From: Powellomyces hirtus
Lineage: Eukaryota > Chytridiomycota > Chytridiomycetes > Spizellomycetales > Powellomycetaceae
Length of the DNA stretch: 64,000 nucleotides
Assembly: GCA_025526995.1 (NCBI GenBank)
Contig: JAHLKG010000026.1
Coordinates: 363,815 to 427,814, forward strand
Reading direction: 5' to 3'
The notes under the pieces are model-generated. The model had not been told where the DNA came from. It saw nothing but the letters and a program-made list of their open reading frames with translations, and did no database searches. Shown here piece after piece: positions 1 to 64,000 of this stretch. Position 1 is the first letter of the stretch. Each line of letters opens with the position of its first letter. The position numbers were made by a program, and so were the translations under genes.

Positions 1-23
1 GCTCCCAAAGAGTTAACCCGTGA

Positions 24-1133
24 GCTCGAGAGCAGCCTCATATCTCCCAATCCGAATACAACGTCGTATCCTCCTACGATGCCCGGAGAATGCCCTTGCA
101 GGCCCGCGAAGCCCAGTCTCGTCTTGGGAATATCGCCCTGCTACTTCTTGCTCTGTGGAAACTGTGACCACAAATCACGGTCCAAGTGAATGGAGGAAGG
201 TTTCAGGATGGAATAGAAAGAGGCGCGGGAAGGAAATCAGATTTTGAAAGGCGGCCTATGGTCATGGTAAGCGGATTAAGGACGCTCTTTCCGAATTGCT
301 CATCACGGTAGATGCTGCAACGGGCGATTTTCGTTTGGCGCTCTTGGACGAAAGTTCAGAAATTTTGGTCGACTCACTGAGGAGTCACTTACGCACAGCC
401 ATGCTTACCGCTGAAGCGATCGAGAGGGTCGTCGAGATAAAATACTTTAATGTAAATTAACAAATTGTCTCTCCCACTCTTTTTGATACAATCAGGTTAT
501 GGTGGAAACGGATTGTACATGGGTATGGAAAATATAGTAGTTCTTGCTCTAAAAGCTACCTCCAATTCCGAGTCAAAACCAAGTCAGAATGACCGGCAAA
601 TCAAGCGGAAGACCTCTCGCTGTTGACACGTCTGGGCTACCAGTTGGTATGCACACTTTATCAATAGAGGAAGCAGTTGCCAGCTCCCGGAGGCAGAAAA
701 CTTTGATGCCATGGCATTATTCGTCAATCAATCTCAGCCACGTAGCAACACAATCTGCATTTTTCCACTTGAAGCAAGGGAATGATGCCAACACGATCAT
801 GTTCTTCATGGCACGCTTGGCAAGTCTTGTGATGGGAGAATGGTCATCGACAGCAACCCGGTGATGGAAATCTTGTTGTGGCAAGAGACATATTGTCTGT
901 ACATCCTAACTATCGGACGCACACGTACAGTACCATGTCAGAATGTCTTGCGTGAGAACTTTCCACGAGCGGACGGGCCTGCACAGTCCGTCGGAAACGC
1001 GACGGTGCCCATGCAACAAATCACCAGAACAAAGACTACAAAGGGTCGAGCAATACGGTGGCTCAGAGTGCAAGCCGGCTTCCAAGTACTGACAGAAAAG
1101 GAGCTCTCATTATCTGCAAGATGCAAAAGTTAG
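24..1133 (+). pseudogene. Unrecognised gene, 3' part, apparently broken
   Basis: I do not recognise this gene. Coding-like stretches follow one another on the plus strand but change frame. One frame is open from 24 to the TGA at 165-167 and contains an amphipathic stretch (QAREAQSRLGNIALLLLALW). The same frame reopens to about 290. A second frame is open from 248 to the TAA at 458-460 and reads KRIKDALSELL and later LRTAMLTAEAIERVVEI. A third is open from 495 to about 630 (GYGGNGLYMGMENIVVLAL). Further open pieces continue to 1133, with one more shift near 860. The step 460 to 495 could be a 44 nt intron (GTAAAT to ATCAG), but the phases do not join cleanly. The in-frame TGA and repeated frame changes suggest a decaying gene whose 5' end lies outside the window. 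A multi-exon live gene is not excluded. Confidence 0.3.
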
Positions 1134-1487
1134 GCATCTTTGTTTCCTTTTGTCAACTAACTAAAGGAAGAGTGTTTGTGGGCGGGCCTATACGATAGTC
1201 ATTAGTTTCGCGCAAGAGATGATGGCTGGATGGCGGTGGTTCCCGGTCCAGCGCTTGACTGAAAGTGTGATTAAACGACCGTTTTGTATCAGCAAAAATG
1301 TTTCGCGAAAAAGCAGAGATCACATGTATTTTGAGGGAGATATACGTGAAATATAGGGATCTGTCTAATCTATTCTCAAAAGATATATGATTCAAGCCCC
1401 GAGGACCTTGCGCACGAGCAAATGTCGGATCTACCATCTGGCGGCGCATCGGATGGGTTGGGGGGCTATCGCGTCTCATGCATCGAT

Positions 1488-1847
1488 TTACCAGACGGGC
1501 TTGGCGTTGGTAGAGACGACACAAGCGCGAGCAATGGCGTTGGCATTGGGGAGAGGCTGGGGCTGCTGGTCCTGGATGCACTTGTCGAAGCCGGAGGGGT
1601 CCTCGGCGGGGTCGGGGCAAGGGGCGCTGGGGTCGACGAGGGGCGCGCCCATGGGCCAGTCGGGGTACGGACCAAAGACGCAGTTAGTGACGGCGAGACC
1701 GTCTTTGCCGCAGTAGCAGTGACCGTCGACGCCGAACGCGTGGGCGCAGTTGCAGCTGCGGTTGGGAGCGGCGGAGACGAGAGCGATGATGCACGCGAAG
1801 ACGACCGCGAGGAAGATCATGCGCTTGCTGAGGGATGCGGAAACCAT
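1488..1847 (-). CDS. Small secreted eight-cysteine protein, copy 1 (no C-terminal anchor)
   Basis: A 119-residue protein of unknown function, paralogous to the genes at 5426 and 6183. The ATG at 1847-1845 was chosen because it starts a good signal peptide: a short basic n-region, a hydrophobic core (IFLAVVFACIIALVSA), then cleavage near residues 26-28. The mature part has eight cysteines in the pattern C-x-C-x9-C-x-C, then single Cys before the P.WPM motif, in CPDP, in FDKC and near the end (ACVVST). The three copies share VD..CYC, CPDP and FDKC. Unlike the other two, this copy stops directly after the last conserved block (KPVW) and lacks the Ser/Ala/Pro linker and hydrophobic tail. It would therefore be fully secreted rather than GPI-anchored. 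A GTAAAT donor overlaps the stop, so an unseen second exon is possible. It is not a CFEM domain, because the cysteine spacing differs. Confidence 0.75.
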   Translation of the reverse strand: MVSASLSKRMIFLAVVFACIIALVSAAPNRSCNCAHAFGVDGHCYCGKDGLAVTNCVFGPYPDWPMGAPLVDPSAPCPDPAEDPSGFDKCIQDQQPQPLPNANAIARACVVSTNAKPVW

Positions 1848-1920
1848 GTTTTTTGGTTCGGTGGCTGAATGCGAGGTGGGGAGTATGGATGCGAGGGGAC
1901 GACTGGCCTTTAGGGCCACT

Positions 1921-1927
1921 TTATGTA
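1921..1927 (-). promoter_or_regulatory. TATA-like box of the copy 1 gene
   Basis: On the minus strand this reads TACATAA, about 75 nt upstream of the ATG at 1847, a plausible TATA-like position. Only position and composition support it. Confidence 0.3.
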
Positions 1928-2911
1928 TTTCCCATTCGCCTGCTCGGCGGGGATGGCTGTCATGCACGATGGACACCCAGAGACAGTCACACCTACACCT
2001 GCCAAATCCAGTTGACAATTGACAAAGTCCCTGGGAACCTCGAACACTGCAAGAAAAAGGAAAAAAAGGACCAAAAATGGAAAGCAAATGGGGTGCGCCC
2101 GCCCTGGCGGCAACAAGGGACAACGTCGGAAAAAAAGGCTGAAAAATGTCCCACCCTGCGAGGGCCCATCATGGAATACAGTACATTCTTCAGCCACATC
2201 GCTACGCCCAAGTCCGCCGGGCGGGAGGACCATGCTGTGTAGAAAGTAGATCGGGGGCTTTTCGTACCTGCTGAAAAAGATCTAAGCCATCATTACGGCG
2301 AAACCCTAGAGCTATGGTTAGAGCAAATCCTACATGGCGGTGGTTAAAAGTTCTCTTCCTAGAGAATGGTTACAAGAAGTATGTCAAGCCATGGCTAAGT
2401 TACGGCTACAGTCGATTGGGCTCCAACTACCCGCGCATCTGCTATGTCTATTTATCATCGATGTAGCGCACACTTATAGGCGGAGATTTGGGCGATATCA
2501 CCCTGATGTGGTTTGTTAATCTATGTGACTGATGCCCGTGCGTCCCAGTCAAAAAAAAGTTGGAGAAGCACGGGGGAATCGAGCCGCTCCTGGAGAGTTG
2601 TTTGCCACAGGGATGGGGAAGGCTCCCGTCTGGTTTTTTCTTGGATTGTTTGCATCCACCAACTTGGCTGCCCACTCGTTGGCGGGCTCTGACGAGCAGG
2701 GCCATGAACAAGGCCTTCGTTCGTGGAGATGCCAGACGTCCCGGGGTCAGTTTCTGGAAACTCTACAGTACATACACTCGTTTGCTTTGGCGATTGCACT
2801 ATTCGCTACGAAGTAGACTGGGAAATACTCAAAAAGCGAGACAACCTGCGTATTCCAGTTTGAGTGCCTTCATTGCCTCTTCCATAGATCGGCGCTTCAT
2901 CGTTTTAAGAA
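1928..2911. other. Intergenic region, no gene recognised
   Basis: It separates the divergent copy 1 and TMEM135-like genes. Short open frames exist on both strands, the longest at 2560-3048 plus, but they have no domain or composition that looks protein-like and overlap one another. The region contains short A-rich runs near 2050-2140. Confidence 0.5.
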
Positions 2912-4522
2912 ATGTGCAATCCAACAAGCGGCGCCGACACCAGATTCCACGACACACCACCAGTTCAGAGCATCCCCCCGCTGGAACATCCAACGCGACA
3001 GATTCTGTTGTCATGTGCAAGAGCGTACCTCAGTGGCTACGCCTTTGACGCGTTCCCCAAGATCATATCCCTATTGATCAAGCTGATATCTGGACGCCGC
3101 CATGGGGAGCCAGGATCGTCGAGGCAGATTCTGTTGCGGCTTCTCGTCGTCGTGGCTTCGAGTCTCAAAGCGCGACTCCCGTTCTTCATGCTTACCTTGA
3201 TAGGAGGGTTTCGAGTCTTGGATCGGCTTGCTTGGAAGGCAGTCAAATCCTGGAAAGCCCACCCCGGCATCACGCCAAAGAAGGTATCCATCGCCGTGTC
3301 AGCTTCTGTGATGCTCCAGCCGACCCCCGAAGGCGATGAGATGGAGCAACTTGCTTTTGCGATCGACGGTCCTCCTAGTGTCTGTTCGAAAGATGCGTTG
3401 AAATCCATCGTTCCTGCCCCATACCCAATGGTCGAAAGAATCCTGAACCCTACTGTGTTTGCGGCCACAGTGTCCAGTGCCTTGGCTTTGCTCATTATCG
3501 AACCAGCTCGTCGCGCCGAATTTGCCCTCTTCACCTTGGTCCGCGCTATGGACTCGGCGGTCTCGTTCAAGCGGGCGAGCATGAAGTGGACGTTACGCAA
3601 CAGGTTCGGCGTGCCTGATCTTGTGCTCAACAATGCTAGCGCAATCGTTTTCATTACTGCATGCACACAAATCATGTTCTGCTGGTTTTACTAGTGAGTA
3701 TGCTGCCCGAGTTGAACGTGGTTTTCAACTCTTGATTCGAGTTTACTGACTATTGTCTTTGGGCATTTCAGCCCACAAGCTCTGCCAAGAAGCTACACCA
3801 ATTGGATTACCAGCATGAGCCACTTGCACCCACGAGTCAAACAAGCGTTCACCTTGTTCGGGCTCGGGGAGATGCAATACGGCGAGGACACTGGGCACGC
3901 ACACGTCCTTGGCGAGGTCGCAGAGGAACTGGGTTACGGCTTTGGAGCAGGAGATCCTGTCAACGGTCACGTCTCGTGCGGCGTGATTCACAACAAGATT
4001 GGCTGCCTCCATAACTTTGTTCAAAAGTGGCGAGCTGGAATGCGGGACTCGTTGAAGATTTATCTCCTCGTGCATCTCTTGCCGGTGCTTTTATTCAATC
4101 GGAAGCGTCTCAGGTCCAGCCGCCGCGCGAAAACCATCACCGACATCATCACGGGCACGCTCCGGTCTGCCAACTTTCTCGCTACGTTCGTCACGTTTGT
4201 GTGGATACCGCTGTGCACCGTGCGCAACTTGACGAAGCGGGACGGCATGCTCGGGCCATTCCTCGGCTCGCTTCTGTCGGGTTTCTCCATCTTTCTCGAG
4301 CGCCCGTCGCGCCGAAGGGAGATGACCGTGTACGTTGTACCGAAGGCTCTCGACAGCCTGTGGTGGAGACTTGCAAACGGCAGACTGGGGTTGGGAAGAA
4401 TGCCAGGAGCCGAATTCGTCATGTTCGCGGCGGGCATGAGCTATATTTTTTCCGCATTCACTGAGCCCGTTGCGCTGAGACCCGCCATCAGAAACGCTCT
4501 GGGCTTCTTTCTGACACAATAG
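2912..4522 (+). CDS. TMEM135-like multispanning membrane protein
   Basis: Two exons, 2912-3693 and 3772-4522, give a 510-residue protein. The intron has a GTGAGT donor and TTTCAG acceptor and splits one Tyr codon (phase 2), joining the exons in frame. The product resembles the TMEM135 family, linked in animals and fungi to peroxisomal and mitochondrial membrane and lipid homeostasis. The family's C-terminal signature is clear: SLKIYLLVHLLPVLLFNRK, then LRSANFLATFV, FLGSLLSGFSIFLERPSRR and MTVYVVPKALDSLWW. Several hydrophobic segments are seen before the intron (residues about 35-105 and 185-205) and after it. The Cys-containing stretch before the signature (HVSCGVIHNKIGC) corresponds to the family's Cys-rich region. 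The start at 2912 is the first ATG of the open frame; an upstream exon cannot be excluded. It lies beside the biosynthetic locus but has no evident role in it. Confidence 0.75.
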
Positions 4523-5425
4523 AGTAGGAATAGATGAATAGACATTTGCGTGCAACCGACATGCGATGGGACGATTACAGTTGGGATTGCTAGTGACGAT
4601 CGACTCACTCACGCTCCCGCTGCATGCACCGCAGAACGTCAGCCCTAGGGATGCTGTTGCGTGACGATGCGTAGTCTCGGAACAACGTGTGAGGGAGGGA
4701 GGTGAGGGAGGGGGCTGAGGGGACAGGCTGAGGGAATGACTTGAACATTCACCTTTGTACTATCGATATCGATACTCTTGAGATGGAATAGACGATGTTC
4801 TGTGTAACCAAAATTTAGCAAACAACACGAGAGAATGCGCCTAAGTTATATCGATAGCTGAGAGCAACGAGTTAGTGCGTTGGCAACGGCTTGTGCGATA
4901 CAGAATTTTGCATGAGTGAGTGAGGAGCGAGTCCGCATCTGTGAAAAATGCTGAGTGTGATTTTTTTTTTTCAACCCCACGAATCTGTCCGGCGCCCGTC
5001 CAGGTGGTGGTGCCATATACCGTGGTGTATGTACATGAAAAAAAAAAACAACAACAACAACAACAACAATTGCAACGGGATTTATAACAACGGTTGAGGA
5101 CGTTGTTGATAATCGATATGGGTTGTGTTGTTGTTTTGTAACGCGCATTTTGTCACTCTTCACAAAATTGACGCTTCTCGCAGAACGACGCAGGACGACG
5201 GGGACAACCGTCACGCCGCCCCGTTGACCGCTCCGCTCCGCTCCAACGCCCGTCTTGGCGAACTCCTGTGGAACCCCCCCGTCGTTGTTTGGCATCGCTG
5301 CATCTCATGACAAAGTCGTCGTTAAATACTCTGGCAGTCATCCTTCTGCATCATCCCTCTAACTTTTGACGAATACATAACTTACCCTCACATCACTCCG
5401 GTCTCAACTCATTCACCGCGCAACA
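4523..5425. other. Intergenic region with low-complexity tracts
   Basis: No gene is supported. It holds a GGGAGG-rich patch near 4690-4725, a T run near 4959-4970 and the A/CAA tract at 5038-5069. The long minus-strand frame across 4846-5295 is low complexity (a run of Val codons from the CAA tract) and is not credible. The 3' end is the promoter of the next gene. Confidence 0.5.
5038..5069. repeat. Poly-A plus (CAA)n microsatellite
   Basis: Eleven A residues are followed by seven uninterrupted CAA units. It is a simple sequence repeat in an intergenic region. Confidence 0.9.
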
Positions 5426-5857
5426 ATGTTCGGCCGCCGCTTTAGTATCAAATTCGCGGTCTTCGCCATGTTCCTAGCCATCCTCTCGCCGATCGCAGAG
5501 GCCGTGAGCTGCAACTGCAAAAACGCCTTCTCCGTCGACAACGCTTGCTATTGTGACGCTGCTGGCGCCGCAATCTGGTCCTGTATTCATGCACAAGCAC
5601 CATACTGGCCAATGCAGAACGCTCCTGCCGAGAGTGCGATGGCGTCGTGTCCGGATCCGACCGTCGACTCTGCTGCTTTCGACAAGTGCATCCAGGACCA
5701 GCAGCAGAAGCCCCTCCCAGACGCAGACGGCATGGCTCGTACCTGTGTCACGAGCACAAAAGCAGCTCCCACCTCTTCAGCGGCCCGCACAGCTGGAATC
5801 GCTGGTGGTGCGACAGTTCTGGCTGCGTCCTTTGCCGTCTTCGTATCGGCCATGTAA
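5426..5857 (+). CDS. Small secreted eight-cysteine protein, copy 2, probable GPI anchor
   Basis: A 143-residue intronless gene. The N-terminus is a signal peptide (residues 1-26, core FAVFAMFLAILSPIAEA). The mature domain carries the family's eight cysteines: C-x-C-x9-C-x-C, then Cys in WSC, ASCPDP, FDKC and RTC. The block PYWPM and the segment FDKCIQDQQ are shared with copies 1 and 3. After the last cysteine comes a Ser/Thr/Ala linker (PTSSAARTAG) and a hydrophobic C-terminal tail (ATVLAASFAVFVSAM), the typical layout of a GPI-anchoring signal. The protein probably sits at the plasma membrane or cell wall; its role is unknown. It is closest to copy 1 in the FDKCIQDQQ region and forms a local family with 1488-1847 and 6183-6659. 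Confidence 0.8.
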   Translation: MFGRRFSIKFAVFAMFLAILSPIAEAVSCNCKNAFSVDNACYCDAAGAAIWSCIHAQAPYWPMQNAPAESAMASCPDPTVDSAAFDKCIQDQQQKPLPDADGMARTCVTSTKAAPTSSAARTAGIAGGATVLAASFAVFVSAM

Positions 5858-6100
5858 AAATCCCGCGCAATTCACACCCGCTCTATCCACAGCCATACAT
5901 ATAGATCGTTCGCAGACACACACAAATGTGTATTTTACTGTAATATACTTACTTGGAACAATGTTGTTGTTGTCGATTTGATTATTTCACAGGGTATGAA
6001 TACATCCACCCGAGCGTTCTCCAAACCTAAGCAGGCAGGAAACTCAGCCCAGCCAACATTTTCTTGGCAAGCTTGGTCTCCTTGACCCACTTTCTGCCAC

Positions 6101-6106
6101 TATAAG
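6101..6106 (+). promoter_or_regulatory. TATA-like box of the copy 3 gene
   Basis: TATAAG lies 77 nt upstream of the ATG at 6183. Support is by sequence and position only. Confidence 0.35.
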
Positions 6107-6182
6107 AAGGCAGCCACCACGCGAACCCCATGTACCTGTAAACACTCGCTCACAAACTCGGCCTCGCACTCACACCGCAACC

Positions 6183-6659
6183 ATGTTTGCTCGCTTTCCT
6201 CTCACCATCCTCCTCCTCGCCGCGATCCTCCTAGTGACAACCGCTCGAGCAGACTGCAACTGTGCCAACTCGTGGTCTGTCGACAACGTCTGCTACTGTG
6301 GAAAGGATGGTGCCGCAATCGACGCTTGCGTCAAGGGCATCGCTCCATACTGGCCCTTCCAAAACAACACCCTCCGCGCAGACTCGTCATTGTGTCCCGA
6401 CCCAGCTGTGGATGCCGTGGCGTTCGACAAATGCTTGGAGGATTCCCTACCGAAATCTCTCCCTAACGCAGGCGCAATCGCCAGCGGATGTGTTGCAAGC
6501 ACAAAGGCCACTCCTGCGTCTTCCTCCGCATCCCCCGCATCCCCCGCGTCCCCTGGATCTCCCGGAACCTCGAAATCTGGAACTTTGCGAAACATTGCTT
6601 CGATGGGCTTGACTGCTACCATGGCGTTCTTCCTCGCCGTCGCATTAGCAATGTATTGA
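6183..6659 (+). CDS. Small secreted eight-cysteine protein, copy 3, probable GPI anchor
   Basis: A 158-residue intronless gene. The signal peptide spans residues 1-23 (core LTILLLAAILLVTTARA) and is followed by the family domain with eight cysteines (DCNC, VCYC, DAC, LCPDP, FDKC, SGC). Copy 3 shares the CYCGKDG segment with copy 1, though it lies beside copy 2. A longer low-complexity stalk of Ser/Ala/Pro (residues about 110-133, SPASPASPGSPG) precedes a hydrophobic tail (MAFFLAVALAMY), again suggesting a GPI anchor. Function is unknown. It lies tail to tail with the ABC transporter gene, with 168 bp between stop codons. Confidence 0.8.
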   Translation: MFARFPLTILLLAAILLVTTARADCNCANSWSVDNVCYCGKDGAAIDACVKGIAPYWPFQNNTLRADSSLCPDPAVDAVAFDKCLEDSLPKSLPNAGAIASGCVASTKATPASSSASPASPASPGSPGTSKSGTLRNIASMGLTATMAFFLAVALAMY

Positions 6660-6827
6660 AGTGACACGGGCACTTGAGATTCGTCATGGTTGAACTCAAA
6701 ATATAATAGACCCAGAGCTACACTTCAGGCGAGGTCTCTATAATAAAATGCTTCATCTATAAAACTCTACATTACACTGCATGCTGCAGATAAAAAGTCC
6801 TCTTCCTATAGTCATTATAAATGCAGC

Positions 6828-9800
6828 CTACATGGCATGCCTCCCGTTAGCGGCTTCCTGGCGTCTGACCATCTGAGCATATGCGCCGTCCATCGCCAAA
6901 AGTTCCGGATGTGTTCCACTTTCGAGGATCACGCCGTCAGACAGCAGAACAATCTTGTCGGCATCGCGCACGGTGGAAAGACGGTGCGCCACCATGATGG
7001 TCGTGATATCTAATACAACCCAAACGTGTTTTAGGCGTCTGATGTGGGCTTGCAAGTTGAAGTAATTATGGCTCTACCTTTTGTTAGCGTGTCGATGGCG
7101 GTGCGAACAATCTTCTCGTTATGTACGTCCAGTGCACTATACATTGCAAACAGCACTTGTCAGTTAAGGCGAGACCCCGGACAGAGCATAGCACATGATA
7201 GAAACCTTGTGGCCTCATCTAGAATTAAGATTCGCGGTTTTCGAATGCATGCCCGAGCTACGCATTAAAATGCACATAAGTCAAAGAGGTCGTGACTCCA
7301 TACGGAGACTACAAAGGCTGTCTTACCAATAGCAATCCGCTGCTTCTGTCCACCGCTGACAGAACCCGTCCCAATGACTGTCTCATACCCGTTTGGCAGC
7401 TCATTCACGAACTCATCCACACTCCCCACAGCAGCCGCCTTCACAAGCTGTTCTTCAGTGACGTTCACGACGGCTCCAGCAGGCGCAGCCGAGGCTCCAT
7501 ACGCAATGTTTTCACGCACTGAGCGTGAGAAAAGGACAGGTTCTTGAGCCACAACGGCGACCTGTCGACGGAGGGCTACGAGATCCCATTCTTTCACGTC
7601 GATTCCGTCAACGGTTACTTTGCCTCCTGTTGGATCATAGAGTCGTGAAAGCAAAGACGCGACGGTGCTCTTCCCGCTACCGGATGGACCGATGAACGCG
7701 ACAGTTTGGCCTTGCTCGATGGTGAGCGTCAGATCGCTGAGCACTTTCTTGTCTGGCAGAGCCGGATATGCAAAGTCGACATTTTGAAAGACGATGCGAC
7801 CCTGCATGTTCGGGCTGTGCTGTTTATCCACGTCCCCGCCCGCGAGAGGAAGATCCAATTGCGTGTGATTTCCATCCACTGGGCCATCTCTGTTGGGGTT
7901 GAAAGATGGCAGGCGCCTGCTCCGAATTCGTGGGTTCCTCGACATCAACTGATGCAGACCATGCACGACCGCCGTTGTTTCTCCAATGTTTCGGCTAGCG
8001 GCGGAAAGCGCTCCGAGAGACTGTGCGACCCACATGACGCTGAGAACGACAACCAGCACGTCGTGGAATGAAATCAGCTGGCGGATAATGAGGTGGTAGA
8101 TGTAGACAAAGGCGGCAATGTAGCCGAACACGAAGAATGCTGTCCTCACGATGTTAGGAATTTTGCGTGAAGAACAAGACACAGCCATTCGTACGTACAG
8201 GTGTTGCATCCTGCGGCGAGTCCAGTCAATAATCGAGCGCTGGTGCCCTGCTTGAAAGCATCATCGAGTGATTCTGATCCGAAACCATTAAGCAAAACAA
8301 TCAAAAACAAAAGCCAGCAGCCCGGGAGACGTACCAGAGAACGAGGCGATGAACTGTTGTTCCTTCCCCAAGCACACGATGGTCTTGGCATTTGAAACAG
8401 CAGCCGTCGCATCCGTCCCTGCCTTCTCCAGTTGCAGCTTGATCAACTCAGCATAGTTCGATGATCCCTTCAGTTGCGCATAGTTTGCAAACACCACGAG
8501 CGGCGCACAGGCAAACATGAACAACGTCAACTTCCAACTCGCTCCCATGGCAATCCCGACAGCAATGACTACGGACACAATCATGCTAAGGATGGATCCC
8601 AGTATGCCTTCAAGGAGACGTTCGATGACGTCGGGATCTGCAGCGAGCATTGTGGCCAGAGCACCCGCTGTCTGTTCAGGCTCATCGTAGAAATACATGT
8701 CTTGTGAAAGCAGTTGACCAAACACTTGGGATCGGACGCGGTTCGCGAGATTTGTACCAGAGATAGAAAAGGACAGTCGTCGGAGCGTGCGTCCTAAGAG
8801 ACCGAGGAATGCGAAGCCGAGAAACAGGGACGAGTAGAAGATTACGTGTCTCCAGCGGCTGCCGTTGTGATCCGGTTCGCTGAGAACGCTAAAGTTGTTC
8901 GCCATAATCAACGACTGAAGCGGAGTCAACTGTAATCACAAGAGAAGGGTTCAGGAGAGCTGGACGATGGATTACCAGAAACAGCTTAACGCAACCCACC
9001 CCTCCAAGAAAGAAGCTCCCGAACAAACCCAGGGAGACCCACATCTTCTCAGTCCCGACAATCTCCAAAAACCATTTGCGAACTTGCTTGCTCTCGGCTT
9101 TGCTATAGACTTTCTTAGGTTCCTTCTCCCCCTTTGGATTCTTCTTTTTCTTCTTGTTCATCTCCTTCGGCCTTTCACACAGGACGTCCTTCACTGGTGT
9201 CAGTGCTATGCTATGAACGGACGCGACATCCGGAGAAAGCCCTTCTCGTGAAGACCATTGACCGTGCCACCCTTTGGCCATGTTCCATGCGACTTGGATC
9301 GCCTGTGCTTGCGGTTGCACATCAACCAGGTCTATCCATTGTGTGTCGAATTTCATGATGGAAGAGGCACGCGAGGAATCATCCAATAGTTCGACACTAT
9401 CATCGTCCGACCATGTTTCACCGGAATTCAGAGACTCGCGATCGTCCGCATCTGAGATTTTGAAGGTGGGCAATCCCACTCTGTCGTGAGAAGCTTCTGT
9501 TATCTCTCGTTCGCCGTCAACCGATTCTCTGATCATAGCCGCGTAAATTCCTTCGAGTTCAAGGAGCTCATTATGTGTTCCCTTCTCGACGATGCGCCCT
9601 TGTTCCAGAACACAAATACAGTCGGCGTTGCGGATGGTTCCAAGTCGGTGGGCAATGATCACGGAAGTCATGCCATGACACACGGCATCGATTGCATCCT
9701 GTACCTCCTTCTCCGTATTAACATCCAGAGCGCTGGTACATTCGTCGAATATCATGAACTTTGGACGTCGGAGCAATGCTCGAGCAATCGCCAAACGCTG

Positions 9801-11539
9801 TTTTTCTCCACCGCTCAATCTCACGCCGCCTCCTCCACCCGCGGCTCCGCCCGCAGCCGCGATGATACTGTCGTAACCGAGTGGAAGTTTGTCGATGACA
9901 TGTGCGACGCGTGCCAACTGACATGCTTCCACGATTTGCTCCCGACTCGGTGGTGTCAGACATCCCAAGGCGACATTGTCTGCGATTGTCCCTCGGAAGA
10001 GCACAGGCTCCTGATTCACCAGTCCCACATTTTCTCGCCAGGAATGCGGTTCGATCGACGCCAAGTCGAGATTTCCCACAAATATCGAGCCGGCACTCAC
10101 ATTGTGCAGTCGCAACAATAGCTGAGTAATGGTCGACTTCCCACTTCCCGATCGACCGACAAACGCAATCTTGCTGCCATACGGGATGTCGAGGCTCAGG
10201 TTGTCAATTACGGTCACACCGGGTCGTGATGGGTAACTGAACATGACGTTCTTGAACGAGATGTTGGCATTTTCTGCTTGTTCAGGGGAGATCGACTGCA
10301 ATTTCACAGCAGCACGTTGCTGAGCCTCATTTTTGGCGTCGAGTAGGAATTCGAAAATAGCGCCTGACGCTGCTTGTCCGTCACTGATTGACTGTAGATT
10401 CTCAACAATCTGGTTCAAACCATTGAGCGCACTGGATACCTGGAGAAACGTGTTAATGATGTTTGCTTGGGTGGATATGGCGTTTACGGCAAGCCATCCG
10501 GCGTACAGGAACACGGGCGATAGAATGGCGTCCATGAAGAAGGAGCTTGCGCCGAGTCGGAGTGCTACTTGCAGGTAGATTGCGCGCGCGAGTCGTCCAA
10601 CGGATGCGAGAGCGGCATTGTATCGCGTCCATTCCTCCGCTTCCCCATTTAGCGAAAATACCGTGCGAATGTTGGACAGCACTTCCAAGGTGCTGCTGCT
10701 GAGGTCCGAATACTTTTGCTGCACTTTCTCGGTGTCCTTCCTAATTCGTCTCACAGCGAGAGTGGTGATGGTAATGGGAATGATTGATGCGCCGATGATG
10801 ATAACTGCAAGTCTCCACTCCGTATACAGTCCCAACGTCAGCGCAAACAGCACCGCCGAGGCGAGGGTCAATGTTCGTCCCAATCGTTCGCCGATAGCTT
10901 CCCTCACTTTCATGGCGTCACGCGTCACCATGTTCGAGAACTCTCCCGGGCCGTGTTCGTCGTGGTAAGCTTGATTTCGTCCCATGTGATGTTCGAAGAT
11001 GGCTTTTCGAAGAAGAAGTGTGGCGCGCTCACCAGCGACCATCCACAAGTAGCCCTGCAGCGCTCCAATCAGCAATGCGGAGGGAGCAAGTACGGCGAGA
11101 TAAATGATGTATTGGAACACATCGTCGTGAAGGTTGCCGGGGTAGCCGCCAGGTGGGGAGTTCTGATAAACACCAATTATGCCCGCCAGTAATGCTGCAT
11201 ATTAGAGGGAGGTCTTGAGTGATTGTGCACATGGTCCAGAGTCGGCCCGCACTTACACGACAGATAGTCCAAAAGGGGAAACACTAGCCCATTGAGCAGC
11301 GATGCGAGAACTCCAAGAGAGAAGAGGACTTTGGTTTGCGCATCGACAAAGTTCCATACATTCACATGAACGAGCCTCCTCGGCGGGCGTGCGACTGGAG
11401 TACCGCGCGACTCGGCGTCTCCATGCTTCTTGTCTCGTGAGTCCCCATAGGACTTTTGTGCGGGGTTGTCCACATGACGCATTTCCGTTCTTTCGATGAG
11501 CTCCTCAGCGTCCTTTTGCATGTTAGCAGATAATCTCAT
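6828..11539 (-). CDS. ABCB-type full-length ABC exporter (MDR/P-glycoprotein-like)
   Basis: Eight exons on the minus strand: 11539-11257, 11194-8976, 8929-8335, 8273-8199, 8139-7327, 7257-7206, 7136-7078 and 7009-6828. All junctions are GT-AG and in frame, giving 1,425 residues. Layout is TMD1-NBD1-linker-TMD2-NBD2. NBD1 has Walker A GRSGSGKST (about 441-449), signature LSGGEKQR (about 554) and Walker B FMIFDECTSALD, where Cys replaces the usual Ala. NBD2 has GPSGSGKST (about 1208-1216), signature VSGGQKQR, Walker B ILILDEATSALD and H-loop AHRLST; its C-terminal part is spread over four small exons. The inter-half linker holds a lysine-rich stretch (NKKKKKNPKGEKEPKK). The family exports lipophilic compounds and peptides from the plasma membrane. 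Divergent transcription from the synthetase suggests product export or self-protection. The start at 11539 is the first ATG of the open frame, preceded by a pyrimidine-rich leader. Confidence 0.9.
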
Positions 11540-12937
11540 CAATCCCCAGAAAAATGCGGAAGAGAGAAAACAAGAAAGAGAGAGCGACAGTAGTGGTGCA
11601 AAAAGACATGCAAGCTAGATGTAGGTGGCCGCCTGGAGACGGTCAGTGATGGATTGTTGGGAAGTGTCGACGCTTGGATCGTCGCTGCTGAGCAGAACAT
11701 GGCTGAGCAGGGTATGGCTGAGGAGAAGAGCGATCCGTTATGGAAGGTACTGTGGACGAGGACATGTGAAGACAAAAAAAGTTGAGATGTTGGACCATGC
11801 TGTTCCGCACGCCCCGGAGGTACAATTTGGTCTCGTTTCTGTGCAAAGTTTTCGCCGAGTGAACTTTTGACGGCGACGCGTCGGCAGGGCTTTACGGCTT
11901 GCTGGACCCGCAGAAAAGTCTCCGCCGCAGTTGCGATTATTGTCTCTCGGGTGATAAACAAGACGGAATCGTCGGTGCCATTACATGCCGCCGCAGCACG
12001 TATATGGATACTACTGTACATAGCTTGTGTGACGCTGAAGGTTTGTGCGCTTTCCGGGTTCTGTTACACGGCGAGGATAGTATGCGACAACAAATGCACG
12101 GAGATATAATATCGATACTTGGATCGCGCCATAAGCGCAACCCGCCCAAATGCTGGTGATAGAAAAAAAAAAAAAACTGTCCATACAACACTTCTGAACA
12201 TTCTCAACTCTAACCCATCCATGTACAGTACAGTACATGCATAGCAACCCCCCCCCACGTTTCCCGCGATCTTCGTCGCGATCAAGGTCAGGATGTGAAA
12301 ACAAAGCAATTTGATGCGTGTGCACTGCCGTTTTTGATGGCTTACGCGTTCTGCGTCCCGTTTTCCCTGTGCATCGCTCCTGCAAAACAACGCCCGGCCC
12401 ACGAAACCTGCAACGGCTGCATTGTGGAGATTTTCTGGATTGACGCTGATAATCGTACACCTCGAGAACTTTAGTCAATTTTGCATCCGTTCACTTCGCC
12501 AGCGCGCGACGATGCAAAACAAGAGTCGCAAAGCATTGACAAAAAAAAGTTTACCCCGCTCGTCGGCGGTGAAACGCTTTTTCTCTTTCTTTCTGCATCT
12601 GCGGCATTGTGGGGGGCGTCCTTGGGGGCCAAACTGCTCAGTTCATGCACAGGTGGCATGCCTCTCGCGTGATTTTGCACCGCAACATGAAGCGTAAAAA
12701 AAGCAAAGAACAGCCCGCACAACCAATCGTGCAAGACTGCAAATCATTTGATATTTGATACATTCACAGGCCTCACACGCGCTGCCCTCCCCCCCAATCC
12801 GACTGCCTAAACACAGCTGGATGTTCTGTGTGTTGTGAGACCCCACCCATCAGCATTCTCTAGATAGATAACTCATAGAATCCATTTACTTATAAACCGT
12901 CACAACACTTAGTCTCGACGGACCTCATCAACCGAAA
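11540..12937. promoter_or_regulatory. Shared 1.4 kb divergent promoter region (ABC exporter / synthetase)
   Basis: No credible gene lies here. On the minus strand the 60 nt before the exporter ATG are pyrimidine-rich, as in many fungal promoters. Toward the synthetase there is a CCAAT at 12723-12727 and a TATAAA at 12891-12896. An A run (near 12163-12176) and a C run (near 12247-12256) are simple tracts. A head-to-head layout with a shared region is compatible with co-regulation of product synthesis and export. No specific operator can be named. Confidence 0.5.
12891..12896 (+). promoter_or_regulatory. TATA box of the synthetase gene
   Basis: An exact TATAAA, 42-47 nt upstream of the ATG at 12938, in an AT-rich setting. 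Confidence 0.5.
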
Positions 12938-15760
12938 ATGACACCCATCGAAACCCCTCAAAACGATACCGAAGCTCTGAAGGAGCGCATCTCCATGCTT
13001 GGTATGTTGTTAATTGTTTGCTTGTTATCGTTTGTAGTGACTCTGTTCTGCGTGTGTATGTGCGCATGTGAGCTTCCTCAAGTGTGACGGAGACGAACGA
13101 CGCGTTCCGGACGTGGCTTGACTGAGAAGGATCGGACAAACGCCAAAGAACGTTCTACGTGACGTCATTCGCACGTTTACGAAAGTCTGCAAAACACACA
13201 CATTCTTTCAACGCTGATTTCGTCGTGTGGGGACTGGGTCGCGCAGGTTTGGGATTGACGGAAGGCGGAAGGGAGAGTAACAACAAAGTGGGCGAAAGCA
13301 ATGGACAAAAAGTGGAAAACTGCCAGTTGTGCATGGCGAGAGGTTCAACAACGGTGGAGCCGAAATAGCGTCCTAATGCTATGAAATAGAATCTAACCGA
13401 CATGGCTCCTTTGTCTGTCACATTTGACAGCTTCGAAAGATCGCACTTTGATCTACTATCTCCAACAAAATGCCAAAATCGACGGTGAAAAGATCAGCCA
13501 CCGATTCCTGAACGATATGGCCGGCAAAAAGTCGACCACGTTCACTTTCAAGCAGCTCGATGACACTTCAGCCTCTCTCGCATACAGAATGCGCAACAGC
13601 TGGAAACTCAAGAAAGGCGACACTGTCCTCCTTCTTTACCCGCCCGGACTGCACTTCTTGGTTGCATTTATGGCCTGCTTCCGAGCCGGCGTGATCGGGG
13701 TTCCAGCGTATCCCCCCGTTCTTAGCAATCTGAAGGCTGATCTCCCAAAACTGCGGGCGATTCTGGATGACTGTGGCGCAGCCAAAGCGCTGACGAGCCG
13801 GGACTATTACATGGCCAAAACCGCTTTTGGCATCAAAAACATGCTGTCGGCATATAAATTTCCCAGCGGTTCGTACAACTGTTCATGAATGAGAAGTTCG
13901 GTTTTGAATATGCTCATATTGCGTACCAATTTTCTATGAATGCTTTTATCAGACCTCGAACTGCTCGTGACCGATACTGTCCCCGCCAGTGGCCCAAAAT
14001 TGACAGACGAAACGGTCATTTTGGATGATTTGGCCTTCCTTCAGTACACTTCGGGATCAACGGTATCGTAACTTAGAATTCTATTTCTGGATGTTCAGAC
14101 AAGAAAAGCGTAAACTCACTGTATTTTCTCGCCAAGGGTACTCCCAAAGGGAATATGATTACTCATGGAAATATGGTTCACAATCTCGCTCTGGCCAGCT
14201 ACGATGCTGGAATTTCTAGGAAGTCTGTGCAAGTGTCATGGCTTCCCCAGTACCACGACATGGGTCTCTGCTCCGGATTCCTTGCACCAGTCCTGCGTGG
14301 CCATGCGTCTGTGGTCATGTCGCCCATTGACTTCATCAAAAACCCAATGATGTGGATGCAGGCCATGTCCGATTACAAGGGAACCCTTTCGCATGCTCCC
14401 AACTTTGGATACGAACTCGCTGCTCGCAAACACGATCCCTCGAAACTCTCCGCACCTCTTGACCTTTCGAACGTCGAGTTTTTAATGAACGCAGCTGAGC
14501 CCGTCCTGTTCAGTACAATTGAGAAGTTTTACGCAACATTTGAGAAATATGGCCTCAAGCGCAATGTCATCAATCCCGCATATGGTCTTGCCGAGAACAC
14601 TGTATTCGTGGTCAGCTCGCACGACGGCAAACTGCTCAGTCACAACGACCGTGTCTGCTGCGGTGAGCCCCACTTGGATGTTGATATCCGAATCGTTGAC
14701 TCGGATACTCTCAAAGAGCTCCCCGACGGTCAAGAAGGCGAGATCTGGATTAACAGCGCCAGCAAAGCCCGTGGATACTACCGCCGCACTGACAACGAAG
14801 AGAACTTTGAAGCCAAAGTTTCTGATGCTGTTGGAGACGTCGCCAACCACAAATATCTCCGTACCGGAGATCTGGGCTTCAAAATGGATCGGGGTCTCTA
14901 CTACAGCGGACGCATTAAGGATCTCATCATAATTCGCGGCCGGAACTACATCCCGAGCGACATTGAAGCCATTGTCAACGTCCAGCCTGGCATCAGACCT
15001 GGGTGCGTTGCGGCCTTTAGCGTACCAGGTGACCACGTCGAGCGCGTCGTGGTGGTTGCAGAACTGCGTGCAACCAAGAAGAAGATGGACAAACTCGCTT
15101 TAGTCATGAAGATTGTCCAAGCTGTCAAGTCCGACGTCGGTATATCCGTGAGCTCGGTCGTCCTCATCGCGGAGCGCACGATTAGTAAGACGACGAGTGG
15201 CAAGATCCAGCGTCGCAAAAACAAAGAGCGATACCTCAAGAAGGAACACCGCGTAGTTTATGAAATCAACGGCCTTGCCGGTGATTCCGAGTTTGAAGAC
15301 GACGGGAGCGAGAGCTCCGACAGCGATTACAGCGAGAACGGTGATAACGGCTCTAGCGGTGGTTCTCAAACAGATGCTGCCGGCCCCAATTCAGGCAATA
15401 GTTCCCAAGTGGGACCTGGCTCGCCAGACGCCACGTCCGACGAGAGAAGTGACGACGAATCTCCTGTTGACATTTCTCCGGACTTCAAGAAATTGAGCCG
15501 CAGCGCGCTAATAGAAATGTCGCTCCCGGAACGTATCAATGCGTTGACTGTTCTCACGGCACAAGGAGTGAAGAAGAATCTCGGATACGTCCCAAAACCA
15601 AATCAGAACCTCATCCATAGCGGAATTACCTCTTTACAAGCCGTGCAGCTAGTTAATCACTTGGAAACTGTTTTGGAAATGCCGCTGGCTGCGACTCTTT
15701 TGTTCGAATGCTCCACTGTTGCAGCGGTCGCAAACCACATTGCAGAGCTTGTTGAAACAG
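12938..15760 (+). other. Loading module: fatty acyl-AMP ligase (FAAL) and acyl carrier
   Basis: FAAL, residues about 20-580, over four exons. FAAL-type rather than amino-acid-type motifs are seen: GDTVLLLYPPGLHFLVAF and VPAYPP, the AMP loop YTSGST/GTPKG split by an intron, SWLPQYHDMG, and the FAAL segment DFIKNPMMWMQAMSDYKGT followed by SHAPNFGYEL. The C-terminal part has SGRIKDLIIIRGRNYIP and the lysine of TSGKIQRR. The family activates a fatty acid as acyl-AMP and passes it to a carrier. A linker of mostly Asp, Ser, Gly and Glu (about 583-660) leads to a carrier domain (about 659-746) with the pantetheine Ser in SGITSLQAVQL (residue about 703). Initiation with a fatty acid makes a lipopeptide product likely; chain length cannot be read from sequence. 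Confidence 0.85.
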
Positions 15761-18700
15761 CCACCACTTATGCGAGGTCTGCCGTTACGTTCCCCGACGA
15801 GTCAGCGTTTGTCGAAAAAGCTGGTCGCGTTTTGGAGTACGCTGCTTCGCCAAGTCAGCAACGCATGTGGGTTGCTCAGCTCGTGGCCAAGGACACAAGT
15901 TACCACGTGCCACAGCTGCTGCACATCAAAGGCCGATTCGACCCTTCCGCGTGGAACAAGGCGTACTCGATCCTCGTTCACCAACACCCAATCCTGCGAA
16001 CGGTCTTCGATGCTGGTCATGACGGTCGCGTAATCGATCTTAAACAGCGAGCCCTTCCCACCGAGAAGGCCACGGTCAAGTTCCCCACTGTTGCTGTCGC
16101 TGATGTTGCCAGCGCAATCAAACTAGCTCATGCGGACAACGCGGAAGTCCATTTTGACCTAACCAACGGACCCCTTGTGCGCGGAACGTGTTACAAGATA
16201 GACAACACGGACGAATGGGTGGTCTATGTCAACTACCATCACATTGTTGTCGACGAGTGGTCATTGGGAATTGCAGCGAAACAGATCTCGACGTTGTATT
16301 ATCTCATAGTCCAAGAGGGCAACAATGACGAATCGATGTTGCGAGAAGTCTTTCCTGCTCCCAAGTTCAATTTCTTCGACTTTACAGTTGCCCAGCAGTC
16401 CGCTCTACAAGAAGAACAGGTCGCATCCCAGCTTGCCTTCTGGTCTTCGCATCTCGACGGGGTGGCTGCGCTGCAACTGCCACAATCCAAGCGGCCCGAA
16501 AGCGCCTCGAACAGTCGTGTCGCAGGAACCTGTGCTATCAACCTCTCAAATAACCTCTTCACATCTTTCAAGCAGCTTTGTTTCAACAACAGCGCGACCG
16601 CTTTCCAGGGTTTCCTGGCCGCCTTCAATCTCCTCATATCGATTTATGCTGGAAGTGAAACGGACTTTGCAGTCGGTATTCCGTATTCCAACCGCTCCAG
16701 TTATGCAACCGAAGACATTTTTGGGTTCTTCCTGAACACATTGAGCGTGCGTGCGAGCGTAGATGAGACGGCTCAGATGCAAGGATTCAGCGCATACCTT
16801 GCAAAAGTTCGGGAGAACGTACTCTCTGCCTTCAAGCACGCTGACGTTCCATTGGAGACTGTTATATCGCACCTGGCGAAGGCAGCTGGCGCGGATCGTT
16901 TCGAACCAGGTGTACACCCGCTATTCCAGGTCATGTTTGTGTACAACGACGCAACGCCGTACCGAACCGCCAAAAACATGGTGTCGGGTTGCGAGACTAA
17001 AGTTCTGTTCTTGGAGCCCGCGCATGCCAAGTTCGATCTTACTATGTTTGTGCGAGAAGAGGCTGCCAAGGACGCTGGAGCTGAAGTTCTCATCGAGTAT
17101 GATGCCAGTCGGTATGATCCCAAACTCATTCGCAACATGGCCAACCACTTCGTCGACATCATTGAAAACGTGGCCGCGTCCCCTACTGCGCCACTCTGCA
17201 AGATGTCGGTTACAAGACCTCGCGAGCTCGTGAAATTGGAATCGTACCTTCCGGGATGCGACATTCCAGAAGACTTGTTAACTCTGCCCGCAATGATCAA
17301 GAAGCAGACCCTTGCGACACCTGATGCTATAGCTTTGGAAGATGAGGACGGTCGTGTTGTCAGCTACGCCGAGCTTTCTGATCTTACTGATCGTGTTGCA
17401 AGCTACCTGCTGAGTCTAGGTCTCGCTCCCGAGTCGCTGGTTGCGTTGTGTGTGGATAAATCAATCGAAATGATTGTTTGCATGCTGGGTGTTGTCAAGG
17501 CCGGATGTGCGTACGTGCCACTCGACGGAAACAACCCGGTGGATCGCAACCGTGGGATCCTTACCCAGGCAGACTCTAGGGTCGTGTTCACGCACCCACA
17601 ATACTGCACCCAATTTGAAGGCCACGGTGTTCCTGAATGCCTCACGTCTGTCTTCGTGGTTGAGAAGAATTGCTTTAAGCAGCTTCCACAATGCGAGTCA
17701 TCAGAGCAGATCACTATATCGCACAACCAGACGGCATACTGCCTCTTTACCAGCGGGACTACCGGAACTGTGAGACATTCCCATTTTTTCTACTTCTCAT
17801 TTCTCCTCCTGAATGCTGACACAACTTTCCTTCGCTGTTTGCAGCCTAAAGGTGTCCAGGTTTCCCACAAGGCCATCTGCCTGTCAGTGGTAGAACACGG
17901 TCACATGTACGAGATTACGCCGCAGACACGATACATGCAATTTGCAAATTACACATTCGACGTCTCCGTGATGGACATTTTCTGCACCCTGGCTCATGGA
18001 GCTACGATCCTGATTGCTGCAAAAGCTTCACTTCTGCAAGACCTTGGTGCCGTCATGCGGAAGATGCGCGCCACGTTCACAGCTCTGACACCCACCGTTC
18101 TGTCCGCTCTTCTCACACCAGAGGACGTTCCAACTTTGGTCGGTCTTGGCATTTCGGGCGAGGCAATGACGCAGCAGGTTGTAGATACCTGGGCGGATAA
18201 GGTCAGGTTGATCAACGCGTAAGTTATCGAGATACGTCGTACATCATCAACAATCAGCTCACCCAAAGTCTTCCCCACTCTTTTTGCGTGTTTGCATCTC
18301 AGCTTTGGCCCGACCGAGGCAGCGTAAGTGTTTGATTGCTTCTGTTCAACGCGCATGGCCCGGCCGCCCTGACAGTTTTTCGCAGGGTTAACGTTACGAT
18401 GCAGCTCATGAAACCTGACACAGTCCCTACTATAATAGGAAAGCCGCTTGCAAATGTCTCAGTTTACATTTTAAACCGTTTCATGCAGCCGGTGCCTGAA
18501 CTTGTGACCGGGGAACTCTACCTTGGTGGGCCCCAGTTGGCAAAGGGGTACTTAAACCGCCCTGATCTCACCGACGCGGCTTTCGTGAATCATCCAATCT
18601 CTGGTGAACGCCTCTATTCTACGGGCGATATCTGTTGCTTCACTCTGGATGGACTTATTGACTACCGGGGGAGAGTCGATGGACAGTTCAAGCTTCGTGG

Positions 18701-21700
18701 CCTCAGATTGGAGAGAGATGAAATCGAATCGGTTCTGCTTTCGGCTCATCAAACCATCGACAAGTGTGTGGTCATAATGTCCCGCAAGCACACTGGTCAC
18801 GACATGCTGATTGGAGCCGTGTCTTTTTCCGATCTCTCCGCGAGCCAAAATATGGAGCTGCTATCTGAAGAATCGCTTGCGATCGCCAAACAGAGAATAA
18901 GTGAGGCTGCAAAAGTCCTGGCCAAAAAACTGCCTTCATACATGCAGTTGTCGGCTTGGATTCCCATGGAATACATCCCACTCAGCTCGTCAGGGAAGAC
19001 TGATCGGACACGCGTAAAACAATTCATTGAATCGCTCCCTAACATCGACATTGGTGTGAACTTGGACGGCTCCGCCGCCGAAGAAGAACTGGAAGATCTC
19101 GCGTCGTTCAACATCGTTCGTCAAGTCATCGGAGACGTCTTGAAAGTAGACGGCCATGCTCTCTCAGCCTCTTCCACATTCCTTGGGCTGGGTGGTGATT
19201 CCATTACTGCTATTCAGGTTGCCGCTCAATGTCGACTCAAGGGACTGGACGTGCAAGTTGAAGACATATTCCAGACCAGTAGTCTTGGTGAGCTGGCATT
19301 GCGGGCTGCCGTGGGCGAAAAGGCAGTTGCTCTCTCCCTCAGGCAAGAAACCGACGGCGAAGATTTTGATTTGACGCCTATCCAAGCACGTTTCTTCCAT
19401 CTCTATCCTACCGGTGCAAATCAGTACAACCAGTCGATAGTGCTGCGAGTGGCAGAGGCAGTGACAAGTTCGGCTTTGGAGGCGGCGCTGCAACAACTGG
19501 TGAATCGTCATGCAATGTTGCGGTGCCGTTTCATTCAGTCCGATAATGGCTGGGTTCAGCAGATCACACCTGTCGACCGCGTGCCAGAGTTCAAGCTGCC
19601 GTACCATGAAGTATCCTCCGCTACGGAGGCAAACATGATTATTGAGCAATCCCAGACTTCTCTTGATTTGCGAAGTGGACGTGTCATTACTGCGGCTCTG
19701 ATTCAAAACGTCTCCTCCGGAAGGCATAGGATCATTTTCATCGCGGTTCATCATCTCGTTGTCGATTTAGTGTCTTGGCGCATTATCTTGGACGAGCTCG
19801 AGGTTCTTTTACGAGGCGGCGAACTAAGCCCCGCATCGTCAAGTTTTCGAACATGGTCTGAGGCGCTTGCGAGTAAGGCAAATGGGCTGACTGACATTAC
19901 ATTCAAGCCTGCGGAGGAAGTTTCACGGATCCCCAACGACTTTGAGTCGGCTCCAACGAAAGTGACATACGGCGGACGGAGGGTATATGATTTCACTCTA
20001 GATGCATCAGTGACCGAGAGCATATTCCGCCCTGAAAACAAGTACCGAACTCAGCCTGTCGAATTGCTACTTGCTGCTCTGACCTTGGCATCTCGAGAGA
20101 CATTCGGTGTGCTGAAATTGCGCTTTGATATGGAGGGTCATGGTCGCGATGCCGTAAACGACGCTACCGTTGACGTTTCCCGAACAGTGGGATGGTTCAC
20201 CAACCTTTATCCCGTGACATTCTCCAGTGAGGGAGAAATCAAAAGAGTAATTCAACAGACGAAGGAAGAGCTGCGCCATGCGACAAAAACTGCCACAGCG
20301 TTTGGACTGTCCAAGTTCATCCGGAAAGACCCATCGGTGCAAAACATTCCCGTCGCAAGCGTTTTGTTCAACTTTATGGGTCGTTTCCAACAGTTGGAGA
20401 ACAAGGATCTGCTTCTAAAACTCGATGGCGATATGCTTGGTCGCGATTTGAAGCAACAGGCCGATGATCTGGAATGCCCCTATCTCTTTGAAATTAACGC
20501 GGTGCGAAATGCTGGCGAGATGCACATCTCCATCGCCTATAGTGCAGAGCATCATTTGTTTCAGACTGTGAAGAAGCTCGCCGACAACTGGACGCACGCC
20601 ATCCACCGCATCATCGATGAGACAGCATCAGCCACCGACTATTCTTGCTTCACACCGGCAGATTTTTCGTCATTGGGTGCGCTGAAGCAGGACTCTCTCG
20701 ACAAACTTATGGAACAAATCAAGATTGTTTGCCATATGCGTCCTAGAGACGTACTTGACATTCAAAATGCTACCATTGAGCAGCAAGGCCTGGTTCTTGG
20801 TCACCTGAGCAACCCAGCTCTGTACTTGCTGCAATTTGTCATTGACTTGAGGGGGCCACTGCATGTCGCGCGATTTCAGCAAGCCTGGGATAAGGTGATC
20901 CACGATAACCCGATCCTCAAGTCCCGGTTCGTTATGGGGAAGGAGGATTCTTCTCTGTTCCAAGTGCTTCCTCGCGACAGCAACATCAGCTGGTTTTTAA
21001 GCACCAGCTCAGATGATGCTAAGGCTGCCGTTTCAGCGTACTGCGAGTCCGATAGGCTGATTGAATTCTCGCTTGGTCGGCCCATGATGCGCCTAGCTCT
21101 TTTCACCGTCACCGAGAATCAATTTCAGCTTGTGTGGACCATTCACCACGCTCTTACCGATGGATGGTCGTCGCCTATGATTATGGGAGACGTTATGGCG
21201 GCCTATTATAACGAGGCCGTTCCACGAAGAGTACAATTTGCGGATGTCGTTCAGCACAAACAGCGCCAAAAGATGGATGTTAAATTTGAATTTTGGAAGA
21301 CGCATCTGCAGCAAGTATCGCAATCGAAGATTAGTGAGTGCGTCGCCAAACCTACGACAGCTACAAACGATAGCCGTATTCCCGGGACACACTTGCGCTC
21401 TTTGAAAGTTTCCGTTGCTGACCTCAAGCGTGCGGCCGCCGAAGCGAACTCGACTATTTCCAACTGCTTACGAGCCGCCTGGGCTATGGTGCTGTATAGA
21501 TACACCCGGTCCACTTCTATCACTTTTGGAGCCGTGGTTTCTGGAAGAAATCTTTCCCTCGCGGGGATCGAAACCGTCATCGGTCCGTGCATCAATACTA
21601 TCCCTGTGTGCCTCGACCTAGATGCATCGATGACACCACGCCATCTTTTGGACCTGGTCAACGAGGACCAAGTAAAGACCATGGAGCATGTGACCCTTCC

Positions 21701-24700
21701 TTTGGCTCAAATCCTCAAAGCCGCCGGATTGACCGGGAATAGTCAGTTGTTCGACTCTCTGCTGATTTACGAAAACTATCCTTGGGTAGAGGCAAGCGCG
21801 ACGCCTCGGGACTTGGCACTGAACGTGGAACGCCATTCGGAGGCTACCGAGTACCCGATGGTGCTGTTTGTTGATAATGACGATTCAACTGTCAAAGTCG
21901 AGATCCAATATGACACGTCCATCTTCACTGACAATGTGATTGTCATGCTCGCTAAACATTTCAACAACGCATTGAGCACTATCGCTAGCCAGATGCCCGT
22001 GATGATTGGTGTCTTTCCGATGCTCGATGCGGAGGAACGCATTGAAAGCGTTCACGCAAGACAGTTCGATCTTCAGAGCTTCACAATGGCCCATCACCTA
22101 ATTGAGGAACAAGCGGCTCGTGTTCCGAATGCCGTTGCCCTCGAATTCGACGGTGGCGCCACGATGACGTATCACAAACTCAATTCCAAGTCTAACCAAC
22201 TGGCAAGATATCTAATCTCTCAAGGCGTTCAGAAAGAGGATCTGGTGGCTATCTGCATTGACCGCTCGTTTCAAATGGTGATTGCCATCCTTGCAATCGT
22301 TAAGGCTGGCGCCGCGTATGTTCCATGCGATTCTTCTGTCCCCATTGCCCGCAATGAGGTTGTCATTCGTGAAGCGCAAGCGGAAATACTTTTAACAACG
22401 GCAGAGCATGCCCCGATCTATGGCAATAGCAGTGAATTGAACATTATCATACTGGATGACGAGCGGTTTCCCTGGGAAGCCCAGGACGAAGGTAATCTTG
22501 ATATTTGCGGATTAAATATGACTAACGCTGCATACGTTCTTTTCAGCTCGGGAACTACTGGAACGCCAAAGTAAGCCACAACCCCAAAGCTTGCCGTCAT
22601 ATACCACTGATATCCAAAGCCTTACTTTTGCCTACCCCCACTAGGGTGAATGCGAAGCACTACCCGCGTAGTTGTCGCTATGAGTTTCGCTCATTCTGAT
22701 ACACATATAGGGCATTGTGATAGAGCATGGAGCTCTGGCAGTATCAATTCAAGAACACGCTCGTATGGAACACTTCTGTGAAGGATATCGCGTGCTGCAA
22801 TTCTCTAGCTACACATTTGATTACTCTGGTACGCTCTACAGAGAACCTGAAGCCATAATCACAGCCATAGCCAGGATCGCACTGACTCTTACCATCTTCT
22901 TGTTACTTCTCGTAGTTATGGATATATTTGGAACGTTGTCTTTCGGAGGAATTCTTTGTATGGCCACCAAGGATCGGATGCTAGGTCATCTGGAAGAGGT
23001 GGCTTCGTCGATGGGAGTCAACTTTGTTTGCACCACTCCTACGGTCATCTCTATGATCAACCCGGAGGCGGTTCCAACGCTTACTACGGTTTCAATCGGT
23101 GGCGAGTGCATGACTCAAGGCGTGATCGACACATGGGCTGAAAGGGTTGAGCTGATCAACGTATACGGTGAATACCTTCTTTCTATTTCAAGCAAATCTC
23201 GCGCATACTGTCAATTAGCGATTAATTTGATTTTCGGAAATGAAGGGCCAACGGAGTTTACGGTCAACGCAATAATGGGAAGAATGACAAAAGATTCCTC
23301 GAAGCAGAATATCGGCAAAGTGCTCGAGCACACACGGGCGTACATTTTGGATGAAAATCTGCAACAACTTCCACTATGCGTTACGGGAGACCTATGGCTT
23401 GAGGGACCGCAACAATCTCGAGGATACTTGGGCCGACAAGATCTTACGGACGCTGCGTTTCGATCAGATTGGAATGGTCTCCGCTTGTACCGCTCCGGGG
23501 ATCTAGCTCAACGGCTTCCGGACGGCACGTTTCTGTGCCTGGGACGTATTGATGACCAGGTAGGTGGATCTGCATTTATACCAGAAAGCAGATAACAAAG
23601 AAGGTATAACAATCCCGCTCAAGGTCAAGATCAATGGCCAGCGTATTGAGATGAAAGACGTGGAATCGAATATATTTACTTGCGAGGGCATTACCGGATG
23701 CGCCGTGGCGCTCTGGCACAATTCATGCGGAGAGGCCCAACTCGCCGCGTTTGTCAAATGTCGGGAATTGCGAGCGACGGAGAAGGCTGAGCCTGTGCGC
23801 ATACTTCAAGACGCTGCAACCGAGAAGGCCATCGCGGATTTGACCGCACATCTGCGCAAGGTCTTACCACAATACATGGTGCCAGCCATTATCTGTGGCG
23901 TCAATCGCGTGCCTATGTCTAGTGCTGGCAAGGCAGACCGCAAGACTTTGCTTGCCCTACTTGCGAATGGACCCATCCACATTCGAGCAAAGGCAAAGGA
24001 AGTCATCTTGCCGCGCAATGCTGAAGAGGAAGTATTGCTCAAAATTCTCGAAACCCAGCTGCGCTTGTCCGCGCCGCTAAGCGTAGATGAAGACTTCTTT
24101 ATTGCCGGACTTAACTCACTTGCAGCTATTAAGCTAGTTTCCTCAATCTCTGATCTCCTGGGTGTTGATGTACCGGTCGGTCAGATTTTCATGAACCCGA
24201 CAGTCACTGATCTGGCTACTGTTATCCGATCGATGCAAGAGGAAACTAACTCTCTCGAGAGCCCACGCATGGCTAAGCAGTCTATCGTTACTGATGGCCC
24301 GGAAACTATCCGCGTCTTGGCTTCGGACTCACAGAAGGCGATGTGGATGCTGCAAAACATGCAGCAGAATACCAGCTATCACATGTTTAGCATGATGAAG
24401 CATCCGGGAAATCTGCATGCTATCAAGCTTAGTCAAGCACTTGACTCCCTCAGTCGTACTCATAGCATCCTCAGAACCACATTCGAACTCGACGAAGACA
24501 CGGGCGATGTTTATCAGCTGATTCATCCCACTCTTCCCGTTCAATTTACTTCGATTGAGCTCAGCTCTGAGATCGACAACGAGGAAGAAGAAGCTCGCAC
24601 CTTCGCATCGAAAGATAACCTCACTATGTATAACTTGGCGGCTGGGCCACTTGCGCGATTCATTCTGTTCCAAGGCGCCAAATCCTCCTTCTTATACTTC

Positions 24701-27700
24701 AATATGCATCACATCATCTCAGATGAGTCAAGCATGGCGTTGACGATTGAAGAACTCGGTCGACTATACGCGGACGACTCTGATTCTTCAGCGCACTCAA
24801 CCCCTTATCAGTACGCCGATTACGCCGTGTGGCAGCAATTCCGACGTGAGCAGTTTGACGAACAATTGGGTTTCTGGAGTAAGCGTCTGCGAGGCGTGGG
24901 ACCAGTTTCCTTTCCTCCGAGTGGCGTACCGCTGGCACCGCAGCGTCACACTGCCGGGCACATGGAAGTTCCTATCGAAAAGAGTCTAATGACGAGATTC
25001 ACAGAAATGTCCAAACGACATGGCGCCACGCTCTTTGCTTCCAGTCTCGCTGCGTACCAAGTCCTCATGCATAGATACACCGGCGCAGAGCAATTTGCTG
25101 TTGGTATCCCTGTCTCAACTCGAAGGGGGGCTGAACTTCAGCGCATGCTTGGTGTTTGCATTAACACTCTGGCCATTCCATCCGGGATGAATATGGAGCG
25201 CTCATTTGCTTCTGTGTTGAAAGAAACCAAGGCAGCTATCACCCAGGGTCTAGACAATTCCGACGTGCCATTCGAACTTGTGGTAGCGCGATCTCAAAGT
25301 GACAGCGGCTTTCTTCAAACAATGTTTCTGTTGAGCGACAGCGGCGCCCTGGAAAGGTCACTGGAGACTGCATTCGGCAAGGAAACAACAGTTATTAAAA
25401 TGACGCCACAGCACTGCAAGTTCGATCTGACCTTGGCGATTGACAGCTCGGCTGAAGGTCACGTACTACAAGTGGAGTACGACGCGTCTGTGTTCTCGGA
25501 GGAAATGATCAGAGGTCTGTGCTGGTCCTACCTCCAGCTCCTTGACTCTGCGGCACAGGATCCATCTGTTGTCGTTGGGAAGCTAGGTGTTACTCCGGTA
25601 TCGCTTCAAGACAGCCACAGAAATCTCGGCGGCCCGGTGCCTTACGTGGACCATCGTTGCATGCATCAGCTGATTGAGGCTCAGGTGGAAAGAACCCCTA
25701 GTGCACCAGCGCTCGAGCATGAGAATGGTTCAGTTATGACGTACGGAGAATTGAATCGTACGGCAAATCAGCTGGCTCGTTGGTTGCAACGATTGGGCGT
25801 GAAGCCCCTGGACTCTGTTGGTCTGTGCTACAGCAAGTCTTTCGAAATGATTGTCTCCGTTTTAGCGGTTCTGAAATGTGGCGCCTATTACGTTCCACTT
25901 GATGCATCGTCTCCAACTTTGCGGAACACCTCGATACTGACTGACTCCGATACCGGCGTAGTCCTCGCCGGGCATGCGGAGATGACTATAATTGCTGACG
26001 GTTGTGCGAAGGCTGCCGTTTATGCCGTTAGCCTCCGGGATTGGAAGTTTGGGAAAGAGGATAATCGCAATCTGAACGTTGCACTTTCCAACCAAGCACC
26101 ATGCTATCAAATATCGTCCTCCGGCACGAGTAGCGGTAAGTATTCCACTTTCTCCAGAACCACGACCTCCCTCTGATACGTCTTTTTCCTCAAGGTAAAC
26201 CAAAGAACATTCTCATCGAACACAGACACATCGTTGCTTCGATCATTGCCCATGATGTCCTCTTTCAAGCGGGCAAAGAGACGCGGGTCCTGCAATTTGC
26301 CTCTTATACATTTGATGTTTCCGTCCTGGACATCTTTATTTCTCTTTCAAAAGGTGCTACGCTTTGTATTGCTTCCAGGGCAAGCATGCTGGACAACCTG
26401 AGCGCCGTTGTCAGGAAGATGCGAGTTACGGCAGTAAGCTTGACGCCGTCTGTCGTGAGTGCCTTGCTTGATCCAGACGAAGAGACCGATCTCAAAATGC
26501 TCGCTGTGGGAGGAGAGCCTCTTTCGGAGGCCGTTCGCAACGCATGGTGCCAGAAATTAATTCTTTTTAACGTGTATGTAGTGCTCACCTATTTTCTTTA
26601 AGCCAACACTAACTTCCTTACCTTTCTCGACAGATACGGCCCTTCTGAGTGCACCCCGAACCAGATTTCGCAGCTGGTGTCTGCCGAAACAGATGTTCGT
26701 ATTCTTGGAGATTGTTTCCCTGGTATGAACGCATATATCCTGGATGACTATCAGCAGCCTGTTATCCCCGGCGCGGTCGGGGAGCTTTACCTTGAGGGGG
26801 GACAGGTAAGATACATCGGCACCTGCCCCGCTGTCTGGAAGAACACGCGTTTGGTTTCCGTTAGTGATTATACTTCTTGTTAGGTTGGACGTGGATACCT
26901 GAACTCAGTTTTGACTGCATCGAGCTTTTTTGAGAGTCCATTTAATGCTGGCCAACGCATGTACAGGACAGGCGACGCAGCAAAAATTACGGAGGACGGG
27001 AAAATCATGAGCCTTGGGCGTCTAGATTCCCAAGCTAAAATCAGAGGTCAGCGATTGGAGCTTGATTTCATATCCTCGGTGATTTTGGAAAACTGCAGTG
27101 CCATTCGACAAGCGGTCGCCCTCGTACAGAGGGACGCTGCTGGCGAGGAAACGCTGGTGGCCTTCGTGTCAACAAATACCTCCGCTGGAGCCGACGTTCC
27201 CGTCCAAGCGGTCGATCAAACTCAGCCCGAAATCAAGGAGCTCGTCAGCTTATGCTTTTCCAATCTCCGGAAACATTGTGCTGCATACATGGTTCCTTCA
27301 TCAATAATTGTTCTCAATCGAATACCGCTTTCAACTTCCGGCAAAGTAAATCAAATGGCCCTCAAGCAGCTCTCATCTGTTGAAGTGGATCGCGAAGAGA
27401 GGGACATACCAATGTCGGATACGGAAAAGCAGTTGAGCATCATCATCGGCAGGGTTCTGAAGACTAAGTCTCTTGGTCTGCATGAAAACTTAATTGCCAG
27501 AGGGCTGAACTCTCTGTCATCAATTCGAGTGGCGTCTACATTGAGGAAGGAATGCGGAGCTTCCCTCTCATTTGCTGACATCTTTAGAGCTCCTAGCATT
27601 TCGGAGTTGGCTAAGCTTATAGAAGAGCAACGCAAGGTAGCGGTAAGCGATTGGCCGGCAACAAGCCTGCTGAGAGGCGAAGACGAAATCGTGTGCAGAG

Positions 27701-30700
27701 CCTCATATGCGCAAGAACGCATGTGGTTCCTGCAGAAGCTTCATAACAACTCTACCTACCACATTCCCACGCTACTGAAGTGCAGCGGTGTTTCTGCGCA
27801 ACGCCTACTCGATTCGATTCGAATTCTGCAGCAACGGCACGCCATCTTACGAACCACCTACTTAATGAGCCTAGATTCTGACGAAGTTCTACAACATGTG
27901 CATACAACAATGCCATGCAACTTCACTATTGTGGATCTGATGGACACCACGTCTCCCATCGAACAGGCACACCGAACGGCTCTGGATGACAATTCGAGAG
28001 TATTTGACCTATCAACGGAAGCGTCCTTCCGTGGAATTATTTTCCAGTTGACCTCCAACGAAATTGCACTGTACCTGAATATTCACCACATCGCGAGTGA
28101 CGAGCAAACTATGGACGCGATGATTCACGAACTCTGGACGGTTCAACTTGCTCTGTCCTTAGATGGGACCCATCAATCCGCCCCTCTCGACTGGCAATAC
28201 GTCGACTATTGTCAATGGCAGCGTGAACGACTGGAGAAGGACGATGGCAAGGAAATGAAGAGACAACTGACGTTCTGGCGTGAGTATCTGAGTGAGGTGC
28301 CGTCCCTCGTATTGCCGGCGCCGAACAACAACGTCAGGGACCTCGTCAATGGAGGCCGAACTCAGACTCTCCGAATCCATCACGCTACTGTATCGAAATT
28401 TGAGACCTTCTGTTACCGCGAGAACTGTACGGCTTTCCTCGGCTTCTTTGCGGCATTTCAGATACTCATGTGCCGATTTACAAATCAATCGCAATTCGCA
28501 ATTGGGGTTCCAATATCAAATGCGACCCATCAGAACACAATGAACATGCTGGGACTCTTTATTAACACCGTTGCGGTCCGCACCAACGTGGACGAGTCAG
28601 TATCCTTCAAGACCATTTTAGCAACTGTCAAAGCGGATATGGAAAGAGTGCAGGAGCATGCTGAAACGCCCTTTGAAAGGGTGTCTCAGGCTGTCGGTGG
28701 ATCTGATCCCTCTGCCCCCGCCTTGCGCTTATCTACTATGTTCGTCATGCATTCCACGCAAATCAGCAAGGAAGCGGTTACAGCACGAGCGACCGGGGTT
28801 GAGGTGGTGGATCTATCTAATCAACACAGCAAGTTTGACATGTCATTCGAGATCGCGCCGTCAGTTGATGGTGTCACGATCAAGGTAGAATACGACCTGG
28901 CCTCGGTTTCGGCACTCTTTGTGGACAGGCTGCTTCGCGGATATAAGGTTTTGATTGAACAGATTTCTGTCGACCCGCTCTCCATCATCGAAAACCTTTC
29001 TATCGTCGATCTGGAAGATGAGGAGCTGATGGCCGCTTGGAATGGGTTTTCGCCACCGATGATCCCCAAGGAGCATTGCGTACACAACATGATCGAGGAG
29101 CGTGTTCAAGCGCAACCGAACCATCCCGCCGCGGTATTTGAGGATGGCCAATCGTTGACCTATGGAGAACTCAACGCCCGGGCGAACCGGCTTGCGCGGT
29201 ACCTTCGTAAACAGCAGATTGGCCCCGATTCGTTGATAGCGTTGTGCATGGCTCGCTCTCTTCAAATGATTGTGGCTATGTTAGCAATCATTAAATCTGG
29301 AGGGGCATATGTACCGCTTGATGCCCAGATTCCGTTATGCCGGAACCTGCTGATTCTCAAGAACACAAAGGCCAATATTGTCATCACTGAAGGGAAGTAC
29401 GCACACTTCTTTGCCGAGGCCGACGTCCTTACTATAACAATGGACACACACGATGACTGTGAACTACCATGGGCGAAAGAGTGCGAAGAAAATCTTATAG
29501 TTGCAGGCCTCAACGTCGACCACTTGTTATTCTGCTTACACACGAGTGGGTCAACTGGGGTCCCCAAGGTGAGTGTCGCTTTATGATTTCGATGCCTTCT
29601 GATTTCTCACTTGTTGCAACAATTCAGGGCGTGATGGTGACACACGGCGCCATAATCTACTCGATTCGCGAGCATGCTATTCAGTATCGCATAAGCAAAG
29701 AAACTCGTTGGTTACAGTTCGCAGCCTACACGTTCGACGTCAGTGTAATGGATATTTTCTGCTCGCTCACTCAGGGTGCTACCCTTTGTCTCGCCCATAA
29801 AGAAAGCCTGCTCGCCGATATGGGCGCGGTTGGAAGGAAAATGCAGGCGACCTTTGCCACTCTGACACCGACGGTGCTGTCCGCTTTGTTGCAGCCGGGC
29901 GACATCCCAACTTTGACCGGTTTAGGAATCTCGGGGGAGGCTATGACCCAACCGATCATTGACAGCTGGAGCGACAATGTGATGCTTCAAAACGCGTAAG
30001 TCGCTAGCAAGCACAAAATCAACGGAGTGAATCAAACGTTCTTAAGTCTTTTCCTACCCTGCTGCAACGCCAGATTCGGACCTACGGAGTGCGCTGTCAA
30101 CGTCACCATGAAGCACATGTTGCCTGGAGATCGCGCCGGATCTATCGGCAAGCCGCTCCATGGGACCTTCGCCTACATTGTGGATGCAAAACTTCGTCGA
30201 GTTCCGGTTGGAATTGTCGGAGAGCTTTTGATTGGTGGTAAATGTCCTAACACACTATGCGCATTATCAGATTTGCCTCACACTTTCGCCAATCTCCAGG
30301 TCCGCAACTAGCTCGAGGATATCTTGCTCGTCCGGATCTGACCGCTGAGCGATTCATCGATAACCCATGTGCAATTGGGACCCGGGCGTACCGAACGGGA
30401 GATCTTGCTCGCTTCGATGAGTCCGGTGAAATCTTTTTCCTTGGACGCTGCGACTCGCAGGTCAAACTCAGGGGGCTGCGCATCGAGCTGATGGAAGTGG
30501 AGGTGACACTGCTGAGAGCGTCGTCTCTCCTCCGAGCATGTTGCTGCCTCATCATCAATCATCAAGGGCAAGACCACATGATAGCCTACCTATCAACAAA
30601 AACGGCGGACGTTGGTTTCAAGCCATTAATGCTCGATCCTTCGGAAGAGGGTGTCTTGGATCTCATTGCTCGCTGCAAGGATTTCGCCGAACAAACTCTC

Positions 30701-33700
30701 CCTTCATATATGGTTCCATCATTCTTTGCCGTTATTGATCGAATGCCGCTGACCAGCGCAGGCAAAGCAGATCGAAAATCGATGCCTCGGTTTGAGACCC
30801 GTGCTCTTCATGGCACCTCCACTCCCTCGGAAGGCGAGCCGACGCCTCCGGGAGAGTTCGAAATGTCTGTCTTATCGATAGCTCGTGAGGTGTTGCGCAA
30901 CAACAATCTTGACTTCGATGATAACCTGTTCACGGCTGGAATGAACTCGCTTACCACCATCCGCTTTATTGCTCGCCTACAAGAAGCGACAGCGTTGGAA
31001 ATGAAGATCTCGGATGTGTTCACCAACCCAACAATTCACGCTCTTACAAAGATTATGCGAGCCTCTAATCAATCCAGTGCGTCGACCCCGTTTCCGAAAA
31101 CCTCGTTAATCTCGCGGCTGCGTGCCGGTGAACCTATCGCTGTGCGAGCATCTCAGGCCCAGCAGAGAATGTTTGTTCTTCAGGGCCTGCAAAAGGACAG
31201 CACCTACCATGTGCCGTTCTTTTTGAAGTTGAAAGCCTCAGTGGATGTTCAGCGTCTTCGCAACACTTTGGAAATTATGCAGCAAAGGCACCCTATTCTC
31301 CGGTCGACTTTCGAATACAATTTGGAAGAAGATGCAGTGGTACTCACTGCAAAACAAGAGATCCACATTGATGTCGGGTCTGTTGACCTTTCCTTCTTTG
31401 CGGCCAATGCTTCCGATGTTGCATTGCAGCTATGTGCTCAAGATAACGAGAAGCTTTTTGACTTAACAACTGGGCCTCTGCTGCGCTCTATTGTGTTCCA
31501 ACTTGGTAGCGGTTTCGTCGGATTGTACATCAACCTTCACCACATTATATCCGACGAACAAACTCTGCAAATTTTCTTATCGGAAGTCTCGAAGATCTAC
31601 GCTGGAGGTGGCGATATGTTGGAGCTTGCCTTGCCTGAGTTCTGCTTTGCAGACTATGCATTGTGGGAGAAGCGAAGGTGGGTTAATGCAGCCTCGGACG
31701 TTGATGCCGACCTTACATTTTGGAAGAACTACCTTGCGGATGTGCCAAAGCTAGACCTTGCCCACATCAATAATGCCCTTCATGCCCGCACCGCCGGTTC
31801 ACACGCCATCACGATCAAGGGAGACATTTACGATGCGTTTGCTTCTCTCTGTGAGAATGCAAATTCCACCGTTTTTACGGGTCTCTTGGCTGCCTTCTAT
31901 GTCCTCTTGCACCGATACAGTACACAGTCGGATTTCGCGGTTGGTATTCCAGTAACAAACCGTCAACATTCGGAGACTCTTGACATGCTCGGACTCTTTG
32001 TCAATACGATCGTTTTGAGAGCTAAAGTGGATCCATCGATCGACTTCATGGAGTTCCTCAAGGAGCTTAAGCCGAATATGCTCGAGGTCTTTGAACACGC
32101 CCAGCTTCCGTACGACTCAGTGGTGGAACACTTGGGATCATCTACAACCCAATTGTTCAATATCATGTTCGTCGCTCAGGATATTGGCGGGAACATGCCT
32201 GCTACACTCTTAGGCGCCCCATTCGAACAATTGGCAGTTCCGGTGAAGCGTGCCAAATTTGATATAACGTTCTATGTCCAGACGGGCGCGTCAGGCGCTC
32301 ACCACATTCAAGTCGAATACGACGCGTCGATGTTCGAAGCCGCTTTCATTACGCAGTTCTCAGACTCTTTTGTTTCTATCCTGGATGGTGTAGTTCTCAT
32401 GCCGTATAGCGCGATAGGCACACTGAAACTAGAGAAAGTCCACACCGAGGATAACAAACCGTTGGATGAGAACCAGGAATCATCACGAGGTTCCAATCTC
32501 GGACCTGGCTATGCAGCTCCATCCGTTGAACTCAAGCCCGCTTCCACCCCTCGGTCCACGTTACCGGACGGCTCAGTTGAGCAAGGTGTACACGACATAT
32601 TGCAAAACGTGCTTCGACGCACTAGAGGGTTTTCAATGGAAGAAGACATGTTTGAGGCGGGAGTGAACTCTTTAACATCAATGCGTTTGGTGGCGCTATT
32701 GAACGCTAAGTTCAACGTTAGCCTGTCCATTGCGGACGTATTTGAGGCGCGCACAGTTAGGAATTTGGCCAACAACATCAAAGGTGCATCGGCATCCCAC
32801 GTCAATCGCGACCCCTTCCCAACGCTGAGCCATTCTTCGGAAATTGTGCGTGTGCGAGGGTCGTATGCTCAAGAACAGATGTGGACGCTTCAGGAATCAA
32901 GCAACGATAACTCATATCACGTGCCCATTCTCGTCATTTTGAGGGGTTACGTAGATGTGACCGCTTTGTCCAAGGCGATTCATCACGTAGCGACAAACAC
33001 AGGACTCTTCCGCACCACTTTTGCCATGGAGAAAGGATATCTGATGCAGCTTGTGCATCCGGCTCTGGAATTCGGCATTGGCGCTTCTCGAATTCAGGGA
33101 TTGGATGATTCGAGCTTGATCGACTCGATCGTTTCCGAGGCTCGAAAGGACAATGAAAAACCGTTTGATCTGGGCACTCAACCATGGCGGGCATTACTGA
33201 CCGAGACAAATCGCGATATCTGCGGCCTCTATATCAATATGCACCACATTATCAGCGACGAGTTTACGGTTCAGTGGTTAATGAAGGGAGTCTTCCGAGT
33301 ATACCATGCTCTCGCAAGCGGAACTGAAGCGAAAGTTGACTTATCAAGGCACGAATTTGTCGATTTCGCAGTGTGGCAGCGGGAATCCCTGGAAGCAAAC
33401 AATGGAGGCCGGATGCAGGAACTCATGGCTTTTTGGACTCACCTCAATGGCACACCCGCTCTTCAACTTCCCAAGCGAGCGTCCGTCGAGGCTCGCGGCG
33501 TTGGAACCGTTACAGCTATCTTACCTTTGGGCGAGATTCAAGCGTTCCAACGTATCACCGACGATTGGAGCGCTACAATGTTCACCGGGATGGTTACCAT
33601 CTTCCGAATCCTTCTGTCCCGCTATGCCTCTCAGTCCGATTTTGCTATTGGTATCCCGGTCGCACAACGTGACCGGTCGGAAACCTTGGCCATGCCTGGT

Positions 33701-36700
33701 CCTCTGATCAATACAGTTGCCTTGCGATGCCCAGTCAAAGCCGAGTCTTCGTTTGTGACGAATCTTGAAAACAACAGAAGAAACATCATAGCGGCACTCT
33801 CGCATGCGGCAGCTCCATTCGAAAAAGTAGTGCAAGCGAATGCGACAAACAGATCGGATCCTTCTGTTAAGCCTATTTACCAAGTCATGTTCATTCAAGC
33901 TTCAGATGAGACGATCGAGGGCGTAGACAGATTCCAGGGTGCCTCAGTGGAACACCTGCAGGTTGCAGGATCTGCCCCTAAGTTTGATCTTACCTTCCAC
34001 TACAGGATGTCGGCTACAAGAGACACAGACGTTACAATTGAATACGACACTGCCTGCTTCAGCAAAGAATTCATTCAAAGAATGGGAGATCATTTCCGAC
34101 AACTGCTTCTGAGTATCTGCGCGAAACCGGACACTCCTGTGAATGAGCTTACTTTCATGAATGAGACAGAAATACAGCGGATCCTTCTTACTTCCGATCG
34201 TCGGCATGAGATTCGTAAGCAAAATGGCGATATCGCAATTGGCAAGATGATTGAATCACAAGTGATAAAAACCCCGAAAGCGATTGCGCTTGAGGATGAA
34301 TTCGGTCGCACAATGACCTACTCGGAACTCAATGAAGAGGCAAATCGGGTAGCAGCTTATCTCGGGAAAAGAGGAGCTCGGAGGGACACCATTGTAGGCT
34401 TCTGCCTTCAGAAGCGAATCGAGGCTATTGTAGTTATTGTCGGTATCCTGAAAGCGGGAGCCGCTTACCTTCCCATTGGGCCTGAAAACCCTGTCGCAAG
34501 AAATCAGGAAATCCTGGAGCAAGCAAGGTGTCTGGTGCTCTTTACATCTCAGGAATATAACGCCAACTTCGGAACAACAAATGTTTTGAGAGACATTGTG
34601 AACGTGGAAGACCGCCCTTGGAGCAATGAGAGCGGACAGAATGCTGGCCTTCATCACCTAAGCGGGGATGATGTGGCATACGTTTTGTTCACTTCTGGTA
34701 AATCAAGAGCGTGACTCATCAGTACGTACGCGGAACTAATACCGCCTTCCCACTTCCTTCTTTTCCACGTGATTCAGGATCCACAGGCAAGGTGAGCCAA
34801 CTATTCCGAATCAGTTTTGCAATATGCGGTCAAATTTCTTATATGAACATTTCGTGTAGCCCAAAGGAGTTCCAATTCGGAACAGCAGTATTTGCAGTAG
34901 TGTAGTGCAGCACGCCCGCGTGTACGGCATCACCGTTGCAACTCGTTACCTCCAATTTGCAAATTACACTTTCGATGTCTCAGGTACTGAGCTTGCTAGC
35001 GGGAAGATTGAGGTGATATAGGAGGACCGCGGCTAAGTTTTACCCTCACACACAGTGATGGACATTTTTGTCTCATTATGCTACGGCGCAACGCTGTGTA
35101 TTGCAAGCAAGGATCGCATGTTGGACAATATGCCTCAAGTGATGCAGAAGATGCGCGTGAACTTCACAGCTTTGACCCCATCGGTGCTCTCTGCTTTGTT
35201 GAAGCCTGAGGATGTCCCAACATTGCGTGGCCTCGGAATATCCGGCGAGGCAATGACTCAAAATATTGTTGATACATGGGCTGACAAAGTCACTCTGCAT
35301 AACGCGTAAGTCTTTGCAGCGCATTAAAAATTTTGCTTAGGCCAGTTTGCTCACCTCTGTTCTGCAGATATGGACCAACTGAGGCTTCGGTATATTCTGG
35401 GCTGCTCGTGTTTCCATAAGACCAGATTTTCTAACCCATCCTTTGCAGGTCAACGTGACGATTCAGACGATGACACCAAATACACCTGCGTCTATTATTG
35501 GCTCACCGCTGCCGGGAACTGCTGTCTACGTTCTCGACGAAAACTTACAACCTGTCCCGGTCGGTATTCCCGGTCAACTGTTTCTGGCGGGAGTTCAGCT
35601 GTTCACAGGATACTTGAACCAAGACGATCTCACAGCTGAAGCATTGCTACCGGATCCATTCGTGAAGGGAGAACGAATGTATAGCACCGGAGATCAGGTC
35701 GTGTTTACCGAAGACCTTCGCCTTTCGTACATCTCTCGTTTGGGATTTCAAGTAAAGGTGCAGGGAGGTCTCCGTGTTGAGCTCGGGGAAATCGATGCGG
35801 CTCTTTTAAGTCATGTCACTGCGGCTTGCACACTGTTGCTTCAGGACAAGTTGGTGGCATTTGTCTGTCCCGAAAACCAAGCCGACGCCACGGTGACCTT
35901 GCAAGTGCTGCGAGACGAAACAGTCGTCGAGAATTTGTGTAAGATTCGCCAACAGCTGCGAGACCAGCTTCCGCAATACATGATCCCTGCACAGTTGGTA
36001 TCGGTGAACCGCTTGCCGATGAGTTCGTCTGGGAAAGTTGATCGAAACGCACTTTGCACACTTTCTTTGGATGGATTGGTAGAAACGGGGACCATTGTCG
36101 AACCGACAACTGACAAAGAGCATTCCATCACCCGCATTTTATGCGGCATCACTGGCTTGCAAAGCATTAGTGTCAGTACAGAGTTCTTCGCCCTTGGATT
36201 GAATTCGCTTCAACTCGTCAAGCTCGCGACGACCTTGAGAACCGAATTGGGATGCAAGATCTCCACTTCCACCGTTTTCAAACATTCCAGCATCAAGGAC
36301 TTAGCCGCTCATCTCGATCAGCAGACGAATTTGGAAGACAATCTTCGCATTACGGTGGCGGCTGCTTGGAATAAACCGGCTCCGGATGGCGTGGTTTACG
36401 CTCCTTCTTCATATGCACAGGAGCGCATGTGGGTGTTGCACGACATGCTTCGCGACAACACCTACTCAGTCCCGCTTTTTACGATTCTTAAAGACTTTGC
36501 TGCTGACGTTATCGCTAGCGCTGTCGACCAGGTATTACAACGCAATGCTGTCTTCAGAACTACTTTCAAAAAAGACTTGAGCAGCGGATCGATCTTGCAA
36601 GCAATTCACCCGACTCTGCAGAGGAAGACAGTTCGCATTGACCTCGCTCAGTCCGAGAATCCCAAGGACATTGCTGAAGCATTCGCACGGGAAGACTTCG

Positions 36701-39700
36701 ACAAACCGTTCAACTTAGATAACGGATCGCTCGTGAGGTCGTTTGTATGGGACCTGGGCAATGGAACTGTCGCAATGTACTTGAACATCCACCACATTTT
36801 AATCGATGAGGGTGGCTTGAAACTGCTATTGAAGGAGATACTCGATAACTGTCAAGGCACAGTAATTGCGTCTCCTCCGCCAGTGCAATATGCCGACTAT
36901 GCTATCTGGCAACGAGCACTATTGGAAAACATCGGGGAGAGCCAGCTGCTTTATTGGAAAGCTCAACTTGATGGAGTAGCGACGCTCGCTTTGCCGACGC
37001 GGCAAGACAACCATGGGGCGACAAGAGCTTTAGGGTTTGTCGAAATGGAGGTCGACAGTCAAGCCTTCCACGCCCAATGCACTTCAGCGGGTTGCTCCAT
37101 TTTCATGGGTATGCTTGCGCTTCTACATGTCTTGCTTGCAGGGTTCAGTGGACATTCCGATTTTGCGATCGGTGTTCCTGTGTCGAACCAAACGCACCAG
37201 GATACGGAGGAAGTGATTGGCCTGTTTTTGAATACCATCGCGATTCGGATGAACGTGGACTATCAACTGGATTTCCAGACCTGGCTGCGTACTCAGGTCA
37301 AGGATGTCGTCACCGATGCGTTATCAAATTTGGAGATCCCCTATGATCGGGTTGCGCGGGCTGTCTCGAGACACGGACCTTTGTTCCGCGCGATGTTCAT
37401 CATGAAGTCGAACGCCGAGAACAAGATGTTCGATCAGTGGTCCATTGAGGAAAACATAGAACTTCACCCGCGAGCAGTCAAATGCGACTTGACGTTTATC
37501 CTCTCGCTGTCATCAAACAAGGAAGTTCTTACGGTTGAGTACGATGCATCTCTTTTCCATGCTGATTACGTTCAGAAGCTTTGCGACTGTCTCATGCGCC
37601 TAATGACCCAAACCGTCAACGAAGTCAAACCGATGGCTGACCTTACCTGGTTGACAAAAGAGGAGCAAAAGCTTATGCTGGTCGATTGGAACAGTGCCGC
37701 TGCGTTGACGCCGGATATATGCGCCCATGAACTCATAGAACTGCAGGTCGAACGAACCCCATCGGCTATCGCTCTGGTTCATTTTGATGGCGGCTCGATG
37801 ACATACAAGGAGTTAAACTATTCCGCAAACAAGCTGGCGAGACATCTGATGAAAGCGGGTGTTGAGAAAAACCATCCCGTGGCTCTTTGTTTGGACCGCA
37901 CATTTGACATGATTATCTGCATTTTAGCCGTTGTCAAAGCTGGTGGAGCGTACTTGCCCTTGGACCCAATGAACCCCGTCCAGCGTAACATCGCGGTACT
38001 AGAAGAAGCGCAAGTCAAATTTGTTCTGTCGACTAAAGGTCACGAGAGAACATTCCAGGGTATCCAGGCAGATGTCCTGGTACTCGTTGTTGACTCTGAT
38101 GATGAGCGTTGGGCGTCCGAATCCGGGGACAACGTGCGAATAAAAGACTTGGAGCCCGATGACCCGTATGGGATTTTCTATACGTCGGGTTCAACAGGGA
38201 AACCAAAGGGGGTGGAACTGCCTCACCGAGCATTGACTACCTCGACGCTGCGACATATCGAATTCGAAAAGCTCACTGCAGAAGATCGCGTTCTTCAACT
38301 ATCGACCTACACCTTCGATTACAGTGTGATGGATATCTTCTCCACTTTGTCAAGTGGAGGGACCTTGTGCCTGGCTTCGAAGGAGGACATTATGTCGCAG
38401 ATGAATCATGTGTTCACAAAGATGGCAATCACTTTCGTGATGACGACTCCAAGCGTTATTGGACTCCTAAAACCCAGTCCGGAACTCGCTTTGAGAACCC
38501 TCGCTATTGGAGGAGAAGGCATGACACAGTCAGTCGTGGACACTTGGGCTCACCGACTGTGTCTTTTGAACGTGAGTCGCAGAACATCAGACCCCAGCTC
38601 TGAAACCATTTAACACCAAGATTTGCTCTCTTGGGCAAGCAACTAACTAACTTTCTCCTCTTCTCATAGGTTTACGGCCCGACTGAAGCCTGCGTTAATG
38701 TATCCATCCAGCATCTCAAGCCACATAACGACATCAGAGCGATTGGCAGACCTTTACCAAACAACACTGCCCGTATCTTGAACAAAGAACTTCAACCTGT
38801 TCCTTGCGGAGTTGTTGGAGAGCTATATCTCGGAGGTCTTCAGTTGGCGAGGGGGTATTACAAGCGCGATGATCTAACGCGAAGCGCCTTCATTATTCTA
38901 AGCTCGGGAGAGAGAGCCTACAGGACCGGAGATCTGGCTGTTTATCAGCCGGACGGAACCATTCTCTGCCTGGGGCGCGCGGATTCGCAAGTGAAGATTC
39001 GTGGGTGAGTGTCCTCGTTTTTGATGCCTAAAACGACGTGAACTCTGATCGCTGCCTTCTGTTTTTCCTGCAGCCTCAGAGTCGAGCTCGGTGAAATCGA
39101 ACACGCGATCGTGGAATGCACCGGTTCATTATGCGCGGTGATCCTTCAGGGCTCGGGAACAGACGAGCCAAAGCTAATCGCTTTTATTGCTAAGGCCTGT
39201 GAGCGCATTCCGACTGATGAGCTAGTCCTCATCAGTACAACAAAGAGCGCAAAGGACCAAGAAAATCTTCGGCGATCGATGAAAGAAAGACTACCCGCCT
39301 ACATGGTGCCAAACAAGTTCGTCTACATGAAGGCACTCCCAGCCACGGGTTCTGGAAAAATCGATCGAAAAGCTCTCTCACAAATTGACGTTATGTACGA
39401 AGCAACAGCGGATGCCAGGGGCAAGACGCTTCCCGAGACAGAGGATGAGCGGGATGTGTATGCCATGATTGCTGACCTTGTAGAACACTCCGCTTTCGGT
39501 GTTGATGAGGACATATTCTCCATCGGGATGCACTCGATTCTGGCTATCAGGTTGACTGCCACAATGGAAAAACAATTTGAGGTTCAAATGTCGGTTGCTG
39601 ACATCTTTCAGGCCGGGACCGTGCGTGGGCTAGTTGAATCGATGAAGAGAAAGGGCAACGGCTGTCAGGTACTATTCCCCGAGGAATCAGTTGTAATAAC

Positions 39701-42700
39701 GGGAGCCAGAAAGCAACTGTTCCCGGCGTCATCAGCTCAACAGAAGATGTGGATGCTTCAGCAGATCAAAAACGACAGCACGTATCACATTCCTTTGCTG
39801 GTGCATGTCGAATCTTCATTGGACACCACTCTGCTTCAGCGGTCCCTAGATACCCTCCTCCAACGGCATTCAACCCTCAGAACCACTTTCTACCTGGAAG
39901 TCAAAAACAACCAGTTAATGCAAGTTCTTCATTCCGAACTGGCTGTCGATTTAATGGACAAAACCTTCCGTACGCCAGAGTCGCGTGATCTCTGGACAAA
40001 GTCAAACAACGAGGAGGTCTTCGATCTGAGCCACGGTCCGTTGCTCCGAGTCGCTTTACTGCGTGTACCGGAACACGAGGACATTCTGTACATCAACATC
40101 CACCATATCGTCGCTGATGAGTGGAGCATCAATATTTTGCTGACAGAGTTGGCGGAGGCTTACCGTGCGGGCACTGCTATTGCCAAGGCTGCAAAGCAGT
40201 GGCACTATGTTGATTTTTCCGAATGGCAATGGAAAAAGCTGAGATCTGAGGATGTTGCAAGCGCGCAACTCAACTACTGGGCGACTAAACTGAAAGATGT
40301 ACCTGTCCTCCAGTTACCGATGGGAAAGAAGCAAATCGGTGATCAGAAAGCTGGAAGCGTTCGACATTCCCTGGGCAATATGGCTGAGTTTGGCGGAATA
40401 TGCAAGCGTGCTGGCGCCTCGATGTTCATGGGGCATCTTGCTATTCTAGAGGTGCTGCTCTACAGATACAGCGGTCAAACCGATTTTGCTATTGGTACGC
40501 CGTGCTCTACGCGAGAACACGCGGTCACAATGAATTTGATCGGACTATTCCTCAACACGATCACTTTGCGCTCAGACGTGGAGGCGACCGATTCGTTTGA
40601 CAACTTGTTGACCAAAGTGAAATCTACTGTCGTTCAAGGCTTGAAGAGAAAGGATGTGCCCTTTGAGCAGATTGTGGAAACCCTCAATGAAAAGCGCGAA
40701 GACGTTTCTGCTCATCCAATCTTTCAGGTCATGTTTGTATTAAACTCCAGCATGGATCAGAGTCGAAATACTTCTCAGCTATTCGGCGGATGCAGAATGG
40801 AAGAACTGGGACAAAGCCGGGCCAAGTTTGGTCTATCATTTGCCATCTCGGTTCTTGGTGGAGAGGCAACCCTTTCCATTGAGTATGATGGGAAGCAATT
40901 CGAGAGATCGACGGTGGACAGAATGGGATTGAACTTCAAAACACTGATTCGTTCGGTTTGCATGTCATCTGAAACCACTCTCTCAAGCCTTCAGCTTGTC
41001 AACCCGGACGATCGTTCGATCTTGATGAAAGGCTCTTTTGTTGCGCATAACCATGCGCACCAGAGCCGGTGCATCCATCATCTGTTTGAGGACGCCGTAA
41101 ACCGCTTTGGAGGCAAGGTCGCCATCGATTTCCACAACCACACTACGATGACATACAAGGAATTGAACTCTGCCGCGAACAAACTGGGAATCTATCTTCA
41201 AAAGCTGGGTGTTGGGCCAAACGTTCCCGTTGGCCTCCTCGCCGATCGCTCCGTTGAGATGATAGTGACCATGCTGGCTATCCTCAAAGCAGGAGGATTT
41301 TACATACCAATGGACGTGGAACATCCACGAGCGCGTCAAAATCAGATCCTCGCGCAGTCCGGATGTACCATTGTAGTCGCCCACAAACACTATCATTTTA
41401 GTGATTTGCAAGCTGCACGTCTCGTTGACATCGACGACAAATCTCGTTGGGAATCCAACGAATCGAAAAACTTCTCAGTCCCAACTTTGACGGAGCGAGA
41501 CCTGGGATATGTTATTGCCACGAGTGGCACGTCGACGGGTCAACCCAAGCTGGTCCAGATCGAACACCGCTCAATTGTACAGGCGATGCTTCAACATCAT
41601 CAGACTTTCCAATGGACTGCAGACGACCGCCATTTGCAGTTTGCCGCATATACCTTTGATGTTAGTGTCGGGGACATATTCGGCACACTTACAACTGGAG
41701 CTACCCTTTGCATCGCGACGAAGGAGGACTTGTTGACAAACCTGCCAAAGGTCATGAACTCGATGAGAGTAACCGCAGCGATGTTGACTGCTAGTGTCGT
41801 ATCGGCATTAGTTCGTCCAGATGACGTCCCGACCCTTACTCGGATGTCGCTATCTGGTGAGCCAATGCTCCCTTCCATGATTGCGACCTGGGCAGAGCGC
41901 ATCCGACTTTTTAATGGTTATGGTGAGGTGGCCATGACAAATCATCGCAGTAGGATTGGAACTTACTCTTCCTCTAGGCCCTACAGAAGTGACTGTTCAC
42001 ACGTCTTTCAACCTTGTGACCCCAAAGCATGACGCTATGGATCTAGGCAGGCCTTTTCACGGTGTCTCTTACTATGTTTTGGACGAAAACCTGGAGCCTG
42101 CTCCGTTTGGAGTAGTTGGGGAAATTCACATAGGAGGAACTCAGGTCAGTTGGCCACAAGCCATGTTTCGGTGAGAAACACAGGAGCAAGCCGGTTAATC
42201 TCATTTTTCATGAACAGGTTGCGCGAGGTTATCTCGGCATGCCCGATCTCACTTCTGAGCGCTTCGTATATGGTCCTGCAGGGGAAGATTTACTTCTGTA
42301 CAAGACTGGTGATCTTGGCATTGCCAGAGAAGATGGAGGTTTTACCTTTGTGGGCCGGATTGGGGACGGACAGGTCAAAATCAGAGGTGAGGCGATCAAT
42401 GGTAGCGGGCAAGGTTTATAATGTGTTCAAACTGACCATGCTTTATAGGCTTGCGTATTGAGCTTGGCGAGGTCCTCTCGGCTGTGACGAAGACCCTGCT
42501 TGAATTTGCGACCAGCACGGCGCTAGTCTCAAAGCATGCAGAAACGGGCGAGCAGCAGCTAATTGTCTTTGCGGCTCGTGCAAATAACAAACCTCCATCA
42601 GCACTAACGGTGCTTCACTCGTATGTCGGTCCAATCGAGATGAAGGCAATCCGGCTGTCACTGCAGAAATATCTCCCAACCTACATGCTTCCAGATGTGT

Positions 42701-45700
42701 TTGTGGAGGTATCCCATATACCCCGCAACAGCTCTGGGAAGACTGATTCAAGGGCATTGTTGGCAAAACTCGGAGAAATTGCGCGCACGCCGTCCACTAA
42801 AAGCCCTATCAAAAAGCCAACGAAAACACCATGTGAGCGCCGTGTAATGGAGCTCGTAAGCACAACTCTTGGTCATGAGAACTTCGAAGTATCGGACGAC
42901 CTCTTCAGCGTCGGCATGAACTCACTTGGAGTTATGAAGTTGTGTGGCGCGATTGGACGCGAGTTCGAGAAGGAAATCTCCGTATCTACCGTTTTTGCTG
43001 GCCCGACGATCAAAGAGATCGCGAACTACATTGAGTCCATCACCACGAAAAGCAGCTTCCAGACCGTCTCGATGGTGGTCCCAGGAATCGAAACCATCAC
43101 TATCGCGTCATATGCCCAAGCACGGATGTGGTACCTCAACACGGTAGCCAACGACAACTCGTATAATGTTCCCGTTGCTATTCGAATTCCCGAGCGTTTG
43201 AAAGTTGAGGAGGTTCAAGAGATGTTTATCAAGCTTCAGTCTCGGCACTCAATATTACGGACAACCCTCTTCTATGACACCAGATCTGAGGTTGTAATGC
43301 AGAAGTTGCACGTCCGGTTGCCGCTCCTCATTGATTCGCAAACTATCTCATCGATGGAGGAGGTTCAGACGCGTTGCCTCAAGGATAACCACATTCTTCA
43401 CAATTTGGAGGAAGGACCGCTCTTGCGAGCGATTGTTTTCAGCGTCAAATCAGCCGAAACGGTTCTGTACATGAACTTCCATCACGCCATTATCGACGAG
43501 TGGAGCCTAAGTCTCCTGTTGAACGAGTTGAACTCGCTGCACCAAGGAGAAGTCCTCAAGCCAATCAACCTGCAATACGCGGACTTCTCGATCTGGCAGC
43601 GAAACCTTCTGGAAGCTAATGACGGAGCTGGAAAACGCAAACAGCTCGCTTTTTGGAGTGATCACCTCAAGGAAGTCACGGTTTTAGAATTGCCCAGTAC
43701 TCTCACCAGAACATCTACTATGAAACGATCTGCTGGGATCTTCGTTATAAAGCTTGGTGCATCCACCACGGAGTCTTTTCACCGCTTGTGCACCAGCGTT
43801 CACGCGACCGAGTTTATGGGATACTTATCAGTGTTCAACATTTTACTCTGGCGCTACGCGGGTCAGCTGGATTTCGCTGTCGGAACTCCCGTTTCGAATC
43901 GCGAAGGACCACAAATGGCTGAAATGCTGGGCATGTTCGTCAACACTGTGGCTCTGCGATCACAACTCGTTGCTACCAACTCATTTTATCAGTACTTGGA
44001 AGTCGTGCGTCGAAATTGGATTGCCGTCATGCGCAACAGCCAAATATCTTTTGAATCTGTTGTAAATTATCTTGGCGGCGGATCGGTGGAGAGGAACCCA
44101 ATCTTTCAAACCATGTTCGTTCTGAAATCATCGTTTGTAGAAGATAAGGCAACTCTGGGCGAAATACTTCCTATTCAGCACACGAGGGCCAAGTTTGATC
44201 TCACAGCAGCCGTTGAGCTCAAGACTGACGGGGCGGTTGTGAGTTTCGAGTACGACGCTGACCGATTCTCCGAAGATTCAATCATGCGGATGGCGGAGAT
44301 GTACAAACAGCTTCTCATGTCTGTTCTAGATAACCCTTCGATTGAAGTGGGTTTACTGCGGATGATCCCGGAGGAAGATGTGGCTGCCCTAAACGCATTG
44401 TACGAGACGCCTTTGTTGCCTGAAGTTGACGATCTGGTCCACCAGCTGGTAGAAAGGCAGGTAGCCTTAACACCTGAAGCTATCGCCGTGGAAGTGTTTG
44501 GAAGTGACGCCCGTTTAACTTACGGAGAGCTGGACATCAAAGCCAACAAACTCGCCTCCTATCTGCGCTGTAACGGTGCAAAAACTGGAGGCTGCGTTGC
44601 ATTGTGCATGGAAAAGGGGACCTGGATGATCATTGCTATGCTAGCGGTGCTCAAAGCTGGCTGTGCGTACGTGCCGCTTGACGCCGACAATCCGATTGCT
44701 CGCAACTCGTTTATCATTCGTGAAGTCGAGGCCTCTCACCTCATCTCAACTGCGGAGTTCACGGATCTGCTCAAATCAACGCTCGCCGATAGCGTCATGG
44801 GAGTCATCATCGATGACGAAACTGATGCCTGGAATCGATCGTCTGACGCCACCCTCACCATCGGCGATCTCACACCGGAAGATAGGGCCTACATCCTCTT
44901 TACATCCGGTACATCCAACTTGCCTAAAGGAGTGGAGATAGAGCATCGCGCAGGCTCCGCTGTGATTGGAGCGCTCTCTGCGGTTGAGAAACTGAATAGC
45001 GGCACACGCTTCATGCTCTTGGCTGCCTACACATTCGACGTCTCATTCGCAGATATCTTTAGCACTTTAGCAACAGGCGGCGTTCTTTGCTTAGCTACAA
45101 AGAATGAAATCCTCACCGATCTCGGTTTGGTTATCCGAACTATGAGAGCTACACATACAGCAACCACGCCGACGGTACTATCGTTGCTCAGTCCCGAACA
45201 AGTGCCAACGCTGAAAACACTCTCAATTGGTGGGGAGGCGATGCAAGCACGCATCATTGACCGATGGGCGCCCAAGACCAGATTGTTGAACGTTTATGGT
45301 GAGCCAATAACTTATGCTAAAGATAATCACGAGAGAATGCACTGACGGCTCCGTATAGGACCAACTGAATGTGCTGTAGACGTCACAGCTCATGAGGTTC
45401 TTCTCACTTCGAATTCCCGAAACATTGGACGCGCTTTCAACACGACTCACCTTTATGTCCTTGATGAGTGGATGCAGCAAGTGCCATTCAATGTGCAGGG
45501 CGAACTCTATATCGGAGGTAAATAACATTCAAACGTTTCTGACACGCTACTTCATAGCTGACTTTACCACATCTCAGGACGTCAACTGGCGCGCGGTTAC
45601 CTTAAGCGTCCTGATCTTACTGCGAAAGCATTTGTTCCCCACCCATTCCGTGCTGGAGAAACGCTGTACAAAACTGGCGATCGTGTAAGGATGGATCCCA

Positions 45701-48700
45701 ACGGCGACATTTACTACTTTGGGCGTATCGGTGGTGACATGCAGGTACTCCTCAGCTCCCCGAGTTTTATCAAAACCATTGTTTCTTAACACATGATCAT
45801 GTACCCTAGATCAAAATTCGCGGCTTGCGTGTCGAGCTCCTGGAAATCCAAAATATTCTCGAGGAAGTTCCTTGTATTAGTCAAGCCGCCGCCACGGTCA
45901 TGAAGTCCAGCTCCAACGAAGACCACATCGTCGGTTTCGTGGTGGTCAAAGGAATGGAACGACTGTCAGCACCTTTAACTTTATTGGACAATCCCGAATT
46001 AAACAAAATACGAGCGGAATGCATTGCTATGGTCGCTGCAAAAGCTCCACCGTATATGGTTCCCAATGTGATTGCGGTGGTCTCCAAAATTCCGCAGAAC
46101 GCCTCCGGAAAGACAGACGCAAAGCAGCTGAAAGCCCTGACAGGTGACTTACTCAAAATGCATTTAACAACCCGGCAGACTCGTGCACAGAGAAGGCCCT
46201 TCAATGCCGGCGAGCAACCACTCTATGATATCCTGAAGAAGCTACTGAAGACGAGCGACATTCAAGCGGAAGATGACTTCTTCGCGATTGGGATGACGTC
46301 AATCACCGTGGTTCATTTTATTGCTGCAATCAGCGAAGAGCTCGAGGCGCGTTTGACGTTTGTTGAGGTCTATGAGCACCCCTCCATTGCACTCCTTGCT
46401 GCATATATGGGCACGAAAGACCCTCAGATGGAAAATAGCTTCCCTAACAAATCGCTCATCACTGACGACAAGGACCACAAATTCCCAGCCTCTGCCACTC
46501 AAGAAAGGATGTGGTTATTACAAAAACTTTACGACAACGCCGCGTACTATGTACCAATGATGTTCATCACAGAATCGGAAATGAGCTACTCGATGTTTGA
46601 GAAGTTGATCGCGATCATCGTACAGAGACATTCGATTCTTCGCACGACTTTCGAACTCGACAGTCATGGAAAGCTACAACAGATCGTCCGTCGAAGTATG
46701 GCGACCGCATCTGAATTTATCAATTTCTGTGGAAGCGCAAACGCTCTTGAGCAAGCTCGGGAGCAAGCATTGAACGACCTCAAGAATCCTTTCGATCTCG
46801 CAAATGGACCTCTCACACGCTGGAAGATGATGCAGCTGGACACGGAGCGGACCGCTATTTATATCTGCCTGCACCATATTCTAGTTGATGAAGCCAGCGT
46901 GAAGATCCTCATGAGCGACCTTTCAGCCTCTTACCTTGCCCTCAAAAACAACACTCTTTCACTGCTACCGGCCGTCAAATTCAATTACGCTGACTATTCA
47001 GAATGGCAGAGAGCACGCCTCGAAGCAAATGACGGAGAGCTTGCTGCAGCACAAAGGAGTTACTGGTCGAAGCAACTGGCCGATCTTCAGGAGATGCACT
47101 GGCCTGTGCAGAACATCGAAGGAAGCGACGGAGGCGCTGCAGGAACAGCTCGGGCTCATTTGCCAAACGCTTTGACTGAGCGATTTAATGCGTTGTGCAC
47201 GTTACGATCATGCACACCATACGTTGGGTTCTTGTCGCTGTACTTTGTACTGCTCTCGCGTCATACTGGATCGGACGACTTAGCTGTGGGCACGGCAGCA
47301 AACGTTCGAGACAATCCTAGCATCCTGGGTATCATGGGTCCGTGCATCAATACTCTAGCTCTCCGAGAATCTTTGGACTACGACATGAGCTTGGAAAATC
47401 TCTTTTCTAAAGTCAAGCAGACGGTCATCAGCGGTCTTGCAAACGCGGATCTGCCTTACGAAGACGTGATTCGGGAAATTGGAACCTCGGAAGTCATCTT
47501 TAAAACGATGTTCGTTCTTGAGACGGCCACTCCGGAATCCGAGGCTTTTGGCATGGATGCCGAATTTGTGCCTTTGGCCCCCTCATCGAGCAAGTTTGAC
47601 ATGATCTTCAGCGCCATATCCTCCGCAACTGGCTATGACTTTGCGATCGAGTACAACTCCTTAGTTCTGTCCTCGAGATTCATCGATGAGTTTTTGAGCC
47701 GATTTATTACTCTCATCACAGATGCTTGTGAGAATCCATTGACCTCGATTGGTCTCGCACGAATCATGACGGACGAGGAACACGCGGCCATAGTGGCAGA
47801 GCTGAATCCCGAAACTGGGTTCCGAAAAGAAGATCATCAAACTCCCTTGCATCAGATGGTTGAAAAACAAGTTGTGGCTACCCCGGATGCCAAGGCCATT
47901 CTCTTTGAAAATGGTTCGACGATTTCATACAAGGACTTGAACAATAGAGCAAATCAGCTTGCTCGCCACCTGCAATTGATTGGCGTCCAGCCGGGCGAGA
48001 TTGTCGCGATTTCCTTCGACAAGTCGTTCGACATGATCATAGCTATGTTAGCAGTGCTGAAAGTGGCTTGCGCCTATTGCCCGATCGATACCGCTGTACC
48101 CGTGGACCGACTGAAATCTATGCTGAAACAATCAAAGAGTACGACGGTCGTTACTGCAAGCGAACATACTCACATGTTTAGCTCAAGCGGCCTTCAGATT
48201 GTCTCGATGGCAAATCGCAATTCTTGGAGCTCCTTTCCATCTGATAACTTGGACGTGCCTGTCGCAATGAATGATGTTGCATATTGCCTGTACACTTCGG
48301 GAAGTACTGGCGAGCCGAAAGGGGTGCTGATTGAGCACTACGCAATCGCAGTTGCAGTAGCTATGTTCACGCACGACCTGGGAATTGATCGAGATACCCG
48401 CCATTTACAATTTGCTGCGTATACCTTCGATGTGTCGGTGATGGACATCTATATCTCGCTCACAAACGGTGCATTGTTGTGCATGGCTTCGAAGCAGTCT
48501 CTATTAACAGACTTGCCACGAGTCTGTCGCGAAATGGAAGTTAACATTGTTTCACTCACGCCATCAGTGTTGGATGCACTGTTGAGCCCTGGTGATGTTC
48601 CTACGCTGACAAAGGTAGTGACAGCTGGAGAAGTCCTCCCACAGCAGGTGATGGACAGGTGGAGCACTGTCGTGAAGCTATTCAATTCTTACGGTAAGAT

Positions 48701-51700
48701 CAACATTTGTAACAGTCTAAAGGCTTGTTTCGAGCAAATCTGAAGGGTTGTTGCTGAATAGGTCCGACCGAGACAACGGTTTTCCTCTCAAATTATATAT
48801 GCAAGAAAGGTGATACCGAAAGCACTCTTGGAGTGTGTGTCCCTGGAACCAAGGCATATGTACTCGATGATCATATGCAGCTTGTGGTGGAGGGCAAGGC
48901 CGGAGAGCTTTATCTTGGTGGAGCTCAGTTGGCGAGAGGCTACATGGGTCGACAAGATCTCACAGACGAACTTTTTATTCCTAATCCCTACATTGAGGGT
49001 GAAAGGATTTACAAGACTGGTGATCGAGCGCGCTACTCGCGATTCACGGATGGCCGCCCTGCTTTCCTTCACTTCGTAGGAAGGACAGGAACGAATTTCC
49101 AGGTTCAAATCAGAGGTGAGGTTTCTTTGGTTATCCCAGGGATTCGTGGAACTTCAAAGCTGACCTCGTGCAACTAGGTTTGCGTGTTGAACTCGGAGAG
49201 ATACAAACTGTTCTCAACAACGCGCCTGGTGTCTCTTCGTGCGGTGTTCTTTACCGTGAAGATCTGAGAACTCCCACATTGGTCGCGTACGTTCTGCACA
49301 ATAATCACCAGCTTCCGGATGCAGCACGTCCGGCTGAGATCAAGAAGATGCAAGAGTTCTTGAAACTCAAGCTTCCCGAGTATATGGTTCCTCACACCTT
49401 TGTATTTGTTGACAACATGCCGCTCACCACCACTGGAAAGCTCGACCGGACTGCGCTTATGAAGCGTCATGGCATCATTATGGAGCCCAGCACCCAGAAC
49501 ACTATGGGTGTTGCGTCTCGTAAACCCGAACGACATCCGGATTTGAAGAGGATTTGGACAGACATTCTGGGTGTTGAAGACATCAAACAAACTGACTCGT
49601 TCTTCGTGTTGGGAGGCCATTCGCTCCTGGCCGTGAAACTGAAGACAATGGTAGAGGCACACTTCCAGATTCCTTTCACGATGCAAGCAATCTATAACAA
49701 CCCGACTCTCGGAGATATGGCATCCTACATCGACACTGCAAAGATGGACATTGCGCCATCCGAGAATGACAAATCCGAAGTCAGAGAACTAATCGAGGCT
49801 GAGCAACGACAAACTCCAATCGCGATGGACGATTTTGCGTCGGACCTGCGAACCACTCCCGTTCTGGAAATCCGTGCGCCCGTGTCTCTCATTGATGACG
49901 GCAAGCCGCGCCTGTTCATGGTTCACGCTTTGTTCGGTATGGCGTACGCCTATGCGATTCTCGGTGGTCATCTCACCGTTCCATGCTACGGAATCGCCAA
50001 CCCGCATATCGGGAGGAACAGGTTTAAGACGCTGACCGAGATGGCGTATCATTACGTGGATCTTGTGCGAAAGATCCAACCAAAGGGTCCCTACTATTTG
50101 GGTGGACATTCGGCTGGTGGACACATTGCAATGGAAATGGCGCACATTTTTCAGTCTTTGGCTGGCGAGCGCGTAAATTGTGTCATCATGCTGGATTCCG
50201 TCCATCCAGGAATCTTCCCTCCGACGCACGACGTGACTTTGGAAGCGACACGAGAGATGGCGATCAAGCAAGGCCTAGGTGGTGCTCATATTGACAGTGC
50301 GGCTCAGGCGCTGTACAACGAGGCAAACCATACGTACGGACTGTTGTTAGCAGGATCATCCATCTGGCAGAGCCTCTACGACGGACCGGTGACATTGCTC
50401 AAGGCAATTGACGAAGTCGAGAACGCTGATCCGTTCAACGGATGGTCTACGCATCTCACTAATTTGGAAGTCGTGTCTGTGCGCGGAACTCATGACACGA
50501 TTTTGAATGTTGAGAATATCGTAGCGACCACTGCAGCGATCCAGAAATGCATCGATGAACCGCATGCAAGCTCAGGACTGTCGTTTTGTCAAGGGCGCTC
50601 TATGAAAGAAGCCAACTACTTGCGCGCCGTGAAACGAGGAGATCGGATTCTTGTTACTCGATTGCTCGACGTTGCCTGCGTCAATCCTAACGTCACCGAG
50701 ATCCACAGCGGCCGTACCGCATTGCACCTCGCAGTACAGCACGGCGGCGAGCCTAGCATGATTCGCGCACTCATCGAACGTCAGGTCAAACTTTCCACAG
50801 GGGACGCAGAGGGTTATACCGCCCGGGAACTTGCCCTTAAGAACCCTGGAACGGCACACCGATACGAGCCGATCTTTGAAGAGGCGTTGAGGAACGACCG
50901 CCGCCGGAGGATGTCGATCAGCAGTTCGATGTACTCGCTTCCTGACAAATCACAAACGGTCCGTGCATTCATCAAGAAACACTTTGATGTGAGCATTTCG
51001 GGTAGCCGCGTGCGAGAGTGTCGCGCGGACATTGGTGCGCTGAGCCAGCACATCTGCGGCGCCCGTGCCTTGCAAAAAATCACGTCCGACATCGCTGTGA
51101 GGCAGATTGAAACGATTTTGATAGAGCACTCGAACGTCGAGGCGGTGATTGTGAAGAAGGTTGACAAGCAGCACCTAGCATTCATTGAACTAAAACGCCC
51201 GGTCAAGTCTGTCGCGGAGCGCGAGAACCTGATGATATTCTGCCGCGATCACGCAAGCAAGCCGGAGCAGCTTCCCTCCGCCCTCGTCAACCTTTCGCGT
51301 ATGCCCAGACTACCAAACGGAAAGATTGATTCTGAGGCAATTGACCAGATGCTCATCAACCAGACCGGAGCAAACAAGCCGGCGAACATAACAGTCGAGG
51401 ACGTGCGAAGCTTTCTGACGGAATTGCTGACGCTTCTGTTGGATAAGTCAGAAGTCCTGTCGGACACGCCTCTGATGACTACGGTAATGAGTGGCCAGAC
51501 TCTATCGCAGTTATTGGCACTTGTGTGCTGCAAGTGGCCGTCGCTTATGATTGGCGCGGAGTTTATCCTGGCGGCCAGTACTGAGAATATCGATGCTCTC
51601 AGCCGCTTGATTCACAGCCAGCTGACTCCGGAAGTCACAGCTCCTCAAGCACAAGAAAAAGAGCCTAGTAGACCGTTGCTCCCTCGGTCAGCCAGCCTAC

Positions 51701-51930
51701 CCGAATTTGCCACTAATAAAACAGCGGCGACCCCAGAGACCGCCCTTCCAATACCAGAAATCAACTCGGAAATGATTGCCGCGATCGAAGGTCCGGAAAA
51801 GTACTCGTCCGAGGGCTCAGTGAGCAGCAAGGATGTTAGCCCGGCCAAGATCAAGAAGAATAAAACGTTCGGCGGACTGTTCACAAAGAACAAGAAGCGC
51901 ATCACTACCGTGACGATGAAACGCAGTTAG
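12938..51930 (+). CDS. Giant FAAL-initiated ten-module nonribosomal lipopeptide synthetase
   Basis: One gene of 32 exons. Exon ends: 12938-13001, 13431-13868, 13953-14062, 14137-17769, 17845-18218, 18303-18323, 18386-22570, 22711-22828, 22916-23167, 23246-23559, 23624-26135, 26195-26573, 26634-26805, 26884-29568, 29628-29995, 30074-30237, 30300-34697, 34778-34791, 34860-34983, 35056-35305, 35368-35389, 35449-38571, 38670-39004, 39074-41922, 41978-42144, 42218-42386, 42449-45298, 45359-45517, 45578-45744, 45810-48693, 48762-49115, 49178-51930. Every GT-AG junction is in frame except 22570/22711. Allowing for that base the product is 12,135 residues. Order: FAAL-T, C-A-T-E, three C-A-T, C-T, five C-A-T, TE, then an ankyrin / orphan A-subdomain / carrier-like tail. 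Expected product: an N-acyl peptide of nine, possibly ten, residues with one D residue after the acyl group. FAAL start and TE release are typical of bacterial lipopeptide lines, whereas the A domains are fungal in style. Confidence 0.9.
15834..20650 (+). other. Module 1: C1-A1-T1-E
   Basis: C1 (residues about 770-1222) has the catalytic HHIVVDEWS and should act as the starter condensation joining the acyl chain to residue 1. A1 (about 1252-1765) has SGTTGT/PKG, FDVSVMDIF, FGPTEA, STGD and SSSGKTDRT. My hand-read specificity residues (PheA 235, 236, 239, 278, 299, 301, 322, 330, 331) are DVMAGSAVN. T1 has the GGDSI form typical of carriers feeding epimerases (Ser about 1819). E (about 1874-2302) has HHLVVDLVSWRII, EGHGR and RTVGWFTNLYP, so residue 1 should be released in D configuration. 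Three introns, including a 21 nt microexon (18303-18323) coding FGPTEA, all fall within A1. Confidence 0.85.
20720..24235 (+). other. Module 2: C2-A2-T2
   Basis: C2 (residues about 2325-2766) follows the epimerase and is the only condensation domain here with the canonical HHALTDGWS; by position it should be a DCL domain accepting the D-residue donor. Its GPCINTIPV segment resembles fungal C domains. A2 (about 2780-3278) is split by four introns; specificity residues read by hand are DYMCSGVVN. It contains FSSGTTGTPK, FDYS, YGPTE, RSGD and SSAGKADRK. The first A2 junction (22570/22711) is out of frame by one base. T2 has the Ser in GLNSLAAIKL (about 3335). Confidence 0.8.
22569..22722 (+). 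other. One-base frame break at the first A2 intron
   Basis: Exon 7 ends in codon phase 2 at 22570, before the only suitable donor (GTAAGC, 22571). Exon 8 resumes in phase 0 at 22711, after the acceptor ATATAG. Spliced this way, translation would meet TGA three codons after the junction. In the equivalent A4 intron (donor after 29568) the exon ends in phase 0. I found no alternative GT-AG pair nearby that restores the frame. A missing base in the assembly or a genuine inactivating mutation are both possible. Confidence 0.7.
24310..27620 (+). other. Module 3: C3-A3-T3
   Basis: C3 (residues about 3400-3833) has HHIISDESS. A3 (about 3850-4347) is the most divergent A domain: its A3 loop reads SSSGTSSGKPKN instead of the usual TSGSTGxPKG, and its core 5 motif is YGPSE instead of YGPTE. 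Specificity residues read by hand are DVLSAGVPN. STSGKVNQM replaces the common SGKxDR motif but keeps the lysine. It could still be active, though substrate handling may be altered. Three introns lie in A3. T3 Ser is in GLNSLSSIRV. Confidence 0.8.
27685..31070 (+). other. Module 4: C4-A4-T4
   Basis: C4 (residues about 4459-4904) has HHIASDEQT. A4 (about 4922-5421) has HTSGSTGVPKG, FDVSVMDIF, ISGEAMTQ, FGPTE, RTGD and TSAGKADRK. Specificity residues read by hand, DVMTGSAVN, differ from A1 and A5 at one position only, suggesting a similar substrate. Three introns are in A4. T4 Ser is in GMNSLTTIRF. Confidence 0.8.
31125..32790 (+). other. Module 5: C5-T5 without an adenylation domain
   Basis: C5 (residues about 5539-5971) is full length with HHIISDEQT and a normal C-terminal end. 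It is followed by about 50 residues of Pro/Ser/Asn-rich linker (ESSRGSNLGPGYAAPS) and then a carrier (T5, about 6024-6094) with the pantetheine Ser in GVNSLTSMRL. The next domain is C6, so no A domain intervenes. The region is a single uninterrupted exon, so the A domain was not lost to a missed intron. Options are a module skipped during synthesis, loading in trans, or a second carrier used only for transfer. Confidence 0.85.
32845..36330 (+). other. Module 6: C6-A5-T6
   Basis: C6 (residues about 6112-6554) has HHIISDEFT. A5 (about 6577-7070) is cut by five introns, including microexons of 14 nt (34778-34791, coding STGK) and 22 nt (35368-35389, coding YGPTEAS). Specificity residues read by hand, DVMAGSAVN, are identical to A1, so modules 1 and 6 may add the same amino acid. 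Core 8 is unusual: SRLGFQVKVQGGLR in place of the common GR.D.QVKIRG. T6 Ser is in GLNSLQLVKL. Confidence 0.8.
36385..39640 (+). other. Module 7: C7-A6-T7
   Basis: C7 (residues about 7179-7604) has HHILIDEGG. A6 (about 7622-8118) has YTSGSTGKPKG, FDYSVMDIF, IGGEGMTQ, YGPTEA, RTGD and GSGKIDRK. Specificity residues read by hand are DYMMAGVVN, close to A2, so A2 and A6 may bind similar substrates. Two introns are in A6. T7 carries GMHSILAIRL. Confidence 0.8.
39715..43055 (+). other. Module 8: C8-A7-T8
   Basis: C8 (residues about 8233-8665) has HHIVADEWS. A7 (about 8682-9185) has ATSGTSTGQPK in the A3 loop, FDVSVGDIF with Gly at the position equivalent to PheA 239, YGPTE, KTGD and SSGKTDSR. Specificity residues read by hand are DVGMSSGVH, unlike any other module. 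Three introns are in A7. T8 Ser is in GMNSLGVMKL. Confidence 0.8.
43095..46420 (+). other. Module 9: C9-A8-T9
   Basis: C9 (residues about 9296-9728) has HHAIIDEWS. A8 (about 9742-10247) has FTSGTSNLPKG, FDVSFADIF, IGGEAMQ, YGPTE, KTGD and ASGKTDAK; specificity residues read by hand are DVAASGVVD. Three introns are in A8. T9 carries GMTSITVVHF, an atypical carrier motif that keeps the Ser. Confidence 0.8.
46480..49740 (+). other. Module 10: C10-A9-T10
   Basis: C10 (residues about 10363-10803) has HHILVDEAS. A9 (about 10817-11313) has YTSGSTGEPKG, FDVSVMDIY, TAGEVLPQ, YGPTETT, KTGD and TTGKLDRT; specificity residues read by hand are DVMSVASVF. Two introns are in A9. T10 (about 11338-11406) has the classical LGGHSLLAVKL with Ser about 11367, unlike the GxNSL form of most internal carriers, and precedes the thioesterase. 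Confidence 0.85.
49855..50560 (+). other. Type I thioesterase domain
   Basis: An alpha/beta hydrolase thioesterase at residues about 11445-11680. The nucleophile elbow is GGHSAGGH (Ser about 11530), the likely acid lies in MLDSVHPG or later, and the likely catalytic His is in GTHDTIL. Such domains release the chain by hydrolysis or macrocyclisation. Most fungal peptide synthetases end instead with a terminal condensation or reductase domain, so this form is notable here. Cyclic or linear release cannot be decided from sequence. Confidence 0.8.
50575..51930 (+). other. Post-TE extension: ankyrin-like repeats, orphan A C-subdomain, degenerate carrier, tail
   Basis: About 450 residues continue in the same exon after the TE. 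Residues about 11690-11783 are ankyrin-like (SGRTALHLAVQHGG, MIRALIERQ, EGYTARELAL). Residues about 11855-11943 resemble only the C-terminal subdomain of an A domain: IETILIEHSNVEAVIVKK, then LPNGKIDSEAID with the conserved lysine motif; the large N-terminal subdomain is absent. Residues about 11957-12030 have the length and helix pattern of a carrier, but the pantetheine motif is replaced by TVMSGQTLSQLL, so it is probably not modifiable. A Ser/Pro and Lys-rich tail (FGGLFTKNKKR) ends the protein. Its role may be structural or protein-binding. Confidence 0.65.
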
Positions 51931-52379
51931 ATAGATAGTTCATAATTGAGATATGCCGTCCGCAGCTACTTCTTGAAATGGCGTAGAGTATATGAAGTGA
52001 TAGACGGATAAACGAATAGATTGATTTAAGACAAAGAAAGAATACGTAGTGTCACACACAGCAGTACGCACATCTTCCTTCTTCTCCAAAGTATCATTGC
52101 CGTATTACGTTGTCCGTTGCCGTGTCGCATCTCGGGAAGTACATCGCCCCTTGGCCGTCGGCGCCGACGGACCGTTTACTCTAGGTATCAGACCCAACAC
52201 TTACACCAACAGCTCAAGGGACTCGGTCAGGCTCCCACACTGGTCAATGTCTCCACAATCTCCCACAAAAAAGAGTGTTAGCAGTGCTATACAGGGATCC
52301 TACGGTCGCCCTGCTCATCTTCCACACCCGTCGGAGTATCTCTTTCCGCTACACCCTCGACCGATATACTTTCTTAGCA
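51931..52379. other. 3' flank of the synthetase, no gene recognised
   Basis: An AT-rich segment directly after the stop probably holds the 3' UTR. The open frame starting at 52049 runs into the GTPase relic but its first 110 codons look non-coding. Confidence 0.4.
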
Positions 52380-52810
52380 CCGGAAGCACTAAACGCCAAG
52401 CGAACTGCTTTGAAGTGACGGTTAATGCCAAAAATCCATTGGATGGCATTCATGAAAACGTAGCGGTAGTTGGCATTGCCGGAATCTACAGACAAGGGAA
52501 ATCTTTTTTGATGAACCAGTTATTTGGCGTTCAAAGCGGCTTCGAGCTCGGGTCGACAGTTGATGGGCATACTCGAGGAGTTTGGATTTGGGCTTTCAGG
52601 CAAAATACCAAAATGAGGTCTTCTTGTTGCTCGACTTCGAAGGATGAGCGGATCCTAGATGTCCTAATTCCGCATACGACATGGAGCTCTTCAGTCTCGC
52701 CGTGCTATTGAGCTCATGTCTGAAATACAATCTCATCGGCAGTGTGATTGCCTCGCAGAAATTCTACGAGCTTTACCAGACTGTCGACTACCAGCTCACA
52801 TTTCCGGTCC
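52380..52810 (+). pseudogene. Guanylate-binding-protein-like (GBP/atlastin) GTPase, broken fragment
   Basis: The N-terminal half of a large GTPase of the GBP type is recognisable: VAVVGIAGIYRQGKSFLMN (P-loop at about 52481-52504), then GFELGSTVDGHTRGVWIW (the switch region of the family). About 20 codons later the DxEG element appears in another frame (VFLLLDFEG) and is followed at once by a TGA. The helix that normally follows is then readable (LFSLAVLLSS). One frame change near 52595, an in-frame stop near 52642 and no G4 motif or helical domain mark it as a relic. Confidence 0.6.
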
Positions 52811-54005
52811 AGCGCTCGTCGGCACACCACTTTTACCGCTTCGTGACAGCCTGTTTTGGGCAGATCAACGGACGCGCCGCGGCCGCCCGACTATGTGCGC
52901 AAGACAGCCACAGTTCCGCTATCTGGCATTACGGTCGTTGGCAAGAGCGACGCGCTACCCTTCGTCGACCACACGTCGCCAGTAGTCACCTCTGCCGGTG
53001 ATCTATCCAAGGGTGACATCGCTACTGATCAGTCAAACATTGATTGCGTTCCTGTTATGAAGCGCCCGTCCTTTCCACCCTAGGTATTGGTTTCAGGTAC
53101 GCGCCACGGTGTTTGCAACAATTACGAGCAGACGTAGAGACTTTGTGTCCGAGACTGATTGCTTGTACAGGCGGTGGTCTGACGCCAATTTACGTGTACA
53201 TAGGAGCTCCGGAGGTTCTTGAGCAAATTCTTGAGCGGACGTGTACATAGGAGCCCCGGAAGTTCTTGAGCAAATTCTTGAGCGGATCTGGACGGGGAGG
53301 ACACCCCTGGAAACCCCCTGGACGAAGCTCATTGTGAGCGCTTATTTTGAGATTTCGAGACGAGGAGGGTGACGACGACGGCGCTCGATCTCAAGGCAAA
53401 GACGCTTGAATGCAACCGCTCAGTGTCACCCAAACCGCCAATACCCATTCCCAATACAACGCGGGGGATGAGCCACTACATTGACGTGATGAGTCGCAGC
53501 TGCACTTATGCGTGCAGTGACCTGTGGACAGCAAAAGCGGATGCCGGTCGATTCTTTCTCGAAGATAGTCTCCAACGCGTGTCAGCCTTCATGATTGACG
53601 ACGGAGCTTATGCGCGTCGCATCCTCTATCCGGTGCGTCGCAAGATGGCCGCCCGCATCATCATGCGTGAATATGCAACCGCAAATGGGCCGCTTTGTCG
53701 CATCGATCATGTGCCATCGCATCTGGCGGCCACATGGTCACATGGCCAACCTTGTATACCACAGAGGACTTCCACGGGACTGAACATTATATTCATTCCG
53801 AACCATATGCTTTTCATGATGGTCAGACTAGGCATCTAAAATGACCACCAGGAGTGATTGCGACAATCCGCCTTTAACGTCTTTTTGAGTTCTGACGGTC
53901 TGAGATCCGAACTCGCCTCCATGATTCTTTTGAAAACGCCCGCCAGAGTATCCACAGCGTGCAGAACAAGGCCGGCTGTGCAGAATCCTCGACGGTTTTT
54001 TCAGA
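52811..54005. other. Subtelomeric stretch without a recognisable gene
   Basis: The only long open frame (53369-53839 plus, 156 codons) contains a plausible-looking central part (DAGRFFLEDSLQRVSAFMIDD) but no motif I recognise. It may be a relic. The direct repeat at 53193-53286 lies here. Confidence 0.4.
53193..53286. repeat. Tandem duplication, 2 x 47 bp
   Basis: Two adjacent 47 bp copies, 53193-53239 and 53240-53286, begin with CGTGTACATAGGAGC and end with TTGAGCGGA. They differ at two positions, so the duplication is fairly recent. Confidence 0.9.
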
Positions 54006-54890
54006 CTACCCAGTGTACACCTTGACGCTTTTGTCCTTCAAGGCCTGCAGCTCGGGTTCCTGTTGCGCCATATCCTTGACCATCTTGCGCGTCGTGTCGA
54101 GAGTCTCAGAGGGGTCCTGCACATTGAACCAGTCTTGACGAGCGAACCGGGCTTCGTACTCCGCAAAGGGCCGATGGAGCACAGGGGTTTTACTGGTCGT
54201 CCGGGAAGGCGTACTGCTTGTGTGCAAAGTCCAAAGCGAACTGTCGCCCGTCGTCCAACGTGTATCGGATGATCTTGTGCTTCTCGCCGCCATACACAGC
54301 CATGTTGTCGGGAAAAACGTCCTCCAGGGGTGTGTCCACGCTGCAAAAGCATTGCACGGTTTGACGGACAAACTCCTCTCGGATCATGATGCCCACAGTC
54401 TCGACGCTGCTCACCGTGCGGTCGGTCTTGTAAAGCTTGATAGGGAATAGATGGTCCTTGACATAGCCTTGCAGCACTGATCCGATGGCAATCGAGACAT
54501 GCTCACAGCTATTGCCCGCATGACAGTTTGATTAGCTATGAACAAAGCTGCCTGTCTGCCCTAAACTCTGAACTCACTATGTCTGAAGCGCTCGTAAAGA
54601 TCCGGCCCTTGTTCGTGTCTCGTGCTCTTGTCTCCAATCGGATGGTGGTGAGGTGAGTTGTTCGACGTAGCTCCATCTGGTGGTGTCGGTCACGACCGTC
54701 TGAAGGACTTTGATCAGAAGCAACTTGGCGTGGCCGACGTGCTCCACCCAGTTGGCTGCGACGAAGACAGGCGCGCCCATTCGCAGGACCTTTCGATCTT
54801 TGGCCGCGCACACTTGCTTGTGACGAGGCCAGTCGGCTCGCAATCGTTGCGCTTTTTCTGACCATCTTGCTTTTGATGCTGGTGATCAAC
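54006..54890 (-). pseudogene. MYND-finger-like protein, degenerate and broken
   Basis: On the minus strand the end of a MYND zinc finger is readable near 54850-54780 (KARWSEKAQ then ADWPRHKQVC), but the cysteines expected in the YCS..CQ part are replaced. The same frame continues with APVFVAANWVEHVGHAKLLL. A plausible GTGAGT donor lies near 54578, and a second coding-like stretch (54477-54190) reads VETVGIMIREEFVRQTVQCF and later FALDFAHKQYAFPDD. It then stops, and the likely continuation (54185-54006, FARQDWFNVQDPSETLDTT) is in another frame. Lost zinc ligands and the frame change indicate a pseudogene. Confidence 0.45.
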
Positions 54891-54911
54891 GTCTAGGCGT
54901 AGCCTGCGTTT

Positions 54912-55342
54912 ATGGGTGAGCAGCTGGTGAGTGTGACGGGCCCTGACGGGCAAGTGTATCGGGTGCGAGCTTTGATGCAACAGCCGGTACAGCAGCAACA
55001 AAATGTAGCAGCATTGGCACGGATCAATGCGCGACTGAGCATGCTCATGCATAGGCCGCAACTGGAGGGGGAGCACGACAGACGCGAGATGATGGAGCGA
55101 ATCGCGCGTCGCTACATCACAGATGTCCTGTCCGAGGGTGTTCTTGACCACAGCAAGACCGGCTACACGGTCAACAAGGGTGAACAGGTGGTCTTTTGCT
55201 TGCGCAGTCGAGACGGACACGACCTGCTCTACACACAGACAATGAGCTGATGCACGTCGCTGTACACGAGCTCGCACACATTGCCTCGGTCACCAAAGGT
55301 CACGAGGTTGACTTTGAGCCCAATCTAAACTATCTCGAATGA
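54912..55342 (+). pseudogene. HExxH metallopeptidase fragment, like those of large DNA viruses, frameshifted
   Basis: A first frame from the ATG at 54912 encodes 112 residues with a Gln-rich segment and then TGYTVNKGEQVVFCLRSRDG. Just before the stop at 55250 the sequence continues in the next frame as NELMHVAVHELAHIAS then TKGHEVDFEPN, ending at TGA 55340-55342. The combination of KGE..F.CLR, LM.VA.HELAH and a downstream GH..F resembles putative WLM/SprT-like peptidases I associate with nucleocytoplasmic large DNA viruses. That resemblance is from memory, without a search. The frame change inside the catalytic region suggests it is not functional. Confidence 0.45.
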
Positions 55343-55370
55343 AAGGCCTCATGCACGCCATATCAGGCAG

Positions 55371-56141
55371 TTGGGAATACTGTGGGATGCGTGTGTGAGT
55401 GCAGCCCTCAAATATGAGACGAGCAGACTACATGAAATCATGATTCCTTACGAGATCATGGAAACCATAGTGTGCTGTTTGCGGCCCGTGGAATGCTTTC
55501 GCGTCGCGTGCTATAAGATGGCCCTGACCAAGATTGCCGATTCGACGATGGACATAGCGTCCCGTCGCGGCCTTGTCGACCTCCTCGACTGGTGAAGAGC
55601 TCTATCGAACTTGCTTATTGATGTGATGCTATCGATTGCGCCACCTCCAACGGGCACGTCGCGGTTCTGCAGTGGTGGAAAGACAGCTCGTTGCCTCAAG
55701 TACACCGAGTACGCAATGGACGTTGCGTCCGCATCCATGCAGCTGCATGTGCTCGAATGATGGCGCACGTCGGGTCTAGAGGTGAAATGGACGGCTGCGG
55801 CCATGGAAATCCGCTACCTTGTCACACAGGTCGCATGCGAAAACGAGCGGCGTCCGCATGCTTGAATGGTGGAAAAACAGCGGCCTTGAGCTCCGGTACA
55901 CCGTCACCTCCATGGACTGGGCAACCGCCAAAAGCCCAAGTTGCCATCTTGAAGTGGTGGCGTGACGCAGGCGTCGAGCTGCGATACTCCACGAAAGCTG
56001 TTGACTTGGCATGCTTCTTTGAATGCATCGAGAGTCTTGAGCGGTGGGCGAACAGCGGTCTCGATGTGCCCTACTGCACATATGCTCTCGAACATGCAAC
56101 ATGCAGCAGCACAGCGCATCCTGAAATGGTGGAAGCAGTCT
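55371..56141 (+). pseudogene. F-box-like / WWK-repeat (ankyrin-type) protein, decayed
   Basis: The N-terminal part has an F-box-like look (IMIPYEIMETIVCCLRPVE). Then degenerate repeats of about 30 residues appear in changing frames: NGHVAVLQWWKDSS, KYTEYAMDVASAS, LHVLEW(W)RTSGLEVKWT, LEWWKNSGLELRYT and WWRDAGVELRYSTKAVD. Such '..VL.WWK.SGL.LKY....MD.A...' repeats are, to my knowledge, frequent in chytrid fungi. At least four frame changes and several stops mark a pseudogene. Confidence 0.5.
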
Positions 56142-56255
56142 GATCTGCATCTTGACCTCCCTAATCCTGAAGACATCATTGACATGGCGACGGACGACGC
56201 ACTGGCGCGGTGGATCGATAACTGGGCGTTGCCATCTTGTCCTCACAAGCGGCGC

Positions 56256-56762
56256 ATGCTCATGGCAAACATTTTGCGCCCAGTCTGTAAGAACATGGCA
56301 AGACTGCTGCACTTGATTGCATTGATCTTGGCAGTGGCCGGAGCTGGGTACGCAGCTGCCAAGCTGAGAAGTTCCGGGCACGTTCCGACCACTGCGCCTT
56401 TGCTGACCACCACAGCTGCGATGACGCCGCCGCTTATGCGTACCAACCCGCCTCCGACGCCATCACCCTCGCGCGTGTCGACCAATCCGCCTCTGACAGC
56501 CCCACCTTTGCCCATGGCGACCATTCCGACTGAGACTCTTGCTCCTCAGGTCACACAGGTTGCGACGCCGCGACCGACTATTTGGGCGACCGCCGCTCCA
56601 CGCCCACTCACAAGCATAATCCCGCCAAGCGCGCACAGCTCTGTCATGACCATTTCAATGCCGCCAATCTCGCGCAAGGTTAAGCTGTCATGCAGCAGAC
56701 CATGTAAATGGACAAGACACTCGCTGATCACGTCGAGGACTTTACCGCGACCGTCCCGATAG
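56256..56762 (+). CDS. Possible short membrane-anchored Pro/Thr-rich protein
   Basis: An open frame of 168 codons. It starts MLMANILRPVCKN, followed by a hydrophobic segment (LLHLIALILAVAGAGYAAA, residues about 15-33) that could be a signal anchor. A long Pro/Thr/Ala-rich stretch follows (TTTAAMTPPLMRTNPPPTPS), as in cell-wall stalks. I do not recognise it. It continues the frame of the decayed repeat gene just upstream, so it may be its tail or a chance product of biased composition. Confidence 0.25.
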   Translation: MLMANILRPVCKNMARLLHLIALILAVAGAGYAAAKLRSSGHVPTTAPLLTTTAAMTPPLMRTNPPPTPSPSRVSTNPPLTAPPLPMATIPTETLAPQVTQVATPRPTIWATAAPRPLTSIIPPSAHSSVMTISMPPISRKVKLSCSRPCKWTRHSLITSRTLPRPSR

Positions 56763-57660
56763 GCAACGCAGTTCGGCGACTTGAAGACGCAAGCAACTTT
56801 TATGCTGCATACTCGCTGCTGCAGCGCTTCCAAACGAGTACCGACATCGACAGCACGTGCAGCAACACCTATTCCGTGGTGGTGAACTGGCTCGCTCCAC
56901 AACTCTAGGTGCTCACCCTGGTGCGCGACATCCCACCAATCAGCTCCCCTTGCCGGTTTGGGAGACAGTTGCGGCTGGCCTCCGTCCATTGCACACGATA
57001 AGCAGATAAGCATCAGTTCAATCAGGATGTGGGGTAAATCACGCTCAGTGAGCCAGCATTCGTATTAGACGATGGACGGATCAGCGACCACCTCGCTCGA
57101 TGGGTTCATGCCTCTGCAAATTATCCGCTGAGCTCTAAGGTGCAGTGATGGTCGTGCGTGGTGTGTTGGGCAGAAGCGGGCGTGCTCGTATCAAATCGCG
57201 CCCAGTTGTCCAAGCAAGGCGCGAGAGGTCAATGACTTGTAGCACCCGCAAAACTCGGCATCGTCTGGATGGGCTGCGCAGTACTTTACCACATTGGCAT
57301 CGGATGCTCCGGGCGTATGTCACTGCATTGTTAGCTACTGAAAAACTCGCTGTTTGAGCTGCATACGTCCGCGACTGTGGGCGCCTTCTGATCAGACCCC
57401 CAGTCCCCAGATCCTCCTCAGAGCCTCGGCATCGTCTTCTGACTCCTAATGACATGCACTGTACTCTGCAGTGCGGCAGCTGCAATGCAGACGTCTGCGC
57501 GCGCGCTATGAAAGCCGTCCTCCTTGGTGATGGTATCCGTGTATGTCGACGCCAGCTGCGAGAAAACGCTCCCCATGTAAACGCTCTTGCTTATCCCGAC
57601 GCCACCTAGAACAATCAGAGACCCGGGGCTCGTTGTCAGGGCATCGGCTGTATTGCCGAT
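56763..57660. other. Subtelomeric stretch without a supported gene
   Basis: A minus-strand frame around 57680-57418 contains a protein-like piece (GSLIVLGGVGISKSVYMGSV) faintly like sugar-kinase C-termini, but it is short and overlaps the ankyrin relic. I do not assign it. Confidence 0.3.
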
Positions 57661-58167
57661 GACCACGCCCATGTTCACCATCTCCGAGACCCGCGGGTTA
57701 ATCTCTCGGCCGCGGACAACTACGCCATGCGATGGGCTGGTCGCAAGGGACACCTAGGCGTCGTCGAACTTCTCTTGCGAGACACTCGCGTGAATCCCTC
57801 AATTGACAGCAGCTACGCCATCCGATGGGCAAATATCAGAGGACACCTCGGCGTCGTCGAGCGTCTCACGAGAGAACCACGAGTCGATCCCTCGGCCCAC
57901 GATGACTACGCTGTCCGTCAAGCAAGTTACAAGGGACACTTTGTCGTCGTTTGGCTTCTTTTGTGTGACACGCATGTCGATCCCTCGGCCGACGACAACT
58001 ATGCCGTCGGATTGGCTAGTGAGAATGGACATGTTGGCGTCGTCAAGCGTCTCTTGAGTGACCCACGAGTCGATCCCCCGGGTTACGACAACTTTGCCGT
58101 CCGATGGGCAAGTTCCAGAGAACACCTGGTGGTCGTTCGGCTTTCTCTTGCAAGACCCGTGTGTTGA
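57661..58167 (+). pseudogene. Ankyrin-repeat fragment
   Basis: About four and a half ankyrin-type repeats of 33-34 residues in one frame, e.g. DPRVNLSAADNYAMRWA, KGHLGVVELLLRDTRV, DDNYAVGLASENGHVGVV and KRLLSDPRVDP. The 'DPRVDPSADDNYA.R.AS..GH..VV..LL' consensus is common in large arrays. No start codon, N-terminal repeat cap or C-terminal continuation is visible; coding homology begins upstream of the first ATG (57727) without a start. It looks like a fragment cut from a longer gene. Confidence 0.55.
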
Positions 58168-59659
58168 TCCGTCGGCCTACGGCAATGCCTGCTTCAGTCG
58201 TCAGTGGAGCTCGCCTTGATCAGGTGCTGTCCGTTGATGACTCCAAGGTCGCCCAGATACACTATTTTTTTGTTCTTGGTGAGGTACGACAGGGCGGCGC
58301 TCTCCACGGCGTCGAGACTGGACTGCCTTTTGTCATGCATGGACAATAGTGATGCTCCTGAACTGACTTAGAGCGTCATGATGAAGGAGTCAACAATCTC
58401 CTTGCCCCGCATTGTTCCGGCTTGATTCGCAAACCGTTGAGCTGTGCCAAGGGTAAGATGAATGACATGTCCGTTGGTACCGCCATGCCGGGGCTGACGC
58501 TCACTGATGAGCAAGACGTAGTTCCCGATGCATGGTAAATTGTCCTGCGAGCACGTGCTTGGCGTTGTCTTTGCGGGTCTAGCCGTGCATTCTCCACAAC
58601 TTGTCGAACTCTACAGGGTGACTGATCACCCTCAGACTCAGGGTTCAGCCGCAGAAGGTTGGTGTAGAGGCTCTTGTGATCGTCATTCAGATCTTGGGCG
58701 CGCCCAGTCGTCAACGGAGGGACAGGCCGGTTGGAGATGGAACATGGCCTGAAGCTTCGGGGTCAGGTGTGTGATGGTACCAAAGACAGCCATGGTCCTG
58801 TGATGAGATCCCCGCAAAACATGCTATCTTTATAGACATTTAATTCGTTTCGAGGAGAGAGTCCAGTGTGGAGCGGATGATAATAAAGTCACCAAAATGA
58901 GGCGAAACAAAAGAGATGATGTGCAGAAGCCGTAGTTGATGCCAGCCATGTGCCGTCGTGCTGTCGCGTGTCGTTCGACATGACCGGTTTCGATGACTGG
59001 GGATCGGGCCGGAGGCTGCGTGCACAGGAATGCCACCACACCGCCCCTTTTGTGACTTTCGGAGTTTGTGATTTCTGGGCGCTTACATAATCATCCTTGT
59101 GGGCGAGCGTGTGGCGCAGCTGCTCGTCTCTCCAGGCGCTCGCTGCATGACAAAGATGTCCTCGGTCTGCATGACAAGAATCAGTACTGTAAGCCCGCTT
59201 GCGTTGGGGAGGGGCGCTCTGGACGATGCATATCCAGACCCAGCAAGGTTGCAGTGCTATAGGACGATGCATATCCAGAGCCAGCAAGGTTGCAGTGCTA
59301 TAGGTAAACAACCCAAGTGGCATTTCCAGCCAGCTCAGCCTGATCTGAATTTTCAAAGGCTGAAAGGAGAAAGAGGGAGAAACAGTCACGGTGCTGCCAC
59401 AATCTCACTCAATCGTCAGTGGGGAGGTTTTGCGTCTCACATGCATTTGCAAGGATGGTCTTACAATAAATGCTGTCAAGCTGGGCAGTGGGGCGCAACC
59501 GGGTGGCGGTGGGTCTCTATCACGTGCCGTGGTTTGAATCGCACTAATCCGGATTAACCCTATCTTATCTCATCGAATGGTTGAGTTTTTGTCGATATAT
59601 TTCCCCATTTGCACTGCATATATAGATTCCCAAAGAGTGTTCAATGATTATGTTAGGCC
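58168..59659. other. Subtelomeric stretch, no gene recognised
   Basis: Open frames are short and overlap on both strands. None has domain-like sequence. The tandem repeat at 59221-59302 is the only structure I can support. Confidence 0.45.
59221..59302. repeat. Tandem duplication, 2 x 41 bp
   Basis: Two adjacent 41 bp copies, 59221-59261 and 59262-59302, start GGACGATGCATATCCAGA and end GCAGTGCTATA. They differ at one base. Confidence 0.9.
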
Positions 59660-59876
59660 ACTGGTTTAAGAGTTTTTAGTACTGTATCTTGTTCCCACCG
59701 GTGTGGAGACGATAACCTCGCCGACCTCGGCGACGAGCATTCCGCCTTCGACAAACACGTCGACATCGACAACCACGACAGTCAGACCTTCCTCCACCTC
59801 CAAAAGCACAATTGAACCTGCCACAACAACCTTCGACACGTCCATCCCCGTCTGCGCCCGCAACGTCCGCACTTAA
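59660..59876 (+). other. Ser/Thr-rich coding-like relic
   Basis: One plus-strand frame reads a mucin-like stretch (TSPTSATSIPPSTNTSTSTT, then PSSTSKSTIEPATTT) and ends at TAA 59874-59876. It could be the 3' end of a lost surface glycoprotein. No start, splice sites or upstream domain are convincing. Confidence 0.25.
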
Positions 59877-59985
59877 AACAGGCCACTTACAGGATACTCT
59901 CCGCACCTGCTAAAGCCCCTCATACCTGCTTCTTTTACAGTGCCCTCGTCTTCCCCCTCTCTCCTACACCTTGGTGCCCCCCGAT

Positions 59986-61808
59986 ATGGACGTATTCTGG
60001 GCTCTGCTTCCTGTTGAGCAGGACATGAGGACTGTTCTTGGAAACGCTTTCGGCACCAAATACACTCTCGATAACCTTATTGAAATCGAGCATCGTGAGA
60101 TGCTCCATATTCTGGAGCGAGCCGATGTCGCCATCGCCCTTCGCCAAAGAACCGTTGAGTTAATTTACGGATCTGCTTATATGGCACTCAATATACAGCG
60201 AAATCGTAGGTGCACGGGAGCGACTTCAATATGTTCAGAGGGGTTCGTCCAGTGTGCTAAGACGAACCCTTTTTAGAATCCTTTCATAGCCAAGCTACGT
60301 CTTCACCGGAATTCCAGTTCGCTGCCGCAGCTCAAACATGGAATACCGATATCACCATGTTGCGTAATCTTTCCCTCGCTATGGAAGGGGCTGATCAAAA
60401 CGATGCCAGGAGCATGATCCCTCGGCATATGTTCCAAGCTTCCCAAGCCAACGCACCTGCATCCTTGAGCCTTCCTGACCATTTTGCTATGACTGCCCGC
60501 CGGAAAGACGCTTTACGGAAAGTTGCATCCATGTTGAACGCCTTGGTTATCGACAGAGCGCGACTTCAGGGAAGCAATGCATTTCATCTGGTGCTTGGTC
60601 CACGCGGAGTTGGAAAGACCGTTTTTGCTCTAGCTGCCCAGCAAGCCGCTTTGGTTCATTATGGCTTGAACAGGCTCATTCCCGTCTATTATTCGTTCAG
60701 CAGTAGCGTCAAAATATTGCCGTCATTCGCAATATATGCCGCTCTCTACAAGGCTGGACATCAAAACTTCGACAGGGAAAAGCTCTCCGTGCGCCGGATT
60801 AATAATGTCCTCGCGTACGCTCATTCTCGTGGAGTGAGAATATGCATCTTCGTGGATGAGGTACAGGACATTGCGGCCCACGATGATGAGGGTTTTGTTG
60901 AAGCAGCCAGCGAGCAGCTTCTCCACATGCAGAACCCATCACCAGCAGTGATATTCACCGTCGCCAGCGGCAGTGCCTTCATTCCTGGATTGTTCCGGAA
61001 GAGTCTTGATACTGAGGACCGTGTGCAAGGCGGTTTATCCAACTACAGCGCCTTTCGTAAGTTGAGGTGGACGGACATCACAATTCTACCCCTCCGACCT
61101 ATTACCAATGAACGGGAATACAAAAGAATAATTTCGGAAATGGTCAATCCGCAGAGCGCAGCGTATATCAGTTCAGAGTGGTCGATCGTAACTCCACAGA
61201 CGCCGTGGTCGCCAATGGAAGGCGTGGCAGGCGAGGAACCCCAGGGGACAGCGACAACACAACCTGTTCAGGAAACCGAAGACCCTAACGAACGAATAGT
61301 CAGTCCGGAGCTTATAGAGTATCTATATCTCAAGTCCGGCGGTCACCTACGAGAATCTGATAGAGCTTTGGCAGAATGTACCGCCGATATGCGGCCGAAT
61401 TCAAGGTATATTCCTGCTCCCCGAAGTTCTGCCCGAAGAAGCACCTTGCGAGCCGAGCTCATGGAGCTTCAGCGAATTGAGCAAAGCGACCGGAAGCTTT
61501 ATCAAGTGTACCAAGCTCTGTTCCACCGTATCGTGAGCCAAATAGAGCGAAGGGACGGGTCCTATAATCTCTTCGATCTTCCTCCATTGGAATTTCCACA
61601 GGTAGAAAAAGAAGTACCCGGGGCTCCTCTGCTGTGTTATGGGGACCGAGGCCTTTTGAACGTCGACCTATACTACGGAGCGATGACAGGATCCACTGTG
61701 TCTGCCGTCTCATTCCCCAGGCCGATCATTTTCGCGGCGATGGTCACGCTGTTCCGTGTAAAACCATTGACTTTAACAGTCGGTGGACAAAAGTGTAGGC
61801 CCCCCTAG
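59986..61808 (+). CDS. P-loop ATPase of unknown role, two exons
   Basis: Exons 59986-60205 and 60277-61808 (GTAGGT donor, TTTTTAG acceptor, phase 1) give 583 residues in frame. The central domain has Walker A GPRGVGKT (residues about 181-188) and Walker B ICIFVDEVQD (about 262-271), with a following TVASGS that could be sensor 1. This fits an AAA+/STAND-like NTPase. The N-terminal 75 residues are helical (EQDMRTVLGNAF, EIEHREMLHILERADVAIA). The C-terminal 250 residues are unrecognised. The last ten codons and stop lie inside the inverted-repeat element at 61777-61889, so the native C-terminus was probably replaced. Subtelomeric NTPase families (for example RHS-like or Crinkler-associated) are a possible home, but I see no decisive motif. 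This is the only intact-looking gene in the right-hand 11 kb. Confidence 0.65.
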
Positions 61809-61889
61809 ATTTATTTTGTATGCGAGTCAGAGACGCGACTGCCGATAATCACCGCCTAAGGGGGGCTCCACATTTTTGTCCATCGACTG
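61777..61889. mobile_element. 113 bp MITE-like element with near-perfect terminal inverted repeats
   Basis: Left arm (61777-61808) starts CAGTCGGTGGACAAAAGTGT; the reverse complement of the right arm (61889-61856) starts CAGTCGATGGACAAAAATGT. Both continue into GCCCCCC. About 29 of 33 positions match, with one gap. The core is about 47 bp. The element is flanked on both sides by TAA (61774-61776 and 61890-61892), a possible target-site duplication that fits a TA-type (Tc1/mariner/pogo) or TWA-type (PIF/Harbinger) insertion. It overlaps the 3' end of the ATPase gene. Confidence 0.75.
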
Positions 61890-61892
61890 TAA

Positions 61893-62428
61893 GTAGTGGG
61901 AAGCAACAAGTAGTATGTACTAAGTCTGGGTTCAGAGTGCATGTATTTCTTTAAACGGGAGCGGGAAGTGTGAGATGGCCATGAAGGCATACATATATAT
62001 ATATTTATTTATTTTTTCGGCTAGTAAAAAGCCATAACCCAAGTTCTCTGGACGTAAGTACAGAGTTTTATCACCAATTTCAGACACCCCCCCGCGAGCC
62101 GGTTTTCCGCAAGATTACCTAATGCCGGTTCCAGCCACAAACCACACCCGATTCCAGCCAAGCCCGCAACGCTCCCACCTTGGCCAGACTTTGCCAGTTT
62201 TCTTCCCTGCTTCTTGCCCTTGCCATTGTGACATCTTCCAAACCTTTCCCCTCTGCCGCTGCCGCTTGTTGTTGGGTAATACTTGTATTAACCAGATACA
62301 TTAACGTTACTATTGGACTGAGGTTACTGGACACGTAGATAACTACCAGTTGGAAGATATCAAATAAGAAGCTGTGATCCAAAACTTCAAGCATGCTGTC
62401 AAATCAAGATGAAGGGACATAGGACATC
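61893..62428. other. Spacer between the inverted-repeat element and LTR
   Basis: Contains a TA/TTTA simple tract near 61990-62016. No gene is recognised; the minus-strand frame at 62119-62394 has no supporting motif. Confidence 0.4.
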
Positions 62429-62701
62429 TGTAATGAGGCGTGGCTCGCCAGCCTAAGCCTAGATACGCGCCGGGAAGGGCCCCGCGCGAGATGGATGCTA
62501 GCGTCAGTATCCCGAAGGGTACTAGACATTAGGGATGGCCACGGATGGCCATCACGTGACCGGGACCGTCCCGCGGTCCAGAAAAAAAGTAGGAATACTC
62601 CGACGAGGGCGTATTCAAGACTTGGATCTTACAGTAGAATTAGACATAGGGAAATCCCGAATAGAAGACTAGACTCTGGCAACGGACCTAGTAATATTAC
62701 A
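62429..62701 (+). repeat. 5' LTR of a retrotransposon (probable)
   Basis: The 273 bp segment starts TGTAAT and ends ATTACA, a perfect 6 bp terminal inversion of the TG...CA type. It is followed at once by a TGG-starting primer-binding-site-like sequence and then a gag-like frame. No second LTR is in the window, so the boundaries rest on these three signals. Confidence 0.55.
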
Positions 62702-62716
62702 TGGTAGCACCACCCC
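62702..62716 (+). promoter_or_regulatory. Retroelement primer-binding site (probable)
   Basis: TGGTAGCACCACCCC directly abuts the LTR end and begins with TGG, the complement of tRNA CCA-3'. I cannot name the tRNA. Confidence 0.45.
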
Positions 62717-62729
62717 GTAGACAACAACA

Positions 62730-63225
62730 ATGGCACGTAGCACCAGGAACAGCCCAATGGCAGTAGGAGAACCCGAAGTCGACACACCAACCGACAACCC
62801 GGTCGCAATGTTAGCTGCACAATTGGCGGAGACCCAACGCCTACTGTAGGAACAGATCGCAATGGGAGAGGCCCGCTTCGAAGCCCTTCTCTCAAGGATT
62901 CCGACTCCAGTCCAACCAGCGGTTGCAACACCGCACGTCGACATCATCCTGGTGGAAGAAAACCGCGCACAAATGCAAGCTGAGAAGGAACGCCGCGAGA
63001 ACCTTCGCAAGCAGCTGACACACTTCGACGGAAAAGGGAACAGTGAAGAAATGGTGTCGAAGGTCGATGAGTTCCTGAAGGTCCACACGCGCTACCTTGA
63101 GGCAACCGACTTCAGGACGGACCACTGGGACGTCGACCACATCTCGGGGTACCTCAAGGAAACCGCCGACGAATGGTGGCAAATGCTCAAAGATGCCGGC
63201 GACCAGCCCACGACATTGGAAGACT
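62730..63225 (+). pseudogene. Truncated gag of a Ty3/gypsy-type LTR retrotransposon
   Basis: The frame starts at ATG 62730, is interrupted by TAG at 62847-62849, and continues to about 63225. It shows a Gag-like layout: a helical N-terminal part (AQMQAEKERRENLRKQL), then FDGKGNSEEMVSKVDEFL and YLKETADEWWQML, typical of Ty3/gypsy capsid N-termini. After about 63225 the sequence changes abruptly to AT-rich DNA and no zinc knuckle, protease or polymerase follows. It is a dead fragment. Confidence 0.6.
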
Positions 63226-63459
63226 GTAAGAATTCATATAAAAATAATATTTACTCATTTCTAATTATTATGGATGAAATACTTGATTTCAAATGCAATT
63301 TGATCAATCAAAAAAATTTCTGATCAGTATTGTGATGATGCAACCGCAGTGCTGTGCCCAGAGGCAGCAGGTCCTCCTGTGTGGGACACAGTCCGCCGTA
63401 GCCGCCTCCACCTTCGATGTGCTGGTGTTAAAGTATTCCCCTCGCGATCATGGACGTAC
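63226..63459. other. AT-rich patch and unassigned spacer
   Basis: Positions 63226-63330 are strikingly AT-rich compared with both sides and form the junction between the truncated gag and the Serinc relic. 63331-63459 may be intron or a further part of that relic; I cannot read an exon in it with confidence. Confidence 0.35.
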
Positions 63460-63615
63460 CAGAATGTACGCTTGTAGCAAGATGAACATTGTGCTGAAGA
63501 CCACCGCCGCAATCCAATAATTCAGCAGCTTCTCAGCAGGGATGAAGAACATACCAACCAGGATGCCAAACCACGCAAGAAACTTGATAGGCCAGATTCT
63601 GGAGAAGATCACTCA
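63460..63615 (-). pseudogene. Relic exon of a Serinc/TMS1-type membrane protein, cut by the telomere
   Basis: On the minus strand one frame with no ATG reads IWPIKFLAWFGILVGMFFIP, then LNYWIAAVVFSTMFILLQAY. This matches the Serinc/TMS1 family core (NG.W..KFL...G...FFIP....., FILIQL.LL.DFAH). It ends at a GTACGT donor (63459-63454) exactly where the family continues into the DFAH segment. Upstream, the gene would have to lie where the telomere repeat now starts, so its 5' part is missing. The match is from memory of the family pattern and no search was possible. Confidence 0.5.
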
Positions 63616-64000
63616 TTTAGGGTTAGTGATCCTTAGGGTTAGGGTTAGGGTTAGGGTTAGGGTAAGGGTTACAAGGTTAGGGTTAGGGTTAGGGTTAGGG
63701 TTAGGGTTAGGGTTAGGGTTAGGGTTAGGGTTAGGGTTAGGGTTAGGGTTAGGGTTAGGGTTAGGGTTAGGGTTAGGGTTAGGGTTAGGGTTAGGGTTAG
63801 GGTTAGGGTTAGGGTTAGGGTTAGGGTTAGGGTTAGGGTTAGGGTTAGGGTTAGGGTTAGGGTTAGGGTTAGGGTGTTAGGGTTAGGGTTAGGGTTAGGG
63901 TTAGGGTTAGGGTTAGGGTTAGGGTTAGGTTAGGGTTAGGGTTAGGGTTAGGTTCGTTGGTTAGGGTTAGGGTTATTTTTGGTTAGTGTTGGGTTAGGGT
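63616..64000 (+). repeat. Telomere, (TTAGGG)n, chromosome right end
   Basis: Degenerate units begin at 63616 and nearly uninterrupted TTAGGG runs from about 63672 to 63930. The G-rich strand runs 5' to 3' toward the window end, the orientation of a right telomere. Variant units occur at the inner edge (63616-63675) and at single spots (63874, 63929). The last 50 bases are irregular, which may be sequencing error at the contig end. Confidence 0.95.

What the first reader, a model, noticed from the sequence alone, without database searches (positions are those of the whole stretch)
12938..51930. A single giant fungal-type synthetase starts with a fatty acyl-AMP ligase and ends with a thioesterase
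Seen: FAAL-ACP, ten C domains, nine A domains, one E and a TE with GHSAG, all in one 32-exon frame of about 12,135 residues. Known: FAAL starters and type I TE release are hallmarks of bacterial lipopeptide lines, while fungal synthetases usually end in terminal condensation or reductase domains. Inference: a eukaryotic lipopeptide pathway with bacterial-like ends and fungal-like middle modules, predicted to make an N-acylated peptide of 9-10 residues with a D residue at position 1.
Basis: partly seen in the sequence, partly recalled or inferred. Interest (0 to 1): 0.88.

Follow-up and report, generated by a model that had tools for sequence, protein, structure and literature searches.

The report
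Chytrid fungus's giant lipopeptide-making enzyme
A zoospore-forming fungus appears to encode, in one giant gene, a whole assembly line that attaches a fatty acid to a short peptide; its starting unit looks related to fatty-acid-activating enzymes of other eukaryotes rather than to those of the bacterial lines it resembles.

Summary
A + strand gene, 12938-51930, encodes a 12,135-residue NRPS: FAAL-ACP-C1-A1-PCP-E-C2-A2-...-C10-A9-PCP-TE, with ten C, nine A, one E, eleven carriers and a GHSAG TE. The window is a chromosome end of a flagellate, chytrid-like fungus. "Bacterial-like ends" is not supported for the start: the FAAL groups with oomycete, diatom and plant FAALs, apart from bacterial NRPS-starter FAALs (AU p 0.008), and C1 groups with the gene's own elongation C domains (AU p 0.025). 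Modules share intron positions (19 coincident pairs; 0.2 or 1.9 expected), which points to duplication inside a eukaryote. Best reading: a lipopeptide synthetase assembled in a eukaryotic lineage, loading its acyl starter in cis. TE origin, acyl chain, residues and product are unknown. New variant of a known kind.

The parts
12938..51930 (+). Whole NRPS gene, 12,135 residues, 32 introns in my model
   Evidence: Splice model; N-terminal region lines up with that of P0160 from residue 9
13431..15330 (+). FAAL-clade ligase
   Evidence: PF00501 and PF23024; PDB scores; trees
15595..15741 (+). Starter carrier (ACP), Ser in GITS
   Evidence: PF00550; motif
15835..17229 (+). C1, expected to take the acyl-ACP donor (HHIVVDE)
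   Evidence: PF00668; trees
17260..19000 (+). A1
   Evidence: HMM-guided splice model
19116..19298 (+). PCP1
   Evidence: PF00550
19368..20633 (+). Epimerase domain of module 1 (HHLVVDLVS, EGHGR)
   Evidence: PF00668, TIGR01720, groups with the epimerase-like domain of the C20 NRPS and three bacterial rows (100)
20811..22001 (+). C2 after the epimerase (HHALTDG)
22065..23924 (+). A2; the model needs a one-base exon at 22645
24317..25594 (+). C3 (A3 and its PCP follow)
27700..29025 (+). C4 (A4 and its PCP follow)
31148..32431 (+). C5 of the module without an A domain
32588..32773 (+). PCP5, directly followed by C6: no A domain between C5 and PCP5
   Evidence: two C and two PCP stretches in one exon; Ser present
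32861..34183 (+). C6 (A5 and its PCP follow)
36403..37677 (+). C7 (A6 and its PCP follow)
39717..41015 (+). C8 (A7 and its PCP follow)
43093..44391 (+). C9 (A8 and its PCP follow)
46476..47792 (+). C10 (A9 and its PCP follow)
49909..50600 (+). Type I thioesterase, GHSAG
   Evidence: PF00975 E 4.2e-19; the only PF00975 match over cut-off found in the genome; PDB best NocB, E 1.4e-18
50623..50844 (+). Ankyrin repeats behind the TE
   Evidence: PF12796 34.7 bits, cut-off 27.3; PF12796 also listed for P0160
51094..51363 (+). Possible remnant of an adenylation C-terminal subdomain (LPNGKID), with a carrier-like stretch without Ser behind it; kinship unsure
   Evidence: hhalign probability 77; three NCBIfam acyl-ligase models have their best stretch here but none passes 0.001 on its own; Pfam finds nothing in the tail
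7265..11201 (-). Neighbouring divergent full ABC transporter, a candidate exporter
   Evidence: PF00664 and PF00005 twice over three frames; MsbA/TAP-like models, under their cut-offs

Best explanation
A chytrid lipopeptide synthetase assembled within the eukaryotic lineage. A FAAL-clade ligase makes acyl-AMP and loads the adjoining ACP in cis; C1 joins the acyl group to residue 1; the E domain turns residue 1 to D and C2 accepts it; further C-A-PCP modules extend the chain; C5-PCP5 is bypassed or loaded from elsewhere, giving 9 (or 10) residues; the TE releases the chain as a free acid or ring. Starter: a eukaryotic FAAL(-ACP), not a bacterial lipo-initiation unit; body: duplicated intron-bearing modules. 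Shown: domains, order, motifs, trees, introns. Inferred: all chemistry, one transcript, product.
For: Domain order and signatures: HH motif in 10 of 10 C and in the E, Ser in 11 of 11 carriers, D235-type Asp in 9 of 9 A domains, GHSAG. Both ends in one annotated protein, P0160. FAAL: 72 of 72 bacterial NRPS FAALs of the tree on one side (100), chytrid pair on the other with 12 eukaryotic and 5 unnamed rows; with 37 more prokaryotic FAALs the pair lies in a set of 19 eukaryotic or unnamed rows (97) next to Bacteroidota, Calditrichota and Acidobacteriota FAALs (99); AU p 0.008 against the bacterial NRPS group. C1, C3-C10, 6 of 6 Thoreauomyces C and 2 C domains of the C20 NRPS form one clade (99-100), apart from a clade of 25 bacterial FAAL-linked C domains (100); AU p 0.025. 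HHxxxDE in 9 of 10 window C against 23 of 797 HHxxxDx motifs in 278 other proteins. 19 coincident intron pairs among nine A domains, null means 0.23 and 1.93. Orthologous A domains keep pocket letters: A6 identical, A4 one change.
Against: No transcript, no compound, no assay. FAAL relationships within the eukaryotic side are unresolved (supports 1-44); with DIP2 rows added the two supports fall to 94 and 86, and a tree holding the chytrid pair with the genome's DIP2-like gene scored 10 log units better than the free search (p 0.76; very long branches). 6 of 22 sampled first C domains behind bacterial FAALs lie outside the 25-row clade; C1 was tested by AU only against the 25. The AU groups were named after seeing the trees; all trees are quick searches of sampled rows (careful runs did not finish). 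No Dikarya sequences in the C and A trees. The FAAL-specific insertion region is about 23 residues short, so transfer to ACP rather than CoA is assumed. A2 needs a one-base exon. The TE was not placed.
Confidence: 0.72

Rival explanations
1. A ready-made bacterial lipopeptide synthetase (FAAL-ACP-C...TE) was taken up by a fungus and later gained introns.
For: The order FAAL-ACP-C-A is that of many of the 120 listed hits (mostly 37-44% identity), and giant bacterial NRPSs with FAAL are listed; chytrid A domains sit among bacterial ones in a tree that holds only bacteria as outside references.
Against: FAAL and C1 fall outside the bacterial FAAL-linked clades tested; modules share intron positions, so many duplications post-date introns; all nine A domains join six A domains of other NRPSs of the genome (100).
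Confidence: 0.15
2. The locus is not one working enzyme: several transcripts, or a line with dead modules (C5-PCP5 without A, odd A2 splice), so that fewer residues are used.
For: C5-PCP5 lacks A; A2 needs a one-base exon; the Thoreauomyces protein is 6,937 aa with 6 C domains and one A domain reduced to a 69-residue fragment.
Against: No internal stop in the 12,135-codon model; the relative is annotated as one protein with both ends; motifs are intact in the C, E, carrier and TE domains.
Confidence: 0.2
3. The starter ligase loads something other than a plain fatty acid (for example a polyketide acid, as nematode PKAL-1 does), or feeds CoA instead of the ACP.
For: The insertion region is short; PKAL-1, said to lack the insertion, loads a polyketide acid (PMC8363725 passages).
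Against: An ACP with its Ser follows directly in cis; the best-scoring solved structures include labelled fatty-acid--AMP ligases.
Confidence: 0.25

Closest known systems
P0160, hypothetical protein HKX48_002804 of Thoreauomyces humboldtii (unnamed family)
   Same: FAAL-ACP-C1 start, HHxxxDE (5 of 6) or HHxxxDD (1 of 6) C domains, TE, ankyrin and the same tail; 57% identity over 98% of the first 1,040 residues queried, 53% over TE and tail
   Different: 6,937 aa, 6 C domains (C1, C4, C6, C8, C9, C10 by tree); no counterpart found of the A1-E-C2-A2-C3-A3 block or of C5-PCP5; its contig is 32.5 kb, shorter than the 39 kb gene here, so it cannot hold all modules unless repeats were collapsed
Fungal lipopeptide lines with a separate acyl-AMP ligase (GloD for pneumocandin, PleB for pleosporacin)
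   Different: There the ligase is a separate protein (PleB 481 aa) and release in fungi is called frequently by a terminal C domain; here ligase and TE are in cis
Bacterial FAAL-started NRPSs (cyanobacteria, myxobacteria and others)
   Same: Domain order FAAL-ACP-C-A-PCP, some with TE
   Different: FAAL and C1 lie outside their main clades
Oomycete FAAL-ACP proteins (e.g. P0013 Lagenidium, P0024 Pythium)
   Same: FAAL fused to a carrier, in the same set of 19 FAALs
   Different: About 750-790 aa, no condensation domain listed
Nematode nemamide line (PKAL-1, NRPS-1)
   Same: Eukaryotic FAAL-type loading enzyme without the usual insertion (PMC8363725 passages)
   Different: PKAL-1 is a separate enzyme that loads a polyketide acid; hybrid PKS-NRPS

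Membership tests
FAAL | Closer to FAALs than to acyl-CoA ligases or amino-acid A domains | tested here: met
   PDB: labelled fatty-acid--AMP ligases up to 208 bits; the top rows (233) are labelled polyketide synthase and recalled as FAAL structures; some FAALs are labelled acyl-CoA synthase; first plain acyl-CoA ligase 73; NRPS A domain 49; 6ulx, 6ulw and 4r0m 125-127. NCBIfam fatty-acid--AMP ligase models lead among ligase models but stay under their curated cut-offs. Not tested in one tree with A domains
FAAL | FAAL-specific insertion (a hallmark; some FAALs are reported to lack it, PMC8363725 passages) | tested here: inconclusive
   Segment 31 residues in 2 of 2 chytrid rows; medians 56 (12 eukaryotic rows, two of them cut; two others 36 and 37), 54 (5 unnamed), 54 (14 bacterial NRPS, minimum 32), 54 (37 prokaryotic, minimum 37)
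FAAL | Bulky CoA-pocket residues and FAAL-specific helix | not tested
   Positions are given for EcFAAL in PMC8460268 (passages); not mapped here
Bacterial lipo-initiating NRPS | First C domain belongs to the bacterial FAAL-linked C clade | tested here: not met
   AU p 0.025. 16 of 22 sampled first C domains are in that clade, 6 lie elsewhere among bacteria
Bacterial lipo-initiating NRPS | FAAL belongs to the bacterial NRPS FAAL group | tested here: not met
   AU p 0.008
Fungal trans-lipo-initiated NRPS (GloA/PleA type) | Separate acyl-AMP ligase | tested here: not met
   Ligase fused in cis; only two PF23024 loci found in the genome, this one and a DIP2-like gene. GloD/PleB-type ligases were not searched for
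Fungal trans-lipo-initiated NRPS (GloA/PleA type) | Carrier before the first C domain (T0) | tested here: met
   PF00550 at 15595-15741
Multimodular NRPS | Ordered C-A-PCP modules with core signatures | tested here: met
   one module lacks A
Type I NRPS thioesterase | PF00975 domain with GxSxG at the end of the line | tested here: met
   about 440 residues follow it
Epimerisation domain | HHxxxD, EGHGR and TIGR01720 over cut-off | tested here: met
Produced lipopeptide | An acyl peptide from the organism | not testable with these tools

The most novel reading that the evidence does not exclude
Lipo-initiation in cis was invented a second time, in zoosporic fungi: a eukaryotic FAAL-ACP was fused to a home-grown NRPS whose ordinary elongation C domain was turned into an acyl-accepting C1, and a type I TE with an ankyrin tail (perhaps with a decayed adenylation piece) stands at the far end, perhaps to place the megasynthase or steer release.
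Probability: 0.45. Interest if true: 0.72.

Novelty: new variant of a known kind. Interest (0 to 1): 0.62.

Why it matters
NRPSs have been called scarce in Chytridiomycota (PMC2823734, based on one chytrid genome; passages), and zoosporic fungi poor in secondary metabolites (PMC7466969, passages). A 12,135-residue line with in-cis acyl loading and TE release in such a fungus would show that the bacterial lipopeptide layout can be reached from eukaryotic parts, gives a compact single-gene target for finding a new acyl peptide, and makes a question testable: what must change in an elongation C domain for it to take a fatty acyl donor.

Tried and rejected
AlphaFold2 of TE plus tail on two sequences: mean pLDDT 39, only 65 of 687 residues at 70-90 (mostly in the ankyrin part); not used. 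Adding the genome's own DIP2-like gene to the FAAL tree: end branches of 3.9 and 7.4, little information. rRNA for a species name: no 5.8S found. EF-1alpha: the two strong hits read by eye as EF-Tu and eRF3, two weak ones unreadable; that some chytrids use another factor is recalled, so I rest the chytrid call on Zn2Cys6 genes, dyneins and the Thoreauomyces hit. Residue prediction from A-domain pocket letters: letters extracted (numbering recalled, the tenth letter K was set, not read), but no table to read them against, so no residue is named. TE phylogeny not run; TE hits are 39 proteins, the TE-bearing ones at 24-32% identity. Tail as an adenylation remnant: only weak support, and Pfam finds no family in the last 329 residues. 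Careful IQ-TREE runs did not finish; quick trees used. Literature: 8 of 10 paper searches used. Going by the listed titles and abstract starts, none describes a chytrid lipopeptide NRPS; that is a statement about these listings of open-licence papers only.

Full report
The gene. The window lies at the end of a contig (G000:C26:363815-427814; the contig is 427,814 bases long) and closes with TTAGGG repeats, so the locus is subtelomeric. The model came from a home-made splice dynamic programme refined by scoring sampled splice paths in each A domain against an HMM built from four of the gene's own A domains, so exact junctions are predictions. The start region is supported by the relative P0160, whose alignment begins at residue 9 here and residue 7 there. 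One junction is odd: in A2 two introns flank a single base at 22645.

Domains. Pfam finds FAAL-type AMP-binding with PF23024, a carrier, Condensation eleven times, eleven carriers in all and one Thioesterase; nine A domains were assembled across introns. The order is FAAL-ACP-C1-A1-PCP-E-C2-A2-PCP-C3-A3-PCP-C4-A4-PCP-C5-PCP-C6-A5-PCP-C7-A6-PCP-C8-A7-PCP-C9-A8-PCP-C10-A9-PCP-TE. The epimerase is confirmed by TIGR01720 over cut-off, HHLVVDLVS and EGHGR. Module 5 has C and PCP but no A domain. Nine of ten C domains read HHxxxDE; only C2, behind the epimerase, reads HHxxxDG. In 278 other proteins fetched here HHxxxDE is 23 of 797 HHxxxDx motifs. Behind the TE come ankyrin repeats and then a stretch that may be a remnant of an adenylation C-terminal subdomain: hhalign gives probability 77 against the gene's own A-domain ends, and three NCBIfam acyl-ligase models place their best stretch there, but none of these passes 0.001 on its own, their whole-protein E-values may also include the real A9 end, and Pfam finds nothing in the last 329 residues. 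The tail is kept in the relative (53% over TE plus tail).

Organism. The genome has 29.3 Mb in 60 contigs, 15 Zn2Cys6 matches, a family with no match in 14 prokaryotic controls and recalled as mainly fungal, and 21 dynein C-terminal matches at 12 places, as expected of a flagellate fungus. The best protein hit is in the chytrid Thoreauomyces humboldtii (2082 bits, 57% identity; next best 1714 bits in a Corallococcus protein, 38% over 36% of the query) (1000 matches among 2369 candidates, 120 listed). No species name is claimed.

The relative. P0160 has 6,937 aa and six C domains; by tree they match C1, C4, C6, C8, C9 and C10. Four near-full A domains match A4, A6, A7 and A9; a 69-residue fragment stands between C9 and C10. 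Its contig is 32.5 kb, so a 39 kb gene like this one would not fit; real module loss or a collapsed assembly are both possible. Pocket letters (numbering recalled) agree: A6 identical, A4 one change, A7 and A9 more diverged. Within this gene A1 and A5 have identical letters and A4 one change, so three positions may carry the same residue. Among the 120 listed hits and the 120, P0160 is the only protein with a eukaryotic name that is listed with both PF23024 and PF00668; many rows carry no name.

Where the FAAL comes from. In a tree of 91 FAALs all 72 bacterial NRPS-linked rows form one side of a branch (100) and the chytrid pair lies on the other with 12 eukaryotic and 5 unnamed rows. Because could not return stand-alone bacterial FAALs (length limits; only 7988 candidates scored), I scanned prokaryotic genomes (80 loci kept, best 41% identity) and rebuilt the tree with 37 of them: the chytrid pair sits in a set of 19 eukaryotic or unnamed rows (97), next to FAALs of Bacteroidota, Calditrichota and Acidobacteriota (99). 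Holding the chytrid pair with the 33 rows of the bacterial NRPS group lowers the likelihood by 73.8 (AU p 0.008). Limits: the group was named after the tree was seen; which eukaryotic FAAL is closest is unresolved; with two rows of the genome's DIP2-like gene added the two supports fall to 94 and 86, and a tree holding the chytrid pair with DIP2 scored 10 log units better than the free search (p 0.76), on very long branches; P0106 carries a plant name that I could not check for contamination.

Where C1 comes from. In a tree of 138 C domains the nine non-C2 C domains of this gene, all six of Thoreauomyces and two of a second NRPS of this genome (contig C20) form one clade (99). Of 22 sampled first C domains behind bacterial FAALs, 16 lie in one clade of 25 (100) and 6 elsewhere among bacteria, where some HHxxxDE domains also occur; none lies in the chytrid clade. 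In a 74-row tree both groups are single clades (99-100 and 100). Placing C1 with the 25 costs 49.1 log units (AU p 0.025). The A domains form one clade with those of Thoreauomyces (92) and, with six A domains of other NRPSs of this genome, a clade at 100; a seventh, on C15, groups with bacterial rows. No Dikarya sequences were at hand for these trees.

Introns. 29 introns lie in the nine A domains; nine positions, phase included, recur in two to four modules, giving 19 coincident pairs; 20,000 random draws each gave means of 0.23 (uniform, maximum 4) and 1.93 (same hot spots, jittered, maximum 13). Junction choice was guided by the gene's own HMM, which may favour agreement, but the presence of introns at these motifs does not depend on it. 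Modules were therefore most likely copied after introns were in place, i.e. in a eukaryote.

Setting. Other NRPS regions of the genome lie near contig ends on C1, C13 and C20, with a single C-A-PCP stretch 46 kb from the end of C15; C4 is interior. On C1 and C4 the last domain found is a C domain (on C1 only about 1.7 kb of contig remain behind it), the release type called predominant in fungi (PMC2823734 passages), whereas this gene has the only PF00975 match over cut-off found in the genome. A divergent full ABC transporter stands upstream.

Known work. In ascomycetes a separate acyl-AMP ligase (GloD, PleB) loads an N-terminal carrier of the NRPS (PMC12177691, abstract and passages). FAALs occur across eukaryotes; the fungal group named there is the tandem DIP2/CPS1-like protein (PMC8460268, passages). 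Nematode PKAL-1 is reported to act as a FAAL without the usual insertion (PMC8363725, passages); here that region is 31 residues against medians of 54-56. Fungal TE release is known, e.g. ACV synthetases (PMC2823734 passages), and a TE is reported in a Basidiobolus NRPS (PMC7466969 passages), so the TE alone is not new.

Verdict. A real, intact-looking lipopeptide-type synthetase of a chytrid-like fungus with in-cis acyl loading. Chemistry, transcript and product remain to be shown.

Noticed in passing
window 63617-64000: TTAGGG telomere repeats close the contig, so the NRPS lies about 12 kb from a chromosome end.
   Followed up: yes
G000 contigs C1, C13, C20, C4 (L012-L024), C15 (L025): Further NRPS regions: multimodular on C1, C13 (both strands), C20 and C4, one C-A-PCP stretch on C15; those on C1, C13 and C20 lie near contig ends. 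C20 carries an epimerase-like domain and two HHxxxDE C domains of the same clade but no PF23024 match.
   Followed up: partly
window 52025-52711 +: Frame with a guanylate-binding-protein N-terminal domain (PF02263); the open frame begins about 95 bases after the NRPS stop.
   Followed up: no
window 57610-58167 +: A separate ankyrin-repeat frame about 6 kb downstream.
   Followed up: no
window 62850-63320 +: Frame that by eye resembles a retrotransposon gag stretch next to the telomere; no Pfam match.
   Followed up: no
window 3716-4522 +: TMEM135 N-terminal-like frame (PF15982).
   Followed up: no
L027, G000:C13:54194-54670: Weak thioesterase match under cut-off about 18 kb from an NRPS region.
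   Followed up: no
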